From Sinanaerobacter chloroacetimidivorans (GTDB lineage: Bacteria; Bacillota; Clostridia; Peptostreptococcales; Anaerovoracaceae): a stretch of DNA of 64,000 nucleotides. Shown here in pieces: positions 1 to 64,000 of this stretch. The notes beneath the pieces are model-generated. The model worked only from the letters and a program-made list of their open reading frames with translations. It was not told where the DNA came from and did not search any database. The stretch is from NCBI RefSeq assembly GCF_018128545.1, contig NZ_JAGSND010000001.1, positions 110,153-174,152 on the forward strand. The letters run 5' to 3'. Numbering within the stretch: position 1 is the first letter of the stretch; each line of letters begins with the position of its first letter. A program made the position numbers and the translations under genes.

Positions 1-2
1 GA

Positions 3-470
3 ACTCAGATTAAGGCATCCGATTATTCTTCGGTTGTGGAGATTTTCCCACTCGAAATCAAAAACGAACGTTATTATGCAGTGAGCGGCTATAATCTTTC
101 TAGCGATATCCACTTCTATGGGATGGACTATGATGCATATATGAATCCGGGCTATCTTTCTAAAGACCGTGTAACGCAATCAATTCAATTCGAGGTAAAG
201 AACCCACAGTTCTTGGAGATTTATCCAGCAGATGAGCTCGATGAACGGGCTGTAAACGAATCTAGTGAGACTCTATACAACTATCGTCTAACGGAAGCAT
301 CCCTGTATGATGCCAACGGCAACGAAATCACTGAAAATTTTAGGAATGAAAATCCGGGTGTCCGAGCGCACTCAGGTGCTGGAAAAGCTGAATTATTTTT
401 GCTGTATATCTATATCGCAATTGTTATAGGCCTTGGAATAATAATGACGAGATATTTTTTAACAGAATAG
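3..470 (+). CDS. Hypothetical membrane-anchored protein, C-terminal part
   Basis: The reading frame is open from the left edge, so this is the 3' part of a longer gene; the GTG at 36 is only the first start-like codon inside the window. About 155 residues are visible. The body is polar and tyrosine-rich. It ends in one strongly hydrophobic stretch (about 376-455, containing LLYIYIAIVIGLGI) followed by a short polar tail, as in a protein anchored by its C-terminus with the body outside the cell. No family was recognised. It is followed by more than 600 nt without a convincing gene. Confidence 0.6.
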   Translation, partial: TQIKASDYSSVVEIFPLEIKNERYYAVSGYNLSSDIHFYGMDYDAYMNPGYLSKDRVTQSIQFEVKNPQFLEIYPADELDERAVNESSETLYNYRLTEASLYDANGNEITENFRNENPGVRAHSGAGKAELFLLYIYIAIVIGLGIIMTRYFLTE

Positions 471-550
471 AATTTTGGGAAAATAATATGGTTTAGTTGT
501 TTAGATGTTACCTAAGTTACATTTACTGCAATTTAGTTTGCAAGGATAAG

Positions 551-789
551 AAGTGTTCCATAATGTGAAAAAACGGCGATTGGTCTATTATGATAGCAGC
601 CTCCCAGGCTGCTTTGAAAACGAAGTAAGCTTTGAATCGAGTGTAGGATTCATGGCGTGAAAGTCTTGCACTGCAACGGATTGAGAGAATATTAATATCA
701 TATAAATAGGGTGCTGTCAAAGTGAATCTTTGATGTCAACACCCTATTTTTATATGAAAAATATGTTTTTTGATGGTTCGGAATTCAAA
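551..789 (+). repeat. Decayed ~239-nt direct repeat, copy 1
   Basis: This segment is repeated at 1521-1759 with many substitutions but almost the same length. Its first part encodes the remnant of a protein C-terminus (DWSIMIAASQAALKTK, then stop) matching DWSYLIAAAQAALKAK in copy 2. The reading frame upstream is broken here. The second part is a conserved untranslated tail with a terminator. It looks like the 3' end of a gene or mobile element that was duplicated and then decayed. I could not name the protein. Confidence 0.65.
704..751 (+). terminator. Rho-independent terminator in repeat copy 1
   Basis: TAGGGTG (707-713) pairs with CACCCTA (740-746). The inner arms CTGTCAAAG and CTTTGATGTCAA extend the stem, and a T run follows. 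Confidence 0.65.
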
Positions 790-797
790 AAACATGC

Positions 798-839
798 ATT
801 ATGGCACACTTTTTCGGGATGAATTATGGGACACTTTTT
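798..839 (+). repeat. Two 17-nt direct repeats, possible IS end remnant
   Basis: ATTATGGCACACTTTTT (798-814) and ATTATGGGACACTTTTT (823-839) are near-identical direct repeats 25 nt apart. Multiple short terminal direct repeats of this kind occur at the ends of IS21-type elements. No transposase gene is nearby, so if real this is a leftover end. Confidence 0.3.
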
Positions 840-1120
840 GATACGAAAAAGTATGATTTGGTTTATTTTGCAAGCGTTTCAAGTTCTTTATTACGAAACT
901 AATAATGAGATTGCTCTGCTGGCAGCCATTATCTTGCAATTAATTTGGTCTATCTGGTTAATGTACAATTGATATATAATATTTATTAAATAATTTTATA
1001 GCTCAAATCTGAATTTTTTCAAGTGCAACCGAAATGTAACCGATATTTGCGTAATAGTTGGTGGTTGCAACCAGCTTCATTTTGATAGGCTATAGCCAAC
1101 GAGAAAGGAGGCAGTTGAAT

Positions 1121-1459
1121 ATGAAGATAACTGTCATAATGGTTGTAATCAACCTAATTTTTGTGAGTATATTTGTTAGTTTAATCATTCTCATTATCCG
1201 TGCTCTTTTGAAATATATAAAATCAAAAGATGTTCGACAAGAAAAGTCCGAAGTGCGAAAATCCCTTGGAGAAGCATTAAAACAGCACCGTACTCGCTGC
1301 AAAATGACACAAGAGTTCGTGGCGGAAACCATTGGAGTGAGCAGGCAGGCAGTATCCAAATGGGAAAGCGGAACCTCTGACCCAAGCACGTCAAATCTAT
1401 TTGCACTTGCAAAATTGTACGGAATATCTGCAGAAGATTTACTGAAAGAAGTTGAATGA
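1121..1459 (+). CDS. XRE-family regulator with N-terminal membrane segment
   Basis: This 112-aa protein has a hydrophobic N-terminus (about residues 3-27, a single predicted membrane span), a short charged linker and a C-terminal XRE helix-turn-helix of about 55 residues (core GVSRQAVSKWESG). It is probably a membrane-tethered DNA-binding regulator. ATG 1121 is chosen because AAAGGAGG lies at 1104-1111; the frame runs on upstream to 1058 without a ribosome-binding site. The target is unknown. The HTH core resembles that of the next gene (ITRQSVSKWELG). Confidence 0.75.
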   Translation: MKITVIMVVINLIFVSIFVSLIILIIRALLKYIKSKDVRQEKSEVRKSLGEALKQHRTRCKMTQEFVAETIGVSRQAVSKWESGTSDPSTSNLFALAKLYGISAEDLLKEVE

Positions 1460-1520
1460 GTGATATCAGCTGCGCGAAGAGTATGAGCATAACTGGAACA
1501 TTATAAATTCCAATTTGATA

Positions 1521-1759
1521 AAGTGTTCCACAATGTGAAAAAAAGAGATTGGTCCTATTTGATTGCCGCGGCTCAGGCTGCGTTGAAGGCAAAATAAGCT
1601 TTGCGTAGAGTGTAGGATACACGACGTGAAAGCCTTGCGACGTAATGAGTTAAGAGAATATTAATATCACATAAATAGGGTATTGACAGATAAAATTTTG
1701 ACTGTCAGCACCCTATTTTTATATGAGAAATGTTTATTTTCAGTGGTTCAGAATTTAAA
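1521..1759 (+). repeat. Decayed ~239-nt direct repeat, copy 2
   Basis: Second copy of the segment at 551-789. It keeps a longer open tail of the ancestral protein: KVFHNVKKRDWSYLIAAAQA and then ALKAK before TAA. The same untranslated tail and terminator (1673-1720) follow. The match extends to the TGGTTC(G/A)GAATT element at the far end. Confidence 0.65.
1673..1720 (+). terminator. Rho-independent terminator in repeat copy 2
   Basis: AAATAGGGT with TTGACAG pairs with CTGTCA and CACCCTATTTTT across an AT-rich loop. It is equivalent to the hairpin at 704-751. Confidence 0.65.
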
Positions 1760-1912
1760 TTATAATTTAATCCAGTTTGATATAATATAGGATATACCCC
1801 ACTATTTTGTTGAAATGCACGTTGAAGTTGCGAAAGTGCAATGCTGGATTGGTAGAAAAAAGAACGCTGTGCATATATTCTATTCTTACAAAACTATTAA
1901 GGAGTTGATGAA

Positions 1913-2554
1913 ATGACCTTTGGCGAAAAGCTGTATGAACTTCGGAAATCAAGCGGTCTTTCCCAAGAGCAATTGGCGGAAAAATGCAGTATCACACGGC
2001 AGTCGGTTTCTAAGTGGGAATTGGGGCAGGGCTATCCCGAAACAGAAAAATTGCTGGTGCTTTGCCGTGTATTAGATGTGGATTTAGATTATCTGTTGAG
2101 AGATGAAATTGCAAGCCAGTCAGTGCCAAGCCGACAAGCAATTTCTAATCCATATCAACCGTATTTAGGGAAATGGGTATCGCTTTTGTTGCATGATAGA
2201 GGTTTGGGGGCAATCCCTTTGGCCGCGATTACCGCTATGAATGATGATTATGTTGTTTTTGAATTGAATGGGAAAAAGAGGGTAAGAAAAAAGGGAGTAA
2301 TAAAAATCTCTGATATCCAAGCAATATCGGAAGCGAGGATAAGCGAGAAAAAAGCGACAGCTTTTGGTACGGTAGAAACCTTCGATTTGAAAAATGGCGA
2401 TAATCTCTACAAATTGTTCGCAGGAAAAAAATGTGCCATTAAGCTTAGGCGTAATGACTTCTCAAGAACTATCTTCTCTGGAGATGTCTATGTGGATTGG
2501 TTGTCATCGCCTACGATTTCTTTTTATATAGCAATTCGATATTTTTTGTGTTAA
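1913..2554 (+). CDS. XRE-family transcriptional regulator
   Basis: A 213-aa protein. Residues 1-62 form a classical XRE helix-turn-helix (LSQEQLAEKCSITRQSVSKW). The remaining ~150 residues are a basic, beta-rich region I cannot assign. ATG 1913 has AAGGAG about 7 nt upstream. The last ~20 residues (hydrophobic, ending IAIRYFLC) look unlike the rest, so the C-terminus may be altered by a rearrangement just upstream of the AraC gene. It probably senses a ligand or partner through the C-terminal part; this is inference. Confidence 0.7.
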   Translation: MTFGEKLYELRKSSGLSQEQLAEKCSITRQSVSKWELGQGYPETEKLLVLCRVLDVDLDYLLRDEIASQSVPSRQAISNPYQPYLGKWVSLLLHDRGLGAIPLAAITAMNDDYVVFELNGKKRVRKKGVIKISDIQAISEARISEKKATAFGTVETFDLKNGDNLYKLFAGKKCAIKLRRNDFSRTIFSGDVYVDWLSSPTISFYIAIRYFLC

Positions 2555-2613
2555 AAAAGTCGAGCATCGTAAAAGTAGCTTTGGTATTATGTAGATATGA
2601 AAGGAGGGAGATC

Positions 2614-3477
2614 ATGTTAAACGAATTAAATCATGTGATTGACTATATTGAAGAGCATTTAACTGATGATATATCTCTTGAAACAATTTCTGAATATGCT
2701 GGAGTTTCTGACTATCATTTTAGAAAGATATTTTTTTATCTTTCAGGGTTAACCCTTAGTGAATATATTAAAAACAGAAAATTGTCGGAAGCAAATAAGG
2801 ATTTATTATATGGAGAAAAAGTAACGGATGTTGCTTTTAAATATGGTTATCAGTCAATGGACGGCTTTACTCGAGCATTTAAAAAATGGAGTGGGTTTTT
2901 ACCCTCGGATGTAATAAAAAAAGGCATAAGTAAATCGTTTCCCAAACTTTCATTCATAATAACCATAAAGGGAGGAATATCTATGGAATTTAGAATTGAA
3001 GACAAACCAGCGTTTAATTTAGTCGGTGTAAGTAAACGTGTCCCTATGCAATTTGAAGGTGTTAATAACGAGATTGTAAAGCTTGCAAAAAGCATAACGG
3101 ACGAACAAAAAGAAGAAATGCATTCTCTTCAAAATATTGAACCTTATGAAATTGTCAATGCTTCTTATGAGGCTGACGCTAATTTCTTAAAAGAAGAAGG
3201 AGATTTAACTCACTTGATAGGTATTTTAACGACTGAAAATCAAGTAAGTGATCTGTTAGAAAAAGTTCCAGTCGAAGCCTATACTTGGGCAATATTTCCA
3301 AATGAAGGACCATTCCCTTCTACATTACAAGAAACAATGGCAAAAACATATTCAGAATGGCTTCCCTCTTCCAATTATGAAGTAATCAATGCCCCTTCTT
3401 TTTCTTTTACTAAAATGGATAAAGACAAAAAAGATTACGCTTATAGTGAAGTTTGGATTCCTGTTCGGAAGAAATAA
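2614..3477 (+). CDS. AraC-family regulator with GyrI-like effector domain
   Basis: A 287-aa transcription factor. Residues 1-105 hold two AraC/XylS helix-turn-helix motifs (ISLETISEYAGVSDYHFRKI; VTDVAFKYGYQSMDGFTRAF). Residues ~125-287 form a GyrI/Rob-type effector-binding domain (starting MEFRIEDKPAFNLVGVSKRV) that in this family binds small hydrophobic or cationic compounds. ATG 2614 has AAAGGAGGGAG immediately upstream; an open extension back to 2497 has no ribosome-binding site. The gene ends at a strong hairpin shared with the convergent PLP enzyme. Likely controls a drug or stress response. Confidence 0.88.
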   Translation: MLNELNHVIDYIEEHLTDDISLETISEYAGVSDYHFRKIFFYLSGLTLSEYIKNRKLSEANKDLLYGEKVTDVAFKYGYQSMDGFTRAFKKWSGFLPSDVIKKGISKSFPKLSFIITIKGGISMEFRIEDKPAFNLVGVSKRVPMQFEGVNNEIVKLAKSITDEQKEEMHSLQNIEPYEIVNASYEADANFLKEEGDLTHLIGILTTENQVSDLLEKVPVEAYTWAIFPNEGPFPSTLQETMAKTYSEWLPSSNYEVINAPSFSFTKMDKDKKDYAYSEVWIPVRKK

Positions 3478-3516
3478 AAACTAAAAATACACAAAACATT
3501 CTGCTTATAAAAAGCA

Positions 3517-3560
3517 AGGGTATTGTCTTTGGAGATTCCAAGAGGCAATACCCTATTATT
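3517..3560. terminator. Bidirectional terminator between convergent genes
   Basis: AGGGTATTGTCTTTGG (3517-3532) pairs with CCAAGAGGCAATACCCT (3538-3554). It lies between the ends of the AraC gene and the leftward PLP gene and can serve both. Confidence 0.8.
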
Positions 3561-3583
3561 ATTGTAAACTTGCTGTGATGACT

Positions 3584-4720
3584 CTACTCAAAGGCCTGTT
3601 CCAGGTCTTCAATCAAATCGTCTGCATATTCAAGACCGACGGACAGTCGCAGCATGGTCTCATTGATTTCTTTGGCGTCTCTCTCTTCCTGGGAAAGATC
3701 GGCATGAGTCTGCAGCATCGGGTAGGTGATCAAGGTTTCTACTCCTCCGAGACTTTCCGCATACAGGATTAAATTCACTTTTTCCAAGATCCGTTTTGCC
3801 GTTTCTTCACTGTCAACGGAAAACGAAATCATGGAGCCGAATCCTTTTGATTGCCTTTTTGATATTTCAAAACCGGGATGGTCTGGAAGACCGACATAAT
3901 ATACTTTCTTTACTTTTTCATGACCCTGCAGCCATTGGGCGATAGCCATAGCATTTTCCTGCTGCTTTTCCATTCGGATAGACAGGGTTTTAATTCCTCT
4001 GATCAAAAGCCAGCTGTCAAAAGGGGATAGACCGGAGCCCAGGCTCATTAAAATATGGCGAAGTTTTGCAGCCAAGTCAGCATCAGATACAACAAGAAAA
4101 CCAGCCAGAGTATCGTTATGCCCGCAAAGATATTTCGTACCGCTGTGCATTACAATATCCGCACCCAATAAAAGGGGCTGCTGAAAATACGGTGTTAAAA
4201 AAGTATTGTCAACAATAAGAAGGATATTTCTTGATCTCGCTATACGTGAAAGGGCACTGATATCAGTCACTCTCATCGTTGGATTGGTAGGGGTCTCGAT
4301 GAATATGGCCTTTGTTTCCTTACAGATAAGAGCCTCGATTTGGTCAAGGCTCGTGGTATCTGCAAAATTAAAACGTAAGCCATTTTTAGTATTAACCTGT
4401 TGAAAAAGCCGGATCGAACCGCCGTATAAATCGGAAGATGCGATAATATGGTCTCCCGGCGTGAATATTTCCATTAATCCGCTGATGGCAGCCATACCGG
4501 AAGAAAACGCAATGGCATCAGTTCCGGATTCTAATGCGGCGACTGTTTTTTCAAGATGCTCTCTTGTAGGATTTTGTCTGCGTGAGTAGTCATAACCGGT
4601 TGTTTCGCCAACCGACGGATGTGCAAAAGTAGCGGATTGATAGATTGGAACGCTGACTGAACCTGTAAGATCCCTCTTATCTTCATTTCCATGTATGCAA
4701 AGTGTTCTGATATTCACCAT
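3584..4720 (-). CDS. Cys/Met metabolism PLP enzyme (cystathionine gamma-synthase/lyase type)
   Basis: A 378-aa fold-type I PLP enzyme of the trans-sulfuration family. Visible signatures: YSRRQNPTREHLEK near the N-terminus, the SSGMAAI phosphate-binding region, IVDNTFLTPYFQQPL with the PLP-contacting Asp, and the Schiff-base lysine in HSGTKYLCGHND. It could act as cystathionine gamma-synthase, cystathionine lyase, O-acetylhomoserine sulfhydrylase or methionine gamma-lyase; sequence alone does not decide. A MetA acyltransferase at 29905 could supply O-acetylhomoserine. The start has GGAGGG 8 nt upstream on the minus strand. No riboswitch was seen upstream. Confidence 0.85.
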   Translation of the reverse strand: MVNIRTLCIHGNEDKRDLTGSVSVPIYQSATFAHPSVGETTGYDYSRRQNPTREHLEKTVAALESGTDAIAFSSGMAAISGLMEIFTPGDHIIASSDLYGGSIRLFQQVNTKNGLRFNFADTTSLDQIEALICKETKAIFIETPTNPTMRVTDISALSRIARSRNILLIVDNTFLTPYFQQPLLLGADIVMHSGTKYLCGHNDTLAGFLVVSDADLAAKLRHILMSLGSGLSPFDSWLLIRGIKTLSIRMEKQQENAMAIAQWLQGHEKVKKVYYVGLPDHPGFEISKRQSKGFGSMISFSVDSEETAKRILEKVNLILYAESLGGVETLITYPMLQTHADLSQEERDAKEINETMLRLSVGLEYADDLIEDLEQAFE

Positions 4721-4847
4721 AGTTTCCCTCCTTATTCATGGATATCCTATCGTAATTGTATGTTTTATATACTAACCGAATAAGGATCTAAAGTCAATGA
4801 AAATCATGATCCGCACGGAAATTCTGAAGAAAAATTAGGATATCAAA

Positions 4848-5099
4848 TTATAGATCCTGTACTTCGAATATAATAATATCTTCTCCAATTTTTCGTATTG
4901 CACTCCAGGGCAATTGAATAAAATCTTTTCCTCCTAAAAAGCTCATTTTCCCGTGATAATCAGGAACCAGAATTGCTTTGATTTTGCCATTCCTTTCTTC
5001 GAATAAAAGCTCTGCATTGGCTAGCTGACCATGTCTGCTTCCATTGGAAAGATTCACAATTTCTTTGTCGCCTAAATCACTTAATCTCAAATAAATCAC
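4848..5099 (-). CDS. YlmC/YmxH family sporulation PRC-barrel protein
   Basis: An 83-aa protein formed of a single PRC-barrel-like domain (starts MIYLRLSDLGDKEIVNLSNG; IQLPWSAIRKIGEDIIIFE near the end). This matches the YlmC/YmxH group found in spore formers and annotated as sporulation-associated; the molecular role is not established. It is divergent from the TepA gene, with about 100 nt between them for both promoters. Family assignment rests on length and the RLSDLGDKE and PWSAIRKIG motifs. Confidence 0.85.
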   Translation of the reverse strand: MIYLRLSDLGDKEIVNLSNGSRHGQLANAELLFEERNGKIKAILVPDYHGKMSFLGGKDFIQLPWSAIRKIGEDIIIFEVQDL

Positions 5100-5201
5100 T
5101 CCTTTATCGATATCGCATTGTTACAGCGGCGATATTTCCTACATAATAAAAAAATATATTTTGGAAAAACTATTTTTATTACAAGGAAAGGAAAATGATA
5201 T

Positions 5202-5954
5202 ATGAATATGGAAAAGAAAAATGAACCGGAAAAGCCTGAAAAAGATCAGCCGAATAAAAACGAAAATGATAATGAAAACGATAAAGATATTGACTCTGAA
5301 GCGAAGCAGAATATCGACAATTTTGGAGCTATCAACAGCGCCTTTAATTTTCAAAGCAACATCCAATATTTAACCATCATTGGAAATATTGAAGGGCATA
5401 TGGTTCTGCCTCCTCAGAATAAAACCACAAAATATGAAAATATTATTCCTCAATTGGTAGCAGTGGAAGAAAATGATAATATCAAAGGTTTATTAACAAT
5501 TTTGAATACTGTTGGAGGTGATGTAGAGGCAGGTTTGGCTATTGCAGAGCTGATTACCACACTTTCAAAACCAACCGTTTCCTTAGTATTAGGCGGTGGC
5601 CACAGTATTGGTATTCCCCTGGCGACTGCAAGCAATTACTCCTTTATTGCTGAAAGTGCTACCATGACATTACATCCGATTCGTATGACGGGATTGGTAA
5701 TCGGAGCAGAGCCAACCTATGATTATTTTAGAAAAATGCAGGATAGAGTCATAGACTTTATTATCAGAACTTCAAATTCCAGCAGAGAACAGATCGTTGA
5801 TTTAATGAATTCAACACAAAATATGGCGGCTGATATCGGTACTATTCTATTTGGTCATGAAGCTGTAGATATTGGGTTGATTGATGAAATAGGCGGTTTA
5901 AATAAAGCATTGGCCAAATTGAAAAGCTTAATTAAAGAAAACGAAAAGTCATAA
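5202..5954 (+). CDS. TepA/YmfB-type ClpP-fold serine protease
   Basis: A 250-aa protein. Residues 1-45 are a highly charged, low-complexity Lys/Glu/Asn segment. The rest is a ClpP/crotonase-fold protease: [17 protein letters not shown], the nucleophile region [11 protein letters not shown] (Ser in G-H-S), and the histidine region [12 protein letters not shown]. subtilis TepA is reported to assist protein translocation and degrade small spore proteins; the exact role here is inferred. ATG 5202 has AAGGAAAGG upstream. It precedes the Tad operon but is separated from it by ~115 AT-rich nt. Confidence 0.85.
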
Positions 5955-6069
5955 TTTGTCGAATTACAATAATTGTAAATTATATACAAAAATGTTAATC
6001 TAATATTAAATACAACTATTATAGTAAAATATCAAAAATCCAACGATTATGTTAAAGGGAATTTGCAAG

Positions 6070-7221
6070 ATGATTAGATTATTTATTTTGGACAAGGACT
6101 GGGAGTATGGCATTGCTTTGGGCAAAGCCATCTCCAACCTACATAGAGAGTTCCAGGTTATTGTTGAAAAACCGGAAAAGATCACGGAGATAAAAGAAAA
6201 TGCCTTTGATTTTATTCTACTTGGCGGCTATGAGTTAGATTTCATAAATACCTTCCATGTTGAAAAATCCATCGTGATAAAGCTGGCGGATCAAATGTCC
6301 CCCAGCTTTGAGGAGCAGCTGAAAGCAGCAGATTGGAAAAATGGGTTAAAGATTTACAAATATGAGAGAGTAAGCGAATTTGCAAAGGAATTATTTTTTC
6401 TGTATGGCGCAGTTACAGGTAAAAAAGATTTGATCAAGTCGAATCATGTGACTGATGTTATCGGATTTTACAGTGTATCCGGCGGTGCCGGGAATACGGT
6501 TATTTCTATCAGCACCGGCAGAGAATTGGCAAGATACCATGATAAAAAAGTTCTGTATCTGACCTTTGACGAATTACCTGACACACAGCTTTACATAAAA
6601 GAAGAGTTTTCCAAACATAGCCTTAGTGATTATCTGTATTATCTGCTGGAGAAAAAAGATGAAATGCTCTGCAGTATTTTAGAAAGCTTTACTTTCACAG
6701 ATGAATACGGTCTTGCTTTTTTTTATTCTTCGAGAGGACTGAATGAGCTTGGCCGGCTCAATATAGAAGATTTATCCTATCTTATTAAATTTGTTATCAA
6801 TAGCAACCAATTTGATTTATTGATTTTGGACCTGGGAAGGCATATCTCCGAAAAATCCTTCTATCTGTTTGAGCTTTGCAGCAGTTTTGTTCTAATAGAA
6901 GATGCCACTTCGTCATCAGCTTGTAAAATGAAACATTTTTTAAATAGTATGTCAAATATGGATCAGGAGCTTCTCGGGAAGATGATTCGTGTAAAAAACA
7001 AAATCAATGTAACAGAAGGTGAAGCTTATAAAGATGAAGGCAATCTAAAGGAAGGCGATGAAAATGAAACGGCCACCGATCTGGTACGAATCGAAAATGA
7101 CAGCCAGAGTTTTTTCTTCCATGATGGTTATATGGATGTCAGTATTCATCAAGTCTTTGGATTAGGGATTAAAAAGATTGCAGATATTGTTTTGGGCCAG
7201 CTGTTATTGCTGAAAAAATAA
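6070..7221 (+). CDS. tadZ: TadZ/CpaE-like pilus assembly ATPase
   Basis: A 383-aa protein. Residues 1-~120 form a receiver-like domain (IRLFILDKDWEYGIALGKAI) and the rest is a MinD/ParA-like NTPase. TadZ localises the Tad pilus machine at the membrane. The Walker A equivalent reads GFYSVSGGAGNTVISIS: both lysines of the deviant Walker motif (KGGxGKT) are replaced, so ATP hydrolysis may be lost, as seen in other atypical TadZ proteins. ATG 6070 is preferred over ATG 6049 because AAAGGGA (6054-6060) lies 9 nt before it. First gene of the Tad cluster; followed by a terminator-like hairpin. Confidence 0.85.
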   Translation: MIRLFILDKDWEYGIALGKAISNLHREFQVIVEKPEKITEIKENAFDFILLGGYELDFINTFHVEKSIVIKLADQMSPSFEEQLKAADWKNGLKIYKYERVSEFAKELFFLYGAVTGKKDLIKSNHVTDVIGFYSVSGGAGNTVISISTGRELARYHDKKVLYLTFDELPDTQLYIKEEFSKHSLSDYLYYLLEKKDEMLCSILESFTFTDEYGLAFFYSSRGLNELGRLNIEDLSYLIKFVINSNQFDLLILDLGRHISEKSFYLFELCSSFVLIEDATSSSACKMKHFLNSMSNMDQELLGKMIRVKNKINVTEGEAYKDEGNLKEGDENETATDLVRIENDSQSFFFHDGYMDVSIHQVFGLGIKKIADIVLGQLLLLKK

Positions 7222-7277
7222 TATTTGCCTTATTTAAATGAGAAACTCTATATGAATGAGCAGGGGCACATTGCCTA

Positions 7278-7325
7278 GGACCTTACTTGAATTGAAATAT
7301 CAATTGAAGAAAGGTCTTTTTGTTT
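7278..7325 (+). terminator. Terminator or attenuator between tadZ and tadA
   Basis: GGACCTTACTTGAATTG and CAATTGAAGAAAGGTC form a long stem around AAATAT, followed by TTTTTG. It could end tadZ transcription or reduce readthrough into tadA. Confidence 0.7.
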
Positions 7326-7438
7326 GTGTCGAAAGATGTCGATTGAAATTAATTGTAAATAAAAGGAAATATAGTTAAAATAAGATAAAAGGAAATAATT
7401 TACATTTCGACATTGAAAAAAGATTGCGGAGGGAAGAA

Positions 7439-8671
7439 ATGAAAGGAGAATTCAGCACAATAAAAGAAATAACGGATGGAGTAAGAGCGGTAATCAATAA
7501 TAAAAAAGAACAGTTGAGCGATTGCGAAGTTCTCGCGTTGATAGAAGATTTTGTGCTCCATGACAACAGGACAGATCTCTATTCCTATAAGGTAAAAGGA
7601 GAAGTGATTAACAGTATTTTTAATTCAACAAGAAAGGATTTAGACCTATTGCAGCCTTATGCCGAGGATAAAGAAATCAGCGAAATTATGGTCAATGGTA
7701 CTGAAAGTATATTTGTTGAAAGACACGGACATATGGAAAAGCTGGATATTTGTTTTGAAACGGCAGAAGAGCTGGAGGAAATCATAAGAAGAATCGCTGC
7801 AAAAGTACATAGAGAGATCAACGAGTTAAATCCTATAGTAGACGCCAGACTTGACGATGGATCCAGAGTCAATGCAGTGTATAAAAACATAGCCCTAAAT
7901 GGTCCTATTTTGACCATCCGACGATTCCCCGAACAAAGGATAACCATGAAAGAACTGCTGCAAAAAGAAACGTTGACACTGGAGGCTGCAGAGTTTTTGA
8001 AAAAGCTGGTGTCTTCGGGCTACAATATCTTTATTTCAGGAGGAACCAGCTCCGGAAAAACAACCTTTCTTAATGTACTATCCGAGTTTATTCCTAAGGA
8101 TGAGCGAGTGATTGTCATTGAGGATTCAGCTGAACTTCAGATCTCCGGAATTGATAATATCGTCAGAATGGAATGCAAGAATGCAAATGTTCAAGGGAAG
8201 GGAGAGGTAAACGTAAGACAATTGATCAAAACGTCGCTTCGAATGAGGCCAAATAGAATTATCATTGGTGAAGTAAGGGGAGGGGAGGTTCTGGACATGA
8301 TACAAGCCATGAATACAGGCCATGACGGTTCTTTGTCTACGGGTCACGGGAATTCGCCGGAAGGAATGCTTTCCAGGATGGAATCCATGTTTCTTCAGGC
8401 AGCGGATTTTCCTTTGGATGCAATAAGGAGCCAAATTGCAGAGGCGATCGATATCATTGTGCATCTGGGCCGGCTGCCGGACAAAAGCCGCAAGGTACTG
8501 GAAATAACAGAAATCGAAGGATATGTAGATGGCAAAATAATACTGAATCCCTTATATAAATATAAAATTAACAGCAAAAAGGAAGATGGAACATCCTTCG
8601 GGATTCTTATGCCTACAGGTAACCGATTGCAAAATACAATAAAACTAGAGTTAAAAGGAGCTGCGATGTGA
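7439..8671 (+). CDS. tadA: TadA/CpaF secretion ATPase
   Basis: A 410-aa hexameric type II/IV secretion ATPase that powers Tad pilus assembly from the cytoplasm. It has the N-terminal domain (EISEIMVNGTESIFVERHGH), Walker A ISGGTSSGKTTFLN, the acidic box VIVIEDSAEL, Walker B RIIIGEVRGGEVLDM and the histidine box LSTGHGNSPEGMLSRME. ATG 7439 is chosen for GGAGGG (7428-7433); the TTG at 7424 is too early. The stop overlaps the GTG start of tadB by 4 nt, so the two are translationally coupled. Confidence 0.93.
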   Translation: MKGEFSTIKEITDGVRAVINNKKEQLSDCEVLALIEDFVLHDNRTDLYSYKVKGEVINSIFNSTRKDLDLLQPYAEDKEISEIMVNGTESIFVERHGHMEKLDICFETAEELEEIIRRIAAKVHREINELNPIVDARLDDGSRVNAVYKNIALNGPILTIRRFPEQRITMKELLQKETLTLEAAEFLKKLVSSGYNIFISGGTSSGKTTFLNVLSEFIPKDERVIVIEDSAELQISGIDNIVRMECKNANVQGKGEVNVRQLIKTSLRMRPNRIIIGEVRGGEVLDMIQAMNTGHDGSLSTGHGNSPEGMLSRMESMFLQAADFPLDAIRSQIAEAIDIIVHLGRLPDKSRKVLEITEIEGYVDGKIILNPLYKYKINSKKEDGTSFGILMPTGNRLQNTIKLELKGAAM

Positions 8672-9450
8672 TTGATCAGAATGAAAGAGAAATCCCGGTA
8701 ACCGTACCATATTCCTATAATGTTTACCAACTGTCAGCTAAGGAAAAAAGACGATTCCTATTATTATGCGGTACCGGATCAATGGCCTTGGCATTCTTAT
8801 TTTACCAAAACATCTTTTTATCCCTGGCTTTCGCAGGATTATCCTATCCCGGACTCAAACTCTACAGCAGCTATCTTATGGAAAAACGGAAAATGGAGTT
8901 AAACATGCAGTTTCGAGATGTCTTATATTCACTTTCCGCTTCCATATCTTCCGGCCGGCAGATGCCGGAAGCTTTATCTGAAGCCGAACAGAATATGAAG
9001 CTAATCTATCGGGAGAATGCTGTCATCGTAACAGAACTGTCTCAGATGGTAAAGCGGATATTTCAAAGCAGGGAATCTGAGGAAGATATCCTTGAAGATT
9101 TTGCAAAAAGAAGCGGTCTGGATGACATCATCAATTTTGTGGATATTTATTTAACCTGCAGAAAAACCGGCGGTGATTTTGTAAAAGTTATCAGGAAAGC
9201 TTCCGAAATGATTATGGACAAAATCACTATTGATCAGGAAATCCGTACATTAACGGCTCAAAAACGTTTTGAAATTAAGATCTTGACTTGTATACCCATT
9301 GCAATCGTTATATTTTTGAAAATTGTTTCCCCGGATTATTTGGCAGTCCTGTATCAGGGGATACAGGGAAGATTTCTGATGACACTTGCATTAATCGGAA
9401 TTGCAGCATCCTATTTATGGAGTATGAGGATTATAAAAATCCAGGTCTAA
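8668..9450 (+). CDS. tadB: TadB-like pilus assembly membrane protein
   Basis: A 260-aa T2SSF-domain protein, the inner-membrane platform of the Tad pilus. Two hydrophobic segments lie at ~residues 32-66, then a cytoplasmic helical domain with the family pattern LYSLSASISSGRQMPEALSE and FVDIYLTCRKTGGDFVKVI, then two C-terminal spans. The GTG start overlaps the tadA stop and AAAAGGAG lies 7 nt upstream. It pairs with the TadC-like protein encoded next. Confidence 0.88.
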   Translation: MIDQNEREIPVTVPYSYNVYQLSAKEKRRFLLLCGTGSMALAFLFYQNIFLSLAFAGLSYPGLKLYSSYLMEKRKMELNMQFRDVLYSLSASISSGRQMPEALSEAEQNMKLIYRENAVIVTELSQMVKRIFQSRESEEDILEDFAKRSGLDDIINFVDIYLTCRKTGGDFVKVIRKASEMIMDKITIDQEIRTLTAQKRFEIKILTCIPIAIVIFLKIVSPDYLAVLYQGIQGRFLMTLALIGIAASYLWSMRIIKIQV

Positions 9451-9468
9451 GTATGCAGGAGGCGAGTT

Positions 9469-10863
9469 ATGAGACTGAATGAGCTATCAATACTTCTCAA
9501 CAAAGCTGCCAAGAGGCTTCTTCCCATATTGCCCGATTCACTTACGGGATCCGCTGCAATCATAGAGCAAAAGCTGAAAATGCAGCATGGTGATAAAGAC
9601 TGTAATGAGTTGGTATATCAGAAAAAATTAGATTTACTGCGAAAATATCTGCTTATACTTTTGATTTTTATGATCTGTCTGATTGCACTGATGATCAATG
9701 CCTTTTGCTCAAAAAGTGATTTATCTGTTCTGAAAAGACCGGCATATGGGGAAATGGGGTATTCTACACCTGCTAAAGCTTATGTCACCTATGGAGAATA
9801 TAAAATTGATCAGGATATTGTATTAAAAACACTCCCTGCGCAATTGACAGAAGCAGAAAAAAGGCAAGCTCTGCTGGACTTCAAGGAAAAGCTTTCCGAT
9901 ATGATTCTAGGAGAAAACAAGGATCCTCATCATATTTCAAAGCCTTTAAAATTACTAACTGAGGATACGGCTTCAGGAATTAAAATACTTTGGGAATCAG
10001 AGAAACCGGAGATTATCAGCAGCAAAGGTGAAGTGAACCTAACGAAAGCGAAGAATGGCGAGACGGTATATCTTCATGCCGTGTTATCTCTCGGCGAACA
10101 GACGGAAGAGAAAATCATAGCCTTGGAGGTGGGTAAAGGAGCAACCAGAAAAGACTATGAAAAAAATTTGATTACCATACTGAATGAAAAGATTAAACAG
10201 TTAAATCAAAGCTCAGGGGCCGGTGACATGACACTTCCGGATACTCTTGGAGACGGGATTAAAGTCCGATGGGAGACTTCTGATTTTGGTGATATCACAT
10301 TCTTAATAGCCGCATGCTTCATTGCTATGATCATCGTTTTTATGAAAAGGTATGATCCCTTAGATAAAGAACTGAAACAAATAAAAGACTCTATTCTTGC
10401 CGACCTGCCTGAGTTTATAAACAAGTTGGTCCTGCTTTTAAATGCCGGACTTGTGGTAAGCAGTGCTCTTGAAAAAATTGCTAAAGATTATGAGAAATAT
10501 CAAATGAAAATGGAAGGCACAAAAAAGAATAAGAATACAAGGGTTTTATTCAGAGAACTTTGTGAAATGAATAAGCGTGTCAGTCAAACGAATACTTCTA
10601 TTATGAAAGAACTAAAAGATTATTCACAAAGATCGGGAGTAAGAGAATTGGTTCGTATAACTGCGATGATAGCTGACAATTTGAATAAAGGGAGTGCTTT
10701 GTCAGAAAAACTGGAAAGTGAGGGAGAACTCCTTTGGCTGAGCCGAAAAAAAAGGGCTGAGGAAAAAGGCCGGATCGTAGAGACAAAACTGACATTTCCT
10801 TTAGTGATTCTCCTGTTGGTATTAATTATGATAACGATTGCACCGGCATTAAACGAAATGTAA
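9469..10863 (+). CDS. tadC: TadC-like pilus protein with embedded Ig-like region
   Basis: A 464-aa protein, much longer than a usual TadC (~300 aa). A membrane span lies at ~residues 62-83 and a second at ~281-298. Between them is a ~200-residue region that should face outside and contains two Ig-like patterns of the atrophied bacterial Ig type (IKILWESEKPEIIS; IKVRWETSDFGDI). The C-terminal third is a T2SSF domain (DLPEFINKLVLLLNAGLVVS; ELVRITAMIADNLNKGSAL) ending in a membrane span. ATG 9469 has GCAGGAGG upstream. The fold of the inserted region is inferred. Confidence 0.82.
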   Translation: MRLNELSILLNKAAKRLLPILPDSLTGSAAIIEQKLKMQHGDKDCNELVYQKKLDLLRKYLLILLIFMICLIALMINAFCSKSDLSVLKRPAYGEMGYSTPAKAYVTYGEYKIDQDIVLKTLPAQLTEAEKRQALLDFKEKLSDMILGENKDPHHISKPLKLLTEDTASGIKILWESEKPEIISSKGEVNLTKAKNGETVYLHAVLSLGEQTEEKIIALEVGKGATRKDYEKNLITILNEKIKQLNQSSGAGDMTLPDTLGDGIKVRWETSDFGDITFLIAACFIAMIIVFMKRYDPLDKELKQIKDSILADLPEFINKLVLLLNAGLVVSSALEKIAKDYEKYQMKMEGTKKNKNTRVLFRELCEMNKRVSQTNTSIMKELKDYSQRSGVRELVRITAMIADNLNKGSALSEKLESEGELLWLSRKKRAEEKGRIVETKLTFPLVILLLVLIMITIAPALNEM

Positions 10864-10891
10864 GGGACTGAAAAAGAACGGAGGAATTAAA

Positions 10892-11053
10892 ATGACAAAA
10901 AAGAAGTTTATACAGAACAACAAAAAAGGCATGGAAATGGTCCAAGTTGCTATCTTAGTAGCAATCGCCATAGGACTTGGATTGATATTCAAAGATAAAA
11001 TAGGTGAATTTATCTCTGCAACCTTTGATAATCTTATGAACAGCGGGTTCTGA
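10892..11053 (+). CDS. Flp-type pilin (small, 53 aa)
   Basis: A 53-aa prepilin: short basic leader MTKKKFIQNNKKG, then MEMVQVAILVAIAIGLGLIF and a short polar tail. The leader ends in KKG, a prepilin-peptidase-type site, followed directly by a hydrophobic helix, as in Flp/Tad pilins and TadE-like small pilins of Clostridia. ATG 10892 has CGGAGG about 9 nt upstream. It is likely the main pilus subunit of this chromosomal Tad system. Confidence 0.82.
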   Translation: MTKKKFIQNNKKGMEMVQVAILVAIAIGLGLIFKDKIGEFISATFDNLMNSGF

Positions 11054-11058
11054 GACAA

Positions 11059-11460
11059 ATGAAACTAAAAACGAAAAAAGGCGCTGCGTTGGTTGAAGCC
11101 AGTATGATTTTCCCCTTGGTGATCGCCGGAGTCATGGCAGTACTTTACATTGTAATCGGATTGTATTCCGCACTGTCCCTGCAATCAAATCTCCATATAG
11201 CCCTGAGGCAGGAAGCCGGAAAACGATCTGAAACAGTCTGCCGAGAAAACGAAGTAAATGTATATGATATGGAAGAAAGTAAAATTGGATTACGGACTAT
11301 TATCTCCATGGAAGAGAAAAGAAATTACAGAACCAGCAGCCTGTTCAACAACAAAGTTTCCAGAACAGAGAAGGGGCAATCCTATGTAATTGATGAAGCG
11401 GATCTTGTCAGAAAAATTGCCATAGGAAAGGAGGTTTTGCAGTTTGAAATTTCTAAATAA
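11059..11460 (+). CDS. TadE-like pseudopilin
   Basis: A 133-aa protein with N-terminus MKLKTKKGAALVEASMIFPL and a following hydrophobic helix. This is the TadE pattern: a Gly cleavage site with Glu at position +5 (G|AALVE). The rest is a polar C-terminal domain. It starts 5 nt after the pilin stop and ends overlapping the next gene, so it is part of the same operon. Probably a minor pilin or pilus-assembly pseudopilin. Confidence 0.82.
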   Translation: MKLKTKKGAALVEASMIFPLVIAGVMAVLYIVIGLYSALSLQSNLHIALRQEAGKRSETVCRENEVNVYDMEESKIGLRTIISMEEKRNYRTSSLFNNKVSRTEKGQSYVIDEADLVRKIAIGKEVLQFEISK

Positions 11461-12706
11461 GCGAGGATCAACTACGGTTCTGCTTTCCCTGTTTCTGGCA
11501 TCCATGCTGGCTGTAATCGGCGTTTATCTGCATGCTGCATCAAAAGCAGCGGCCAGGAGTTATGTCGACGCTATTTTTGAATTGGCAGGAAAATCAATTT
11601 TATCGGAATATGATAGAAGACTGTTTGAGGAATATGGAGTTTTTGCGGTAAAAGCAGAAGAAAGCCAGGTTGAAAAGAAATTGGAATACTATGCTAAAAG
11701 CAGTTTTCATACCAATAAAGTTGAAGAATTTATAAAAAATAAAAAATATATCGATTTACTGAAACTAGATTTACAGGATGTAAAAGTTGATTTAAAAGAC
11801 TATTCACTGATAAATGTTGATGTGTTTGAAGAGCAGATACTGGACTTTATGAAATACAGAATCATTCAAAAAGTACTGCCGGGCAAGGAAACAAACCTGT
11901 CAGAAAGCCAATCACAGAGTACTCCCCAAACCATTTTAAGAAATCAAAAAATTATCGGGAGCTTGCCCTCCAATGGATATCAAGGAGGTAATCTGGATAT
12001 TAACAAGCTTCTGGATGAAGGAATTCCTACATTACAGGAAATAAAGGACTCGAGTCTTGAATGCTTCTATGTAAATGAATACATTTTAGATCAGTTTTTA
12101 CACCAAAGAAAGAATTCACTAGAAGAAAGAAAAACTTTTTTCCGTCATGAGGTGGAGTACATACTGACAGGAAAATGGAATGATGAAGAAAACTATAAAC
12201 ATGTCAGAAATAATCTGGTGATAATGCGAACTGCTTTGAACTTGACACATATATATGCAGATCCAGCCAAAAGAGAAGAGGTTCTGGCACTAGCTTCCGT
12301 GATGACACCCGGGCCGGAAGCTGTCGCAACTCAACTATTGCTTGCAACGGCCTGGGCAGGTGCTGAAGCCGAGAATGATGCAAGACTCCTTGAACAAGGA
12401 AAGAAAGTTGCCCTGATAAAGACCAGTGTCAATTGGTCTTTGGATTTTCAAAGCATTCTCTCCGGCATCGGCAATGGTTCTGCGGTTGAGCCTGAGCAAA
12501 TGAACGGAATGGATTATGAAGATTATATCAGAGTATTTTTATACTTTCTGAATCGAGAAATAAAACTCCTGCGATGCTTGGATTTGATACAGCTGAATAT
12601 GAAAGGGAATTACGGAGAAGAGTTTGATCTGAGAAATTATTATGGAGGATTACAATTTGAAGCTTTTGTTCAGGGCAGAAAATATGCATTTCGTCAAAAA
12701 TTCTAA
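11444..12706 (+). CDS. Tad-locus protein with N-terminal pseudopilin-like helix (DUF5702-like)
   Basis: A 420-aa protein starting MKFLNKRGSTTVLLSLFLAS, a basic leader with Gly and then one membrane helix, with a ~390-residue extracellular alpha-helical domain. It resembles DUF5702-type proteins found in Tad loci of Clostridia (family name from memory). The start is TTG 11444 with AAAGGAGG about 9 nt upstream, overlapping the TadE-like stop. Likely a cell-surface component of the pilus; function unknown. Confidence 0.65.
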   Translation: MKFLNKRGSTTVLLSLFLASMLAVIGVYLHAASKAAARSYVDAIFELAGKSILSEYDRRLFEEYGVFAVKAEESQVEKKLEYYAKSSFHTNKVEEFIKNKKYIDLLKLDLQDVKVDLKDYSLINVDVFEEQILDFMKYRIIQKVLPGKETNLSESQSQSTPQTILRNQKIIGSLPSNGYQGGNLDINKLLDEGIPTLQEIKDSSLECFYVNEYILDQFLHQRKNSLEERKTFFRHEVEYILTGKWNDEENYKHVRNNLVIMRTALNLTHIYADPAKREEVLALASVMTPGPEAVATQLLLATAWAGAEAENDARLLEQGKKVALIKTSVNWSLDFQSILSGIGNGSAVEPEQMNGMDYEDYIRVFLYFLNREIKLLRCLDLIQLNMKGNYGEEFDLRNYYGGLQFEAFVQGRKYAFRQKF

Positions 12707-13451
12707 AAGAGGTTTTATTGCTGTGGAAGCAGCCATTATACTTCCTATTTTTCTTATCGGTGTTTTAACCTTTGCATATCTCATCAAGCTGGTAACCGTT
12801 CAGGAAGCCGTTATGCACGCCTTTACTGACGAAGCAAAAAGGCTGAGTGCGGAAGCTTCTTTTTATCCCATTGACCCATTTTTTAAATCGAGACTGGCAA
12901 ATAGAATCTATGGGGAAAATCCCATTGATGTGAAGAATATAGACATAGACAATTATCAATATCTGTACAATATCAGCGGAGCTGCCGGTATGATCTCGGT
13001 TGATCTTAACTATCAGGTTGATATCAGACTCCCCATAACATTTTACAACGATTTACCGATTTATGAGAAGCTTGTCTTCAGAGGTTTTATTGGGGCCGAA
13101 GAAGATTGGGAACCTATGCCCTTCGAAGATATGGAAAAGGAAACCGACTCCCAGCTTGTTTGGATTTTTCCAAGAGCCGGAGGACGATACCATGGCGAAG
13201 ACTGCACCTATATTTCTGCAGATCCAAGAGAAATGCTTTTGTCTGGGAAGGTAAGGAGTCAATACAAACCTTGCAGCATTTGTAAGCCTTCGGAAATAAA
13301 GAATGGTAATTTTGTTTACTGCTTTATAAAATCAGGAGAAGTTTATCATAGAGGCAGCTGCCCGGTGGTCGACAGATACGTTATATCAATCGAAAAAGAA
13401 GAAGCAATTGAGAGAGGATATACCCCTTGTCTCAAATGCGGCGGGAATTAA
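12657..13451 (+). CDS. TadE-like protein with two Ada-type cysteine motifs
   Basis: A 264-aa protein. The leader SKRG is followed by FIAVEAAIILPIFLIGVLTF, a TadE-type site with Glu at +5. After a beta-rich middle, the C-terminus has two repeats with the pattern YH-x3-C ... PC-x2-C: RYHGEDC...YKPCSIC and VYHRGSC...YTPCLKC. This resembles the metal-binding Cys motif of Ada-type domains and could bind Zn or form disulfides outside the cell. The TTG start at 12657 is preferred (GGAGG at 12643-12647); ATG 12642 or 12684 are alternatives. The 5' end overlaps the previous gene by 50 nt. Confidence 0.75.
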   Translation: MKLLFRAENMHFVKNSKRGFIAVEAAIILPIFLIGVLTFAYLIKLVTVQEAVMHAFTDEAKRLSAEASFYPIDPFFKSRLANRIYGENPIDVKNIDIDNYQYLYNISGAAGMISVDLNYQVDIRLPITFYNDLPIYEKLVFRGFIGAEEDWEPMPFEDMEKETDSQLVWIFPRAGGRYHGEDCTYISADPREMLLSGKVRSQYKPCSICKPSEIKNGNFVYCFIKSGEVYHRGSCPVVDRYVISIEKEEAIERGYTPCLKCGGN

Positions 13452-13461
13452 AGGAGAAGGA

Positions 13462-14493
13462 ATGGAAAGACACCTGGAAAGAGATTACGTTAATATTCGA
13501 TCTCATCATTTCGATAGGGAGAATGATCCTGAAACTGAAGAGCCAAAGACGACTTCAAGCGGGAGCGGGGAATTTATCGCTATTGGGAATATCACGTGTA
13601 AAATTGAAGAAATTTTAGGGAAAAGAAGATTTTGTCTGGAAAAAGGACAAAGTGGATTATTGGAGTTTGAAAAGAAAATGTTGATGCTGCACAGCTGTCC
13701 TTATATTTTGCCTGTCAATATGCTGCAAGTGGATGGCTTTGATCAGGTCTATTACGATTTCACAGGATACCTGACTGTTGAGGAATATGTTTGCAGGTTT
13801 AAAAATAAAATTCCGGCAAGGGACAAGCATCTTTATGTAGAGGATTCCATTAAAATTATTGCCAATCTCTTGAGAAGCCTGAAAGGAGCAGAACTGTATT
13901 TGCTTAGTACAGATAGAATCCCGCTGCTTACAGAAACAATTTTTGTGAACCTAAAGACCAGGGAAGTGGCCTTTGCATTTATTCCATCGCTTACCGGCCA
14001 GAATCCATTCCAAAGCAGAATCGTAGGACTGATTGAAAATATGGAAGCATTGTATGGTGAGGAAACTCTGGGAAGCCATTTTTCAATTATGAAGGAAAGA
14101 ATTTACGACAGTAACCCCGGGCTGGACGGAATGCTGCGGATAATAGGGATGATTCAAAGGGAATCCGGATACATAGAATGGACAAATGACGTATTTCGCA
14201 AGGATGAACCGGTAGAGTCAACCGAGGAATGGAAGGAATCAAATTCATCTTCCATACAGAAAAAGAATACGGAGGGCTCCAGGCTTGGAAAAAATAAGAG
14301 TAAATTAATCTTGATTCAAGTTGTAATTTTTATCATACTGTCAGGGATATATCTGTCGGGGTTGCTTGATACAGTGGATTTTTATGGATTTTCAGCAATT
14401 ACAACAGGAGTTGATTTGTGGCTGGTAAGGAGTATCCAAACAGCAGATAAATCAGAAAAGAAGGATAGAAAAAAACTTGTATTTTCAAAATAA
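13462..14493 (+). CDS. DUF6382-like Tad-operon protein with C-terminal membrane span
   Basis: A 343-aa protein. Residues ~35-230 match the DUF6382-type domain found at the ends of Tad operons in Clostridia (FCLEKGQSGLLEFEKKMLML, CPYILPVNMLQVDG), by memory of the family. A hydrophobic segment follows at ~285-305 and a charged tail. Family members often carry an FHA domain at the C-terminus; none is seen here. ATG 13462 has AAAGGAGAAGG upstream. Last gene of the operon before a terminator. Role unknown, perhaps regulation of pilus assembly. Confidence 0.65.
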   Translation: MERHLERDYVNIRSHHFDRENDPETEEPKTTSSGSGEFIAIGNITCKIEEILGKRRFCLEKGQSGLLEFEKKMLMLHSCPYILPVNMLQVDGFDQVYYDFTGYLTVEEYVCRFKNKIPARDKHLYVEDSIKIIANLLRSLKGAELYLLSTDRIPLLTETIFVNLKTREVAFAFIPSLTGQNPFQSRIVGLIENMEALYGEETLGSHFSIMKERIYDSNPGLDGMLRIIGMIQRESGYIEWTNDVFRKDEPVESTEEWKESNSSSIQKKNTEGSRLGKNKSKLILIQVVIFIILSGIYLSGLLDTVDFYGFSAITTGVDLWLVRSIQTADKSEKKDRKKLVFSK

Positions 14494-14494
14494 A

Positions 14495-14521
14495 AAGCCG
14501 AGCAATTTGCTCGGCTAGTTT
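14495..14521 (+). terminator. Terminator of the Tad operon
   Basis: GCCGAGC (14497-14503) and GCTCGGC (14509-14515) form a 7-bp stem around AATTT, with an A-rich left flank and TAGTTT on the right. It lies 3 nt after the last stop codon. Confidence 0.75.
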
Positions 14522-14549
14522 ACGATGTTAGTATGAGATATTTTGCAGA

Positions 14550-14717
14550 TTATCTGTCGTTTCTGAACTGACGTCTTTCGTTCTTTTTCTTGTCTCTGCA
14601 TTCCTTACATCTTTTTGGTTCGTTATCAAAACCTTTTTCCTTATAGAATTCCTGTTCTCCAACTGTGAATACGAAATCCTTTCCGCAGTCCTGACATACG
14701 AGTGTTCTGTCTTCCAT
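14550..14717 (-). CDS. Small zinc-ribbon protein (55 aa)
   Basis: A 55-aa protein: MEDRTLVCQDCGKDFVFTVG at the start, then KRCKECRDKKKNERRQ near the end. Two CxxC pairs (CQDC and CKEC) frame a zinc ribbon of the type annotated as zinc-ribbon domain-containing protein in Firmicutes. The C-terminus is highly basic, suggesting nucleic-acid contact. The start CAT (14715-14717) has a GGAGG ribosome-binding site on the minus strand. Function unknown. Confidence 0.85.
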   Translation of the reverse strand: MEDRTLVCQDCGKDFVFTVGEQEFYKEKGFDNEPKRCKECRDKKKNERRQFRNDR

Positions 14718-15076
14718 TGATTTTCCTCCAGATTTTTAAAAAAAAATAATTTTTTAATATTTAAAATAGGTGATGGAGACGATTTCCCAAAAAGATGATC
14801 GAGCCATTGTATTTTAAATATCTCTGTAGATATTATATCGGTTATTGGAGTTTCTGTCCACTAATAATTTGAAAAAATATTACATTATGAGAAAAATATT
14901 TTTTTTTCTTCCACAAAAATATAAAGAATCGAAAATTATTTTTTATTTCTTAGAAAGATCATTTTATAAATTGACAGAAAAGATTCCTATTTATTTTTCT
15001 TTTATTTACTTCAGTTATCAAGTATAATTATTCTCATAGAAGTATAATAACTTACAATACGGGGGGACTTGTGCTT

Positions 15077-15337
15077 ATGAGAAATTTTTTAGAGAACTGG
15101 AATTATAAAAAACATGCAGTAACGATTACAGGATTATATTTGGGTGCTTCTATTCTTGGAAATGCCTTCTTTGGGAAAAAAATTCCTGAGGATGAGAAAT
15201 CATTGAACCCGGTTGCGGTATGTAAGAAGCTAACTAAAAAGCAATGGATATTTAATGGAATTTTGACCGGAATGTATTGTATTGATATGAGTGCAACTTA
15301 TTGTGTTTTAAATTATTTCAAAAAGCAATTTAAATAG
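15077..15337 (+). CDS. Hypothetical protein, 86 aa
   Basis: Unrecognised small protein with two moderately hydrophobic segments (ITGLYLGASILGNAFFG; WIFNGILTGMYCIDMSATYC), probably membrane-associated. ATG 15077 is favoured over GTG 15071 because GGGGGGA (15061-15067) sits at proper distance. A terminator follows it (15373-15399). The upstream region (14718-15076) is AT-rich and otherwise empty. Confidence 0.6.
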   Translation: MRNFLENWNYKKHAVTITGLYLGASILGNAFFGKKIPEDEKSLNPVAVCKKLTKKQWIFNGILTGMYCIDMSATYCVLNYFKKQFK

Positions 15338-15372
15338 TCAATAAGAGGGTATTACATATAAGCAGAATCAAC

Positions 15373-15399
15373 AAGACAGCACTTCTGTGCTGTCTTTTA
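15373..15399 (+). terminator. Rho-independent terminator
   Basis: AAGACAGCAC, loop TTCT, GTGCTGTCTTTT: a perfect stem with T run, just before the DUF5685 gene. Confidence 0.85.
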
Positions 15400-15410
15400 G
15401 AAAGGTACCT

Positions 15411-16316
15411 ATGCTGGGCTATATTACACCGGACAAGCCGGAACTGAAAATAAAAGAATTTGAGATCTATGGAGGATATTACTGTGGTATATGCAGATCG
15501 ATAGGCAGAAGATACGGTCAGCTTCCCCGGCTAGTATTAAGTTACGACTCTGTTTTATTGGCACTGCTGCATGCAGGTATTCATCCGGAATCTGATAACA
15601 TTCAGATATCCAGGTGTATGGTTCATCCTCTGAAAAAAAGGACCATCGTTACCGACAGTCCGGAAATTGATAATGCTGCGGACATTTTACTGTTGCTTGC
15701 CTATTATAAGTTTCAGGATGATGCCAAGGATAAAAAAAGCAAAACTGCGGCAATTGGTGCTGCCTATCTGAATTCAGTTTATAAGAAACTTTATGAAAAG
15801 AGACCTGAGCAGTGCAGGGAGGTGCAAAACCGGCTTCGAGAGCTGGCACTGTTAGAGGAGGAACATTGTTCCTCTATTGACCGTGCTGCAGAACCATTTG
15901 CAAAATTAATGGAAGAAGTTTTTGATCCGGGAACTCTTTTGATTCATTCCCGGTTCTGTGATGAAGAGATGAAAGCAATCTATAGAAGAATCGGTTATCA
16001 TTTAGGAAAATGGATCTATATAGTGGATGCTTTTGACGATATTGAAGAGAATATTAATGATCAGTCTTATAATCCGATTTTATGCCAGTTTCAGTATGAT
16101 GAAAAAAAAGAATCCCCGAATGATTTCAGGATACGGGTTCGCGATAGAATTGAAATGAATTTGATGCTTTATCTTGCTGAAACGGCCAAATGCTGCAAGC
16201 AGCTGGAAATACAGAAAAACAAAGGTTTAATAGATAATATTATTTATCTTGGCCTGTTACGAAAGACAGAGGAAATACTTAAGAAAGGAAACACAGAAGA
16301 TGCAAAATCCATATGA
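15411..16316 (+). CDS. DUF5685 family protein
   Basis: A 301-aa protein matching DUF5685 by its N-terminus ([20 protein letters not shown]) and the cysteine pattern [15 protein letters not shown], with further conserved Cys (ISRCMVHP) and an acidic [17 protein letters not shown] stretch. This family occurs in Clostridia next to J-domain proteins, as here. Function is unknown; the Cys/Asp pattern suggests a metal-binding helical protein. ATG 15411 has AAAGG upstream. It overlaps the J-domain gene by 17 nt. Confidence 0.8.
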
Positions 16317-16887
16317 GGTGTTAGGAGTTAAAGAAGGGGCAAGTCAGGAAGAAATCAAGGCTGCTTATAGGGAACAAGTAAAGAAATATCATCCCGATAA
16401 ATATCATGATAATCCCTTATACGAGTTAGCAGAAGAAAAACTTCAGGAAATTAATGAAGCTTACGAATATTTGATGAAAAATAATGGCCATAGCGGCTAT
16501 GAAAATTATTCGAAATCATCCAGCAACAGAGGCTATTCAAGCGGCAGCCCTGAATTTGAAGAAATCAGAAAAATGATAGACAGAGGAAACGTCCCGGGTG
16601 CTGAAGCTATGCTGCACCGAGTACGCACAAGAAATGCAGAGTGGTTTTTTTTGAATGGAATGATTTCATTAAGAAAAGGCTGGTATGATGACGCAATGAC
16701 CAATGTGCAGACTGCAATTTCTATGGATCCTAATAATGGAGAATATAGAACTGCTTTAAATAGTATAATGTCAGCAGGAAATGGATATCGTACAGCAGCC
16801 TATGGCAGAGGGTATACAAACAATGATGATTTATGCAGACTGCTGCAGTGTTATTGCTGTGCTGATGCATTGTGTGACTGTATTTAA
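16300..16887 (+). CDS. J-domain (DnaJ-like) protein
   Basis: A 195-aa co-chaperone-type protein. Residues 1-65 form a J domain with the HPD motif ([12 protein letters not shown]) that stimulates Hsp70 ATPase. A Ser/Gly/Tyr-rich linker follows, then a TPR-like helical region ([20 protein letters not shown]) and a cysteine-rich tail ([14 protein letters not shown]). There is no DnaJ zinc finger, so it is not the housekeeping DnaJ. ATG 16300 has AAAGGAAAC upstream. Probably works with the overlapping DUF5685 protein. Confidence 0.88.
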
Positions 16888-16928
16888 AAGATCAAAAAAA
16901 TTCTGTAAAAGCAGAGAAGGAGTATTCT

Positions 16929-17453
16929 GTGGTAGAAAAACAGAGCAAATCAACGCGATCGGTAGCAGTAGGCGGCATTTTTCTTGCGCTTTCCATCGCT
17001 ACTTTATATGCGGCCACGTTTATCCCCGGAATTGAACTGACCTTGTATACAATCAGTTCTTTTTATGTTGCCTTTATCCTGATAGAAACCGGACCCGGAG
17101 GGGGTCTGCTGTTTTACACAGCATCCTTGCTGTTATCAGCACTGCTGATACCCAATAAGATCGGGCTGATTCCCTACGCCATGTTTTTCGGCCTTTATGG
17201 AATTGTGAAATACTATATTGAATACAGCAAAAAGCTTCCAATGGCAGCGGAGATCCTATTGAAACTATTATTTTTCAATATTTCGATAGGAATTGGTCTT
17301 GTATTCTTTAAAGAACTGTTTTTAGGTGCTTTTCAGGTCCCTGATTTGGCATTCCCGATTCTGGCGGCTGGCGCCCAAATCTTCTTCCTTTTTTATGATT
17401 ATTTATTTACCTTAGCGATCGGATTTTATCTGAAAACGAGACCAAGAGCTTAG
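16929..17453 (+). CDS. Integral membrane protein
   Basis: A 174-aa hydrophobic protein with about five predicted membrane spans (for example VAVGGIFLALSIATLYAATF, LLFYTASLLLSALLI, ILAAGAQIFFLFYDYLFTLA). Size and topology recall ECF-type S components or other small transport subunits, but no motif decides. GTG 16929 with AGAAGGAGT upstream is the likely start. It lies between the J-domain and SPOR genes in the same direction. Confidence 0.7.
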   Translation: MVEKQSKSTRSVAVGGIFLALSIATLYAATFIPGIELTLYTISSFYVAFILIETGPGGGLLFYTASLLLSALLIPNKIGLIPYAMFFGLYGIVKYYIEYSKKLPMAAEILLKLLFFNISIGIGLVFFKELFLGAFQVPDLAFPILAAGAQIFFLFYDYLFTLAIGFYLKTRPRA

Positions 17454-17534
17454 TCATATTTTCCTCTCCTCCTGAATAAATATAGCAATATAGAATGAAA
17501 CGCTATGAAATGGTACGGAGGAAAGAGGGATCTT

Positions 17535-18086
17535 ATGGGAAGATACAATCGATATCCCCGATATAGAAGCAACGGAATGGGATTTTCAGTTTTTATTTTA
17601 TTTATTATTCTTGCTGTGGCTGCAGGCTATGTGGGAACGAAATACGTGATATATCCTTATTTTTTGGACAGCAGTATTCCAATGGAAGATGCTAATGATA
17701 ATCCACAGAAAGTTGATGAAACGACAACGGATTCAGGAGTGGACGTTGTAGCAAGCCTGCCGAGCATCGTCATTGATCAGCAGGATATTAAAGATACTAC
17801 TACAGATACTGCGGTGGAGCCGGAAGGAACTCCTACAAGCAGCCAAACCATGGGAAAGGGACCCTACAGTGTGCAATTCGGAAGCTTCACCACAAAAGCA
17901 GCTGCGGAGGCTCTTTGTGCGGAGTTGTCGCAAAAGGGGATTTATGCCTATTCCTATGAGAGCAACGGAAGTCATAAAGTACTTGGATTACCCTATTCAG
18001 ATAAAGAAAAGGCAAAAGAAGCTGCCGCAATCGTATCTGCCACGGTTACAGATGTTTTCGTAGTGGATTTGTCATCTTTAATCTAA
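17535..18086 (+). CDS. SPOR-domain membrane protein
   Basis: A 183-aa protein with a short basic cytoplasmic N-terminus (RYNRYPRYRSNG), one membrane span (GFSVFILFIILAVAAGYVG), a low-complexity linker and a C-terminal SPOR domain (~residues 112-183, GPYSVQFGSFTTKAAAEALC). SPOR domains bind denuded glycan strands of peptidoglycan, so this protein likely acts at the septum or in sporulation. ATG 17535 has GAGGAAAGAGGGA upstream and is preferred to ATG 17505. Confidence 0.85.
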   Translation: MGRYNRYPRYRSNGMGFSVFILFIILAVAAGYVGTKYVIYPYFLDSSIPMEDANDNPQKVDETTTDSGVDVVASLPSIVIDQQDIKDTTTDTAVEPEGTPTSSQTMGKGPYSVQFGSFTTKAAAEALCAELSQKGIYAYSYESNGSHKVLGLPYSDKEKAKEAAAIVSATVTDVFVVDLSSLI

Positions 18087-18107
18087 AAAATTCAGAAAGG
18101 AATGCAG

Positions 18108-19379
18108 ATGATACCCTTATCTACCAGAATGAGACCGGAAAATTTGGACCAATTTGTAGGACAAAGTCATTTCATGTATAAAGAGTCTTTACTTTATAAT
18201 GCTATTAAAAATAAAACCTTTGATTCTGCTATCTTTTTTGGGCCTTCCGGAACGGGAAAAACAACCCTTGCAAGAATCATTGCAAGAGAAATGGATGCGG
18301 ATTTTTATGAGTTGAATGCATCCACCACCGGAATAAAGGAATTAAAGGAAATTATAGAAAAAGGAAAATTGAAATTTTTTGGTTTGCAAAAAGAGACAAC
18401 CTATGTCTACGTGGACGAATTTCATAGATGGAACAAATTGCAGCAGGACTCCCTGCTAAAAGCTTTGGAAGAGGGGGTTATCAGGTTTATCGGGAGCACA
18501 ACGGAAAACCCCTATTTTGCAGTAAACAATGCGATCTTAAGCCGTGTTGGGTCCGTTTATGAATTTAAAAGACTGTCAAAAGATGAAATCTATCAGATAT
18601 TGGTACATGCATTACAAGATTCAGAACGGGGTCTTGCAAAACGCAATTTGGAGTGGGATCCCGAAGCCGTTAAGATCCTTTCGGAGCTCAGCAGCGGAGA
18701 TGCACGCATCGCACTGGATACCTTAGGGTTTATCGCCGACAATTTAAAAATCGGCGGACGGATTGATACAAAAATGGTTGGCGAAGCTATGCAGCGCCAG
18801 ACTACTTTCTACGACAGAAGCGAGGACAAGTATAATTTACTTTCTGCACTTCAAAAATCGGTTCGAGGAAGTGATCCGGATGCGGCCATCCATTATCTTG
18901 CAAGGTTACTGGAAGGCGGTGCCGATATCCAGATGATTGGCCGAAGACTGATGGTAATGGCCAGTGAGGATGTTGGTATGGCATATCCGAATGCGATTAC
19001 TATCGTAACAAGCTGCGTTCAGGCGGCTTTAATGATCGGTTTGCCGGAGGCCCGCATCAATCTGGCCCAGGCAACCATCTTGTTGGCATCCTGTCCGAAG
19101 TCCAATGCCTCCTGCATGGCTTTGGCAAAGGCCACCTCGGACTTGCAGCGTAAAAATATAGATGATGTTCCCGACCATCTAAAAGATTCCCATTATTCAG
19201 GGGCTTCCAAAAGAGGGCTGGGGATCGGTTACCTGTATCCGCATGCTTACGGAGGATATGTAAAACAGCAGTATCTCCCTGATAATCTGTATCGGGAAGG
19301 TGTGAAATACTATGAACCAACTGAGAACGGAAAGGAAGGGGCTTTTAAAAAGTTTTTAGAAAGTCTGAACCAAAAATGA
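18108..19379 (+). CDS. rarA: Replication-associated recombination protein RarA (MgsA)
   Basis: A 423-aa AAA+ ATPase of the clamp-loader clade acting at stalled forks. Visible: RMRPENLDQFVGQSHFM, Walker A FFGPSGTGKTTLA, Walker B VYVDEFHRWNKLQQDSLL (family usually DEIHRFNK), Sensor 1 FIGSTTENPYFAVN, and the C-terminal tetramerisation region (MASEDVGMAYPNAI). ATG 18108 lies 7 nt after GAAAGG; ATG 18102 is too close. The stop overlaps the ispH-rpsA start (ATGA). Confidence 0.93.
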   Translation: MIPLSTRMRPENLDQFVGQSHFMYKESLLYNAIKNKTFDSAIFFGPSGTGKTTLARIIAREMDADFYELNASTTGIKELKEIIEKGKLKFFGLQKETTYVYVDEFHRWNKLQQDSLLKALEEGVIRFIGSTTENPYFAVNNAILSRVGSVYEFKRLSKDEIYQILVHALQDSERGLAKRNLEWDPEAVKILSELSSGDARIALDTLGFIADNLKIGGRIDTKMVGEAMQRQTTFYDRSEDKYNLLSALQKSVRGSDPDAAIHYLARLLEGGADIQMIGRRLMVMASEDVGMAYPNAITIVTSCVQAALMIGLPEARINLAQATILLASCPKSNASCMALAKATSDLQRKNIDDVPDHLKDSHYSGASKRGLGIGYLYPHAYGGYVKQQYLPDNLYREGVKYYEPTENGKEGAFKKFLESLNQK

Positions 19380-21376
19380 AGGAAATAAAACTTGCAAAAC
19401 ATTCCGGATTTTGCTTTGGGGTCAGAGAAGCTTTAAAGAAAGCGGAAGAAACCATTGATCAAAATCAGGGAAAAAAAATATATACCTGCGGACCTATTAT
19501 TCATAACAAAACAGTGACTGACGAATTGGAAGAAAAGGGTGTATCCATTATTTCCTGCCCCGATGATGCGGAGTCCGGAGCTATTGTCATTATCAGATCC
19601 CATGGGGAACCGGAAAAGTTTTACCAGGAAGCAAAAGCAAGAGAAATTAAAATTGTTGATGCGACCTGTCCTTTTGTGAAACGGATACAGCAATTGGTAA
19701 AAGATGCGAAGGAACAGGGGAGAAATATCGTAGTCGTCGGCGATAAAAATCATCCGGAGGTAATCGGGATTAATGGATGGTGCGATAATGAAGCCTATAT
19801 TGTTTTAAATTTGGATGAGGCAAAAAAAATTAAGGCTGATCATTTATTTATCGTAGCCCAAACTACCCTTACCAACGATTTATTTCAGGAAATTGCCGAA
19901 TATTTTAAAAAAGAAAAAAAAGATGTTATCGTTCATAATACCATTTGCAGTGCTACGGCAGAAAGACAAAAAAGCTGTATGGAAACAGCGATAGATTCTG
20001 ATTTAATGGTCATAATAGGTGGTAGTGACAGTTCTAATTCAAAGAAGCTGTATGAAATTTCAAAAAAATATTGTGAAAACACGTATTTTGTAGAAAATAA
20101 AGAATATTTACCATTGAAAGAAGTCGAGAAATGTAATAAAATAGGAATAGCGGCAGGAGCCTCGACTCCTGAACGTATTATTAAGGAGGTTATTGCTACT
20201 ATGAGTGAATTATTCACTGAATCAAAAGAAGAAAATCTGATGCACGGATTAATGGAGGAGATCGAAAAGTCTCTAAGATTGCCACGCAGCGGAGAGATTG
20301 TAAACGGAGAGGTAATACAGGTTTCAAATAGAGAAATCGTAGTAAATCTTGGTTGCAAAAAAGATGGTATTATTCCAAGAGATGAATTAACTTTGGAAGG
20401 AGACCAAGAATTAACCGACCTGTTTAAGGAAGGCGATGAAATTCAGGCTAAAGTATTAAAGACTGATGATGGAGATGGAAACATTTTATTGTCCAAGAAA
20501 AAGCTTGAAGTAAATGAGCATTGGGATGAAATCAATAATGCTCTTGAAAATAAATCATTTGTTAACGCAAAAATTGTGAAAGAAGTGAAAGGCGGCGTAA
20601 TTGCGGTCTATAAAGAGGTTTCAGGATTTATTCCTCTTTCACAGCTTTCTGATAAATTTATTGAAAAAGCAGATGAGTTTGTTGGAAAAACCTTACCTGT
20701 AAAGGTAACCAGAGTGGATCAAAAAAGAAATAAGGCAGTCTTCTCCCATAAGGCTTACTTAACAGAAGAAAGACAGAAAAAGGTTCAGGAAATTTGGGAC
20801 TCCTTAAACATTGGCGATGTAGTAGAAGGAACCGTAATGAGATTTACAGAATACGGCGCATTTGTTGACATCGGCGGAATTGACGGATTACTGCATATTT
20901 CCGAGATTTCCTGGGGCAAGCTGAAGCACCCGCAGGAAGCATTAAAAATTGGTGAAAAAGTTCAGGTGAAAATCCTCTCCATGAATACGGAGAAAGGAAA
21001 GATTTCCCTTGGATTAAAACAGAACAGACCGGAACCTTGGTCCGTAATTGATGAGAAATACCAGGTAGGTCAAATCATATCAGGCAAGGTTGTTCAGATT
21101 AAAGACTATGGTGCATTTGTTGAACTTGAGCCTGGTCTTGACGGTCTTGTTCATATCTCAGAGATTGCTTATAAGCGTGTAACAAATATAGCAGAAGAAA
21201 TTTCCGTTGGACAGGAAGTGACTGCTAAGATTCTTGAAATCGATAAGGAAAGAAAGAGAATCAGCTTAAGCATCAAAGAAACATTAGAACCTCCTTTATT
21301 CTCAGAAGAAGAGAAAGAAGAAGCTCCCGCCGCAGCTGAAGAAGCTGCTGTTGAAGAAACTACAGACGCTGAATAA
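19376..21376 (+). CDS. ispH-rpsA: IspH / ribosomal protein S1 fusion
   Basis: A 666-aa fusion typical of Clostridia. Residues ~1-283 are IspH, the iron-sulfur reductase of the last MEP-pathway step (HMBPP to IPP and DMAPP), with cluster cysteines in HSGFCFGV, DATCPFVK and HNTICSATAERQ. Residues ~295-650 carry four S1 RNA-binding domains (last: GQIISGKVVQIKDYGAFVEL) of the S1 type that helps 30S bind mRNA. The C-terminal tail is acidic and Ala-rich. The start overlaps the rarA stop. A terminator follows at 21410. Confidence 0.95.
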   Translation: MKEIKLAKHSGFCFGVREALKKAEETIDQNQGKKIYTCGPIIHNKTVTDELEEKGVSIISCPDDAESGAIVIIRSHGEPEKFYQEAKAREIKIVDATCPFVKRIQQLVKDAKEQGRNIVVVGDKNHPEVIGINGWCDNEAYIVLNLDEAKKIKADHLFIVAQTTLTNDLFQEIAEYFKKEKKDVIVHNTICSATAERQKSCMETAIDSDLMVIIGGSDSSNSKKLYEISKKYCENTYFVENKEYLPLKEVEKCNKIGIAAGASTPERIIKEVIATMSELFTESKEENLMHGLMEEIEKSLRLPRSGEIVNGEVIQVSNREIVVNLGCKKDGIIPRDELTLEGDQELTDLFKEGDEIQAKVLKTDDGDGNILLSKKKLEVNEHWDEINNALENKSFVNAKIVKEVKGGVIAVYKEVSGFIPLSQLSDKFIEKADEFVGKTLPVKVTRVDQKRNKAVFSHKAYLTEERQKKVQEIWDSLNIGDVVEGTVMRFTEYGAFVDIGGIDGLLHISEISWGKLKHPQEALKIGEKVQVKILSMNTEKGKISLGLKQNRPEPWSVIDEKYQVGQIISGKVVQIKDYGAFVELEPGLDGLVHISEIAYKRVTNIAEEISVGQEVTAKILEIDKERKRISLSIKETLEPPLFSEEEKEEAPAAAEEAAVEETTDAE

Positions 21377-21409
21377 TTCATAGTTCATAAGAAATAGTAA
21401 TAAAAGATA

Positions 21410-21436
21410 ACCGCCGATATAAAATCGGCGGTTTTT
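21410..21436 (+). terminator. Terminator after ispH-rpsA
   Basis: ACCGCCGAT (21410-21418) and ATCGGCGGT (21424-21432) form a 9-bp stem followed by TTTTG. Confidence 0.85.
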
Positions 21437-21474
21437 GTAATTTGTAATAGAAATCTTCTTAGATCTATTTCGGA

Positions 21475-21588
21475 TTACGTATATCCAGGTCAAAATACGC
21501 GTAGGCAGGGTCAGTTACGTATATCCAGGTTACATTACGCATATGCAGGGCCAGTTACGTATACTAGGGCCAGTTGCATATATTTAGG
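21475..21588. repeat. Tandem array of six ~20-nt imperfect repeats
   Basis: Units: 21475-21494, 21495-21514, 21515-21534, 21535-21554, 21555-21573 (19 nt) and a partial 21574-21588. The first unit is TTACGTATATCCAGGTCAAA. Units alternate between a TTACGTATATCCAGG form and a form with GCAGGG. The last unit runs into the recN stop codon (21584-21586). It lies between convergent ispH-rpsA and recN. Confidence 0.8.
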
Positions 21589-23221
21589 AATTTGAAAGCC
21601 GGATCAGTTCTTCCGCACTTTTTATCGTGGTGTCCGTTATATTGATCCCGCCAAGAAGCCGTGCGATTTCCTGAATCTTCTCTTCCTGGGAAAGTGGAAT
21701 AACATTTGTCACAGTAGCATCACCGACAACTTCTTTCTGTATTTTATAGTGATGATCTCCGAAAGCAGCAATCTGAGGCAGGTGAGAGATGCAGATAATT
21801 TGATGGCTCTTTGAAATCTCCAACAGTTTTTTGCCTACGATACTGGCTGTAATACCGCTGATCCCGCTGTCAATCTCATCAAAGATCATGGTTGGTATGT
21901 AGTCGTAATCCCCGATAATCTGTTTGAACGCAAGCATGATACGGGATATTTCTCCGCCGGACGCTATTTTGGCGAGGGGCTTTGAAGCTTCACCCAGATT
22001 TGTTGAGATCAAAAACTCTACTTTATCTATTCCTTCTGCCGTAAATACAGAAGCCTTGCCATCTTTTACGTTATCAAATTGAATGGTGATCGCAGCATTT
22101 TTAAAGTTCAGTTCCATTAATTCCTTGTTTATTTTTTCCTCTAAAAGGATCGCAGCATTTTTACGCAGTTTAGAGAGTTTTTCGCTTTCCTCCAGGAGCT
22201 GCTTTTCATATCGTAAAAGCTGCTCTGTCAAGCTTTCTTTCAGCTGATCCATGTTTTCAATTACATTCAATTCATCAGCAAGCTTTTTTTCGTATTCCAA
22301 TACATTTTCGATGCTGCCACCGTACTTGCGTTTCAGAGTATCCAGGACCTGAAGACGATTTTGGGTCTCTTCCAGGATTTCAGGGGAGAAGGATATGTGA
22401 TCCCTGTATTTTCTGACTTCCGTTGCAACGTCTGTCAATTTGTAATAAGAATCAGACATGACATCTTCAAACTCTTTGATCTCATTGGAATAACAGGAAA
22501 TTTGCTGCAGCAGGGACAAGCCCTTGCCGATTCCATCCAAAGATGACGGGGAGCTTTCATAGAGGATTTCATAAAGGCCTGAAAGGGTTTGATATATTTT
22601 TTCGCTGTTTTGAAGAAGCGTAAACTTTTGTGTTAATTCTTCATCTTCACCGATAACCGGCCTGGAAGCAGATATTTCCTGAAGCTCAAAACGCATAAAA
22701 TCACGCTTCCGTTCCATTTCGGCTTCGTTGGAAAGCAGGGAATTCAGTTCCTGCTTCGCTTGAGTGTATAGATGAAACAGCTCGGAAACCTTCAATTTAA
22801 CCGGGGATATTACTTTATCATCATATGAATCGATCAATTTAATATGATTTTCCTGATTCAGCAAGGATTGGTGATCGTATTGGCCATGTATGTCGGCAAT
22901 TTTCCTGCAGAGCTTATTTAACTGTGACAAGGGTACAATTTCGTCATTGATCCTGCAAAGGCTTTTCCCATTAGCGGAAATTTCTCTGGTGATGACATAT
23001 TCTTCGCCCTCTAAATCAGCAACCATCTGAATAACGGCCTTTTCTTTTCCGGTCCGAATATAAGCGGTATCAGCCCTGCTGCCTAGAGCCAGGCTGATCG
23101 CTTCGATAATGATAGATTTCCCGGCACCGGTTTCGCCGGTAATCATATTCAGTCCCTCATAAAATGCCACATCAACTTTTTCTATGATAGCAAAATCTTT
23201 TATACTAAGATGAGAAATCAT
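21584..23221 (-). CDS. recN: DNA repair protein RecN
   Basis: A 545-aa SMC-like ATPase for double-strand-break repair. Walker A is ITGETGAGKSIIIEAI, the Q-loop region is IADIHGQYDHQSLL, the middle is coiled coil (~residues 150-370), and the ABC signature and Walker B are LAKIASGGEISRIMLAFK and TMIFDEIDSGISG. The length is normal for the family. It lies 12 nt downstream of argR in the same direction, the ahrC-recN order known in Firmicutes. Its stop codon lies within the tandem repeat array. Confidence 0.95.
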   Translation of the reverse strand: MISHLSIKDFAIIEKVDVAFYEGLNMITGETGAGKSIIIEAISLALGSRADTAYIRTGKEKAVIQMVADLEGEEYVITREISANGKSLCRINDEIVPLSQLNKLCRKIADIHGQYDHQSLLNQENHIKLIDSYDDKVISPVKLKVSELFHLYTQAKQELNSLLSNEAEMERKRDFMRFELQEISASRPVIGEDEELTQKFTLLQNSEKIYQTLSGLYEILYESSPSSLDGIGKGLSLLQQISCYSNEIKEFEDVMSDSYYKLTDVATEVRKYRDHISFSPEILEETQNRLQVLDTLKRKYGGSIENVLEYEKKLADELNVIENMDQLKESLTEQLLRYEKQLLEESEKLSKLRKNAAILLEEKINKELMELNFKNAAITIQFDNVKDGKASVFTAEGIDKVEFLISTNLGEASKPLAKIASGGEISRIMLAFKQIIGDYDYIPTMIFDEIDSGISGITASIVGKKLLEISKSHQIICISHLPQIAAFGDHHYKIQKEVVGDATVTNVIPLSQEEKIQEIARLLGGINITDTTIKSAEELIRLSNS

Positions 23222-23233
23222 ATGAATATCCTC

Positions 23234-23683
23234 TTATTTAATCATTTCATTAAACTTATTCATCAGGGCAGGTACATTTGAAGGGTCATTTGCAACAAGA
23301 AAGATTGTGTTATCTCCGGCAAGGGATCCGATCACATTGGGAAAATTGAGAGAGTCTATGGCCTCCGCAGCTGCGGAGGCGCAGCCGCTTAAGGTTTTTA
23401 CCACAATAATATTGCCGGAGGATGATACTGATTGAATTGTTTCTTTAAATATTTTAATAAAACGGTCAGAAACAGGCTGATCAACACTGACCCCCACCGT
23501 ATACTTATACTTTCCCGATGGAGAAAGGGTTTTTACAAGCTGAAGTTCTTTAATATCTCTGGATATGGTAGCTTGGGTAACTTTATACCCGCTCTTTCGC
23601 AATAACGATACCAATCTTTCCTGGGTCTCCACTTCGTGAGTGTTAATAATATCAAGTATTTTGTTTTGTCTTGAATATCGCAT
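23234..23683 (-). CDS. argR: Arginine repressor ArgR/AhrC
   Basis: A 149-aa regulator. The N-terminal winged helix (~1-70) contains TQERLVSLLRKSGYKVTQAT and ISRDIKELQLVK; the C-terminal hexamerisation and arginine-binding domain contains TLSGCASAAAEAIDSL and GSLAGDNTIFLVANDPS. It controls arginine biosynthesis and catabolism genes. RBS GGAGTG lies upstream on the minus strand. A promoter is visible at 23728-23755. Confidence 0.95.
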   Translation of the reverse strand: MRYSRQNKILDIINTHEVETQERLVSLLRKSGYKVTQATISRDIKELQLVKTLSPSGKYKYTVGVSVDQPVSDRFIKIFKETIQSVSSSGNIIVVKTLSGCASAAAEAIDSLNFPNVIGSLAGDNTIFLVANDPSNVPALMNKFNEMIK

Positions 23684-23727
23684 GACGCACTCCTTTTCTG
23701 AATAAATATAGACCTTTCATTATATTT

Positions 23728-23755
23728 ATTATAACATATAGGCTTGTCTAATCAA
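23728..23755 (-). promoter_or_regulatory. Promoter of argR-recN
   Basis: On the minus strand TTGATT (23750-23755) is followed after 16 nt by TATAAT (23728-23733). The sequence CTGAATAAATATAGA (about 23697-23711) between promoter and start resembles an ARG-box half-site, which would fit autoregulation; the latter is weak. Confidence 0.6.
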
Positions 23756-23875
23756 CTAAAATGTATACGGATTTCCTTATTCTTTCAGCTTTTATGGGAT
23801 TCTATGGCAAAGTACTCGTGGACAAACATATGTTTTTCATGATAGAATATAGTATGTTGTAATTAGGCTCTGATT

Positions 23876-23904
23876 ATGACAATTGGCATAAATTATGATA
23901 TAAT
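23876..23904 (+). promoter_or_regulatory. Promoter of the ruvC-ruvA-ruvB operon
   Basis: ATGACA (23876-23881), 17-nt spacer, TATAAT (23899-23904). Transcription would begin near 23911, which excludes the ATG at 23876 as the ruvC start. Confidence 0.65.
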
Positions 23905-23923
23905 TCAAGATAGGATACAGGAA

Positions 23924-24421
23924 ATGAGAATATTGGGAATCGACCCGGGATATGCAATTTTGGGATATGGGATCATCGATGTAAAGGGAAACCATTTCAC
24001 CGTCTGTGGTTATGGTGCTGTCACTACGGATTCTTCTATGGAAATGCCGGACAGGCTGAAACACCTTTATCAGCAAATCATGGAAATTATTCAGGAATAT
24101 GAACCGGACGTAGCATCTATAGAGGAGCTGTTCTTCAATACTAATACCAAGACGGCAATTTTAGTAGGACAAGCAAGAGGGGTTGCCATTCTGGCCTGTG
24201 CAAATTCCGGCTTGGAAATCAACGAATATACACCTCTTCAGATCAAACAGGGTCTGGTAGGCTACGGAAGGGCAGAAAAAAAACAGATCCAGTCTATGGT
24301 AAAAGCAATATTGAATTTGACTGAAGTCCCGAAGCCGGATGATACGGCGGATGCTTTAGCCGCAGCTATTTGCCATGGGCATTGCGCCGGCCATCAGAAA
24401 AGACTGGCGAAATATAAATAA
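23924..24421 (+). CDS. ruvC: Holliday junction endonuclease RuvC
   Basis: A 165-aa RNase H-fold resolvase. The first catalytic Asp is in [16 protein letters not shown], Glu in [15 protein letters not shown], and the Asp pair in [17 protein letters not shown]. It cleaves Holliday junctions with RuvAB. ATG 23924 is chosen because it begins the conserved first strand and has AGGA upstream. First gene of ruvCAB. Confidence 0.95.
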
Positions 24422-24437
24422 TAAGGAGATACGGCAG

Positions 24438-25025
24438 ATGTTTCATTATATTAAAGGAAATGTAACCATGAAATATGAAGGCGGCGTTGTTATAGAAGCC
24501 AACGGCATCGGATATGAAATTAACGTACCCGATAATTCACCCGTTTACCTGAAAGACAGTCAGGATACGGTTTTGGTCTATACCGCTATGATTGTCCGGG
24601 AGGATGATGTCAGTATTTATGGTTTTATGGATAAAGAGTCACTGGGACTTTTCAGAAAACTGATGACGGTCAGCGGAGTAGGGGCCAAAGCAGCTATGGC
24701 TTTATTATCGGCAATGCCTGTATCAGAATTAAAAAAAGCAATCCTTTTTGAGGATGCCGTCAGCCTGACAAAGGCCAATGGAATCGGAAAGAAAACGGCC
24801 CAGCGCATTGTGCTGGAACTTAAGGATAAAGTAGGAACGATGGGAGGGCTTACGGAGATATCCGAACATACTCCGGTTGGAGGCAGCAAAATGGAGGCTG
24901 CTGACGGACTTATTGCTCTGGGTTACAGTAAGAGTGAAGCCATGGAATTCCTTGCACAAATCACAGAAGAGGATCTTACCGCCGAAGAGTACATAAAAAG
25001 AGCATTAAGGAAAATTGCAAGATAG
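24438..25025 (+). CDS. ruvA: Holliday junction protein RuvA
   Basis: A 195-aa protein with the N-terminal OB domain ([20 protein letters not shown]), the two helix-hairpin-helix motifs ([34 protein letters not shown]) and the C-terminal UBA-like domain ([13 protein letters not shown]) that contacts RuvB. ATG 24438 has AAGGAG upstream. It lies 16 nt after ruvC. Confidence 0.95.
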
Positions 25026-25035
25026 GAGAGCCGTC

Positions 25036-26058
25036 ATGGATTTTGAAGAGAGAATCACCGCATCAAATTTAAATCAGGAAGATGAGGTTATGGAGCTTAG
25101 CCTGCGTCCTAAAAAACTATCAGACTATATCGGACAGAGAAAGGTTACCGAAAATCTTCAGGTTTTTATTGAAGCAGCTCAAATAAGAAAAGAACCGCTT
25201 GATCATGTACTGTTTTATGGTCCGCCGGGTCTTGGAAAAACTACACTGGCAGGAATTATCGCCAATGAACTGGGTGTGGATTTACGCATTACCTCAGGAC
25301 CTGCTATTGAACGGGCAGGAGACCTGGCGGCCATCCTTACCAATTTAAATGAAAACGATGTTTTGTTTATTGATGAGATACATAGATTGAATCGTTCCGT
25401 AGAAGAAGTTCTGTATTCTGCTATGGAGGATTATGCACTTGACATTATTATCGGAAAAGGGCCTTCTGCACGATCCATTCGTCTGGATCTGGCAAAGTTT
25501 ACTTTGATCGGGGCCACCACAAGAGCAGGGAGTCTTTCTGCTCCATTAAGAGATCGTTTTGGTGTGATCTGCAAGTTTGAACTCTATCAGATTGATGAAC
25601 TGAAAAAAATAATTAACCGCTCTGCGGAAATCCTGGGTATCGGAATAGATGACGAATCCACGACGGAGATGGCGAGACGTTCAAGAGGCACTCCCCGAGT
25701 GGCTAACCGGCTCTTAAAACGAGTACGGGATTTCAGCCAGGTAAAGGGAAATGGTACCATTGATTTAGATATTACAAATAGCACATTGCAATCATTAGGT
25801 ATTGATAAAGAGGGACTTGAAGGTCTGGATCGGGAAATTTTAAGGGTGATTATAGATCGCTTTAAAGGGGGACCTGTCGGCATAGATACCATAGCTGCAG
25901 CTATTGGAGAAGAGCGGATAACCATAGAAGATGTCTATGAGCCCTATTTGATTCAGGCCGGCTTTCTGCACAGAACCCAAAAAGGAAGAATGGTTTCAGA
26001 AGAGGCTTACAAACACCTGGGTATTAATTTATCAACGGATGAGCAAATAAGTTTTTAA
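25036..26058 (+). CDS. ruvB: Holliday junction helicase RuvB
   Basis: A 340-aa AAA+ motor. Walker A is [15 protein letters not shown], Walker [12 protein letters not shown], Sensor 1 [20 protein letters not shown], followed by the arginine-finger and winged-helix regions ([20 protein letters not shown]). It drives branch migration with RuvA. ATG 25036 follows TAGGAGAG. Start lies 10 nt after the ruvA stop. Confidence 0.96.
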
Positions 26059-26101
26059 TGGATTTCTTTTAAACAACGCAGGTAAGGGAACAGGTAATCG
26101 C

Positions 26102-27460
26102 ATGAAAAAAGAATTTTTAACCGTAACACTTATTATGTTAACTCTAACTTTAACTGCCTTTTTTTCAGTTTTCGAAGTAAATGCAGCAGGGACTTCGGAA
26201 TATATTAAGGTCGGATTGAAATACAGCAGTACCGCCGTCACCTCGGCAACCCTGCAAAGTGAGGAAGGTTTCCAGCTTATTCTGGTAGATTCCTCCGGAT
26301 TTTCCGAAGGAATGCCTTTACCGGCTTATACGACGATTCAGGTAGCTTCAGAAAATGGAGCCGTTGTCCTCAGAGATGAAAGCGGTACGCTGCTTTCATC
26401 GGACCTGGGATCAGCCGGGTGCATCATGCCATTGGATTATCAGGATGACGGCGTGATTCGTCTGGATAATGTCCCATATCGCGGCGGTATCATGTTTCGA
26501 GTGAATTCCAATGGAACCATGAATGTCATCAATTATCTCAGCATGGAGCATTATATTTACGGTGTTTTAAATTCTGAATTGCACTATTCGAATCCGAAAG
26601 AAGCATTGAAAGCGCAGGCTGTTGCAGCAAGGAGTTTTGGTTCCTTAAGCATAGGCAAGCACAGCAGTGACGGATTTGACGTTTGCGCGACTACTCATTG
26701 CCAGGTTTATAAAGGATACTCCGGCGAATACCCTGCTACCAATCAGGCTGTAGACGAAACTTCAGGTGAAGTAATCTATTCCCAGGGCAATCCTGTCAAC
26801 GCTTTCTATTTCAAAAATAGCGGCGGATACACACAGAATGCGGAAGATGTATGGTCTTCAGCCCAATCCTATCTGAAATCGGTGAAAGATCCCTATTGTC
26901 CCAGCTATCCATGGAGTATATCTTTAACCTTTGATAATATAAAACAAAAACTGGAAGCTGCAGGATATTCTCCCGGAACAATTGAGTCCGTTGCAATCAG
27001 CGGCAAAAATTCTGTCGGTTATGTCTGTGATTTGCAGATAAAAGGGAGCAGCAATACGATAACCTTGAAAAAGGAACAAATCAGAAACGTGCTTGGGGCG
27101 ACTGTTGTAAAGTCTCTGTTATTTGATTTGGGAGAAGGCACTTCCGGGAGCGGCGGAGTCTTTATCAGCAACGGTAAAAGTACTGCAGCATTAAATACTG
27201 ATTTTTATGTAATTTCCGGTGATAATAAAATTACGAAACAAAAAACAGATTCGCGATATTGCTCAAACGGTACAAAACTTACTTCCTTAACAGGAGCAAC
27301 AATGACGCAAATCGTAACCGGAGGCACGGTAACGTTTATCGGCTACGGGTATGGCCACGGGGTGGGAATGCCTCAGGATAGTGCGGTAGAAATGGCAAAA
27401 CAGGGATTTGCCTATGATGAAATATTAAAATACTACTATACCGGTATTGAAATCAAATAA
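26102..27460 (+). CDS. SpoIID/LytB domain protein
   Basis: A 452-aa exported protein. The N-terminal signal peptide (~1-29) contains FLTVTLIMLTLTLTAFFSVF. The SpoIID domain (~140-300) shows MEHYIYGVLNSELHYSNP, KAQAVAARSFG and VDETSGEVIYSQG, features of SpoIID-type lytic transglycosylases that cleave denuded peptidoglycan during engulfment. A C-terminal region ends with GYGYGHGVGMPQDSAVEMA. It may be a vegetative or sporulation paralogue rather than SpoIID itself, because it sits between ruvB and queA. Confidence 0.88.
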   Translation: MKKEFLTVTLIMLTLTLTAFFSVFEVNAAGTSEYIKVGLKYSSTAVTSATLQSEEGFQLILVDSSGFSEGMPLPAYTTIQVASENGAVVLRDESGTLLSSDLGSAGCIMPLDYQDDGVIRLDNVPYRGGIMFRVNSNGTMNVINYLSMEHYIYGVLNSELHYSNPKEALKAQAVAARSFGSLSIGKHSSDGFDVCATTHCQVYKGYSGEYPATNQAVDETSGEVIYSQGNPVNAFYFKNSGGYTQNAEDVWSSAQSYLKSVKDPYCPSYPWSISLTFDNIKQKLEAAGYSPGTIESVAISGKNSVGYVCDLQIKGSSNTITLKKEQIRNVLGATVVKSLLFDLGEGTSGSGGVFISNGKSTAALNTDFYVISGDNKITKQKTDSRYCSNGTKLTSLTGATMTQIVTGGTVTFIGYGYGHGVGMPQDSAVEMAKQGFAYDEILKYYYTGIEIK

Positions 27461-27503
27461 AATATCGATTAATGAGATAAAATAATAGCAAGCGAGGAAA
27501 AGA

Positions 27504-28535
27504 ATGCATATCAACGATTTTGATTATTACCTTCCGGAGGAGCTGATCGCACAGCATCCGGCAGACAAAAGGGATGAATCCCGGCTGCTGGTTATTAACC
27601 GGAGCTTGAATACTGTAGAGCATAAAAATTTTTTTAATATCCTGGACTATATAAACCCGGGAGATTGTCTTGTCATGAATAATTCCAAGGTAATCCCCGC
27701 CAGGCTATTCGGTTTCAAAGAGAAAACTGGAGCGAAAGTAGAATTTCTTTTAATAAAAAGATTAGAAAACGATCTATGGGAAACCATGGTTCGCCCAGGT
27801 AAAAAATTGCACCTGGGCGATATTGTTTCCTTTGGAGAAGGAAAACTGAAGGCTGAGATTCTGGATTACGGTGAGGATGGAACTCGAATTGTCCGTTTTC
27901 ACTACAGTGGCGTTTTCCTGGAACTTTTGGATGAAATCGGCAGGATACCGCTTCCTCCTTACATTGAAAGAGAGAGCAATGAACAGGACAAAGAGCGTTA
28001 TCAGACCGTTTACTGCAAAACGGAAGGATCCGTGGCCGCTCCTACGGCAGGCTTACATTTCACTGAGGAACTGCTGGAGGAAGCAAAGAAGAAGGGCATT
28101 CAAACGGCATATGTCACTCTTCATGTAGGTATTGGAACCTTCAGACCGGTAAAATGTGATACTGTGGAAGAACACAAAATGCATTTTGAAGAATATGAAA
28201 TAGACGAGGAGAATGCTGCAATCATTAACCAGACTAAAAAAGCAGGCGGCAGGATCATCTCCGTAGGGACCACCTCTACCAGAACTCTGGAAAGTGCTGC
28301 TCAGGCGGATGGATCTGTCAAACCAGGTCGCGGCAATACGGATATCTTTATTTATCCGGGATACCAGTTCAAGGTTATTGATGCATTGATAACAAATTTC
28401 CATCTTCCAAAATCGACCTTGCTAATGTTGGTATCCGCATTGTATAATAGAGAAACTATGCTAAAAATATATGAGGATGCAGTAAAGGAAAACTATCGGT
28501 TCTTCAGTTATGGGGATGCGATGTTGATCCTTTAA
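27504..28535 (+). CDS. queA: tRNA ribosyltransferase-isomerase QueA
   Basis: A 343-aa enzyme that transfers the ribose of S-adenosylmethionine to preQ1-tRNA to make epoxyqueuosine. Recognised by [57 protein letters not shown] and [17 protein letters not shown]. Start ATG 27504 has GCGAGGAAAAG upstream. It precedes tgt with a 223-nt gap that contains a small hairpin (about 28614-28635) but no gene. Confidence 0.95.
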
Positions 28536-28743
28536 TAATATTTATTTGCTTGTGAAAATAAGTTTCGATATTGTCTGATCAGCAAAAGGTCAATCCCAAT
28601 AACGGTCATGATTTTGAAGGTCTTTCCTCCTTCAATTCGCAATTTTTAGAACATCAAACAAACGGTAATATAATCGGTGATTGACGTTACCAAAGATTCA
28701 ACTTAAGAATATAAATTGAATTTGACAAACTAATTAATACTGA

Positions 28744-29874
<1,131 letters not shown>

Positions 29875-29904
29875 TTATAAAAAATTAAGAACGGAGGGAT
29901 TTGT

Positions 29905-30834
29905 ATGCCGATTTTAGTACCAAAGGGGTTACCCGCATATAAAACGTTGAAAGAAGAGAACGTCTTTGTCATGAATGAGCAGCGTGCGTCGAAACAGGAC
30001 ATTAGACCATTGCACATTGCCATTGTAAATCTCATGCCGACAAAGGAAATAACCGAAACCCAGCTGATCAGAATGCTTGCAAACACTCCGCTTCAAGTTG
30101 ATCTGCAGCTTTTGACCATGGATAGCCATGAATCAAAAAATACGGATAAAATACATCTGGATAATTTTTATAAAACCTATGAGGAAATTAAAAATCAAAG
30201 ATTTGACGGAATGATAATCACCGGTGCTCCCGTTGAATTTCTTCCTTTTGAAGAAGTAGACTACTGGAAGGAGCTTACGGAAATTTTTGAATATACAAAG
30301 AATAATGTTTTCAGTACATTACATATCTGTTGGGGAGCTCAGGCAGGCCTTTACTATCACTACGGAATCGATAAGTTTGTAATGCCTTCCAAGTTATTCG
30401 GCGTATTTCCGCATCAATTAAAAGATAAAAAGTCCGAGTTAACAAGAGGATTTGATGAAGAGTTTTACGCGCCGCATTCCCGGCATACCCAGGTGAGAAG
30501 AGAAGAAATTCTGAAAGTGCCTGAGTTAAAGATTTTGGCAGAATCTGAGGCTACAGGACCGCATATAATTGCAACAAAGGATAAAAGAAAAATCTTTGTG
30601 CAGGGTCATATGGAATATGACCGTGAAACATTGAAATTAGAATACGAGCGCGATATCAAAAAGGGACTGGATATTGAAGTTCCTCAAAATTATTTCAAAG
30701 ATGACAATCCGAACAAGGGAATTGTTGTCAAATGGAGCGGACACGGCAATCTGTTTTTTGCCAACTGGTTGAATTACGTATATCAGGAGACTCCATTTGA
30801 CCTTAGTAAATTAGATGAATTGAAATCAAAATAA
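29905..30834 (+). CDS. metA: Homoserine O-acetyltransferase MetA-type
   Basis: A 309-aa homoserine O-acyltransferase starting methionine synthesis. Cys142 ([15 protein letters not shown]) is the acyl-enzyme residue and the histidine is in [11 protein letters not shown]. Residue 111 is Glu (ITGAPVEFL), the residue that in characterised MetA proteins goes with acetyl-CoA rather than succinyl-CoA, so acetyltransferase activity is predicted. RBS ACGGAGGGA. The PLP enzyme at 3584-4720 could use the product. Confidence 0.93.
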
Positions 30835-30854
30835 ACAGCGAGAGGGGAGCAAGA

Positions 30855-32024
30855 GTGGAGATTTGCAAGCATAGTGGTGACTGCGGCGGTTGTATTTATC
30901 AAGGAATACCGTATCGGGACCAAATCGTACTAAAAGGAAAAGAAGTTTTAAGACTGCTGGAGGAGAAAAAAGTAACCTATGAAAAATATCTGGGAATTGA
31001 GGGCAGCCCAACTCCTGTAGCTTATCGAAATAAGATGGAATATACCTTTGGGGATGAAGTCAAAGATGGTCCCATGACTTTGGGAATGCATAAAAAGGGA
31101 CGTTTCATGTCTATTATTACGGTAGATGAATGTCAGCTTGTAGATCCTGATTTTAATTTGCTTTTAGATGCAACGCTTCAATTCTGCAATGAAAAGGGTT
31201 ATCCCTTCTACCATAAAAAATCCCATAACGGGCTGATGAGAAATCTGATTATCAGAAAAGGGGAGCATACCAGTGAACTTTTAGTCAATGTGGTCACTTC
31301 ATCCCAGTCTGACTTTGATGGTTCCGGATTTGTAAAGATGGTACAGAATTTGCCATTAAAGAATAAATTGGTTGGGGTCCTTCAGACCATTAATGACAAT
31401 GTTGCTGATTTTGTCTATTGCGATAAATTGAATATTCTCTGGGGTCAGGACTATTACACGGAAGAAATTATGGGCTTGAAATTCAGGGTCAGTGCCTTTT
31501 CATTTTTTCAAACCAATGTGTTAGCCATTGAAAAACTCTATACGGAAGCCATATCTCTGATTAAAGACTTAGACGGAAAAACGGTTTTTGACTTATACTG
31601 CGGAACGGGAACCATAACCCAGACTTTGGCTTTACGGGCGAACAAGGCTATAGGCATTGAAATTGTTGAGGAAGCAGTGGAAGCGGCAAAAAGTAATGCA
31701 GCACTTAATGGCCTTGATAACTGCGAATTTATTGCCGGTGATGTCTTTGAAGTATTGGATCAACTGGAGACTTTGCCGGATGTTATTGTAGTAGATCCCC
31801 CAAGAGTAGGGATTCATCCGAAGGCACTGGAAAAAATCGTAAACTATGGCGTAAAGCAAATTGTCTACATTTCATGCAATCCCAAAAGCCTGGCAGAGAA
31901 TCTTAGCTATATGCAATATTACGGATATACGGTGAAAAGCGTTAAAGCTTTTGATAATTTCCCATTTACGAAACATGTGGAGTCGGTGATACTGATGACG
32001 TATTGTGGTGACAAGCGAAAATAG
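30855..32024 (+). CDS. 23S rRNA (uracil-5-)-methyltransferase, RlmD/RlmC type
   Basis: A 389-aa TrmA-family methyltransferase. The N-terminal iron-sulfur motif is CKHSGDCGGCIYQG, the SAM motif VFDLYCGTGTITQTLA, then VVDPPRVGIHPKAL, and the catalytic Cys in VYISCNPKSLAENL. It methylates C5 of a uridine in 23S rRNA or tRNA. GTG 30855 has GAGAGGGGAG upstream. The 3' end is the junction with the GC-rich element; genes of this family are known integration sites of ICEs, so the last codons could come from the element. Confidence 0.9.
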   Translation: MEICKHSGDCGGCIYQGIPYRDQIVLKGKEVLRLLEEKKVTYEKYLGIEGSPTPVAYRNKMEYTFGDEVKDGPMTLGMHKKGRFMSIITVDECQLVDPDFNLLLDATLQFCNEKGYPFYHKKSHNGLMRNLIIRKGEHTSELLVNVVTSSQSDFDGSGFVKMVQNLPLKNKLVGVLQTINDNVADFVYCDKLNILWGQDYYTEEIMGLKFRVSAFSFFQTNVLAIEKLYTEAISLIKDLDGKTVFDLYCGTGTITQTLALRANKAIGIEIVEEAVEAAKSNAALNGLDNCEFIAGDVFEVLDQLETLPDVIVVDPPRVGIHPKALEKIVNYGVKQIVYISCNPKSLAENLSYMQYYGYTVKSVKAFDNFPFTKHVESVILMTYCGDKRK

Positions 32025-32033
32025 AGGGGATCG

Positions 32034-32055
32034 ACCACAAGATGTTGTGGTTTTG
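32034..32055 (+). terminator. Hairpin after the RlmD-type gene
   Basis: ACCACAA, GATG, TTGTGGT, then TTT: a 7-bp perfect stem 9 nt after the stop codon. Confidence 0.6.
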
Positions 32056-32073
32056 GGACGGAAAATGAGCGAA

Positions 32074-32115
32074 AATCGGGGCAAAAAGCAAGCGTTTTTG
32101 GCCCCGATTTTTTGG
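32074..32115 (+). terminator. GC-rich terminator
   Basis: AATCGGGGC and GCCCCGATTTTTT form a strong stem; the loop AAAAAGCAAGCGTTTTTG can extend the pairing. Confidence 0.75.
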
Positions 32116-32164
32116 CCTTTCCATAGATGACATCGGGTAATGGACAGATGAAACACCAAAATAC

Positions 32165-32202
32165 AGAGGATGGACAGTGCAAAAGCTGCCCATCCTCTTT
32201 TC
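32165..32202 (+). terminator. Terminator hairpin
   Basis: AGAGGATGG-CAG and CTG-CCATCCTCTTTTCC form a long stem with a short T run. Confidence 0.7.
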
Positions 32203-32242
32203 CATATAGACAGCTCTTCCAAAAGTGAATCAGAACAATTAT

Positions 32243-32290
32243 GAGCGGTTATGTTCTTCGTTTTTACGAGAACATAGCCGCTCTTTTTTT
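32243..32290 (+). terminator. Strong terminator/attenuator before first ICE gene
   Basis: GAGCGG-TATGTTCT-CG pairs with CG-GAACATA-CCGCTC around TTTTTA, followed by a seven-T run. It lies ~55 nt before the first ICE gene, so it may act as an attenuator of the ICE operon or as insulation from the chromosome. Confidence 0.8.
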
Positions 32291-32344
32291 GTTTCTGGAG
32301 GTAGGAAGATTGGCTGAAAAAACACAACGAAAGGATTGAGAACC

Positions 32345-33031
32345 ATGATTGCACAATTTATGCGTAACACCAAATACGCAAACACCGAGTTTGAAATGCA
32401 ATTGATTCCCGGCTTCACGCCCCGCCGCAGCGGGATGAGCGTGAGCCGGTTTGAGTATAGCGCCCGTGACTGCGATTGCAGCGCCTGCGCCTATAAAACC
32501 AGAAAGAACAAATGCACTAGCCCTGACAGCTGCGTTTGCCTACGCGAGCGGCTTGTGGCGGGCTGTGTCCCCTTGAGCGAACTGCTGGGCGTACTGACCG
32601 AGGAGGTGCAGGAGCGTCCCTTTGTGGCCCGCGTGTCGCGCCTGTCGTGCCAGCCGCTCTCTATTTTTGAAAGCAGCGATCACCAGATGCGTTTTGAAGC
32701 GGTGCACAAGAAAAATCTGATCGGCTCCGCAGGACAGACGGCGGCGGTGTTCCTGCTGACCGCCGATCCATTCCTCTGGAGCAAGGCGAGGCTGGCGGTG
32801 GTTCCGGGAAAGATTGACTTCCCGGCTATCCATATTCACGGTGTGGATTTGGACGGCTATGTGCTGTTCCATACGGCGAAAGACCTATATGCCGGAACCA
32901 AGCACATCAGCCTGTCGGAGCTGACTGACCCGGAGCTGGTGAGCGATGAAGCGTTTCGCTTGATTGTCACCGCTTTTTTGATTCGACGGTATGGCGCAGA
33001 GGTGCTCTGCGCGGAAAGGAGCTGCCCATGA
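32345..33031 (+). CDS. ICE hypothetical protein with cysteine cluster
   Basis: A 228-aa unrecognised protein. Residues ~42-75 hold eight cysteines (DCDCSACAYKTRKNKCTSPD and SCVCLRERLVAGC), suggesting a metal-binding knot. The rest is globular with VHIHGV-like beta strands. ATG 32345 has AAAGGA upstream and follows the terminator/attenuator at 32243. ATGA overlap with the next gene indicates an operon. It is likely the first gene of the element's long rightward operon. Confidence 0.6.
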   Translation: MIAQFMRNTKYANTEFEMQLIPGFTPRRSGMSVSRFEYSARDCDCSACAYKTRKNKCTSPDSCVCLRERLVAGCVPLSELLGVLTEEVQERPFVARVSRLSCQPLSIFESSDHQMRFEAVHKKNLIGSAGQTAAVFLLTADPFLWSKARLAVVPGKIDFPAIHIHGVDLDGYVLFHTAKDLYAGTKHISLSELTDPELVSDEAFRLIVTAFLIRRYGAEVLCAERSCP

Positions 33032-33543
33032 AGGAGCTAACTACCCTGCGATTATTCAGCCCGCTGACTGCCAACCTGTACACACCCGATGAATACGGTG
33101 GCCTTTCTGATTGGCCGGATGAACTTACCCCTGCTGACCTGTGCGCCTATGAGGACAAAATCTTTGAATTGATCCAACATGAGCGTCTTGACAGCGAGGG
33201 TGACCGTGGCCTTGCGGTCTATCTGCACCACGACAACTTGCGGGAGAAGGTATACAGCATGAACCCCACTGTAGAGGTTTGGCAGGGTAAGTTGTGGGGT
33301 GTACTGGAATTAAAAAGCCATGGTGAGCTTTCCCCTGCGGAGCTGGAGTCGTTGACCGAGGAATGGTGTGGTCAGGAAAGTGACGGCTGGGGCGAGGGCT
33401 TCGAGCAGCGCCCCATAAAAACGAACGATGGCGAACTGTATGTCAGCTTTTGGAATGCTGGCAAGAATTTTTCCATCAAGCCAGAGCAAGAGCTCAAGCA
33501 GCCGCTGATACAGAGTTTTGATATGCAGATGGGAGGAATGTAA
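33028..33543 (+). CDS. ICE hypothetical protein
   Basis: A 171-aa acidic protein with no recognised domain. The N-terminal half contains DEYGGLSDWPDELTPADLCA, and the middle (KLWGVLELKSHGELSPAELE) resembles other accessory proteins from Clostridial ICEs. It overlaps the previous gene by 4 nt and ends directly before the next start, so translation is coupled. Confidence 0.6.
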   Translation: MKELTTLRLFSPLTANLYTPDEYGGLSDWPDELTPADLCAYEDKIFELIQHERLDSEGDRGLAVYLHHDNLREKVYSMNPTVEVWQGKLWGVLELKSHGELSPAELESLTEEWCGQESDGWGEGFEQRPIKTNDGELYVSFWNAGKNFSIKPEQELKQPLIQSFDMQMGGM

Positions 33544-34128
33544 ATGCCAAACCATGTAACCAATATTCTCAACGTTTCCGGTGGCCCAAAGCGTATGGCC
33601 GAGTTGTTTGAGGCTGTCAAAACTGAAAAGTATGGCCTTGGCAGCATTGATTTCGCCAAAATCATCCCGGTACCGGATTACATCTATCAGGGTGACCTTG
33701 GCCCCGCCGAAATGGCGAAGTACGGTAAAAATAACTGGCTGGACTGGAACACCTCTAACTGGGGCAGTAAGTGGAACAGCTATGGCTATGATGAGTTCAC
33801 CTCCAAGAAATTTGACGGCGAAAATCTGCGTTTCCAGACCGCCTGGAGCAGTGTGCATCAAGTTATTGGGCGGCTGGCTGAGATGTACCCTGACTTGGAA
33901 TTTTCCTACTGCTGGGCCGATGAGGATTTTGGCAATAACGTAGGCCGTAGAGAATATTCAGCGGGTGAAGAAACCGAATGCTATCTTCCAAACGGCGGGT
34001 CCAAGGAAGCGCTGGAGATGGCCGCCGAAGTTCATCAGGTGGATTTAGAGGACGAAGGATATCTCTGGAATGAGGAAGCCGGGGAATATGAATTCCATCA
34101 TGATTCCATCGGTATGGAGCTGACCTGA
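33544..34128 (+). CDS. YubB/DUF1281 ferredoxin-like-fold protein
   Basis: A 194-aa protein starting MPNHVTNILNVSGGPKRMAE, the typical beginning of the Api92/YubB (DUF1281) ferredoxin-like domain found on plasmids, phages and ICEs. Later features are SWSSVHQVIGRLAE-like helix and FSYCWADEDFGNN. Function is unknown. ATG follows the previous TAA directly. Confidence 0.7.
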   Translation: MPNHVTNILNVSGGPKRMAELFEAVKTEKYGLGSIDFAKIIPVPDYIYQGDLGPAEMAKYGKNNWLDWNTSNWGSKWNSYGYDEFTSKKFDGENLRFQTAWSSVHQVIGRLAEMYPDLEFSYCWADEDFGNNVGRREYSAGEETECYLPNGGSKEALEMAAEVHQVDLEDEGYLWNEEAGEYEFHHDSIGMELT

Positions 34129-34158
34129 TGCGCCGCCGTGCAAAGGAGGTGATGCACC

Positions 34159-35136
34159 ATCAATAGTTTTATTAGCTGGGTAGGCGGAAAAAAGGCGCTT
34201 CGTAAGCTGATTTACACCATGTTCCCTACCAAGTTTGACCGCTACGTTGAAGTGTTTGGCGGTGGCGGCTGGGTACTCTTTGGCCGTCCGCCCGACCAGA
34301 AAGGAATGGAGGTTTATAACGATTTCAATTCCAATCTGGCCAACCTGTTCTACTGCGTGAAAAATCGCACATGGGCGCTGCTGCGGGAGCTGGGCTTTTT
34401 ACCGCTGAACAGCCGGGATGAATTTACTGTCATCCGTGATTTCATCGACAAAAAGGAGTTTGATGACAGCTACCTGAAAGCCGAGCTGGAGCTGGCCGAG
34501 CACAACCTGCCACCCCCAGAATTTGAGGAAATCAAAGCTATCATGTTGGAAAATGCAGAGGTGACGGACATCAAACGGGCGGCAGCCTTCTTTAAACTCA
34601 TCCGTTACAGCTATGGCAGCGGCTGCACCTCCTACGGTTGCCAGCCCTTCGATGTACGAAAATGCTTCGCCGCCATCTGGCAGGCATCCCGCAGATTGGC
34701 CAACACCGTGGTGGAAAATAAAGATTTTGAGGCACTGATCCGGCAATATGACCGGGACGGTGCCTTTTTCTATTGCGACCCGCCGTATTACGAAACCGAG
34801 GGTCACTACGCCGTGGTGTTCCGCAAGGAGGATCACGCCAGACTGCGGGATGCACTGGTCGCCAGTCGAGGCCGGTGGATGGTCAGCTACAACGACTGCG
34901 AATTCATTCGGGAGTTGTATGACGGATACTTTATCACCGCCGTCACCCGCATCAACAATCTGGCACAGCGGTATGACGGTGGCTGTGAATTCCCGGAGGT
35001 CATCATCACCAACTATGATCCAAAGGAGTCGAAGAACGCCGAGCCTCGGCAGATGTACCTGTTTGATTTCGACGGCGAGGACGAGATCGAATATGAAATT
35101 GCAGAGCCAACCGGCTCAGAAAGTGAGGAAACATGA
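34159..35136 (+). CDS. DNA N6-adenine methyltransferase (Dam/D12 class)
   Basis: A ~325-aa D12-class adenine methylase. The SAM/DNA motif SWVGGKKALRKL and FGGGGWVLFGRPP are followed by the catalytic FYCDPPYYETEGHY. The frame is open from 34153 but has no ATG, GTG or TTG before the conserved SWVGGK motif; the first is ATG 34219, which would delete it. AAAGGAGGTGA (34142-34152) lies just upstream, placing initiation at ATC 34159 (giving M-NSFISWVGGK). A non-AUG start or a mutated start is therefore likely. It may protect the element from restriction. Stop overlaps the next ATG. Confidence 0.82.
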   Translation: MNSFISWVGGKKALRKLIYTMFPTKFDRYVEVFGGGGWVLFGRPPDQKGMEVYNDFNSNLANLFYCVKNRTWALLRELGFLPLNSRDEFTVIRDFIDKKEFDDSYLKAELELAEHNLPPPEFEEIKAIMLENAEVTDIKRAAAFFKLIRYSYGSGCTSYGCQPFDVRKCFAAIWQASRRLANTVVENKDFEALIRQYDRDGAFFYCDPPYYETEGHYAVVFRKEDHARLRDALVASRGRWMVSYNDCEFIRELYDGYFITAVTRINNLAQRYDGGCEFPEVIITNYDPKESKNAEPRQMYLFDFDGEDEIEYEIAEPTGSESEET

Positions 35137-35387
35137 CAACTACAGAAAAGAAAAATTACGCAACCGAGCAAGCGGTTCTTTCCATTCCCAATGCCATGCT
35201 GGAGGCGGCAGGCATTCCGCCAGACAGTGACCTAACCGTGGAAGCTATCCCTGGTGTGCTGTTGATCGGCCAGTCAGATCCGTTGCAGACCGCAACTCAA
35301 CCGATGCTTGATCTGTTTGCTGCCATTGGAATTACACCGGAGGAAGTAATGTCCGCATTGGAGGAAGGAGGATATTTCGATGAATAA
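35133..35387 (+). CDS. Small AbrB-like protein
   Basis: An 84-aa protein. The stretch AVLSIPNAMLEAAGIPPDSD followed by LTVEAIPGVLLIG matches one AbrB/MazE-type swapped-hairpin half (IPxxxL..AG...DSDL.VE..PG.LLI). The C-terminal tail is acidic. It overlaps the stop of the methylase and the start of the second AbrB-type gene, so the two are probably partners. Function unknown; could be a DNA-binding regulator. Confidence 0.6.
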   Translation: MTTTEKKNYATEQAVLSIPNAMLEAAGIPPDSDLTVEAIPGVLLIGQSDPLQTATQPMLDLFAAIGITPEEVMSALEEGGYFDE

Positions 35388-35658
35388 ACCTGTTTACAAG
35401 ATGGTGGACGGCAAAGGCCGTGTGCTGATCCCCAAGAATCTGCGGGATGCCGCCAAGATGGAATACGGCGATATTGTGCGCCTTGGTCTTGCCGATGGCC
35501 GGGTGACTGTGCGCAAGGTGGATATTGTGGAGGCGGGCGACCAATCCCCGGCTGCAGTGGAAGCCTATGTACGCGCCGCCTTCAAATCCATGCCCGACAG
35601 CACCCGATTGGAGCTGATTGCTGAACTGAGCAGCCTGCTCCAGAAAAAGGAGGGCTGA
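35380..35658 (+). CDS. AbrB/SpoVT-type DNA-binding protein
   Basis: A 92-aa protein with an N-terminal AbrB domain (KMVDGKGRVLIPKNLRDAAK, YGDIVRLGLADGRVTVRKVD) and a short helical C-terminus. AbrB domains dimerise to bind DNA in transition-state regulators and antitoxins. It overlaps the previous gene by 8 nt. No toxin partner was recognised nearby. Confidence 0.8.
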   Translation: MNKPVYKMVDGKGRVLIPKNLRDAAKMEYGDIVRLGLADGRVTVRKVDIVEAGDQSPAAVEAYVRAAFKSMPDSTRLELIAELSSLLQKKEG

Positions 35659-35661
35659 CCT

Positions 35662-36225
35662 GTGAGTATGTTCAATCAGGAGGATTGCGACCAGACCGGC
35701 TACGACTTTTCGCTGAAGGGCAAGGTTGTGGTGCTCTCCAAATCTGTGCTGCCCCATGACCATCCGGGGCAGCTATTTTTTTGCACCGGGGGAAACGGCG
35801 CAAACCCCAACCCGATGGGGCGCTCGGTGTTTTTGGTGTCCCTCTCCACCGGCGAACCCTGCCGCTTTTACCGTAGCGATGTGCTTGGGACGCTGAAACC
35901 GGAGCTGCTGCCGGAGGATGAAAAGCTCCAGCTTTCGCAGATTCGCCCCATCGGAGCGCTCCCGCTGGAAAGTCACGAACCGCAGTATTCCGGCTATAGC
36001 TTTCTCCAAGATGGTCGCTATGCGGCAGGCGTTTGGCTGTGTTCACCGCAGGAGGTGCTGGACTATGTGGAGATGCAAAAGCCCTACCAGCACCGCATTC
36101 TCATTTGTGACCGGGATGATTTTGCCGTCATGGAGGTGGTGAACGGTCAGATGGTGTTCCCCACGCCGGAGCAGATGGAGGAATTCCATCAAGGGCAGAA
36201 AGGCGGTGGCATGGAAATGCAGTAA
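35662..36225 (+). CDS. ICE hypothetical protein
   Basis: A 187-aa unrecognised protein. GTG 35662 (or ATG 35668) has GGAGG (35649-35653) upstream. It contains QLFFCTGGNGANPNPMGRSV and ends in a Gly/Met-rich tail. Proteins of this kind are common in ICE accessory regions of Clostridia; no function is assigned. Confidence 0.55.
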   Translation: MSMFNQEDCDQTGYDFSLKGKVVVLSKSVLPHDHPGQLFFCTGGNGANPNPMGRSVFLVSLSTGEPCRFYRSDVLGTLKPELLPEDEKLQLSQIRPIGALPLESHEPQYSGYSFLQDGRYAAGVWLCSPQEVLDYVEMQKPYQHRILICDRDDFAVMEVVNGQMVFPTPEQMEEFHQGQKGGGMEMQ

Positions 36226-36237
36226 GGAGGCTGAGAA

Positions 36238-36792
36238 ATGAAATCCATACGAATTGAAAACGGCATCATCGTCTACTACGGCAACCTTGTAGGCCGCATC
36301 AATAATGGCCGCGCCGTGGTTGACCCCATGTTTGAGGGACCGGAGCTGAATGCTTTTCTGGAAAAGCAGCGCAATATCCGTGAAATCAAATGGCTGGAAG
36401 GTATGTTTGACCGGCTGACCAGCGGCCCCAGAGAAAACCGTGAAATACAGATTTTGAAGAATTGCCGTGTCTGGCAGCTCAAGCCCGATGTGGACATCCG
36501 CATGAAATTCATTGGCTATGATGAGCTGCTCCGCGATTTCGGCCCGCCCGATCCGGCGCACTATCAACAGGTGTTTGATAGCGCGGTGGACACCAACGAT
36601 CTGGAAGCGCTCTATGCCAAATTCAACATCGACCACCCACCCGGTTACACAGGGCATTCGCTCTCCATGAGCGATGTGGTGGAGCTGTACGACGAGCTGG
36701 CAAGCACCTTCCACTATGTGGATCGCTTCGGTTTCAAGCAGGTGGACTTTGAGCCGCCCGCCCCGGCGATGCACCAGACCATGCAGCTTTAA
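36238..36792 (+). CDS. YodL-domain protein
   Basis: A 184-aa protein. The C-terminal ~65 residues (ALYAKFNIDHPPGYTGHSLS, then MSDVVELYD and HYVDRFGFKQVDFE) match the YodL-type domain seen repeatedly in ICE proteins of Clostridia. The N-terminus begins MKSIRIENGIIVYYGNLVGR. Function unknown. It ends in a terminator-like hairpin (36791). Confidence 0.75.
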   Translation: MKSIRIENGIIVYYGNLVGRINNGRAVVDPMFEGPELNAFLEKQRNIREIKWLEGMFDRLTSGPRENREIQILKNCRVWQLKPDVDIRMKFIGYDELLRDFGPPDPAHYQQVFDSAVDTNDLEALYAKFNIDHPPGYTGHSLSMSDVVELYDELASTFHYVDRFGFKQVDFEPPAPAMHQTMQL

Positions 36793-36818
36793 CAGACGGT
36801 TTTCGCCGCCTGTTTATT
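36791..36818 (+). terminator. Hairpin after the YodL gene
   Basis: AACAG-CGG and CCG-CTGTT pair around TTTTCG, then TATTATT. Modest stem with weak T run. Confidence 0.5.
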
Positions 36819-36883
36819 ATTGCTGAAAACATGCAGAAAGGATTGCAACCCGATGAAACAGCAGAAAAAGAGGAGGAAACACC

Positions 36884-37228
36884 ATGCCTACACTGGATAT
36901 CCGAATCACTTCCATGTACCCGCCCGGACAACAGGGCGGGACAAGAGCCTATGCCTCGGCAACCATCGACGGGTGCTTTGCCGTCCGGGGAATCAAAATT
37001 GTCGAGGGAGGTAGGGACGGCTTGTTCGTGTCCATGCCCAGCCGCAAAACACAGGACGGTTACAAGGATGTTTGCTTCCCTGTGACCGCCGAATTCCGTG
37101 AGCAGCTTCACGGTGCTGTGCTGGATGGTCATCACGATGGCACAGACCCCGCCCGCCCCGCAGGATCAGGAAGTGCCCCAGCCCGGACAGCAGATGTCCG
37201 GTATGTAACCCACCCACATCAATCCTAA
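36884..37228 (+). CDS. SpoVG-family protein, C-terminus frameshifted
   Basis: A 114-aa reading frame. Residues 1-~85 are SpoVG-like (SMYPPGQQGGTRAYASATID; VSMPSRKTQDGYKDVCFPVT), a small RNA/DNA-binding domain. After LHGAVLD the frame changes character. The overlapping +1 frame (MAQTPPAPQDQEVPQPGQQM, then SGM and stop at 37208) reads like the Pro/Gln-rich tail usual for ICE SpoVG proteins. So a one-base indel around 37110-37135 probably swapped the tail. ATG 36884 has GAGGAGG upstream. Confidence 0.75.
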   Translation: MPTLDIRITSMYPPGQQGGTRAYASATIDGCFAVRGIKIVEGGRDGLFVSMPSRKTQDGYKDVCFPVTAEFREQLHGAVLDGHHDGTDPARPAGSGSAPARTADVRYVTHPHQS

Positions 37229-37247
37229 ATTTATGGAGGAAACCACA

Positions 37248-37478
37248 ATGAAGAAATTTATGAATAATGCCCGCAACATCATCACCCTGAAAGCACTGGC
37301 TCTGCGCGAAAAGCTGTGCGAGCCGCGCGGCGAGGGCTACGTAGACACTGCCATCAAAATCCTGATCGCCGTTGTGCTGGGTGCTTTGCTGCTGGCCGGT
37401 CTGTATGCGCTGTTCAATGATACCGTACTTCCCACGCTGGTAAAGCGTGTGCAAGATATGTTTAACTATGCCGGTTGA
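37248..37478 (+). CDS. Small pilin-like membrane protein (DUF6133-like)
   Basis: A 76-aa protein: basic N-terminus (MKKFMNNARNII), the motif RGEGYVD, then one hydrophobic helix (IKILIAVVLGALLLAGLYAL) and a short tail. It resembles DUF6133 proteins of Clostridial ICEs (name from memory). The EGYVD plus helix is shared with the protein at 43172 and looks like a prepilin-type cleavage and helix. ATG 37248 has GGAGG upstream. Overlaps the prepilin peptidase gene by 11 nt, suggesting it is its substrate. Confidence 0.7.
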   Translation: MKKFMNNARNIITLKALALREKLCEPRGEGYVDTAIKILIAVVLGALLLAGLYALFNDTVLPTLVKRVQDMFNYAG

Positions 37479-37920
37479 TTCGTTGGCGGCGTTGCAGGCA
37501 GGGCTGTTTTTGCTACTGTTGTTGGCCGCTTCTGTATGCGACTTGTGCTGTCGTGAAATCCCGGACAGCCTGCAGCTTCTTATCGCAGCCACGACGTTGC
37601 TGTATTTTTCGTCCCAGAACTTGCTGGGTATTCTGGGCGCACTTCCGTATCTGGTGATTGCACTACTTTTTAGCGGCATGGATGGCATGGGCGGCGGGGA
37701 CATCAAGCTGGTGGCAGCTACCGGCATCGTGCTGGGACTACCTGCCAGTCTAACCATGTCCATCATCGGGCTGGTCAGCTTTACAATTTATGCAACTGTT
37801 CATACGGTGATCAGGCAGCGTCATGGAAAAGTCGAAACTATCGGCTTTCCTGTGGGGCCGTTTCTGGCCTTTGGGGCAGTCGTCGCCTATTTTATGAAGA
37901 TGGGAGGAATGATTCTGTGA
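37468..37920 (+). CDS. A24-type prepilin peptidase (CpaA/TadV-like)
   Basis: A 150-aa membrane aspartic protease with about four to five spans. The catalytic Asp pair is in CDLCCREIPDSL and MGGGDIKLVAATG. It lacks the N-terminal methyltransferase domain, like TadV/CpaA. It would cleave the leader of the pilins encoded here. ATG 37468 lies inside the pilin-like gene; GTG 37447 is an alternative. The chromosomal Tad operon at 6070-14493 has no such gene in view. Confidence 0.85.
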   Translation: MPVDSLAALQAGLFLLLLLAASVCDLCCREIPDSLQLLIAATTLLYFSSQNLLGILGALPYLVIALLFSGMDGMGGGDIKLVAATGIVLGLPASLTMSIIGLVSFTIYATVHTVIRQRHGKVETIGFPVGPFLAFGAVVAYFMKMGGMIL

Positions 37921-38018
37921 AAAAGAAAATCATCATCACCTTTTGCGCCGTAGTTCCTGTGGCTGCACTGGTAACTTTTTTCTACCGCCGCAGCCAGAGA
38001 ACGTACTTGTCACAGTAA
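37917..38018 (+). CDS. Very small membrane peptide (33 aa)
   Basis: GTG 37917 overlaps the stop of the peptidase (GTGA). It encodes MKKKIIITFCAVVPVAALVT plus FFYRRSQRTYLSQ: a basic start, one hydrophobic helix and a basic tail. Size and coupling suggest a real small subunit or translational-coupling ORF. No family recognised. A GC hairpin without a T run (about 38026-38052) follows. Confidence 0.5.
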   Translation: MKKKIIITFCAVVPVAALVTFFYRRSQRTYLSQ

Positions 38019-38082
38019 CCAACCGGGCGGGCTTCATGGTGAGGCTCGCCCTTCACTTTGAAAATAAGGAGGAGAAATCCAT

Positions 38083-38931
38083 ATGAGTTTTCTTAAAAAT
38101 AGAACGGTGATCGGCGTCATCTGCATCATCCTGTCTCTTGTGATCTGCTTTGCCGTGACGCCGCTGTTCAATCAGAGTATCAGCGAAAAGACAGAGATCG
38201 TTCGTGTGGTAAAACCGGTGAAGCTAGGAGAAGAAATCACCGTCGATAAGGTCAAAACCGTGGAGGTGGGCGGCTACAATCTGCCGGACGATGTGGTCAA
38301 AAACCTTGACACCACTATTGGCAAATACGCTTCCGCAGACCTTGCCGTGGGCGATTACATCATTGCCTCAAAAATCGCAGACGAACCCGCCGCCGAGAAC
38401 GCCTATCTCTACAACCTGACCGGAGAAAAGCAGGCCATTTCCGTATCGGTGAAAGCCTTTGCTAACGGCTTGTCAGGCAAGTTGCAGAGCGGCGACATCG
38501 TGTCTATCATTGCTCCCGACTATAAAAAGCAGGGTGCAACTGTCATACCTGCCGAACTTCAGTATGTGGAAGTAATCGCGGTTACCGCCACCAACGGTTA
38601 CGATGCCAACACCGGGGAGCCGTCCGAGGATGACGAAAAGGAACTGCCGGGTACCGTCACCCTGTTGGTAACGCCGGAGCAGAGCAAGGTTCTCGCTGAG
38701 CTGGAAGCGGATGGAAAGCTTCATATCTCCCTTGTGTATCGCGGTGATGCGGCCAACAGCGCCAAATTTACCGAAGCGCAGGATGCTGTGCTGACGGAGT
38801 TGTACCCGCCGATGGAGAAAACTTCAGAAGAAGCCGCTTCGGAGCCGAGTTCTGACGGTGCACAGTCAGAATCCACGGAAAGTGAAGTTTCCGACACCGC
38901 CGAAACGCCTGCTGAAAGCGAGGTGGAGTAA
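38083..38931 (+). CDS. CpaB-like pilus assembly protein (SAF domain)
   Basis: A 282-aa CpaB/RcpC-type protein. One N-terminal membrane span (VIGVICIILSLVICFAVTPL), then a SAF domain (VKPVKLGEEITVDKVKTVEV, ADLAVGDYIIASKIA), a beta-rich domain (TVTLLVTPEQSKVLAELEAD) and an acidic Ser/Glu-rich tail. CpaB proteins act in the periplasm or outside the membrane in Tad pilus assembly. ATG 38083 has AAGGAGG upstream. It is the first large gene of the ICE Tad set. Confidence 0.85.
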   Translation: MSFLKNRTVIGVICIILSLVICFAVTPLFNQSISEKTEIVRVVKPVKLGEEITVDKVKTVEVGGYNLPDDVVKNLDTTIGKYASADLAVGDYIIASKIADEPAAENAYLYNLTGEKQAISVSVKAFANGLSGKLQSGDIVSIIAPDYKKQGATVIPAELQYVEVIAVTATNGYDANTGEPSEDDEKELPGTVTLLVTPEQSKVLAELEADGKLHISLVYRGDAANSAKFTEAQDAVLTELYPPMEKTSEEAASEPSSDGAQSESTESEVSDTAETPAESEVE

Positions 38932-38934
38932 GCC

Positions 38935-39747
38935 TTGAATTTTCTGAAAAATAGCATTTTTAACCGCAAGACCAGTGAGGATGTGTCGGAGTTAGAGACG
39001 GAAAACGAGAACCAGATGCTGGCGGTCTGGGGCAGCCCCGGTTCAGGCAAAACGGTGACGGCAGTGAAGCTGGCGGCACGGCTGGCAATGCAGAAACGGG
39101 ATGTGGCGCTGCTCCTCTGCGATATGAACACTCCCATGCTTCCCTGCATCTGCCCACCGGGTGAACTTGAGGAAGAACACTCTCTCGGCAGTATTCTCGC
39201 CGCCAGCCATGTGTCGGAGTCGCTGGTGCGGCACAACTGCATTACACATAAGAAGTTCCGTCACCTGACCATCCTTGGGATGCGTAAGGGTGAGAACGAG
39301 TACACCTACCCGGTGTATGAACGAAAGCAAGCCGAGGAACTGCTGGGTTGCCTACGTTCCATTGCGCCCTATATAATCATCGACTGCGGAAGCCACATCG
39401 CCAACGATGTGCTTTCGGCCATTGCTTTGATGGAATCGGACGCGGTGCTGCGGCTGGTGAACTGTGACTTAAAAAGCATTAGCTACCTGTCCAGCCAGCT
39501 CCCGCTGTTGAAAGAAAACCAGTGGGATGCAGACAAACAGTACAAGGTGGCCAGCAATGTACGCCCTAATGAGGCCAGTGACCACATTGAACAGGTGCTG
39601 GGTAGCGTGGCCTTTCAGATTCCCCATTCCGATGAAGTGGCAGCGCAGGTGTTAGAGGGCAATCTCTTCAAGGAACTGAGCCTGAAGGATAGCCGAGGCT
39701 ATCGCAAAGCCATGGAATCCATCACAAAGGAGGTGTTCGGATGTTAG
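38935..39747 (+). CDS. MinD/TadZ-like ATPase
   Basis: A 270-aa P-loop ATPase. Walker A is VWGSPGSGKTVTAVKLA, with the catalytic Lys present, unlike the chromosomal TadZ. ALLLCDMNTPMLPC and YIIIDCGSHIANDV are the later ParA/MinD-type motifs. Position between CpaB and TadA makes it the TadZ equivalent. TTG 38935 has AGGTGGAG about 8 nt upstream. Overlaps the TadA-like gene by 7 nt. Confidence 0.8.
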   Translation: MNFLKNSIFNRKTSEDVSELETENENQMLAVWGSPGSGKTVTAVKLAARLAMQKRDVALLLCDMNTPMLPCICPPGELEEEHSLGSILAASHVSESLVRHNCITHKKFRHLTILGMRKGENEYTYPVYERKQAEELLGCLRSIAPYIIIDCGSHIANDVLSAIALMESDAVLRLVNCDLKSISYLSSQLPLLKENQWDADKQYKVASNVRPNEASDHIEQVLGSVAFQIPHSDEVAAQVLEGNLFKELSLKDSRGYRKAMESITKEVFGC

Positions 39748-41357
39748 GAGAAAAGAGGAGTAAATCTGCATTTTATGGGGGTTCTGGCTATGCTGTTCGG
39801 GAAGAAGTCATACCCACGGAAAACGCAGCATCAGATGCGGAACATCCTGAGAAATTTGCCAATCTGCGATTTGGGCCGGACTATCCTGTGGGGGATGCCG
39901 CTTGGAAAGCGCCGGAACCTGTGATGGAAGAAGCCGCTGCTGAGCCGGATACCCCAGCCATCAGGCTGGCCGTGCCGGAAAAGGTTCGGACACTGCGCAC
40001 CCATGACCTGTTCTTCGGCGCGGGAGATAAGGGTCGGGATTTTACCTCCGTGTTGCGAGAGGTACAGGCGTATCTTTCCAAGGAATACAGTGCATTGGTT
40101 ACTGGCGACGGCAGCGAGGAAGTGAAAGCACAGATTCGCCGTTTTGCAGGCAAGTATATTCAGGACCAGCGCATTGCCGTGGAGGGCATGACCACAGACC
40201 AGCTTATTGATGAGATTTACTCGGAAATGGCTGAGTTCGGTTTCCTCACCAAATACATCTACGGAGATGGCATTGAGGAAATCGACGTCAACGCATGGGA
40301 CGATGTGGAGGTGCAGTATTCTGGCGGCGTCACCAAAAAGCTCACCGAACACTTTGACAGTCCGGAACACGCCATCAACGTAGTGCGCCGTATGCTTCAT
40401 GTGTCCGGCATGGTTTTGGATGATGCCAGTCCCAGTGTGCTGGGGCATCTCTCAAAGAACATCCGTATTGCTGTGCTAAAATCGCCCATCGTGGATGAGG
40501 ATGTCGGTGTGGCGGCCTCCATACGAATCGTCAATCCCCAGAGCATGAAAAAGGAGGATTTCGTAAACGGCGGCACAGCCACCGGCGAGATGCTGGACTT
40601 TTTATCCGAGTGTATCCGCTACGGCATTTCAGTTTGCGTGGCGGGAGCCACCTCCTCCGGCAAAACCACATTGCTTGGTTGGCTGCTAACAACCATCCCC
40701 GATAGCAAGCGTATCTACAGCATCGAGAACGGATCTCGCGAGCTGGCGCTGGTGCGTAGGAATGAGACTGGTCAGGTCACCAATTCCGTTATTCATACCC
40801 TGACGAGGGATAGTGAAAACGAGCGCCAGCGGGTAGATCAGATCGCGTTGTTGGATATGGCGCTGCGTTTTAATCCCGATGTGATTGTGGTCGGCGAGAT
40901 GCGCGGTCCAGAGGCAAACGCAGCGCAGGAAGCCGCTCGCACTGGCGTGGCGGTGGTCACCACCATACACTCCATGAGCTGCGACGCCACCTATCGCCGC
41001 ATGGTATCCCTGTGCAAACGTGCCATTGATATGAGCGATGAAACGCTGATGGGCTTTGTCACAGAGGCATATCCCATTGTGGCGTTTTGCAAGCAGCTCG
41101 AAAACAAAGACCGCCGTTTGATGGAGATTATGGAATGTGAAATCATGCCTGACGGCTCAAGGCGGTTTCGCCCGCTGTTCCAATATCAGATCACGGAAAA
41201 CCGTATTGAAAATGGCAGATTTATCATCACCGGTGAGCATCGTCAGGTCAGGCCCATCTCGGACAGCCTTGCCCGTCGCCTGATGGAAAACGGAATGCCG
41301 CAGGATCTGCTAAAGAAGCTCTGTGCCACGCAGGGAAAGGAGGATAAATCCGCATGA
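39741..41357 (+). CDS. TadA/CpaF-like secretion ATPase of the ICE
   Basis: A 538-aa type II/IV secretion ATPase with a ~90-residue N-terminal extension beyond the chromosomal TadA. Core: IEEIDVNAWDDVEVQYSGG, Walker A VAGATSSGKTTLLGWLL, acidic box SIENGSREL, Walker B DVIVVGEMRGPEANAAQEAA, histidine box VVTTIHSMSCDATYRRM. It would energise assembly of the ICE's pilus. ATG 39741 overlaps the previous gene; the 3' end overlaps the next by 4 nt. Confidence 0.9.
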   Translation: MLGEKRSKSAFYGGSGYAVREEVIPTENAASDAEHPEKFANLRFGPDYPVGDAAWKAPEPVMEEAAAEPDTPAIRLAVPEKVRTLRTHDLFFGAGDKGRDFTSVLREVQAYLSKEYSALVTGDGSEEVKAQIRRFAGKYIQDQRIAVEGMTTDQLIDEIYSEMAEFGFLTKYIYGDGIEEIDVNAWDDVEVQYSGGVTKKLTEHFDSPEHAINVVRRMLHVSGMVLDDASPSVLGHLSKNIRIAVLKSPIVDEDVGVAASIRIVNPQSMKKEDFVNGGTATGEMLDFLSECIRYGISVCVAGATSSGKTTLLGWLLTTIPDSKRIYSIENGSRELALVRRNETGQVTNSVIHTLTRDSENERQRVDQIALLDMALRFNPDVIVVGEMRGPEANAAQEAARTGVAVVTTIHSMSCDATYRRMVSLCKRAIDMSDETLMGFVTEAYPIVAFCKQLENKDRRLMEIMECEIMPDGSRRFRPLFQYQITENRIENGRFIITGEHRQVRPISDSLARRLMENGMPQDLLKKLCATQGKEDKSA

Positions 41358-42283
41358 CTGCAATTCAACTGTTAGCCTGCGTCGGACTAATTGTCGGCGC
41401 ATTTTTGTTGCTGGGTCTCAAACCGGTGGAGTTTACGGACAATCTGTTCGCATTTCTCTTGCGCCCCAAAAGCAGCATTCGGGAGGACATCAAAATCTCT
41501 ACCGGACGTAAAAAGATCGACCCGTTGCGCCGGGAAATCAAGGATGCACAGGACGTGCTGGAGATGACCGGGCGTGGCAACCGCTTTTCGCTGGTCTGCG
41601 CGGCGGCCCTTGCGCTGTTCTGCATAGGTGGCTCCATCGCCATTTTGTTGGGCAATTTCTTTATGGCTCCGGTCTTGGCGGTGGGCTTTATGCTTTTACC
41701 GTTCTGGTATGTGAAGCTGACCGCCAATCACTACAAGAGGGATGTGTCCTCCGAGCTGGAAACAGCGCTGTCTGTGGTCACCACGGCGTATCTTCGCACC
41801 GAGGACATCGTAACGGCAGTGGAGGAAAACATCGCCTATCTGAACCCACCTGTATCCAAGGTGTTTCAGGATTTTCTCATGCAGATCAAACTGGTTAATC
41901 CGGATGTGGAAGCCGCACTAAAAGCCATGCGCAGCCGGATTGACAATGAGGTGTTCCGGGAGTGGTGTGATGCGCTTTGCGACTGCCAGCATGACCGGAG
42001 CCTGAAAACCACCCTCACGCCCATTGTGGCAAAGCTCTCTGATATGCGCAACGTCAATGCGGAGCTGGAGTATATGATTGCCGAGCCGCGCAAGGAATTC
42101 CTTATCATGGTAATTTTTGTGATCGGTAATATCCCACTGATGTATCTGTTAAACAAGGATTGGTACTATGTACTGATGCACACGCCGCTGGGGCAGATCA
42201 TTCTGGCCATTACAGCGGCGGTGATTTTTGTGTCGGCTGGCTTCGTGGTCAAGTTGACCCGTCCCATTGAGTATCGGAGGTGA
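41354..42283 (+). CDS. TadB-like membrane protein of the ICE
   Basis: A 309-aa T2SSF-family protein with an N-terminal span (AIQLLACVGLIVGAFLLLGL), a pair near residues 75-118, the cytoplasmic T2SSF region (LETALSVVTTAYLRTEDIVT) and two C-terminal spans. It is the likely TadB platform paired with the next protein. Start overlaps the ATPase stop (ATGA). Confidence 0.8.
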   Translation: MTAIQLLACVGLIVGAFLLLGLKPVEFTDNLFAFLLRPKSSIREDIKISTGRKKIDPLRREIKDAQDVLEMTGRGNRFSLVCAAALALFCIGGSIAILLGNFFMAPVLAVGFMLLPFWYVKLTANHYKRDVSSELETALSVVTTAYLRTEDIVTAVEENIAYLNPPVSKVFQDFLMQIKLVNPDVEAALKAMRSRIDNEVFREWCDALCDCQHDRSLKTTLTPIVAKLSDMRNVNAELEYMIAEPRKEFLIMVIFVIGNIPLMYLLNKDWYYVLMHTPLGQIILAITAAVIFVSAGFVVKLTRPIEYRR

Positions 42284-42288
42284 TCGTT

Positions 42289-43161
42289 ATGTCGGGACTG
42301 TTATTTTTATTTGGACTGTTTTTGGCTCTTGGACTATTTTTCTTGACGGCCTCCCTCCTGAAGCTGCCCACCATAGGCGCGGCAAAGGCCATGCTGGGGA
42401 CAGTAAAGCAGGACAAAAAAGTGGCCAAAACCATCGAAACCTATTTGATGACGGTGTCGGTGCGCATTGCAAAGCATATCCGCATGGACGAATACAAGCG
42501 CAGCCGCATAAGCAATATTCTGAAAGCCAGCGGCATGAACCTAACGCCGGAGGTCTATCAGGCGTATGCCTTTGTAAAGTCAGGAGCCATCCTGCTGGGC
42601 GTCATTCCCTGTGTGCTTTTGCTGCCGCTTCTGTCGCCGGTGGTTGTCATTCTGGCGGTACTTACCTATTTTAAGGAGAGTCAAAAGGCAGATGAACGCT
42701 TGAAGGCCAAGCGGGATGAAATCGAAGGCGAGCTGCCACGGTTGGTGGCCACCATTGAGCAGGAGCTAAAATCCAGCCGCAATGTTATCGGCATGCTGGA
42801 GCGGTTCAAGGAAAACGCGGGGTCAGCCCTGACCGGGGAGTTGGATGTACTGCTGGCAGATATGCGCTCATCCAACTATGAGGCGGCGCTGACACGATTC
42901 GAGGCACGGCTCAATTCGCCCATGCTCTCCGATGTGGTACGTGGGCTGATTGGCGTTCTCCGTGGGGATGATAGCGCGGTGTATTTTCAGATGCTGGCCC
43001 ATGATTTCAAGCACCTGGAGCTGCAGCGGCTCAAGGCAAAGGCGCAGAAAATTCCGCCTAAAATCCGAGTCTTTTCTTTTGCCATGCTGATGAGCTTCCT
43101 GATTACCTATCTGGCGATCATCTGCTATGTGGCGGTGACCAGCCTTGGCGGGATGTTTTAA
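42289..43161 (+). CDS. TadC-like membrane protein of the ICE
   Basis: A 290-aa T2SSF-family protein. It has an N-terminal span, a second pair (~95-130), the T2SSF pattern ELPRLVATIEQELKSSRNVI with MLERFKENAGSALTGELDVL, and a C-terminal span (MLMSFLITYLAIICYVAVTS). ATG 42289 follows CGGAGGTGATCG; GTG 42280 lies inside that ribosome-binding site. It forms the TadB/TadC pair with the previous gene. Confidence 0.8.
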   Translation: MSGLLFLFGLFLALGLFFLTASLLKLPTIGAAKAMLGTVKQDKKVAKTIETYLMTVSVRIAKHIRMDEYKRSRISNILKASGMNLTPEVYQAYAFVKSGAILLGVIPCVLLLPLLSPVVVILAVLTYFKESQKADERLKAKRDEIEGELPRLVATIEQELKSSRNVIGMLERFKENAGSALTGELDVLLADMRSSNYEAALTRFEARLNSPMLSDVVRGLIGVLRGDDSAVYFQMLAHDFKHLELQRLKAKAQKIPPKIRVFSFAMLMSFLITYLAIICYVAVTSLGGMF

Positions 43162-43171
43162 GGGGGTGGCT

Positions 43172-43579
43172 ATGATAAAGAAAATATCCACCATTTTAAA
43201 AAGCAAACGAGCCGAGGGTTATGTGGATGTGATCGTGCTGGTGCTGTGCGCCGTTATGGTGCTGGCGCTGGCGCTGCGAGTGCTGCCGGTATTCGTGCAA
43301 AAGCAGCAGCTTGACACCTTCGCCACGGAGCTGGTGCGAGAGGCCGAGGTCAGCGGGCGTATCGGTTCGGAAACGACCCGCCGCGCAGCCATTCTCAGGG
43401 AGAAAACCGGCATCGCCCCCAGCATCTCATGGTCGGCCAGCGGCAAAATTCAGCTCAATGAAGAAGTTACCGTCACTCTGACGTTGCGTACCAACATTGG
43501 TCTGTTCGGGGATTTCGGTTCTTTCCCCATTACCCTGCGGGCGCAAGCCAGCGGAAAATCAGAAGTCTATTGGAAATGA
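43172..43579 (+). CDS. Pseudopilin-like protein with EGYVD motif (DUF4320-like)
   Basis: A 135-aa protein: basic N-terminus (MIKKISTILKSK), RAEGYVDVIVLVLCAVMVLA, then an extracellular part with mostly beta structure. The EGYVD plus hydrophobic helix matches the small protein at 37248. The DUF4320 name is from memory of ICE annotations. ATG 43172 has AAGGGGG upstream. It follows tadC-like by 10 nt, the place of TadE/TadF genes in Tad loci. Confidence 0.72.
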   Translation: MIKKISTILKSKRAEGYVDVIVLVLCAVMVLALALRVLPVFVQKQQLDTFATELVREAEVSGRIGSETTRRAAILREKTGIAPSISWSASGKIQLNEEVTVTLTLRTNIGLFGDFGSFPITLRAQASGKSEVYWK

Positions 43580-43586
43580 GGTGAGG

Positions 43587-44153
43587 ATGCGATTGTATGA
43601 AAAAATCAAAGTAATCCTGAAGAATCAGCGCGGTACATCCTTCCCACTGGTGATTGGCGTCACGCTGGCGCTGGTCATTATGCTGTGTGGCGTCAGCGAG
43701 TATTTTCGGCTGAATATCATTGTGGTAGGCGTCAAAGAAGCGGTGGAGGATGCTATCATTTCTACCGTCAACGACAACTACGCCGGGGTATATCACGGTG
43801 TGCGGGAAGGCTATTCGGGCGGCTATCTGCCGGATGGCGATACAGGCTGGGAGGTGGCCGTCAGCGAGGGCGACATTTATACCTACCTCGATGGCAGCCT
43901 TGGAACAGAGCAATCCGGTGGCAGGCACGTTAAATTTGCCGGGGACTCCGGCAATTCGATGGAGTTTGCCATTGATAGCCTGTCGGTCACCATCCGCAAT
44001 GCGCCGCTTGCCCCCTCCGACCCAAGCAATGCACAGCGGTTTGAAGCAGATGCGGTCATTCGGCTGGAGGTGCCGGTGCGCTTTGGCGGCAGGTTGCTCC
44101 CGTCCATACACATCACACTGAAGGTGCAGGCGGGATATATCGAGGTATTCTAA
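43587..44153 (+). CDS. TadE/G-like surface protein of the ICE
   Basis: A 188-aa protein with N-terminus ILKNQRGTSFPLVIGVTLAL, a basic leader with Gly followed by a hydrophobic helix as in TadE-type pseudopilins. The rest is polar and beta-rich (SLSVTIRNAPLAPSDPSNAQ) and ends RFGGRLLPSIHITLKVQAGY. ATG 43587 has AGGTGAGG upstream. Third pilin-like protein in this set. No named family is certain. Confidence 0.65.
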   Translation: MRLYEKIKVILKNQRGTSFPLVIGVTLALVIMLCGVSEYFRLNIIVVGVKEAVEDAIISTVNDNYAGVYHGVREGYSGGYLPDGDTGWEVAVSEGDIYTYLDGSLGTEQSGGRHVKFAGDSGNSMEFAIDSLSVTIRNAPLAPSDPSNAQRFEADAVIRLEVPVRFGGRLLPSIHITLKVQAGYIEVF

Positions 44154-44256
44154 ATAAACTTCGGGAAGAATTCGGGAATTTGCTGGACTTCCCAAAATGG
44201 ATAGGGTATGTTGTGTCATAACGAGGCATCAACCATCCCATGAAGGAGGCATCACT

Positions 44257-44811
44257 ATGAAAATGACAGAGAAAACGAAAAAATATCTGGCCATCGGCGG
44301 CGGTGCGGTAATCTGCATCGCGCTCATCGCGGCCATCAGCCTGCAATTTGGCAAGGCTCCCGCAGGGGAAGATGTACTGCCAGGGGCAAACTCCTCCGCT
44401 ACCGATATTGTCATCGACCCCAGCAGCTTATCCACTGAAACAGATGCGGAAGCAACCAAGCCGGTCATTCAGCCCAACACCAACGCGGCTGACAGCACTG
44501 GGCAGGCGACAGATTCCCGACCAGCCCAGACCGATCAAAGCGAACAGAGCATTCAGCCGGAGGTCACCAAGCCTGCCGAGCCGGAGGAATCTGTGAAAAC
44601 CGATTCCACGCAAAAGCCGGATGGGACAAAGGTGGATACCCCGCCCACTGCGGTGGATCATGACACCTATACACCGCCTGCGGATACGGGAACGCAGAAC
44701 AGCGGCGGTGGTCTACCTGGTTTTGACAATGTACCGGATGCTGGTGCAAATCAAGTAATTCAGGCCAATGATATGTACGAAAATGGAAACAAAATCGGCA
44801 GCATGGACTAA
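44257..44811 (+). CDS. Membrane-anchored low-complexity protein (DUF6550-like)
   Basis: A 184-aa protein. Residues 1-30 have a cytoplasmic start and one span (YLAIGGGAVICIALIAAISL); the rest is a Pro/Thr/Asp/Glu-rich extracellular stretch with no obvious fold. It resembles DUF6550 proteins (name from memory) of ICE Tad sets. ATG 44257 has GAAGGAGG upstream. Possibly a spacer or pilus-associated wall protein; inference only. Confidence 0.6.
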   Translation: MKMTEKTKKYLAIGGGAVICIALIAAISLQFGKAPAGEDVLPGANSSATDIVIDPSSLSTETDAEATKPVIQPNTNAADSTGQATDSRPAQTDQSEQSIQPEVTKPAEPEESVKTDSTQKPDGTKVDTPPTAVDHDTYTPPADTGTQNSGGGLPGFDNVPDAGANQVIQANDMYENGNKIGSMD

Positions 44812-44833
44812 TCAATTCAATCAGTAATGAAAG

Positions 44834-44860
44834 GGCATCGTGGACACACGGTGCTTTTTT
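44834..44860 (+). terminator. Terminator before the large surface protein gene
   Basis: GCATCGTG, GACA, CACGGTGC then TTTTTT. Confidence 0.7.
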
Positions 44861-44877
44861 CATGGAAAGGAGTCTGC

Positions 44878-46575
44878 ATGAAGCAAAAAATTAGTGTACT
44901 GCTGTTGCTTGCCATGATTTGTTCTCTGCTGTTTGCCGTGCCGGCCTATGCGGTCGGAGAAGGAAATGTGGATGGCGGGGGTGGAGGCATGGGGCAAGGC
45001 TCCAGCCAGAATTTTTGGAACACTGGAAATGAGGGTGTCCGGGTAACAGTGGTACGGGTCAGCGACCACGCAGTGGTTACAACTCCTATTGATCTGACCA
45101 ACAAAAGCATATCGGCTGGCATTTATCACTTTGGCAGAGTATGTAAACTGCAATACAGCGGCGGCGTTGGACTATCTCCCGTGAAGGGCGGCTATGTCCG
45201 TGTGAATCCCTCACAGGCTCTGCCAAAAATTATCAGCAGCAATGGGAGCAGCAATATTGCTGCCATTAAAAGCTATTTCACCGACGAACAGGTTGTCCGC
45301 AGTATCGCAAACATTACCGGAATGCAGTTTGATGCGCTGGTAAACGGTGAGTACCGCCTACTCATCGAACCCATCGCCTACTACACATTTCAGGGTGTAT
45401 TCATTGCTACCACGGCGACAGAAGCTGCCATGTATGATGAAATACTCAGCGGTGGCCTGCGCAGGAAGATGGTGTCATTGACCCACAAAAACCTGCCGTT
45501 GGCTATGTTCTTGGAAACCGCAGACCTTGGATATTCAGCATGGGGCGGCAGCAGAACCACAGCTGCTAGCAACGCGGATATTAAATCCAGTCTTGGACTT
45601 GGCGTTGTGCGATTTAAGGATGCACCGGCTGAAGCGCCGGAGGTTATCACCTTTGACTATGAATACCGTACCAATACTGAGGTTATCACGGCAGTGAATG
45701 TCAGCGGAGGGCAGAGTGACCCGGATAATCCAGTGTCGGTAATATTTAATGTAGGCGGGCGCAGCTACACGGTGAGCAATGTGTATTACCCTAACGGTGA
45801 TAGCCAGTTGGCGTGGATTCGCTGGACAACTCCCTCTGAGCCGCAGACCATGACCATCACAGTGCGTGTTCGGGGCGGGGGCTCGGTTTCCAATGGAACC
45901 ATCAACGTAAACATCGTAAACTTGAATGAGAACTCGCCGCCCGATCCCACCGCCGATGACCGCAATGACAGCTTTACTCGCCCATCTGTTCCTAGAAAGG
46001 CACAGGCAACCTCGACCAACTGGGGCGTGTGGCGACCATGGTGGCACGCCTATTGGGTGTGGCATTCAATGGGTGATGGTGACGGATATTGGTGCGATCA
46101 CGGTTGGTGGGAGTTTGATCTTGATCGTTACTCTGCCAGCCTTTCAGCATCCATGACCATTGCACCGGATGCCAAAGCTCCGACCGCCAGCGGCAAAAAC
46201 ATGAAGTCTGGCTACGGCTTTACCGAAAAGGTTTCCACCAGAGTGAGTACCAACCAAAACTCTGCAGTCACGGCGGCACAGAACGCGGTCACCTACTTTC
46301 CGGAATTTCAGTATCATGGTTTTTGGCGACTGCTGGATCGCATGGGAAGCGGCTATAACATGACCCATGAATTCAAGGTCAACCGCTACAGTACCTACGG
46401 AAACCGGACGCACTTCACACCGATCTGGTACCCGGACGGTAGCTATACGCCCTATACATGGCTCATCGACTGCTGGACACCTGCAGGAATGTTGAGTATG
46501 AATCTGACGGATTCCATCATCATCAGCGGCAACCTTTGGAGCGACTGGCATATCGCACCGCAGAATCCGAATTAA
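44878..46575 (+). CDS. Large secreted Trp/Tyr-rich protein of the ICE
   Basis: A 565-aa exported protein with signal peptide (KISVLLLLAMICSLLFAVPA, AYA cleavage near residue 23), then a Gly-rich stretch (GGGGGMGQGSSQNFW), a beta-rich middle (~200-380) and a C-terminal part very rich in Trp, Tyr, His and Gly (VWRPWWHAYWVWHSMGDGDG). No anchoring LPXTG was seen. It stands between pilin-like genes and the VirB2-like gene, so it may be a pilus-tip or mating-contact adhesin; inference. ATG 44878 has AAAGGAG upstream. Confidence 0.65.
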   Translation: MKQKISVLLLLAMICSLLFAVPAYAVGEGNVDGGGGGMGQGSSQNFWNTGNEGVRVTVVRVSDHAVVTTPIDLTNKSISAGIYHFGRVCKLQYSGGVGLSPVKGGYVRVNPSQALPKIISSNGSSNIAAIKSYFTDEQVVRSIANITGMQFDALVNGEYRLLIEPIAYYTFQGVFIATTATEAAMYDEILSGGLRRKMVSLTHKNLPLAMFLETADLGYSAWGGSRTTAASNADIKSSLGLGVVRFKDAPAEAPEVITFDYEYRTNTEVITAVNVSGGQSDPDNPVSVIFNVGGRSYTVSNVYYPNGDSQLAWIRWTTPSEPQTMTITVRVRGGGSVSNGTINVNIVNLNENSPPDPTADDRNDSFTRPSVPRKAQATSTNWGVWRPWWHAYWVWHSMGDGDGYWCDHGWWEFDLDRYSASLSASMTIAPDAKAPTASGKNMKSGYGFTEKVSTRVSTNQNSAVTAAQNAVTYFPEFQYHGFWRLLDRMGSGYNMTHEFKVNRYSTYGNRTHFTPIWYPDGSYTPYTWLIDCWTPAGMLSMNLTDSIIISGNLWSDWHIAPQNPN

Positions 46576-46590
46576 CAACAGAAAACGAAC

Positions 46591-46629
46591 AAGATCGCAG
46601 TGGCTCATGCTCTGCGATCTTTCTTTTTT
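46591..46629 (+). terminator. Terminator after the large surface protein gene
   Basis: AAGATCGCAG (46591-46600) pairs with CTGCGATCTT (46612-46621), followed by TCTTTTTTG. Confidence 0.85.
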
Positions 46630-46658
46630 GCAAATCTCACAACGAAGGGAGAACCTCT

Positions 46659-46887
46659 ATGAAAATGAAACGAATCCTGACGCTTGTCTGCGTGACCATG
46701 CTGGCGGCCTGCGTGTTCTGCGTTCCGGCCTATGCGGCCACCGGCGATGTTGCCGGAGCCATTCAGGGAACGTGGACAACTGCTTCCCAGCAGATCAAGA
46801 TGGTGGTGGACAATGTGGTGTTCCCGGCCATCGATTTGATTCTGGCTGTGTTTTTCTTTGCCAAATTAGGGACAGCGTACTTTGATT
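46659..46887 (+). CDS. VirB2-like pilin (DUF3852-like), 5' exon
   Basis: First 76 codons plus one base of a 111-aa protein interrupted by group II intron 1. It has a signal peptide (MKRILTLVCVTMLAACVFCV, PAYA), then a segment of the DUF3852 type (name from memory), AIQGTWTTASQQIKMVV, and the first of two membrane helices (FPAIDLILAVFFFAKLGTAY). Two hydrophobic helices after a signal peptide are typical of VirB2/TrbC-type conjugative pilins. ATG 46659 has GAAGGGAG upstream. Without splicing the frame runs into the intron and stops at 46910. Confidence 0.78.
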
Positions 46888-49407
46888 GTGCGCCCGTAAA
46901 GGCACTGTAATAATTCTGGATTTGGCAATCCAGCGGGTAAAAGCTCATTTGCCCGTCATCAACCGGTTTACCTGAGAGGGAAACCTCATAGGGGAAAATA
47001 GCATTCCGGTAAACTCATAAGTTGGGCAGTTGTCAGCCCACGACTGAATGGGAAGATGAAAAAGATGATATGAGGATAAAAGCTATACTGCCTGAAGCGC
47101 AGTCCGAGAGGTTTATGTAGGAACTTTGGCGAAAGACAGCTATCGCCATACCGCACAGCCACAATTTGTTAATCGAGAATATGTGGGCGAGCTTTTGTGC
47201 GGCTCAACTCCGTATGGAGATAAAGGACGAAAACGCTATCCGACAACCATCTACGCTATTATTACTTTGCTAAACGGGGATTGCCTAACCCGAAACGCCG
47301 AGCAATCGGCTATGTGTAATGCCTTTGCGGTGATAAATTTCAAGGCTCTGCCAAGAAAGATGACACTGAATATTCGGTATGGCAACGGAGCCGCCATAGT
47401 AGTCCGAGTGCGGTAACGCCGCATACATGGCGAAGGGCGGCAGCTTGTTATCTTAACAACAGAGAAAGGAAGGTGTTTGATACACCATGAGAAATCCAAT
47501 CAATTTGTTAAGCAGTTTGCAAATCCACAGCAGTGACAGGTCGTATACCTTTGAACGGCTCTATCGCAATCTGTATAACCGTGAGCTGTTTGCGCTGGCT
47601 TACCAAAATATCTACGCCAGCCAAGGAAATATGACAAAAGGCACAGATGGAAAAACCATCGACGCAATGAGCCTAAATCGCATTGACGGCATTATTGCGA
47701 GCCTAAAGGACGAGAGCTATCAGCCACAACCATCAAAAAGAACCTACATCCCAAAGAAAAACGGCAAAATGCGCCCGCTGGGTATCCCATCATTTGACGA
47801 TAAGCTGATACAGGAATGTGTGCGGCTACTGTTGGAGGCAGTCTACGAGGGCGGCTTTGCGAAAACCTCGCACGGTTTTCGCCCCAACCATAGCTGTCAT
47901 ACGGCACTTAGTCAGGCACAGGTCTGTTTTACTGGCGTAAAGTGGTTTGTTGAGGGAGATATTAAAGGCTTCTTTGACAATATCAATCACGAAGCTATGG
48001 CGGATATTTTAGCGGAGCGTATCAAGGACGAGCGTTTTCTACGTCTTATCCGCAAGTTTCTGAAAGCAGGATATTTGGAGAATTGGCAATATCACAACAC
48101 TTACAGCGGTACACCGCAGGGTGGTATCGTCAGCCCAATTCTTGCTAACATCTATCTGGACAAGCTGGATAGATATATGGAGGAACTGAAAAAGCGGTTT
48201 GACAAGGGAACGGCACGTTCGGTCTACCCCGAAACCTACGAGCTGGAGAAAAAACGTGGGGTGCTTGCAAAGAAGCTACGCAACGCAAGTACAGAGCAGG
48301 AAAAAAGCGAGCTTACAGCAAAAATCCATGAAATTGACCGTAAAAAGCTCACCATGCCCTACTCTGACCCATTCGACACCAGCTTTAAGCGGCTTCAATA
48401 CGTCCGATACGCTGATGATTTTCTTGTTGGTGTAATTGGGAGCAAGGAGGACGCTATCGCTATCAAGGAACAGATAAAGGTGTTTCTTACCGACACGCTT
48501 CGGTTGGAGCTGTCTGATGAAAAGACACTGATAACCCATTCCGAGAAAAAGGCGCGGTTTTTGGGGTATGACATTTCCGTGCGCCGCTCTGCCGCAACCA
48601 AGAGAGATAAAACAGGACGGCTTTGCCGTCACCTCAACGGTACGGTGAGTCTGGAAATGCCGCAGGAGCTAATGCGTAAAAAGCTGCTGGAATACGGTGC
48701 TATGACCATTGAAAAAACGGTTTATGGCAAAGATAACTGGAAAGCCAAAGCCCGTTACTACCTCAAGGATAATGATGACCTCGAAATTCTTGACCAGTAT
48801 AACAGCGAAATTCGCGGCTTCCGCAATTACTACCGCATTGCCAATAACGCCGCTCACGCAAGCTCTTTTGGCTACATTATGCAGTACAGTATGTTCAAGA
48901 CCTTTGCAACAAAATACCGCACCAGTATGAGCAAGATGATTTCCAGACTTCGTATTAACAAAGATTTTGGAGTACGTTTCACCGACAAAAAAGGAAAGAC
49001 AAAAACACGGCTGTTTTACAATGCTGGCTTTGCAAGAAAGCCTATGCAAAAGACCGCCGCCGTTGATGTAATGCCCAATACAGCGAGGTATTCCAGCAGA
49101 ACAAGTTTGATGGATAGGCTGTCCGCAGGGCAATGCGAGCTTTGCGGCAAAACTGATTGTGAGATTGAAATTCACCACGTCAGAAAGCTCAAAGACCTAA
49201 AAGGTATCAACTACTGGGAGCGCTTTATGATTGCGAGAAACCGTAAAACGCTGGCGCTCTGTGTAGACTGTCACAAAAAATTGCATAGTGGCAAACTGAA
49301 TTAACAAGTGGCGAGCCGTATACATCGAGAGGTGTAAGTACGGTTCTGAGGCGAGTGTTTGGAAACCTACCGCAGAAATGTGGCAAGGCGCTGGGCACTT
49401 AGCCACC
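46888..49407 (+). mobile_element. Group II intron 1 (in the VirB2-like gene)
   Basis: About 2520 nt. The 5' end is GTGCGCCCG, a GUGYG-type group II start. The ~600 nt up to the RT gene would be ribozyme domains I-III. The RT-HNH gene lies in domain IV. Domain V is seen at about 49308-49345 (GAGCCGTATACATCGAGAGG, then TGTAAGTACGGTTC). Excision at 46887/49408 joins GATT to ATCGGAAAC and restores the frame (FDYRKHGQFEW). The 3' junction (..CC|AT) is set by the frame and differs from the usual AY ending, so it may be off by a few nt. Confidence 0.85.
47487..49304 (+). CDS. ltrA: Group II intron reverse transcriptase/maturase with HNH domain (intron 1)
   Basis: A 605-aa intron-encoded protein. 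RT blocks: KKNGKMRPLGIPSFDDKLIQ, HGFRPNHSCHTALSQ, FVEGDIKGFFDNINH, YSGTPQGGIVSPILANIYLD and the catalytic QYVRYADDFLVG. The maturase X domain follows (~residues 360-480). The C-terminus is an HNH-type endonuclease (CELCGKTDCEIEIHHVRKLK; LCVDCHKKLHSG). It supports splicing and retrohoming. The ATG 47487 start has GAAAGGAAGG upstream. Confidence 0.95.
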   Translation: MRNPINLLSSLQIHSSDRSYTFERLYRNLYNRELFALAYQNIYASQGNMTKGTDGKTIDAMSLNRIDGIIASLKDESYQPQPSKRTYIPKKNGKMRPLGIPSFDDKLIQECVRLLLEAVYEGGFAKTSHGFRPNHSCHTALSQAQVCFTGVKWFVEGDIKGFFDNINHEAMADILAERIKDERFLRLIRKFLKAGYLENWQYHNTYSGTPQGGIVSPILANIYLDKLDRYMEELKKRFDKGTARSVYPETYELEKKRGVLAKKLRNASTEQEKSELTAKIHEIDRKKLTMPYSDPFDTSFKRLQYVRYADDFLVGVIGSKEDAIAIKEQIKVFLTDTLRLELSDEKTLITHSEKKARFLGYDISVRRSAATKRDKTGRLCRHLNGTVSLEMPQELMRKKLLEYGAMTIEKTVYGKDNWKAKARYYLKDNDDLEILDQYNSEIRGFRNYYRIANNAAHASSFGYIMQYSMFKTFATKYRTSMSKMISRLRINKDFGVRFTDKKGKTKTRLFYNAGFARKPMQKTAAVDVMPNTARYSSRTSLMDRLSAGQCELCGKTDCEIEIHHVRKLKDLKGINYWERFMIARNRKTLALCVDCHKKLHSGKLN

Positions 49408-49514
49408 ATCGGAAACATGGCCAGTTTGAATGGGCCGCGCCCGCCATCCTGTTCGCCTGTCTTGTGTTTACGCTGACGGCCCCGCTCTATGTGTGGCAGA
49501 TTCTCGGAATGTAA
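49408..49514 (+). CDS. VirB2-like pilin (DUF3852-like), 3' exon
   Basis: Last 107 nt of the gene after intron 1. Joined with 46659-46887 it gives DYRKHGQFEWAAPAILFACL and VFTLTAPLYVWQILGM, the second membrane helix and C-terminus expected for this small conjugative protein. 229 + 107 nt makes an exact reading frame (111 aa plus stop). Confidence 0.78.
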
Positions 49515-49526
49515 GGAGGAAAAACG

Positions 49527-50087
49527 ATGGGATGTTGGGGAATCACCGCTTTTGAATCGGACGCAGGTCTGGACGCGAAGGGCTTTATCCGAGAGAATCT
49601 GCCAGAGGATGGTAAGCTGGAGCTTGAAAAAATACTCGAAGGGTTGCAACATGACGCTTGGAATGCCCCTCCTGATGTGATGAATGCCGAGTCTCATACT
49701 AGCCCGATGGCGCTGGCAGAAATTATAGTAAAATTTCTTGACCGTGAGGTCGACAGTCTGGACAATGCCGGAGCATGGGCAGAAAAAGAAAAGAAATTTG
49801 GCGCAGTCACATCATTCACAGCAACCAGAGAAGTAGTTCGGTGGCTTCGGGATTATCTTTGCGATACCCTGAATTATGCAATGAAAGGTGCGGAAGAAAG
49901 GCGAAAATGGGGCGGCTGGTTTCAGAAAAAGGATTGGCATGCTTGGCAAAATCACATGGCTGTGTTGATTGGCCGCCTTGATGGCGTCCTTTCCGCAGAG
50001 GGGCAATCGCTGGTGTTGTTCTCCAAGGCAGAGCCGAATGAAAAGCAGGAGACTGATATGGGTATGACGATGCAGCAAAGCATCTGA
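49527..50087 (+). CDS. DUF4259-like protein
   Basis: A 186-aa protein starting MGCWGITAFESDAGLDAKGF, like DUF4259 proteins whose N-terminus is MGxWGxxxFxxD. The body is helical and acidic. Function unknown. ATG 49527 follows TAAGGAGG, 12 nt after the VirB2-like stop. Confidence 0.65.
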   Translation: MGCWGITAFESDAGLDAKGFIRENLPEDGKLELEKILEGLQHDAWNAPPDVMNAESHTSPMALAEIIVKFLDREVDSLDNAGAWAEKEKKFGAVTSFTATREVVRWLRDYLCDTLNYAMKGAEERRKWGGWFQKKDWHAWQNHMAVLIGRLDGVLSAEGQSLVLFSKAEPNEKQETDMGMTMQQSI

Positions 50088-50101
50088 AGAAGGAGAAAAA
50101 G

Positions 50102-50530
50102 ATGACTACTTTTGAAAATGAGTTGCGCAAGCTCTTTGATCATGACGTGGTGTTTGTGAATGCCCGTTTTACCGGAAACACCTGCTACGGCAGGCTGAAT
50201 GAAGAGGTGCGAGTCAAAGCACGTTTTGTTACCTGCGACTATGGTGACCATTACGAAGCGCTTAAGGTGACGCTGCTCAACCGACGAGAGGGAGAAATCA
50301 ACAGCGTTCTACTGCGCTTTCGAGATCTGTGGGGCATGAAAAAGGTGAGCAATCCCAACTTTCAACAGGGGGTATCGCCTCATTTATGGGTGTGCGACGG
50401 TAAGGTTGAATGGTATGTGTATCAGCCGAATGAAGCTGACCGCCAGCAACTCAAGGCCGCCGTGCAGACCTATTTGGATGTGTTTCAGGAGCCGGTGCAG
50501 GGCCAGCAGATGGGGCAGAAAATGTGCTGA
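50102..50530 (+). CDS. ICE hypothetical protein
   Basis: A 142-aa unrecognised protein (MTTFENELRKLFDHDVVFVN at the start; QPVQGQQMGQ-like Gln-rich tail). Probably a beta-rich soluble protein. RBS GAAGGAG, 14 nt after the previous stop. Part of the conjugation operon. Confidence 0.55.
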   Translation: MTTFENELRKLFDHDVVFVNARFTGNTCYGRLNEEVRVKARFVTCDYGDHYEALKVTLLNRREGEINSVLLRFRDLWGMKKVSNPNFQQGVSPHLWVCDGKVEWYVYQPNEADRQQLKAAVQTYLDVFQEPVQGQQMGQKMC

Positions 50531-50575
50531 TATAGCGCAGGCCAGCACTCTGGTCGGAAAGGAGTGAGAAATTAA

Positions 50576-51478
50576 GTGTTTATATGGGACTTCGTCGCCG
50601 AAACCGTGCTGGGGCAGATCATTGATTGGATCTACGGCCAGATCGTCGGGTTTCTCGGCGATTTTTTTATGCAGATGGGAAATATGGGGGCAGATCTGTT
50701 CGAGCTGAACTGGGTGCAGTCCATTGTTCTCTTTTTCAGTTATCTGGCGTGGGCGCTCTACGCTGTCGGTCTTGTGGTGGCGGTGTTTGAGTGCGGCATT
50801 GAGTACCAGAACGGGCGAGGTAGCGTGAAGGAAACCTCCCTCAATGCCGTCAAGGGCTTTATGGCTGTGGGGTTGTTTACCACGGTGCCAGTGGAGCTGT
50901 ACAAGCTCTGTGTAACTCTGCAGGGCGGCTTTACGGCGGGAATCACCGGACTGGGTGAGGATTTCGGAACAGTGGCTTCCGGAATTATTACTTCATTACA
51001 GGATGCGGGAACATGGGAACAAGCAGCTAACGCCGGTGTGCTGGGCGGCCTGAATACTATCACCAGCCCAATCTTGATGATTTTTATACTGATAATGATG
51101 GGCTATGCCATCATTAAAGTGTTCTTTGCCAACTTGAAGCGGGGCGGTATCCTTCTGATCCAGATCGCGGTTGGCAGTCTGTATATGTTCAGCATTCCAC
51201 GCGGGTATATCGACGGTTTTGTGAGCTGGAGCAAGCAGGTCATCGGTTTGTGCCTGACTGCGTTTTTACAGGCGACGATCCTGATCGCCGGACTTATGGT
51301 ATTCAAAGACCACGCATTACTAGGGCTTGGTCTAATGCTGTCAGCAGGCGAAATCCCACGCATCGCCGGACAGTTTGGTCTGGACACCGGCACTCGTGCT
51401 AACGTGATGGGTGCGGTCTACGCAGCACAGGGAGCAGTGAATCTGACCCGCACCGTTGTGCAGACCGTCGCAAAATAA
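50576..51478 (+). CDS. VirB6/TrbL-like membrane protein (CD1107-like)
   Basis: A 300-aa polytopic protein with about six to seven spans (WVQSIVLFFSYLAWALYAVG; SPILMIFILIMMGYAIIKVF; GLCLTAFLQATILIAGLMVF) and an N-terminal amphipathic region. Size and topology fit the VirB6-type channel core of Gram-positive ICEs. GTG 50576 follows AAAGGAG; the gap is a little long. Confidence 0.8.
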   Translation: MFIWDFVAETVLGQIIDWIYGQIVGFLGDFFMQMGNMGADLFELNWVQSIVLFFSYLAWALYAVGLVVAVFECGIEYQNGRGSVKETSLNAVKGFMAVGLFTTVPVELYKLCVTLQGGFTAGITGLGEDFGTVASGIITSLQDAGTWEQAANAGVLGGLNTITSPILMIFILIMMGYAIIKVFFANLKRGGILLIQIAVGSLYMFSIPRGYIDGFVSWSKQVIGLCLTAFLQATILIAGLMVFKDHALLGLGLMLSAGEIPRIAGQFGLDTGTRANVMGAVYAAQGAVNLTRTVVQTVAK

Positions 51479-51494
51479 GGAGGCTGATCAGCAG

Positions 51495-51872
51495 ATGAAG
51501 GAAAACAAACTAGTTTACATCACATCCCCTTATGCCGGGGACATTGAATCAAACGTAGCCTTTGCTAAAACCGCCTGCCGCTACGCCGTGGAGCAGGGAT
51601 GCACCCCGGTGGCAGTTCACTTGCTCTATCCGCAGATACTGAACGATGCTGTTCCCGTAGAACGCGAAGCCGGTATCCAGATGGGGCTGCAGGTGCTGGA
51701 AGTCTGTGATGAATTGTGGCTGTGCGGTGATCGGATATCTCACGGGATGCAGGTAGAACTGGACGCTGCAGAATGGCAGGGAATCCCAGTATGCCGTGTT
51801 CTGGAAATCCCGCAGGAAGCGCCGGAACCGATAGAATCCCACATGGAACGATCACCCCAATTGGCTATGTAA
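51495..51872 (+). CDS. DUF4406/nucleoside deoxyribosyltransferase-like protein
   Basis: A 125-aa protein. KLVYITSPYAGDIESNVAFA, TPVAVHLLYPQ and VCDELWLCGDRISHGMQVEL match the deoxyribosyltransferase-like fold of DUF4406. It could bind a nucleotide. ATG 51495 follows AAGGAGG. It stands inside the conjugation operon; its role there is unknown. Confidence 0.75.
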   Translation: MKENKLVYITSPYAGDIESNVAFAKTACRYAVEQGCTPVAVHLLYPQILNDAVPVEREAGIQMGLQVLEVCDELWLCGDRISHGMQVELDAAEWQGIPVCRVLEIPQEAPEPIESHMERSPQLAM

Positions 51873-51988
51873 CATTGGCACATTTGCTTCACTTGAGCCA
51901 AAATCCTTGTTGGATATCGTCATAGCTATTCCCTCACATTGTCGATATACTTGGCTTGCAAAAGAATCAAAGGAAGGAGTCAAACCAC

Positions 51989-52306
51989 ATGGAAAATCGC
52001 AAAAATCTCTGTGCCATGATCACTGCCGACCTCCACGCCAGAGTGCGTGAGGAACAGGAAAAAATGGAGCTGAAACTAAATGAGTATGTCGAAATGATCA
52101 TCAAAGAACACTTTGAGATGGGAGGAAAAACAATGGATGGCAAAACAAGGACGCTGGCATTTCAGGTATCGGAGGAACTGTTCGGGCGCATCAAGGCCCA
52201 TCTAACTAAGACGGGTATGAGCCAAAAGGACTTCGTCATCGGCCTGATTGAGAAGGCTCTGGTAAGCAAACCACCGGAGTCAATCGAAGCTGGCAGCAAC
52301 GAATAA
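51989..52306 (+). CDS. Small DNA-binding-like protein of the ICE
   Basis: A 105-aa protein with two similar segments (CAMITADLHARVREEQEKME; LAFQVSEELFGRIKAHLTKT) that look like ribbon-helix-helix-type units. If so it is a tandem RHH regulator. ATG 51989 has AAGGAAGGAG upstream. A hairpin (CCGCTGGAGC...GGCGG, about 52321-52346) follows. Confidence 0.6.
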   Translation: MENRKNLCAMITADLHARVREEQEKMELKLNEYVEMIIKEHFEMGGKTMDGKTRTLAFQVSEELFGRIKAHLTKTGMSQKDFVIGLIEKALVSKPPESIEAGSNE

Positions 52307-52370
52307 TCGCATCGCATGAACCGCTGGAGCCGCAGAGCTTCGGCGGTTTTTCTCTTGGAGGTGAGCAATT

Positions 52371-52634
52371 TTGTATATTTACCCTGACAACTTGAAGTCC
52401 AAAGCTACGTTGTGGCTTTGGCAGCTCCGTGATATTGGCATCATCGGAATCTGCGCCGTGGTGTCTATCTTGGCACTGACGCAGGCTGGTTTTTTTCCAC
52501 CACTGGTGCTAACCGGCGTATTCGCCTTTCTATCGATCCGCTTTGAGGACACCAGCATTTTGGATTTTATCCGATATGCCTGCGCGTTTTTGTTTATCCA
52601 CCAGCAGCTTTATGAATGGAGGTATACCGAGTGA
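52371..52634 (+). CDS. PrgI-family protein (VirB3-like)
   Basis: An 87-aa protein with two close membrane spans (IGIIGICAVVSILALTQAGF; PPLVLTGVFAFLSI) and YPDNLKSKATLWLWQLRDIG at the start. PrgI/VirB3-type proteins contact VirB4 at the membrane. The TTG start has GGAGGTG upstream; the stop overlaps the VirB4 N-terminal gene (GTGA). Confidence 0.8.
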   Translation: MYIYPDNLKSKATLWLWQLRDIGIIGICAVVSILALTQAGFFPPLVLTGVFAFLSIRFEDTSILDFIRYACAFLFIHQQLYEWRYTE

Positions 52635-53224
52635 GTAAAAAAGCAGAGAAGAAAGAGGCCCGACAGCGGGCATCCACACGCCAGCTTATTGGGGTGAAGG
52701 CCGTCACCGATTACAGCCTTGTATCCTATGTCCATGGCGAGCTGGTGTATTTTATCATCAAACCCTCCAACATTTCCGTTCTGTCGCAGGCCAGCGTTGG
52801 GGCAAAAATCTACGCCCTGATGACGGTGTTGAAGGGTGTGGCCGAGATTGAAATGCTTTGCCTTAACAGCCGCGAGAGCTTCGAGGACAACAAGCGTTTT
52901 CTTCGCGCCCGCATGGAGAAGGAGAACAATCCAGTGGTGCACAGATTGCTGGAAAAAGACCAGACCCATCTCGACCGAATACAGGTGCAGATGGCCACTG
53001 CTCGCGAATTTCTCATCATCATTCGCCTGAAGGATGAGAAAGAATCGGAGGTATTTCCATACCTTGCCCGCATCGAAAAGTCCCTCAAAGAGCAAGGCTT
53101 TTCCGTAAAGCGAGCTGACCATGAGGACATCAAGCGTATTCTTGCGGTTTATTACGAGCAGAACGTGACTACAGAGCGCTTTGAGGATTTCGACGGGGAG
53201 CGTTGGATTATTCCAGAGGACTGA
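52631..53224 (+). CDS. VirB4 N-terminal domain protein
   Basis: A 197-aa protein corresponding to the N-terminal domain of VirB4/TraE (YFIIKPSNISVLSQASVGAK; IQVQMATAREFLIIIRLKDE), encoded separately from the ATPase part as in several Gram-positive ICEs. GTG 52631 overlaps the PrgI stop and has TGGAGG upstream. The next gene carries the remaining VirB4 domain. Confidence 0.78.
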   Translation: MSKKAEKKEARQRASTRQLIGVKAVTDYSLVSYVHGELVYFIIKPSNISVLSQASVGAKIYALMTVLKGVAEIEMLCLNSRESFEDNKRFLRARMEKENNPVVHRLLEKDQTHLDRIQVQMATAREFLIIIRLKDEKESEVFPYLARIEKSLKEQGFSVKRADHEDIKRILAVYYEQNVTTERFEDFDGERWIIPED

Positions 53225-53238
53225 AAGGAGGCAACCAT

Positions 53239-54710
53239 TTGAAACAAACAAAAGCTGCCCCTGCGGCGGCAAAGGAAGATGTGCGCATTCAGGAGTTTCT
53301 GGATATGATTGCGCCATCCATTGTCAAATTTGAAACCGACTATTTTATCTGCGGTAACACCTATCGCTGTGTGTGGGCGCTGCGGGAGTACCCCACTGCC
53401 ACAGACGAGCAGGCCATTCTGTCGCACCTCGGCGAAAAGGACGGCGTGACCCTGCGCATCTACACCCGCCATGTGACCCCGGTGGAAGAAAAGAAAATCA
53501 TCAGCAACGCCGCCAACAAAAACCGCATGGACAGGAGCAACACCAACGATTTACAGCAAACGGTGTTGGCCGAAAGCAATTTACAGGACGTGACCACCAT
53601 CGTGGCGCAAATGCACCGCAATCGTGAGCCGCTGCTCCATGCGGCGGTTTATCTGGAGCTGTGCGCCCACGACCTCGATCAGCTCAAGCTGTTGCAGACC
53701 GAGGTGCTGACCGAGCTAATCCGCTCCAAGCTGAATGTTGACCGGCTCATGCTCCGCCAGCAGCAGGGCTTTCAGTGCGTGATGCCCACTGGCTGGAATC
53801 TGTTTCGCGATCAGTTCGAGCGTGTGCTACCAGCCAGCAGCGTGGCCAATCTCTATCCCTTCAACTATTCCGGCAAGACCGATCCGCAGGGGTTCTATGT
53901 GGGGCGTGATAAATTCGGTAGCAATGTGCTGGTAGACTTTAACCGCCGTGCCGATGACAAAACCAACGCAAACATCCTGATCCTTGGCAACTCCGGTCAG
54001 GGCAAGAGCTATCTGCTCAAGCTGATTCTGACTAATCTGCGGGAATCTGGGATGCGGATTACCGCCCTCGATCCCGAAATGGAGTACGAGGATTTGACCA
54101 ACAACCTCGGTGGCTGTTTTATCGACCTTATGTCTGGCGAGTATATCATCAACTTTTTGGAACCTAAAACATGGGATGACAGTGGCAGTCCGGAGGACTT
54201 AGACGCGCCGCAGACCTTCCGCATTAGATCTCGCCTGTCCCAGCACATTAGCTTTCTGAAAGATTTTTTTCGCACCTACAAGGACTTTACCGATCGGGAA
54301 ATCGACGTCATCGAAATCATCCTACAAAAGCTTTATGCAAAGTGGAATCTGTCAGATAAGACCGATTTCACCCAGCTTGGGCCGACCGATTACCCGATTC
54401 CGTCCGATCTGTATGCACTGCTTGAGGCCGAATACAAAGGTTTTGATGAGAACAAGCGGCAGCTTTACACCGCCGAAATGCTCCAGAGCATCCTGCTGGG
54501 CCTCAATTCTATGTGTGTGGGTGCGGAGAGTAAATTCTTCAACGGCTACACCAATATTACTGATTCCAGTTTTGTCACCTTCGGGGTGAAGGGCTTGCTG
54601 CAGGCCAGCCGGAACCTGAAAAATGCGCTGCTGTTCAACGTGCTTTCCTTTATGAGCGACGAGTTGTTGACCGAGGGCAACACCGCTGCCAGCTTGGATG
54701 AATTCTATCT
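53239..54710 (+). CDS. virB4: VirB4 conjugation ATPase, 5' exon
   Basis: First 490 codons and two bases of a 609-aa VirB4-type ATPase interrupted by group II intron 2. It holds the middle domain (VTPVEEKKIISNAANKNRMD), Walker A (ILILGNSGQGKSYLLKLI, ~residues 247-260) and Walker B (AASLDEFYL, D487 E488). The exon ends right after that motif. VirB4 energises pilus biogenesis and transfer. TTG 53239 has GAAAGGAGG upstream. Without splicing translation would stop at 54738. Confidence 0.88.
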
Positions 54711-57504
54711 GTGTGAAGCGACACGTTGTCGCCAATAACCTTGCATAGCGGGGAGACCTGCCACAAGGGAAAAACGACGGGAAACCGCAAGGTTTTCTAA
54801 CTAATATTTCGAGGAGTGGAATGACGGAGTAACGTCCCGAAACGCTCCCCCTGAGACTGCGTTGGAAGAAACCGTGGACAAACGCGGGGACTGACACAGC
54901 ACGCCGAAGTCGGCTGAACACACTCGCTGTATCGACAGTGCCAGCAACACATCGTTACGGCAAAAACGAACCAGAGGTGGTCGTGAGTGATAGGCCGGGG
55001 GTCTACAAGATATCTATGGCAAGAATGTGCAGGATTGCACTGACGAACATCCGAATGTACGGGTCTAAAAGAGTGAACGGCTAACAGCCGTTGCCGTCGG
55101 ATGGCGGCGTGTGTGAGGATTAGTAAAATTACAAGGTTATGAAACTCCTTAATCTGTTATAGGCAGGTTCAAGCACACAGGCTTAAAGGATGCGCCTAAG
55201 GGTATGTATGAACAGATAGAAATATTGGAACGTGGAAAAGCTGGAGCGTGGAGCATTTGTCTGCAAAGAAGCGCTGGCAAGGAAATCGGCATTCAACGCT
55301 GTATAACTTGCCTTTATCCAGCCAAAAGCGCAGCCATAGTACCAATGAAGCGGCGACAATAAGCCGCGGAGGGATGGGCTGTAGTCGGGAAATGCAAACA
55401 TTAGCAAGGAAACACGCAGCATTCAAAGGTTCGAGTAGGACTAAGAAAGGCTGAATTCCATCTGCTCTTTACAGGGCAAGGAGGATGCCGACTTTGACGA
55501 CTACAAAGAAACCCAAAAGGCAGAAACTGCGCAATGCGGAATACTACGGGCTTCAAGCGTTGCAGGACAGGCTGTACGCCGACAGCAAGGATGGAAAGCA
55601 TTTCAAAAATCTGGTGTCCATCATTACTTCGGAGGAAAATATTCAGCTTGCATACCGCAATATTAAGAAGAATTCCGGTAGCAAAACCGCAGGCACAGAC
55701 GGTAAAACCATTCAAGACTTAGAAAAATGGCAACCGCAGACCGTCATAAATTATGTGAGAAAACGCCTCCACTTCTACATCCCGCAAACGGTACGGCGAA
55801 CAGAAATTCCAAAACCAAACGGCAAAATGCGGCCACTGGGCATTCCCACCCTCGGAGACCGGCTGATACAGCAATGTATTTTGCAGGTCTTAGAGCCGAT
55901 ATGCGAGGCAAAATTTCATGAAAAGAGTTTTGGCTTTCGTCCCAACAGGAGCACGGAGCACGCCATAGCGCAGGTCTATAAATATATGCAGGTCGATAAT
56001 CTGTCCTACGTTGTAGATATTGACATCAAAGGATTTTTCGACAATGTCAATCATGGAAAACTGCTTAAGCAAATGTGGACGCTTGGTATTCGCGATAAAA
56101 AGCTGCTGTGCATCATCTCCGCTATGTTAAAGGCGGAGATCAAAGATGTTGGTATCCCTGAAAAGGGCACGCCGCAGGGCGGCATATTAAGTCCATTGCT
56201 CTCAAATATTGTGTTGAACGAGCTGGACTGGTGGATCGCCAGCCAATGGGAAGAAATGCCGCCCAAGCACAACAAGCCTTTCATCCGCAAAGACAACGGC
56301 AAAGTGGATAAGGGACCAGTATTTTTAGCCTACCGGGAGCGAAGCAATCTAAAGGAATGCCACCTCGTGCGCTATGCAGATGATTTCAAAATCTTTTGCA
56401 GAAAACGCAGCGACGCGGACAAGATTTTTGAAGCCACAAAACTGTGGCTATGGGATAGGCTTCACTTGGAAATCAGTGAGGAAAAATCCAGTGTCACCAA
56501 CCTGAAACGCCACTATTCCGAATATCTTGGCTTTCAGATACGTCTGCACAAAAAGGGTAAGACCAAGGGTGGCAAGCCCAGATACACCGTAAAATCTCAC
56601 ATTACCGAAAAAGCGGATAAGCGCATAAAAGACAGTCTGCACAAGCAAATCAGGAGCGTGCAAAAACCCATTGGTAATCGCAGTGGACACGCTTCGGTCG
56701 AGTGCTACAACGCCTATGTCATTGGCGTTCACAATTACTATGAAATAGCGACCCACGTAGCACAGGACTTCTATAAAATCAGCCATTCTGCCCACAAGAG
56801 CCTAAGAGCACGATTAAAGAAACGCATGAAAAGAAGCGGCCAGTATATCTTGCCATATATCCAAGAAAAGTATGGACACAGTCAGCAAATACGCTATGTG
56901 TATGATACGGCGCTCGCCCCGATTGGTGCAATCAAGCACCGCCCTCCCAGTATGCTGCGGGTGGCGGTCAACAAATATACACCCCAGGGCAGAGCTGGTA
57001 TACACAGTAGATTGGAGACGGTCAACATGGCCGTCCTGACATTTTTAATGCGCAACCCAGTTCGAGATAGAACCATTGAGTTTAACGACAACCGCCTGTC
57101 CCTTTACTGCGGACAGTGCGGAAAATGTGCAATCAGTGGAGAAAATCTTGAAATTGGGCATCTGCACTGCCATCATATTATCCCTTTGCAAAAAGGCGGT
57201 ACAGACAAATATGCAAACCTCGTGTTTTTGGCGGATAGGGTGCACGTACTCCTACACGCCACGAGAGAAAAAACGCTGAACGCCCTGCTTGCCGAACTGA
57301 ATTTGGATAAAAAGCAACTGGCTAAACTCGATAAATTCCGCCGGTTGGCGGAAATCCCCGAAATTATCTAAACGTTTCTTTTAGTTGTAAGCTGTGTAAC
57401 TCCAACAAACATTTCCCGATGGAACGCCGTGTGATGGGAAACTATCATGCACGGTGTGGGACGGGGGAAAAGATGGAGATAACATCAAAATCTTACCTAT
57501 CGTC
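54711..57504 (+). mobile_element. Group II intron 2 (in virB4)
   Basis: About 2794 nt beginning GTGTGAAGCGACACG, a classical GUGYG start. Domains I-III cover the ~770 nt before the RT gene. Domain V is seen at about 57424-57458 (AACGCCGTGTGATGGGAAAC, then TATCATGCACGGTG). Excision at 54710/57505 joins CT to ATTCCTC and restores VirB4 as FYLFLSNLTAVEYV. The 3' end (..GTC|AT) is set by frame restoration and may be off by a few nt. The intron differs from intron 1 in ribozyme and protein sequence. Confidence 0.85.
55485..57371 (+). CDS. ltrA: Group II intron reverse transcriptase/maturase with HNH domain (intron 2)
   Basis: A 628-aa RT/maturase. RT blocks: PKPNGKMRPLGIPTLGDRLI, KSFGFRPNRSTEHAIAQVYK, VVDIDIKGFFDNVNHGKLLK, EKGTPQGGILSPLLSNIVLN and HLVRYADDFKIFC. 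A C-terminal HNH endonuclease is visible (CGQCGKCAISGENLEIGHLH, CHHIIPLQKGG, DKYANLVFL). ATG 55485 touches the ribosome-binding site GGAGG, so TTG 55494 (MTTTKKP) is an alternative start. Confidence 0.95.
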   Translation: MPTLTTTKKPKRQKLRNAEYYGLQALQDRLYADSKDGKHFKNLVSIITSEENIQLAYRNIKKNSGSKTAGTDGKTIQDLEKWQPQTVINYVRKRLHFYIPQTVRRTEIPKPNGKMRPLGIPTLGDRLIQQCILQVLEPICEAKFHEKSFGFRPNRSTEHAIAQVYKYMQVDNLSYVVDIDIKGFFDNVNHGKLLKQMWTLGIRDKKLLCIISAMLKAEIKDVGIPEKGTPQGGILSPLLSNIVLNELDWWIASQWEEMPPKHNKPFIRKDNGKVDKGPVFLAYRERSNLKECHLVRYADDFKIFCRKRSDADKIFEATKLWLWDRLHLEISEEKSSVTNLKRHYSEYLGFQIRLHKKGKTKGGKPRYTVKSHITEKADKRIKDSLHKQIRSVQKPIGNRSGHASVECYNAYVIGVHNYYEIATHVAQDFYKISHSAHKSLRARLKKRMKRSGQYILPYIQEKYGHSQQIRYVYDTALAPIGAIKHRPPSMLRVAVNKYTPQGRAGIHSRLETVNMAVLTFLMRNPVRDRTIEFNDNRLSLYCGQCGKCAISGENLEIGHLHCHHIIPLQKGGTDKYANLVFLADRVHVLLHATREKTLNALLAELNLDKKQLAKLDKFRRLAEIPEII

Positions 57505-57862
57505 ATTCCTCTCCAATTTGACCGCCGTGGAATATGTCCGCAACTTTATGAAGCGTGTGCGCAAGAAGGATTCGGCGGTCATCATCGCAAGTCAGAACCT
57601 TGAAGATTTTAATCTGGACGGCGTGAAGGAGTACACCAAGCCGTTGTTTTCCATCCCTACGCATCAGTTCCTGTTTAATGCAGGCAGCATCGATGCCCGG
57701 TTTTATACCGACACTCTCCAGCTGGAGGAATCGGAGTACAATCTGATTCGTTATCCCCAGCGTGGGGTGTGCCTCTACAAATGTGGCAATGAACGTTATA
57801 ACTTGATGGTCAATGCTCCGGAGTATAAGGCGAAGCTGTTCGGTAACGCTGGCGGGCGTTAA
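57505..57862 (+). CDS. virB4: VirB4 conjugation ATPase, 3' exon
   Basis: Last 119 codons of VirB4 after intron 2. Joined with 53239-54710 the frame is exact (610 codons with stop) and reads LFLSNLTAVEYVRNFMKRVR, IIASQNLEDFNLDGVKEYTK, IRYPQRGVCLYKCGNERYN, as expected for the C-terminal ATPase region. A terminator follows. Confidence 0.88.
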
Positions 57863-57897
57863 AAAGGCTGTGCAATCATAATAACTGCACAGCCTTT
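57863..57897. terminator. Bidirectional terminator after virB4
   Basis: AAAGGCTGTGCA (57863-57874, inside an A run) pairs with TGCACAGCCTTT (57886-57897). The plus strand ends TTTATT; the minus strand ends TTTTT. It serves virB4 and the leftward small gene, whose stop lies in the stem. Confidence 0.85.
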
Positions 57898-58006
57898 ATT
57901 GCATATTCGTTTTGGAAGAACCCCCAGCAAAGTTAAGTCCGATAAATCCAATATTCAGTGTTATGCCTGTAAAATGTACCTTCTTCATCAAACGTTTCAT
58001 GCTCAT
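57896..58006 (-). CDS. Small 36-aa peptide gene, antisense to the operon
   Basis: MSMKRLMKKVHFTGITLNIG plus FIGLNFAGGSSKTNMQ: a basic start and a moderately hydrophobic middle. AAGGAGGG lies 7 nt before the start on the minus strand, a full promoter sits upstream (58101-58129) and a terminator follows. The last codons (57903-57928) can pair with the 5' leader (58042-58053 and 58077-58091), joining both ends of the mRNA. This layout fits a type I toxin or a regulated small membrane peptide; the function is unproven. Confidence 0.6.
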   Translation of the reverse strand: MSMKRLMKKVHFTGITLNIGFIGLNFAGGSSKTNMQ

Positions 58007-58091
58007 AACGCATCCCTCCTTTATCCCTTTAGCTGGGTTTGGCTGGTGGTTCTGCCAAGGACTCAGAGGTCGGTCTTTCCAAAACGAATAT
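57903..58091. repeat. Inverted repeat pair framing the small gene
   Basis: ATATTCGTTTTGGAA (57903-57917) is the exact inverse complement of 58077-58091. Next to it AGAACCCCCAGC (57917-57928) pairs 11/12 with 58042-58053. The arms frame 189 nt holding the small gene and its leader. Confidence 0.85.
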
Positions 58092-58100
58092 TGTATTTAT

Positions 58101-58129
58101 ATTATAACACCGTTGCTTGAGGGGTACAA
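58101..58129 (-). promoter_or_regulatory. Promoter of the antisense 36-aa gene
   Basis: On the minus strand TTGTAC (58124-58129), 17 nt, TATAAT (58101-58106). Predicted start near 58094 gives a leader of about 88 nt. A weaker plus-strand element (TTCCAA, 17 nt, TATTAT) overlaps and could drive the amidoligase gene. Confidence 0.7.
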
Positions 58130-58145
58130 GAAAGGATGTGATATA

Positions 58146-59198
58146 TTGGATTTAAAAGACCAACGCTTCGGCATTGAAATCGAGATGACCGGCATTACCC
58201 GCCAGAGAGCCGCCGAGGTGTGTGCCGCATATTTTGGCGGCTCCTCCAGATACATTGGTTCCGGTTATGATACCTATGCGGCACTGGACAGTCATGGGCG
58301 GCAGTGGAAATTTATGAGTGACGCAAGCATTGACCCTCAGCAAAAAAACTGCGGCCACACAATATCGGCAGATAACGACTACAGAACCGAGATGGTCAGC
58401 CCCATCTGCCGCTACGAGGACATCATTCCTATTCAGGAAATCATCCGCAAGCTGAAGGAAAACGGAGCCATCACTAACAAGAGCTGCGGCATCCATGTGC
58501 ATATTGACGCTTCCCCCTTCGATGCCCGGACACTTCGCAACATCACCAACATCATGGCGTCCAAGGAGGATCTGATCTACAAGGCGCTGGGTGTTTCCGT
58601 TGCCCGCCAGAATCGCTGGTGCCAACCGGTGGAGCAACGGTTTTTGGATGAGCTGAACCGTCAGAAGCCCCGGTCGCTGGAGGGTGTGGAGCATATTTGG
58701 TATGACGGAGACAGCCGCCGCTATACTCATTACGATAATAGCCGCTACCACTGCCTGAATTTGCACTCGGTATTCCAGAAAGGCACGGTGGAGTTCCGGT
58801 TGTTCAATGGGACGCTCCATGCTGGAAAAATCAAGGCGTATGTTCAGTTTTGTCTTGCTATTGGGGCACAGGCGCTGAACCAGTCCTGTGCTAGCCGGAG
58901 GAAAACCCAGACCACTAATGAAAAATACACCTTTCGCACATGGCTACTGCGGCTGGGGCTGAACGGCGATGAGTTTGCCACCGCCCGCCAGCATCTATTG
59001 GCCAGTCTGGATGGCTGCATCGCATGGCGTGACCCAGCACAGGCCGAAGCACAAAAGGAACGATTAAGGCAGAAAAAAGAAAAGGAGCGAGATCAGGCAC
59101 GGCAGGTGCATGCCATGCCTGAAACTGTTCCCACAATCGAACAGACAGAGCAGGCCGAGGTTTCTGAAGAAGCCCCGGCCTTTGTCATGCATATGTAA
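58146..59198 (+). CDS. Amidoligase-family enzyme
   Basis: A 350-aa protein of the amidoligase family (ATP-dependent carboxyl-amine ligases of the glutamine-synthetase fold). Motifs: RFGIEIEMTG (metal/ATP glutamates), YRTEMVSPICRYED, SCGIHVHIDASPFD and KGTVEFRLFNGTLHAGKIKA. The last ~70 residues are charged coiled coil. Its product is unknown; peptide or amino-acid conjugates are known for the family. TTG 58146 has AGAAAGGATG upstream; the frame upstream of it is covered by the antisense gene. Confidence 0.82.
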   Translation: MDLKDQRFGIEIEMTGITRQRAAEVCAAYFGGSSRYIGSGYDTYAALDSHGRQWKFMSDASIDPQQKNCGHTISADNDYRTEMVSPICRYEDIIPIQEIIRKLKENGAITNKSCGIHVHIDASPFDARTLRNITNIMASKEDLIYKALGVSVARQNRWCQPVEQRFLDELNRQKPRSLEGVEHIWYDGDSRRYTHYDNSRYHCLNLHSVFQKGTVEFRLFNGTLHAGKIKAYVQFCLAIGAQALNQSCASRRKTQTTNEKYTFRTWLLRLGLNGDEFATARQHLLASLDGCIAWRDPAQAEAQKERLRQKKEKERDQARQVHAMPETVPTIEQTEQAEVSEEAPAFVMHM

Positions 59199-59207
59199 GG
59201 AGGAAAC

Positions 59208-59732
59208 GTGAGCAGAAAACCTACACTGTATATCGCTTACGGCAGCAATCTTAACCTGCCGCAGATGGCGTTTCGCTGCCCAACCGCCGAGGTGGCTGGG
59301 GTCAGTGAGCTGAAGGATTATGAGCTGCTGTTCCGTGGTGGCCGCCGTGGTGCGGTAGCCACGGTGGAGCCGAAGGAGGGCAGCACCGTCCCGGTGCTTC
59401 TTTGGAAAATTCGACAGAAGGATGAGGAAGCCCTCGACCGCTATGAGGGGTATCCCCGTTTGTATGAAAAGGAAATGATGGACGTAAAGCTAAACGGCAA
59501 AACTGTCTCGGCCATGGTGTATGTGATGACGCCGGGTCATGAATTCGGTATTCCCTCTGATTATTACGCCGATGTGATTTGGCAAGGCTATGAGTCCTCC
59601 GGTTTTGACACGCAGGTGTTAGAGGACGCCATCAACCATGCCTATGACCTGATGCTCCAGCAGGAGCAGCAGCGCGGCAGCTCCGGGCAGCAATCACTGT
59701 TTGGATTCGGCGGCTGGACGGGGCTAAAATGA
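59208..59732 (+). CDS. Gamma-glutamylcyclotransferase/AIG2-like protein
   Basis: A 174-aa protein with the AIG2/GGCT fold: LYIAYGSNLNLPQMAFRCPT, VPVLLWKIRQKDEEALDRYE and GYPRLYEKE, including the catalytic Glu of that family. It can break gamma-glutamyl amide bonds and is known to accompany amidoligases, so the two probably make and remove one conjugate. GTG 59208 has AAGGAGG upstream, 9 nt after the amidoligase stop. Confidence 0.85.
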   Translation: MSRKPTLYIAYGSNLNLPQMAFRCPTAEVAGVSELKDYELLFRGGRRGAVATVEPKEGSTVPVLLWKIRQKDEEALDRYEGYPRLYEKEMMDVKLNGKTVSAMVYVMTPGHEFGIPSDYYADVIWQGYESSGFDTQVLEDAINHAYDLMLQQEQQRGSSGQQSLFGFGGWTGLK

Positions 59733-59760
59733 AAAAAGCTGTACCAGATTGGCACAGCTC
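59732..59760 (-). terminator. Terminator of the XRE gene
   Basis: On the minus strand AGCTGTGCC, AATCT, GGTACAGCT, TTTTTTC. The stem touches the XRE stop codon and the end of the cyclotransferase gene. Confidence 0.75.
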
Positions 59761-60094
59761 ACTCGTTGGATAATCGGATTGATTTCACATACGCAGCCAA
59801 CAGCTCCTCAACGTGAGGAAGATATTTTTTGTCCAGACCGGACAATAGCTCTGCTGCACTGGAAAAGTCAATGGATTGTTCATTTCCAAACAGGATATAA
59901 TCCGCCGATAGCCCCAACACCTTGCAGAGTTTGATCAACGTAGAAGCCGAAAAACCTTTTACTCCCAATTCAACATCGGCGAGAAAGGATGGCGACATCT
60001 CTGCCTGTTCCGCCACAAGTTCCCTGCTATATCCGAGCATTTCCCGCTTATCGCGGATACGCTTTCCGATTGAAGCATCAAAATCCTTCTTCAT
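59759..60094 (-). CDS. XRE-family repressor
   Basis: A 111-aa protein with an XRE helix-turn-helix (GKRIRDKREMLGYSRELVAE; MSPSFLADVELGVKGFSAST) and a helical C-terminal tail. It is the only larger minus-strand gene in the ICE part and is divergent from the SLOG gene, so it probably represses that promoter and its own. A short inverted repeat ACTCG (60136-60140) / CGAGT (60163-60167) in the gap is a candidate operator. Confidence 0.82.
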   Translation of the reverse strand: MKKDFDASIGKRIRDKREMLGYSRELVAEQAEMSPSFLADVELGVKGFSASTLIKLCKVLGLSADYILFGNEQSIDFSSAAELLSGLDKKYLPHVEELLAAYVKSIRLSNE

Positions 60095-60166
60095 GTTTTC
60101 ACCACCTTTATCCTCAATAAAGATAGTTTATCCCACTCGATTGAAGTTAAACATCAGCAAACGAGT

Positions 60167-60194
60167 TGATATAAACACCTCTAAAGAGTATAAT
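60167..60194 (+). promoter_or_regulatory. Promoter of the SLOG gene and following operon
   Basis: TTGATA (60167-60172), 16 nt, TATAAT (60189-60194). The CGAGT operator candidate (60163-60167) overlaps the -35 box, consistent with repression by the divergent XRE protein. Confidence 0.65.
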
Positions 60195-60230
60195 GGACAT
60201 CGCCAACAGAGGATAAGGAGGAATGAAATC

Positions 60231-60779
60231 ATGGAGAAAAGAAGTACCTGCTGTTTTACCGGGCATCGCCCGAGGAGTCTGCCGTGGGGAAACAACGAGC
60301 AAGACCTGCGTTGTGTTCACCTGAAGGTGCTACTCCGGCAGGAAATCCAGCGGCTGATTACGAAAAATAATGTCACCCATTTCATCAGTGGCATGGCCAT
60401 CGGCACAGATCTGATCGCTGCCGAAGTTGTGCTGGAACTCAAAAAGCAATACCAGAAGATCACACTGGAAAGCGCCATCCCTCATGAGGAACAGGCTGCC
60501 CATTGGGCAGTAGCGCAACGGGAGAAATACTACGACATTGCCAGCCGGTGCGATACGGAAACCATGATCCAAGGTATGTATACCCCCGATTGCTTCCGAA
60601 AACGGAATCAGTACATGGTGGAACATAGTGCCTATGTGATCGCTGTGTGGAACGGAAAGCCCAGCGGCACGAGTCAGACCGTCATGCTGGCGCGGGAGAA
60701 GAATCGCTTCCTGACCATGATCAACCCCAAAACATTGGAAATTACCAGAGTCAATCAACTGCATATGGCGCAAGAATAA
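60231..60779 (+). CDS. SLOG-domain protein (DUF1273 type)
   Basis: A 182-aa Rossmann-like protein: STCCFTGHRPRSLPWG, HFISGMAIGTDLIAAEVVLE and YVIAVWNGKPSGTSQTVMLA, the ligand-binding signature of DUF1273/SLOG proteins, which bind nucleotide-derived ligands in several signalling and defence settings. ATG 60231 has AAGGAGG upstream. Ligand unknown. Confidence 0.85.
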   Translation: MEKRSTCCFTGHRPRSLPWGNNEQDLRCVHLKVLLRQEIQRLITKNNVTHFISGMAIGTDLIAAEVVLELKKQYQKITLESAIPHEEQAAHWAVAQREKYYDIASRCDTETMIQGMYTPDCFRKRNQYMVEHSAYVIAVWNGKPSGTSQTVMLAREKNRFLTMINPKTLEITRVNQLHMAQE

Positions 60780-60830
60780 GGTCCCTCTTACTGGGGCCTG
60801 TTCACAGCGCTCCGAAAGGAGGAATTGCCT

Positions 60831-61844
60831 ATGGCAGCACCCGCCGCTGTGCTGGCGGTCAAGGCCACTCTTGCTGCGGCCACGGATAAACGCGGTCGGA
60901 TGGCCATCGCTTCGGTGGTCGCCGCCATCCTGACGCCCTTCATTTTAATCGTGGTCGTCATCATGAGCGCGCTGTCCGGCACAACTGCACACAACAATGC
61001 CGCCGTGGATTTAGCATTTCACGGCGGTTATTTATCTTCTAGACTACCATCTGATTATCGGATGTACATTGAAAAAATGAGGGGCAGCTTCACCGATTTA
61101 GACATGGCACTTTCCGATATCAACGCCATGGCCGAGGATGGTGAGGTGGATGCCTACAGAGTCAAAGCTATTTTTTATTCTCTGTTCTTCGGCGCGGATC
61201 AGCCCCGGATGAACGAGGGGGAGTTCCGAGAATTCGCCGATTGTTTCGTCACCTATGAGGAACGGGATGATGGCGAGGACGGTACTTATACCGTGGCTAT
61301 CCCAATCCCAGACCTCGAAACGGTGTATGCAAACCTCGCAGTGGCGCTGGGTCAGAGCGTTACTGCCGAAGATAAATCCAATGCCCAGCGCATCTATGTG
61401 CTGGCAAAATACGGTCAGGTATCCCCTGAAAATAGCCTGCCACTCGCTGCGGCCATGGGTGACGGTAGCTACGCCGCCCTGATTGCAGAAGGGGAGCAGT
61501 TTCTCGGTTACCCCTATGTGTTTGGCGGCTCCACGCCCCAGACCTCTTTCGACTGCTCCGGTTTTGTGTGCTGGGTCTACACCCAGTCCGGCGTCTACAA
61601 CCTGCCCCGCACCACGGCCACCGGCATCTACAACCAATGCGCTATCGTATCGCGGGACGAGGCCGAGCCTGGAGATTTGATTTTCTTTACCAAGACCTAT
61701 GTCTGTGCGGGGCCGGTGAGCCACGTCGGTATCTATGTTGGCAACGGTAAAATGTTGCATTGTGGGTCGCCGATCCAGTACACCAACATTGACACAAATT
61801 ACTGGCGGGAGCATTTTTATGGCTTTGGCCGCCTGCCAAGTTAG
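60831..61844 (+). CDS. NlpC/P60 peptidase with membrane anchor
   Basis: A 337-aa cell-wall hydrolase. One span at ~25-47 (IASVVAAILTPFILIVVVIM), then a helical region and a C-terminal NlpC/P60 domain (~215-337) with catalytic Cys in SFDCSGFVCWVY, His in PVSHVGIYVGNG, and third polar residue in MLHCGSP. It would open peptidoglycan for the transfer apparatus. ATG 60831 has AAAGGAGG upstream. Confidence 0.9.
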   Translation: MAAPAAVLAVKATLAAATDKRGRMAIASVVAAILTPFILIVVVIMSALSGTTAHNNAAVDLAFHGGYLSSRLPSDYRMYIEKMRGSFTDLDMALSDINAMAEDGEVDAYRVKAIFYSLFFGADQPRMNEGEFREFADCFVTYEERDDGEDGTYTVAIPIPDLETVYANLAVALGQSVTAEDKSNAQRIYVLAKYGQVSPENSLPLAAAMGDGSYAALIAEGEQFLGYPYVFGGSTPQTSFDCSGFVCWVYTQSGVYNLPRTTATGIYNQCAIVSRDEAEPGDLIFFTKTYVCAGPVSHVGIYVGNGKMLHCGSPIQYTNIDTNYWREHFYGFGRLPS

Positions 61845-61857
61845 GAGGAAAACCAAA

Positions 61858-62769
61858 ATGAAAACAACCTTTGAACACAAGCCGGATTTTCGCTTTCGGG
61901 ATTTCGTCATCGAAAAAAACGTGACCATACCAGCAGAACAGTTTGAGCGAATGCTTTGCAGACCACTGACTGATCAAAAATTTCTCACGGAGAACGCAGG
62001 GCTGATGTGGCAGGATAGTATGGATGTCTACCACTGCCTGCTGGTCACCGGCGAGGGCAGATCGGACGGCCTTCTGGTGGAAAGCGAGGGCTACAACTAT
62101 GCCCGGTATGCATCCTATGTGCCCGAAGCTACCGCTCTGCGTTATCCATCCCTCGCAAAAATGAATCGGGAATTAGCTGCCGCCGTTGACTTTATTATTG
62201 CTGATGGCACCAACCAGACTAGTGAGGGCAACTGTGTTTTTAGCTTCGCGGAGCTGGAGGAAAAGATCAGCCTCTGCGTAACAGAAAAAACATTTTTACA
62301 GGAGATGCTGGGCGATATGTTATGCAGCCGACCGGAGGTGGCCGACCTGACCATCGGAGATGACTGCTTTGATGTGGTCTATTACCTCGACTTTTGCCCC
62401 AACTGCCTGAAGGGGCAAGCGGCAGAAGCACCTGCCGGACAGACGCTCCGCGACCTGCTCAAAACGCCGATGGAAAATGTTCATCTGCTCCATAAGGACG
62501 TGGAAATCGAACCTGCCACCATCGTGGAGTTGTCCGCTGATACCCTGAACGATGCTGGAAAACAGGACTGGGCCGATGTGCTGGACGCACGGGTGTGTCA
62601 GGTTTACGAAGGGTTTTATGGTCACCAGATTGATCTAGAAGGAGTGAAACCGTCTCGCCTGCGTGCTTTTTCCATGATGCTTGCAGGCTACTGCTCGGAA
62701 GAAAACTATGAAAAATGGGTGGCGCAGCCGGAGGAAACTCCGTCTCAGTCACCAGAAATGAAGCTATGA
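61858..62769 (+). CDS. ICE hypothetical protein (DUF6329-like)
   Basis: A 303-aa protein: FEHKPDFRFRDFVIEKNVTI at the start, a middle with FCPNCLKG (CxxC) and NVHLLHKDVEIEPATIVELS. This resembles DUF6329-type proteins of Clostridial ICEs (from memory, uncertain). Soluble. Function unknown. ATG 61858 has TTAGGAGG upstream, 13 nt after the peptidase stop. Confidence 0.6.
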   Translation: MKTTFEHKPDFRFRDFVIEKNVTIPAEQFERMLCRPLTDQKFLTENAGLMWQDSMDVYHCLLVTGEGRSDGLLVESEGYNYARYASYVPEATALRYPSLAKMNRELAAAVDFIIADGTNQTSEGNCVFSFAELEEKISLCVTEKTFLQEMLGDMLCSRPEVADLTIGDDCFDVVYYLDFCPNCLKGQAAEAPAGQTLRDLLKTPMENVHLLHKDVEIEPATIVELSADTLNDAGKQDWADVLDARVCQVYEGFYGHQIDLEGVKPSRLRAFSMMLAGYCSEENYEKWVAQPEETPSQSPEMKL

Positions 62770-62785
62770 AATGGAGGACACGCAT

Positions 62786-63046
62786 ATGAAAAATACCACG
62801 CTGACTATTACCTTCAACATGGAAAAGATGGACGCACTGACTTTCCACATGGGCAAAAGAGATATTGACCTGCAGGCCGAGCTGAACGATACTGTACAGA
62901 AGCTATATGACAAGTACGTTCCGCAGGCAACTCGCGAGTATATCGACGATAGGGTTGCCCGTGAGGCTGGAGCAAAGGAGCGTTCACGCCGCCCGGTTCG
63001 CCCTGCCGCCCGCACCACTGATCTTTCCGAGCAGGGCGAAAGATGA
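62786..63046 (+). CDS. Small DUF6103-like protein
   Basis: An 86-aa protein (MKNTTLTITFNMEKMDALTF at the start, VPQATREYIDDRVAREA, basic Arg/Pro-rich tail). It resembles DUF6103 proteins located just before the mobilisation region of such ICEs (from memory). The fold may be ribbon-helix-helix-like. ATG 62786 has GGAGG upstream; ATG 62771 is an alternative. Confidence 0.65.
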   Translation: MKNTTLTITFNMEKMDALTFHMGKRDIDLQAELNDTVQKLYDKYVPQATREYIDDRVAREAGAKERSRRPVRPAARTTDLSEQGER

Positions 63047-63421
63047 CCGTCTCCATGTGTCGGCCCCTGTGACGCCGCGTGTGCGCTTTTCGAGGGCGAG
63101 GTAGCCCGTGTACCCCTGCGGAGGTTCTGCTCCGCGTTGGACCGGTTTGGCGGTAAGCTTCTAAAGGGGCTAAAAACCCTTGCTGCGGCTGGATTTTAGG
63201 GGTGAAATGAAGGGTCGAAAAGTGTGCAGGTTAAAGGGCGGGTGGCTTCAAGAAGCCCCATCGCCAAGAGAACACCGCCCGGCAAAGCCGTGCGGGGATT
63301 GCGCTCTGCCACCCAACAATCCGCTTTTACCCAAAATGGGTGGCTTCCATGCAGAAAACGTCCGTGTGTCAGGAGGATCATGGGTGGCTCAGAAGAAATC
63401 ACCAATAAAAGGAGGAATGAA
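63047..63421 (+). other. GC-rich non-coding stretch, candidate oriT
   Basis: No supported gene in ~375 nt. It holds a hairpin GCCACCCA (63308-63315) / TGGGTGGC (63337-63344), a small hairpin GGCTTC-AA-GAAGCC (about 63244-63257) and three copies of GGGTGGCT (about 63239, 63338 and 63382). Position before a ribbon-helix-helix gene, where a relaxase would follow, makes it the best oriT candidate in view. Confidence 0.45.
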
Positions 63422-63835
63422 ATGAGCGGAAACGCAGACAAAACTAAATTTTCCGTCCGGGTGGACACAGAGTTACTGGAGTTGGCCGACCAGTACATCG
63501 CAGACGCTACTGTCCAGAGCCGCACGGAGCTGATTGAGGATGCACTGCGATTTTACCTTGGGTTCCTCACATCGAAGAAAGCGGAAGATTATTTGTTACA
63601 ATCTCTGTCCTCCGTCATCATGGGTACGGTGCAGGACAGCGAGAACCGGTTGGCACGAATGGATTTCAAACTGGCAGTGGAACTATCCAAGCTGTGTCAT
63701 GTGATTTCGTACACGCATGATGTTGATGAGGATGATCTGCACAAGTTACACTTAAAATGTCTCGACGAGGTCAAGCGCATCAATGGTGCGATTGATTTCG
63801 AGAGCGCATATAAATATCAGAAACGTGAAACCTAA
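63422..63835 (+). CDS. Ribbon-helix-helix protein
   Basis: A 137-aa protein with N-terminal RHH (KTKFSVRVDTELLELADQYI, SRTELIEDALRFYLGFL) and a helical C-terminal part. It probably binds nearby DNA as a relaxosome accessory protein or regulator. ATG 63422 has AAAGGAGG upstream. Confidence 0.8.
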   Translation: MSGNADKTKFSVRVDTELLELADQYIADATVQSRTELIEDALRFYLGFLTSKKAEDYLLQSLSSVIMGTVQDSENRLARMDFKLAVELSKLCHVISYTHDVDEDDLHKLHLKCLDEVKRINGAIDFESAYKYQKRET

Positions 63836-63909
63836 ATTGTGAGAAAATATTTATTGGGATTGTTACACTGAGTTCGTTTATAGTGTGTTGAAAAAGGAGT
63901 TGGTCTACT

Positions 63910-64000
63910 ATGGTTAAGAAAGAAATTTTAGAGATGGTCATTACAGAGATGACTGAAAACGCACTGCTTGTTCGTAGGGAAACCTGTGTCGAGGAAGAAC
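63910..64000 (+). CDS. Unidentified gene, 5' end only
   Basis: ATG 63910 with AAAGGAG upstream; 30 codons visible (MVKKEILEMVITEMTENALL) up to the edge. Helical, acidic. Too short to assign. Confidence 0.5.
   Translation, partial: MVKKEILEMVITEMTENALLVRRETCVEEE

Follow-up and report, generated by a model that had tools for sequence, protein, structure and literature searches.

LGI1 of Listeria monocytogenes 08-5578, an element of approximately 50 kb published in 2010, is the described system closest to the locus analysed here. According to the available part of its description, it carries cpa/tad genes with virB4, virD4 and virB6 in an operon-like order, as well as genes for an NlpC/P60 protein, a Sel1-repeat protein, serine recombinases and a primase, and its authors pointed to relatives in clostridia and considered a pilus-like appendage likely (PMC2834635). 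Transfer elements encoding a mating type IV pilus, as is proposed here, include IncI/R64, TP114 and PAPI-1, and the PilV adhesin of TP114 determines recipient preference (accessible portions of PMC9045228 and PMC12857230). Those systems are Gram-negative and use type IVb pili and other genes, whereas the present locus joins Tad/type IVc genes to a Gram-positive-type system. On Gram-positive plasmids, the tad locus of Cutibacterium acnes is reported to lie beside VirB4 and TcpC-like genes, with the link to conjugation left open by the authors (PMC5696575, seen in part); these plasmids, which are likened here by description, differ in being actinobacterial and linear and in having a TraB-like FtsK protein. 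PrgB of pCF10 is a sortase-anchored surface protein for Gram-positive mating contact (PMC12857230); it is wall-anchored rather than a Tad-made pilus, and is proposed to correspond to the module that the sister systems without Tad genes, described below, carry. In its available text, the same article states that Gram-positive bacteria lack mating pili, although Patescibacteria may be an exception, and "Tad" was not found when that text was searched for the word.

The window, i.e., the whole stretch of 64,000 nt that was analysed, derives from Sinanaerobacter chloroacetimidivorans (GCF_018128545.1, NZ_JAGSND010000001.1, positions 110,153-174,152, forward strand). On the basis of G+C content and of genes in the continuation of the contig, it holds the left part of a predicted integrative and conjugative element (ICE; 32025-64000, unstranded), which begins directly 3' of a RumA-type methyltransferase gene (30855-32024) and runs past the window to approximately 86.3-86.5 kb. 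The G+C content of the element is 48.8%, compared with 39.1% in the left flank and 38.0% in the right. An NlpC/P60 wall hydrolase (VirB1-like; 60825-61844, + strand; Pfam NLPC_P60, 1.5e-25) is encoded in the window, and the relaxase, VirD4 and serine recombinases were found downstream of it. Among the ORFs at 81.4-86.3 kb (window numbering), one was confirmed as a serine recombinase by Pfam, and its neighbours are putative recombinases that resemble it only at their starts; the MobL relaxase contains Sel1 repeats, and a Toprim protein is encoded near virD4. The genes of a Gram-positive conjugative ICE (those for relaxase, coupling protein, VirB4, VirB6, wall hydrolase and integrase) are all present, and the LGI1-like element is predicted to be an ICE. 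Compared through the available part of the published description, LGI1 and the window element share cpa/tad with virB4, virD4 and virB6 in one orientation, NlpC/P60, Sel1 repeats, a primase-like (Toprim) gene near virD4 and serine recombinases; the window copy differs in having two group II introns, and emrE is described as cargo of LGI1. LGI1 is described as bordered by 16-bp imperfect inverted repeats; our scan of the window element, which covered short exact repeats, gave no convincing ends. The linkage of Tad and VirB genes, for which the preliminary description knew of no named precedent, had already been named with LGI1, and it recurs widely.

The Tad block occupies 37233-46575, and VirB2-like, TrbL/VirB6, PrgI-like and VirB4 genes continue the run downstream of it; all features given in this and the next two paragraphs lie on the + strand. 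The left border of the block is a SpoVG-like gene (36884-37228; Pfam SpoVG, 1.6e-24), which is also found 5' of the Tad set in those relatives whose stretch extends that far. The first gene encodes a Flp-like prepilin (DUF6133; 37233-37478; Pfam, 8.2e-33) with the motif RGEGYVD. Flp pilins have Glu at +5 of the cleavage motif; the DUF6133 motif (G, A or S, followed by E/Q/D-G-x-x-D) has Asp there in 18 of 19 loci examined, and because of this variant motif, "Tad-like pilin" is the safer term. An A24 prepilin peptidase (TadV/CpaA-like; 37447-37920; Pfam Peptidase_A24, 3.9e-11), CpaB/RcpC (38083-38931; Pfam RcpC, 1.3e-17; NCBIfam TIGR03177, 71.4 bits against a cutoff of 71), a CpaE/TadZ-like MinD-type ATPase (38935-39747; Pfam AAA_31, 2.1e-6, and position) and the TadA/CpaF ATPase (39741-41357; Pfam T2SSE, 2.8e-23) come next; the TadA motifs GATSSGKT and VGEMRG are the same in five copies. 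The two membrane platform proteins are assigned largely by conserved order: the TadB-like gene (41354-42283), also placed by position, gave nothing above cutoff in Pfam and NCBIfam searches, and the TadC-like gene (42280-43161) matched Pfam T2SSF below cutoff (0.0059). They are followed by a TadE-like pseudopilin (DUF4320; 43145-43579; Pfam, 2.5e-38), whose motif RAEGYVD is kept in at least 58 of 63 loci, and by a TadF-like pseudopilin (43497-44153; motif RGTSFPL), which is placed by motif and conserved order, has no Pfam match above cutoff and probably starts downstream of 43497. A DUF6550 protein (44197-44811; Pfam, 1.8e-17), which has a single hydrophobic stretch in its N-terminal part, precedes the last gene of the block. 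The set thus comprises TadA, TadB, TadC, CpaB, CpaE/TadZ, a prepilin peptidase and TadE/TadF, with TadB, TadC and TadF backed by order; its Pfam matches are Tad-type, and the type IVb pil genes PilS and PilV were not found among them.

The block ends with a 582-aa secreted protein (44827-46575), a predicted pilus-associated adhesin that was found in all 76 of the Tad-labelled loci described below. Its AlphaFold model (pLDDT 80.4, pTM 0.51) suggests C-terminal Ig-like folds through weak structural matches, and in ten of the more distant Tad loci there are larger proteins to which its C-terminal half shows 22-29% identity. Database relatives at E <=0.001 numbered 3759 among 7990 candidates scored, including a protein labelled L. 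monocytogenes (P0071) with 75% identity across 90% of the length. This protein is a concrete candidate adhesin.

The VirB2-like gene (DUF3852) is split into exon 1 (from about 46655 or 46659 to 46886; tblastn 68-70% to uninterrupted homologues) and exon 2 (49404-49511, start approximate; tblastn 83-92%) by a group II intron (46887-49407, ends approximate) that encodes a reverse transcriptase (47487-49304; Pfam RVT_1 and maturase; Rfam RF00029 at 49311-49407); a homologue in locus L012 matches TrbC/VirB2 below cutoff (2.1e-4). The TrbL_5/VirB6-like channel protein (50576-51478; Pfam, 6.4e-151) is followed by a PrgI/VirB3-like small membrane protein (52371-52634), which matched neither Pfam nor NCBIfam and is assigned by its place before VirB4, size and hydrophobic stretches. 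The N-terminal part of VirB4 is an ORF of its own (52616-53224; tblastn synteny), as it is in L190. The VirB4 ATPase proper (DUF87, AAA_10) consists of exon 1 (53203 to approximately 54711, within an ORF to 54738) and exon 2 (approximately 57506-57862; 64-96% to relatives, full-length matches), separated by a second group II intron (54712-57505, ends approximate) with a reverse transcriptase (55485-57371; RVT_1; Rfam RF02004 at 54796-55009 and RF00029 at 57422-57506); in relatives, VirB4 is uninterrupted across this site. The gene content, order and strand of the Tad-to-VirB run given in the preliminary description were confirmed by Pfam matches together with position and synteny; its list had the order right but missed the 582-aa protein and the two introns. 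Possible terminator hairpins at 38025-38051 and 52318-52349, inside the gene run, count against our main reading and leave in doubt that the run is one operon.

The Tad-to-TrbL order was found in four further contigs of the same genome, which stop before PrgI/VirB4 and whose genes from CpaB to DUF4320, as well as TrbL, are approximately 59-77% identical, and was repeated in dozens of other records; this recurrence argues that the adjacency is not due to chance. Through TrbL_5 we collected 80 named loci, 66 of them with at least 5 kb upstream and 56 with, in addition, 6 kb downstream. TadA, TadB, TadC or DUF4320 was present in 53 of the 66, and some gene of the Tad set in 58. The expectation that the two sets would co-occur elsewhere was borne out, with a core Tad gene and PrgI/VirB4 together in 46 of the 56 loci having both arms. 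In the reverse test, with TadA as the query across 291 genomes of the class, TrbL lay downstream of 11 of 13 non-own matches of at least 770 bits, the other two reaching a contig end; among five matches of 480-660 bits, VirB4 lay downstream in all three that were testable (approximately 9-11 kb in two and 30 kb in one). The distances of five Tad-set genes correlated with those of TrbL (Mantel r 0.60-0.89), with values of 0.87 for PrgI and 0.85 for the N-terminal part of VirB4. Tad and transfer genes also occur together on the plasmids pTPHSE1, pCd5_2 and CP141730. Ten more distant Tad loci, whose initial stretches seemed to be without VirB4, were considered as a Tad-without-T4SS control and dropped, because in three of them (G207, G150 and G274) wider flanks revealed VirD4 and/or VirB4 approximately 25-32 kb downstream, and six reach a contig end 11-24 kb downstream; in the tenth, G122, neither gene was seen within approximately 35 kb downstream.

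Sister systems carry sortase-type surface genes in place of the Tad set. Among 117 distinct TrbL_5-type loci, 76 were labelled Tad, 21 sortase-type (surface proteins or sortases), one neither and 19 remained unlabelled; none had both, against a naive expectation of approximately 16. Loci with an identical TrbL stretch had been removed as duplicates (19 of 119 and 3 of 20), and the partial matches G966 and G972:C11 were left out of the counts. The Tad label required any of eight set genes, and labels cover the fetched stretches, so that modules outside them would be missed; 66 of the 76 have a core gene, 36 have all eight, and 10 owe their label to the 582-aa protein, by itself or together with TadF. 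Three labels were set by hand, those of L073 (sortase-type, as sortases lie at the edge of its contig although an LPXTG protein was not seen), of L097 (neither, no module being seen within 10 kb in L097/L098) and of L241. The unlabelled loci comprise 13 with less than 5 kb upstream (including L197), five without either module in reach (G070, L081 and L112, with other genes upstream; L185, with VirB2 9.5 kb upstream; and L101, with unrelated genes) and L241, which was moved from Tad, its divergent Tad set (TadA 35%) lying approximately 11-13 kb upstream. The surface protein ends at most 2 kb upstream of TrbL in 15 of the 21 loci with a sortase-type label, and in L191 it sits between SpoVG and VirB2. 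A sortase was absent from the stretch in six of the 21; in 15, the protein stops one residue after LPXTG and lacks the hydrophobic tail that usually follows, which makes its anchoring uncertain. The best TrbL tree has at least five changes between Tad and sortase labels, and loci of common descent tend to share a label; the three pairs on starred branches that are independent of one another agree in placing the two modules opposite each other, too few for significance (p = 0.25). In another T4SS lineage (L167/L204 of G290), Tad and sortase genes occur on one contig.

From this distribution, with Tad genes in 76 of the 117 loci, sortase-type proteins in their stead in 21 and none with both, the Tad (type IVc) set within the transfer run probably makes a pilus that grips recipients before the VirB-type channel moves DNA, as an exchangeable contact module and not part of the DNA channel. 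Beyond this, we lean towards the view that conjugation in Clostridia uses exchangeable grip modules, a large Gram-positive T4SS family having a Tad mating pilus whose slot has repeatedly come to hold sortase-made fibres or giant surface proteins in sister systems. The division into Tad for contact and VirB for DNA movement, which the preliminary description had suggested, is, with its conserved adjacency, the best-supported reading of these sequences, because sister systems hold sortase-type surface proteins instead; the lack of a named description falls away, and one hybrid machine made from one transcript stays a suggestion. The prepilins, DUF6133 and DUF4320, would be cleaved by the A24 peptidase, TadA would build and perhaps retract the fibre together with TadB/TadC, CpaB/CpaE would position it, and the 582-aa protein may act as an adhesin at or on it. 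The NlpC/P60 enzyme would open the wall and the MobL relaxase would nick the DNA, with TrbL/PrgI/VirB4 and VirD4 exporting the nicked strand. By analogy, the best reading is that the pilus would work like those of R64 and PAPI-1. Tad pili elsewhere serve in surface adhesion and DNA uptake, which counts against our reading.

A wall-crossing pseudopilus forming part of the DNA conduit would fit a conserved set located inside transfer genes, and a chimeric T4P/VirB4/VirD4 model of this kind has been proposed for PAPI-1 (PMC12857230, available part). We consider such a role unlikely, because sisters with the same TrbL/PrgI/VirB4 genes and no Tad set, which are assumed to transfer, hold a surface protein that is unlikely to replace a conduit. 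It is similarly improbable that the set is host-colonisation cargo merely travelling with the element. ICE cargo usually varies, whereas the set is constant in place and order and its divergence correlates with that of the transfer genes. The sortase-type surface protein of the sister elements also speaks against cargo, although a colonisation adhesin could be swapped likewise, and Tad pili of other bacteria are described as acting in adhesion and colonisation (PMC5696575, in part). That TadA merely stands in for a VirB11 ATPase, the other Tad genes being accessory, is very improbable: TadA gives a score with the model for VirB11 and with that for the "TadA family conjugal transfer-associated ATPase", far below cutoff in each case, and LGI1 reportedly has virB11 in the part of its description available, but the pilin, peptidase, TadB, TadC, CpaB and pseudopilins recur alongside TadA, and the fetched stretches of sortase-type loci contain no TadA. 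Chance neighbourhood or an assembly artefact, conceivable for a genome in 63 contigs with 8.1% contamination, is already refuted by recurrence of the layout in complete genomes (e.g., Oscillibacter valericigenes Sjm18-20 and Anaerotignum sp. MB30-C6) and of Tad with transfer genes on complete plasmids.

Because so many clostridial elements have a Tad set among their transfer genes, statements that Gram-positive bacteria have no mating pilus become testable, and the grip-module reading, if true, would overturn the view that Gram-positive systems lack conjugative pili. If the fibre is a mating pilus, it may explain how these Clostridia meet recipients in a fluid environment, and the exchange of Tad and sortase-type modules would serve as a natural experiment on how recipients are chosen.

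Chromosomal genes (queuosine and RuvABC genes and a gene for a RumA-type methyltransferase) extend up to position 32024, and between about 32.1 and about 86.3 kb the G+C content is 48.8%, versus 39.1% and 38.0% in the flanks. The left part of the element encodes YodL and then SpoVG (+), upstream of the Tad (type IVc pilus) set at 37233-44153 (+). Downstream, on the same strand, follow genes for DUF6550, a 582-aa secreted protein (44827-46575), a VirB2-like DUF3852 protein, the VirB6-like channel protein TrbL_5 (50576-51478), a PrgI-like protein, VirB4 and an NlpC/P60 protein. Beyond the window end lie genes for a MobL relaxase with Sel1 repeats, a Toprim protein and VirD4 (T4SS-DNA_transf, 7.8e-43), together with serine recombinase-like genes, one of which was confirmed. 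Judged by its gene content, the element is a predicted ICE. The run of Tad genes followed by VirB genes on the + strand, as claimed in the preliminary description, was recovered, with TadB, TadC, TadF and PrgI named mainly by order, size and synteny, their family models being weak or silent. The TadA of the window scored 123 bits against the NCBIfam model 'TadA family conjugal transfer-associated ATPase', far below the 373 needed. Two terminator-like hairpins lie inside the run, at 38025 and 52318; such sites are commoner in the region than expected (29 versus 19.4, sd 4.4, in shuffles). After VirB4, at 57912-60779, stand amidoligase, gamma-glutamyl cyclotransferase-like and YpsA/DprA-like genes, and an amidoligase gene is found downstream of VirB4 in many relatives as well.

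The VirB2-like and VirB4 genes described earlier are present in the run, but not as intact genes: each is split by a group II intron. The two introns, at 46887-49407 (VirB2-like) and 54712-57505 (VirB4), are different, and each carries its own reverse transcriptase. VirB4 matches abut exactly at the window exon borders in most relatives listed, and two VirB2 homologues are unbroken. Working transfer would need splicing of both introns. The gap between VirB2 and TrbL (for example window 46900-50530 and loci L081, L112 and L012) holds introns and unrelated genes, up to about 10 kb, and looks like an insertion hot spot.

The Tad-to-TrbL cassette recurs in the same order in four further contigs of the source genome, with identities of about 59-77% (CpaB to DUF4320, and TrbL) and 40-59% (A24 peptidase, TadF, pilin); these contigs stop before PrgI and VirB4, and the comparison covers the Tad-to-TrbL part. 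Source contig C23 (L015:8983-16778) has a second, very divergent Tad-like set, with a weak T2SSE match and a Big_4 protein, flanked by SpoVG on one side and the usual set's A24 gene on the other, and near the end of contig C11 (L183, G000:C11:78000-83572) YodL, the DUF6133 pilin and SpoVG stand together with no recognisable Tad set in reach. A TrbL_5 alignment scan of one genome per species yielded 199 relatives. Among the best 80 of these, a core Tad gene (TadA, TadB, TadC or DUF4320) was present in 53, and some Tad-set gene in 58, of the 66 loci whose upstream stretch reached 5 kb or more. Co-occurrence of a core Tad gene with PrgI/VirB4, proposed earlier as a check, was observed in 46 of the 56 loci that spanned 5 kb or more upstream and 6 kb or more downstream, again among the best 80 of 199. 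Carriers of the Tad set include Clostridium clostridioforme, Oscillibacter valericigenes, Desulfosporosinus, Sedimentibacter sp., Tissierella, Fusibacter and Anaerotignum. Elements of this kind are likewise carried by the isolates O. valericigenes Sjm18-20 and Acetatifactor muris, both listed among the TrbL_5 relatives.

The reverse search aligned TadA against 291 genomes of the class and gave 43 places with an E of 1e-80 or better, 5 of them in the source genome. TrbL lay downstream of 11 of the 13 non-own matches of at least 770 bits, the other 2 running off their contigs. Five matches scored 480-660 bits, with a divergent VirB4 downstream in 3/3 testable cases, at about 9 kb (genome G112), 11 kb (G242) and 30 kb (G345). 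Among the 20 matches of 270-366 bits, VirB4 was found 18-21 kb downstream in three (G186, G290, G144:C16); ten others comprised three with VirD4 and/or VirB4 about 25-32 kb downstream, one with neither within about 35 kb, and six running off contigs at 11-24 kb. For a further 6 of the 20 the contig ended too soon, and 1 more was left out. Single VirB4 or VirD4 neighbours 20-30 kb from TadA may reflect chance. Plasmid pTPHSE1 carries genes from DUF6133 to DUF4320, then VirD4, a VirB6-type protein, VirB4, a C40 peptidase and a MobP2 relaxase; in the stretches fetched, the Tad set is followed in pCd5_2 by VirD4 and a VirB6-type protein, and in CP141730 by DUF3852, TrbL, VirB4 and an M23 peptidase. 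One contig (L167/L204, G290:C47) bears a more distant Tad set, NlpC/P60, sortase, VirD4 and VirB4; Tad and sortase genes occur together there, but with a T4SS of different lineage.

In sister elements with the same TrbL_5 system where no Tad genes lie in reach, sortase-type surface genes are found. They encode, for instance, a GramPos_pilinD1/SpaA protein with LPETG plus two sortases (L074), a 1842-aa SpaA-repeat protein with the C-terminus LPQTGF between SpoVG and VirB2, with a sortase (L191), a 2275-aa SpaA-repeat protein directly before VirB2 (L113), and an antigen I/II-domain protein of 1536 aa, with a sortase (L034). The 117 distinct TrbL stretches comprised 76 Tad loci (66 labelled by a core gene, 10 by the 582-aa protein alone or together with TadF only), 21 sortase-type, 1 with neither and 19 without label. 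A targeted draw had added 20 loci to the collection from one family in which Tad-less elements were already known, so that 21/117 is not a natural frequency. No locus carried both modules, versus about 16 expected by chance from the same margins in the 98 labelled loci, relatedness being ignored. An LPXTG protein ended within 2 kb upstream of TrbL in 15/21 sortase-type loci and lay downstream of TrbL in L035 and L240; a sortase was present in 15/21, and none was found in loci scored Tad (E of 1e-5). The TrbL tree requires at least five Tad/sortase label changes, several long branches making some placements unsure; in the first tree of 100, 2 changes were needed with five long rows left out versus 3 with them. 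Marked branches of the TrbL tree gave three independent pairs, all opposite (p = 0.25, as fewer than six pairs cannot reach significance). L241:16723-19849 belongs to a TrbL_5 element whose Tad set, about 11-13 kb upstream, is divergent (TadA 35%); one Tad set may have replaced another there. Fifteen large surface proteins (L113, L188, L191, L234-L237, L239, L242-L248) end exactly at LPRTGY, LPRTGH or LPQTGF and lack the hydrophobic tail and charged residues that normally follow; most of these stretches hold a sortase gene.

Pairwise distances for Tad-set genes followed those of TrbL, with Mantel r of 0.79 for TadC (n=57), 0.89 for CpaB (n=31), 0.67 for DUF4320 (n=63), 0.60 for TadA (n=43) and 0.81 for the 582-aa protein (n=68), each at p 0.001, the floor of 1000 shuffles. 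Transfer genes gave comparable values (PrgI 0.87, VirB4N 0.85, NlpC 0.75). Host descent may add to the Tad-set correlations.

The motif G/A/S-(E/Q/D)-G-x-x-D precedes a hydrophobic stretch in DUF6133 at 18/19 loci and in DUF4320 at no fewer than 58/63, a lower bound from the 12 commonest strings; the TadF-like protein has G-x-(S/G)-FPL in at least 43/65 loci. The Flp pilin motif has Glu at +5, whereas DUF6133 has Asp. The 582-aa protein, a predicted adhesin, has a predicted N-terminal hydrophobic helix, an N-terminal domain without assignment and two C-terminal stretches weakly matching Ig-like domains. More distant Tad loci encode proteins of 808-1082 aa that are 22-29% identical to its C-terminal half, and L166, L161 and CP141730 have other large proteins after the pseudopilins. 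This position may thus be a variable adhesin site.

The earlier statement that such a system had no named description does not stand: according to its description and a review, LGI1 is a single island on which cpa/tad genes stand together with virB4, virD4 and virB6, and clostridial relatives of it are on record (PMC2834635; PMC10300472). On C. acnes plasmids tad is reported alongside VirB4/TcpC-like genes, a link that the authors leave open (PMC5696575). A 2019 survey found that, of the filament types, Tad is the one plasmids carry most frequently, and Clostridia are among the groups for which it reports many new Tad systems (PMC6668835). A literature search, with most subscription papers outside its reach, returned no account of Tad-T4SS conservation across clostridial elements or of Tad/sortase exchange.

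The Tad set may have a colonisation role. Sister elements carry surface proteins in place of the Tad set, which makes a Tad pilus acting as the DNA conduit unlikely. Taken together, the shared slot, the co-inheritance and the swap are most simply read as Tad and sortase-type modules both serving contact with the recipient, for which the Gram-negative elements R64, TP114 and PAPI-1 offer precedents (PMC9045228; PMC12857230). Tad pili and sortase-type proteins would then share the one job of recipient contact, and the VirB-type genes would carry out DNA transfer itself.
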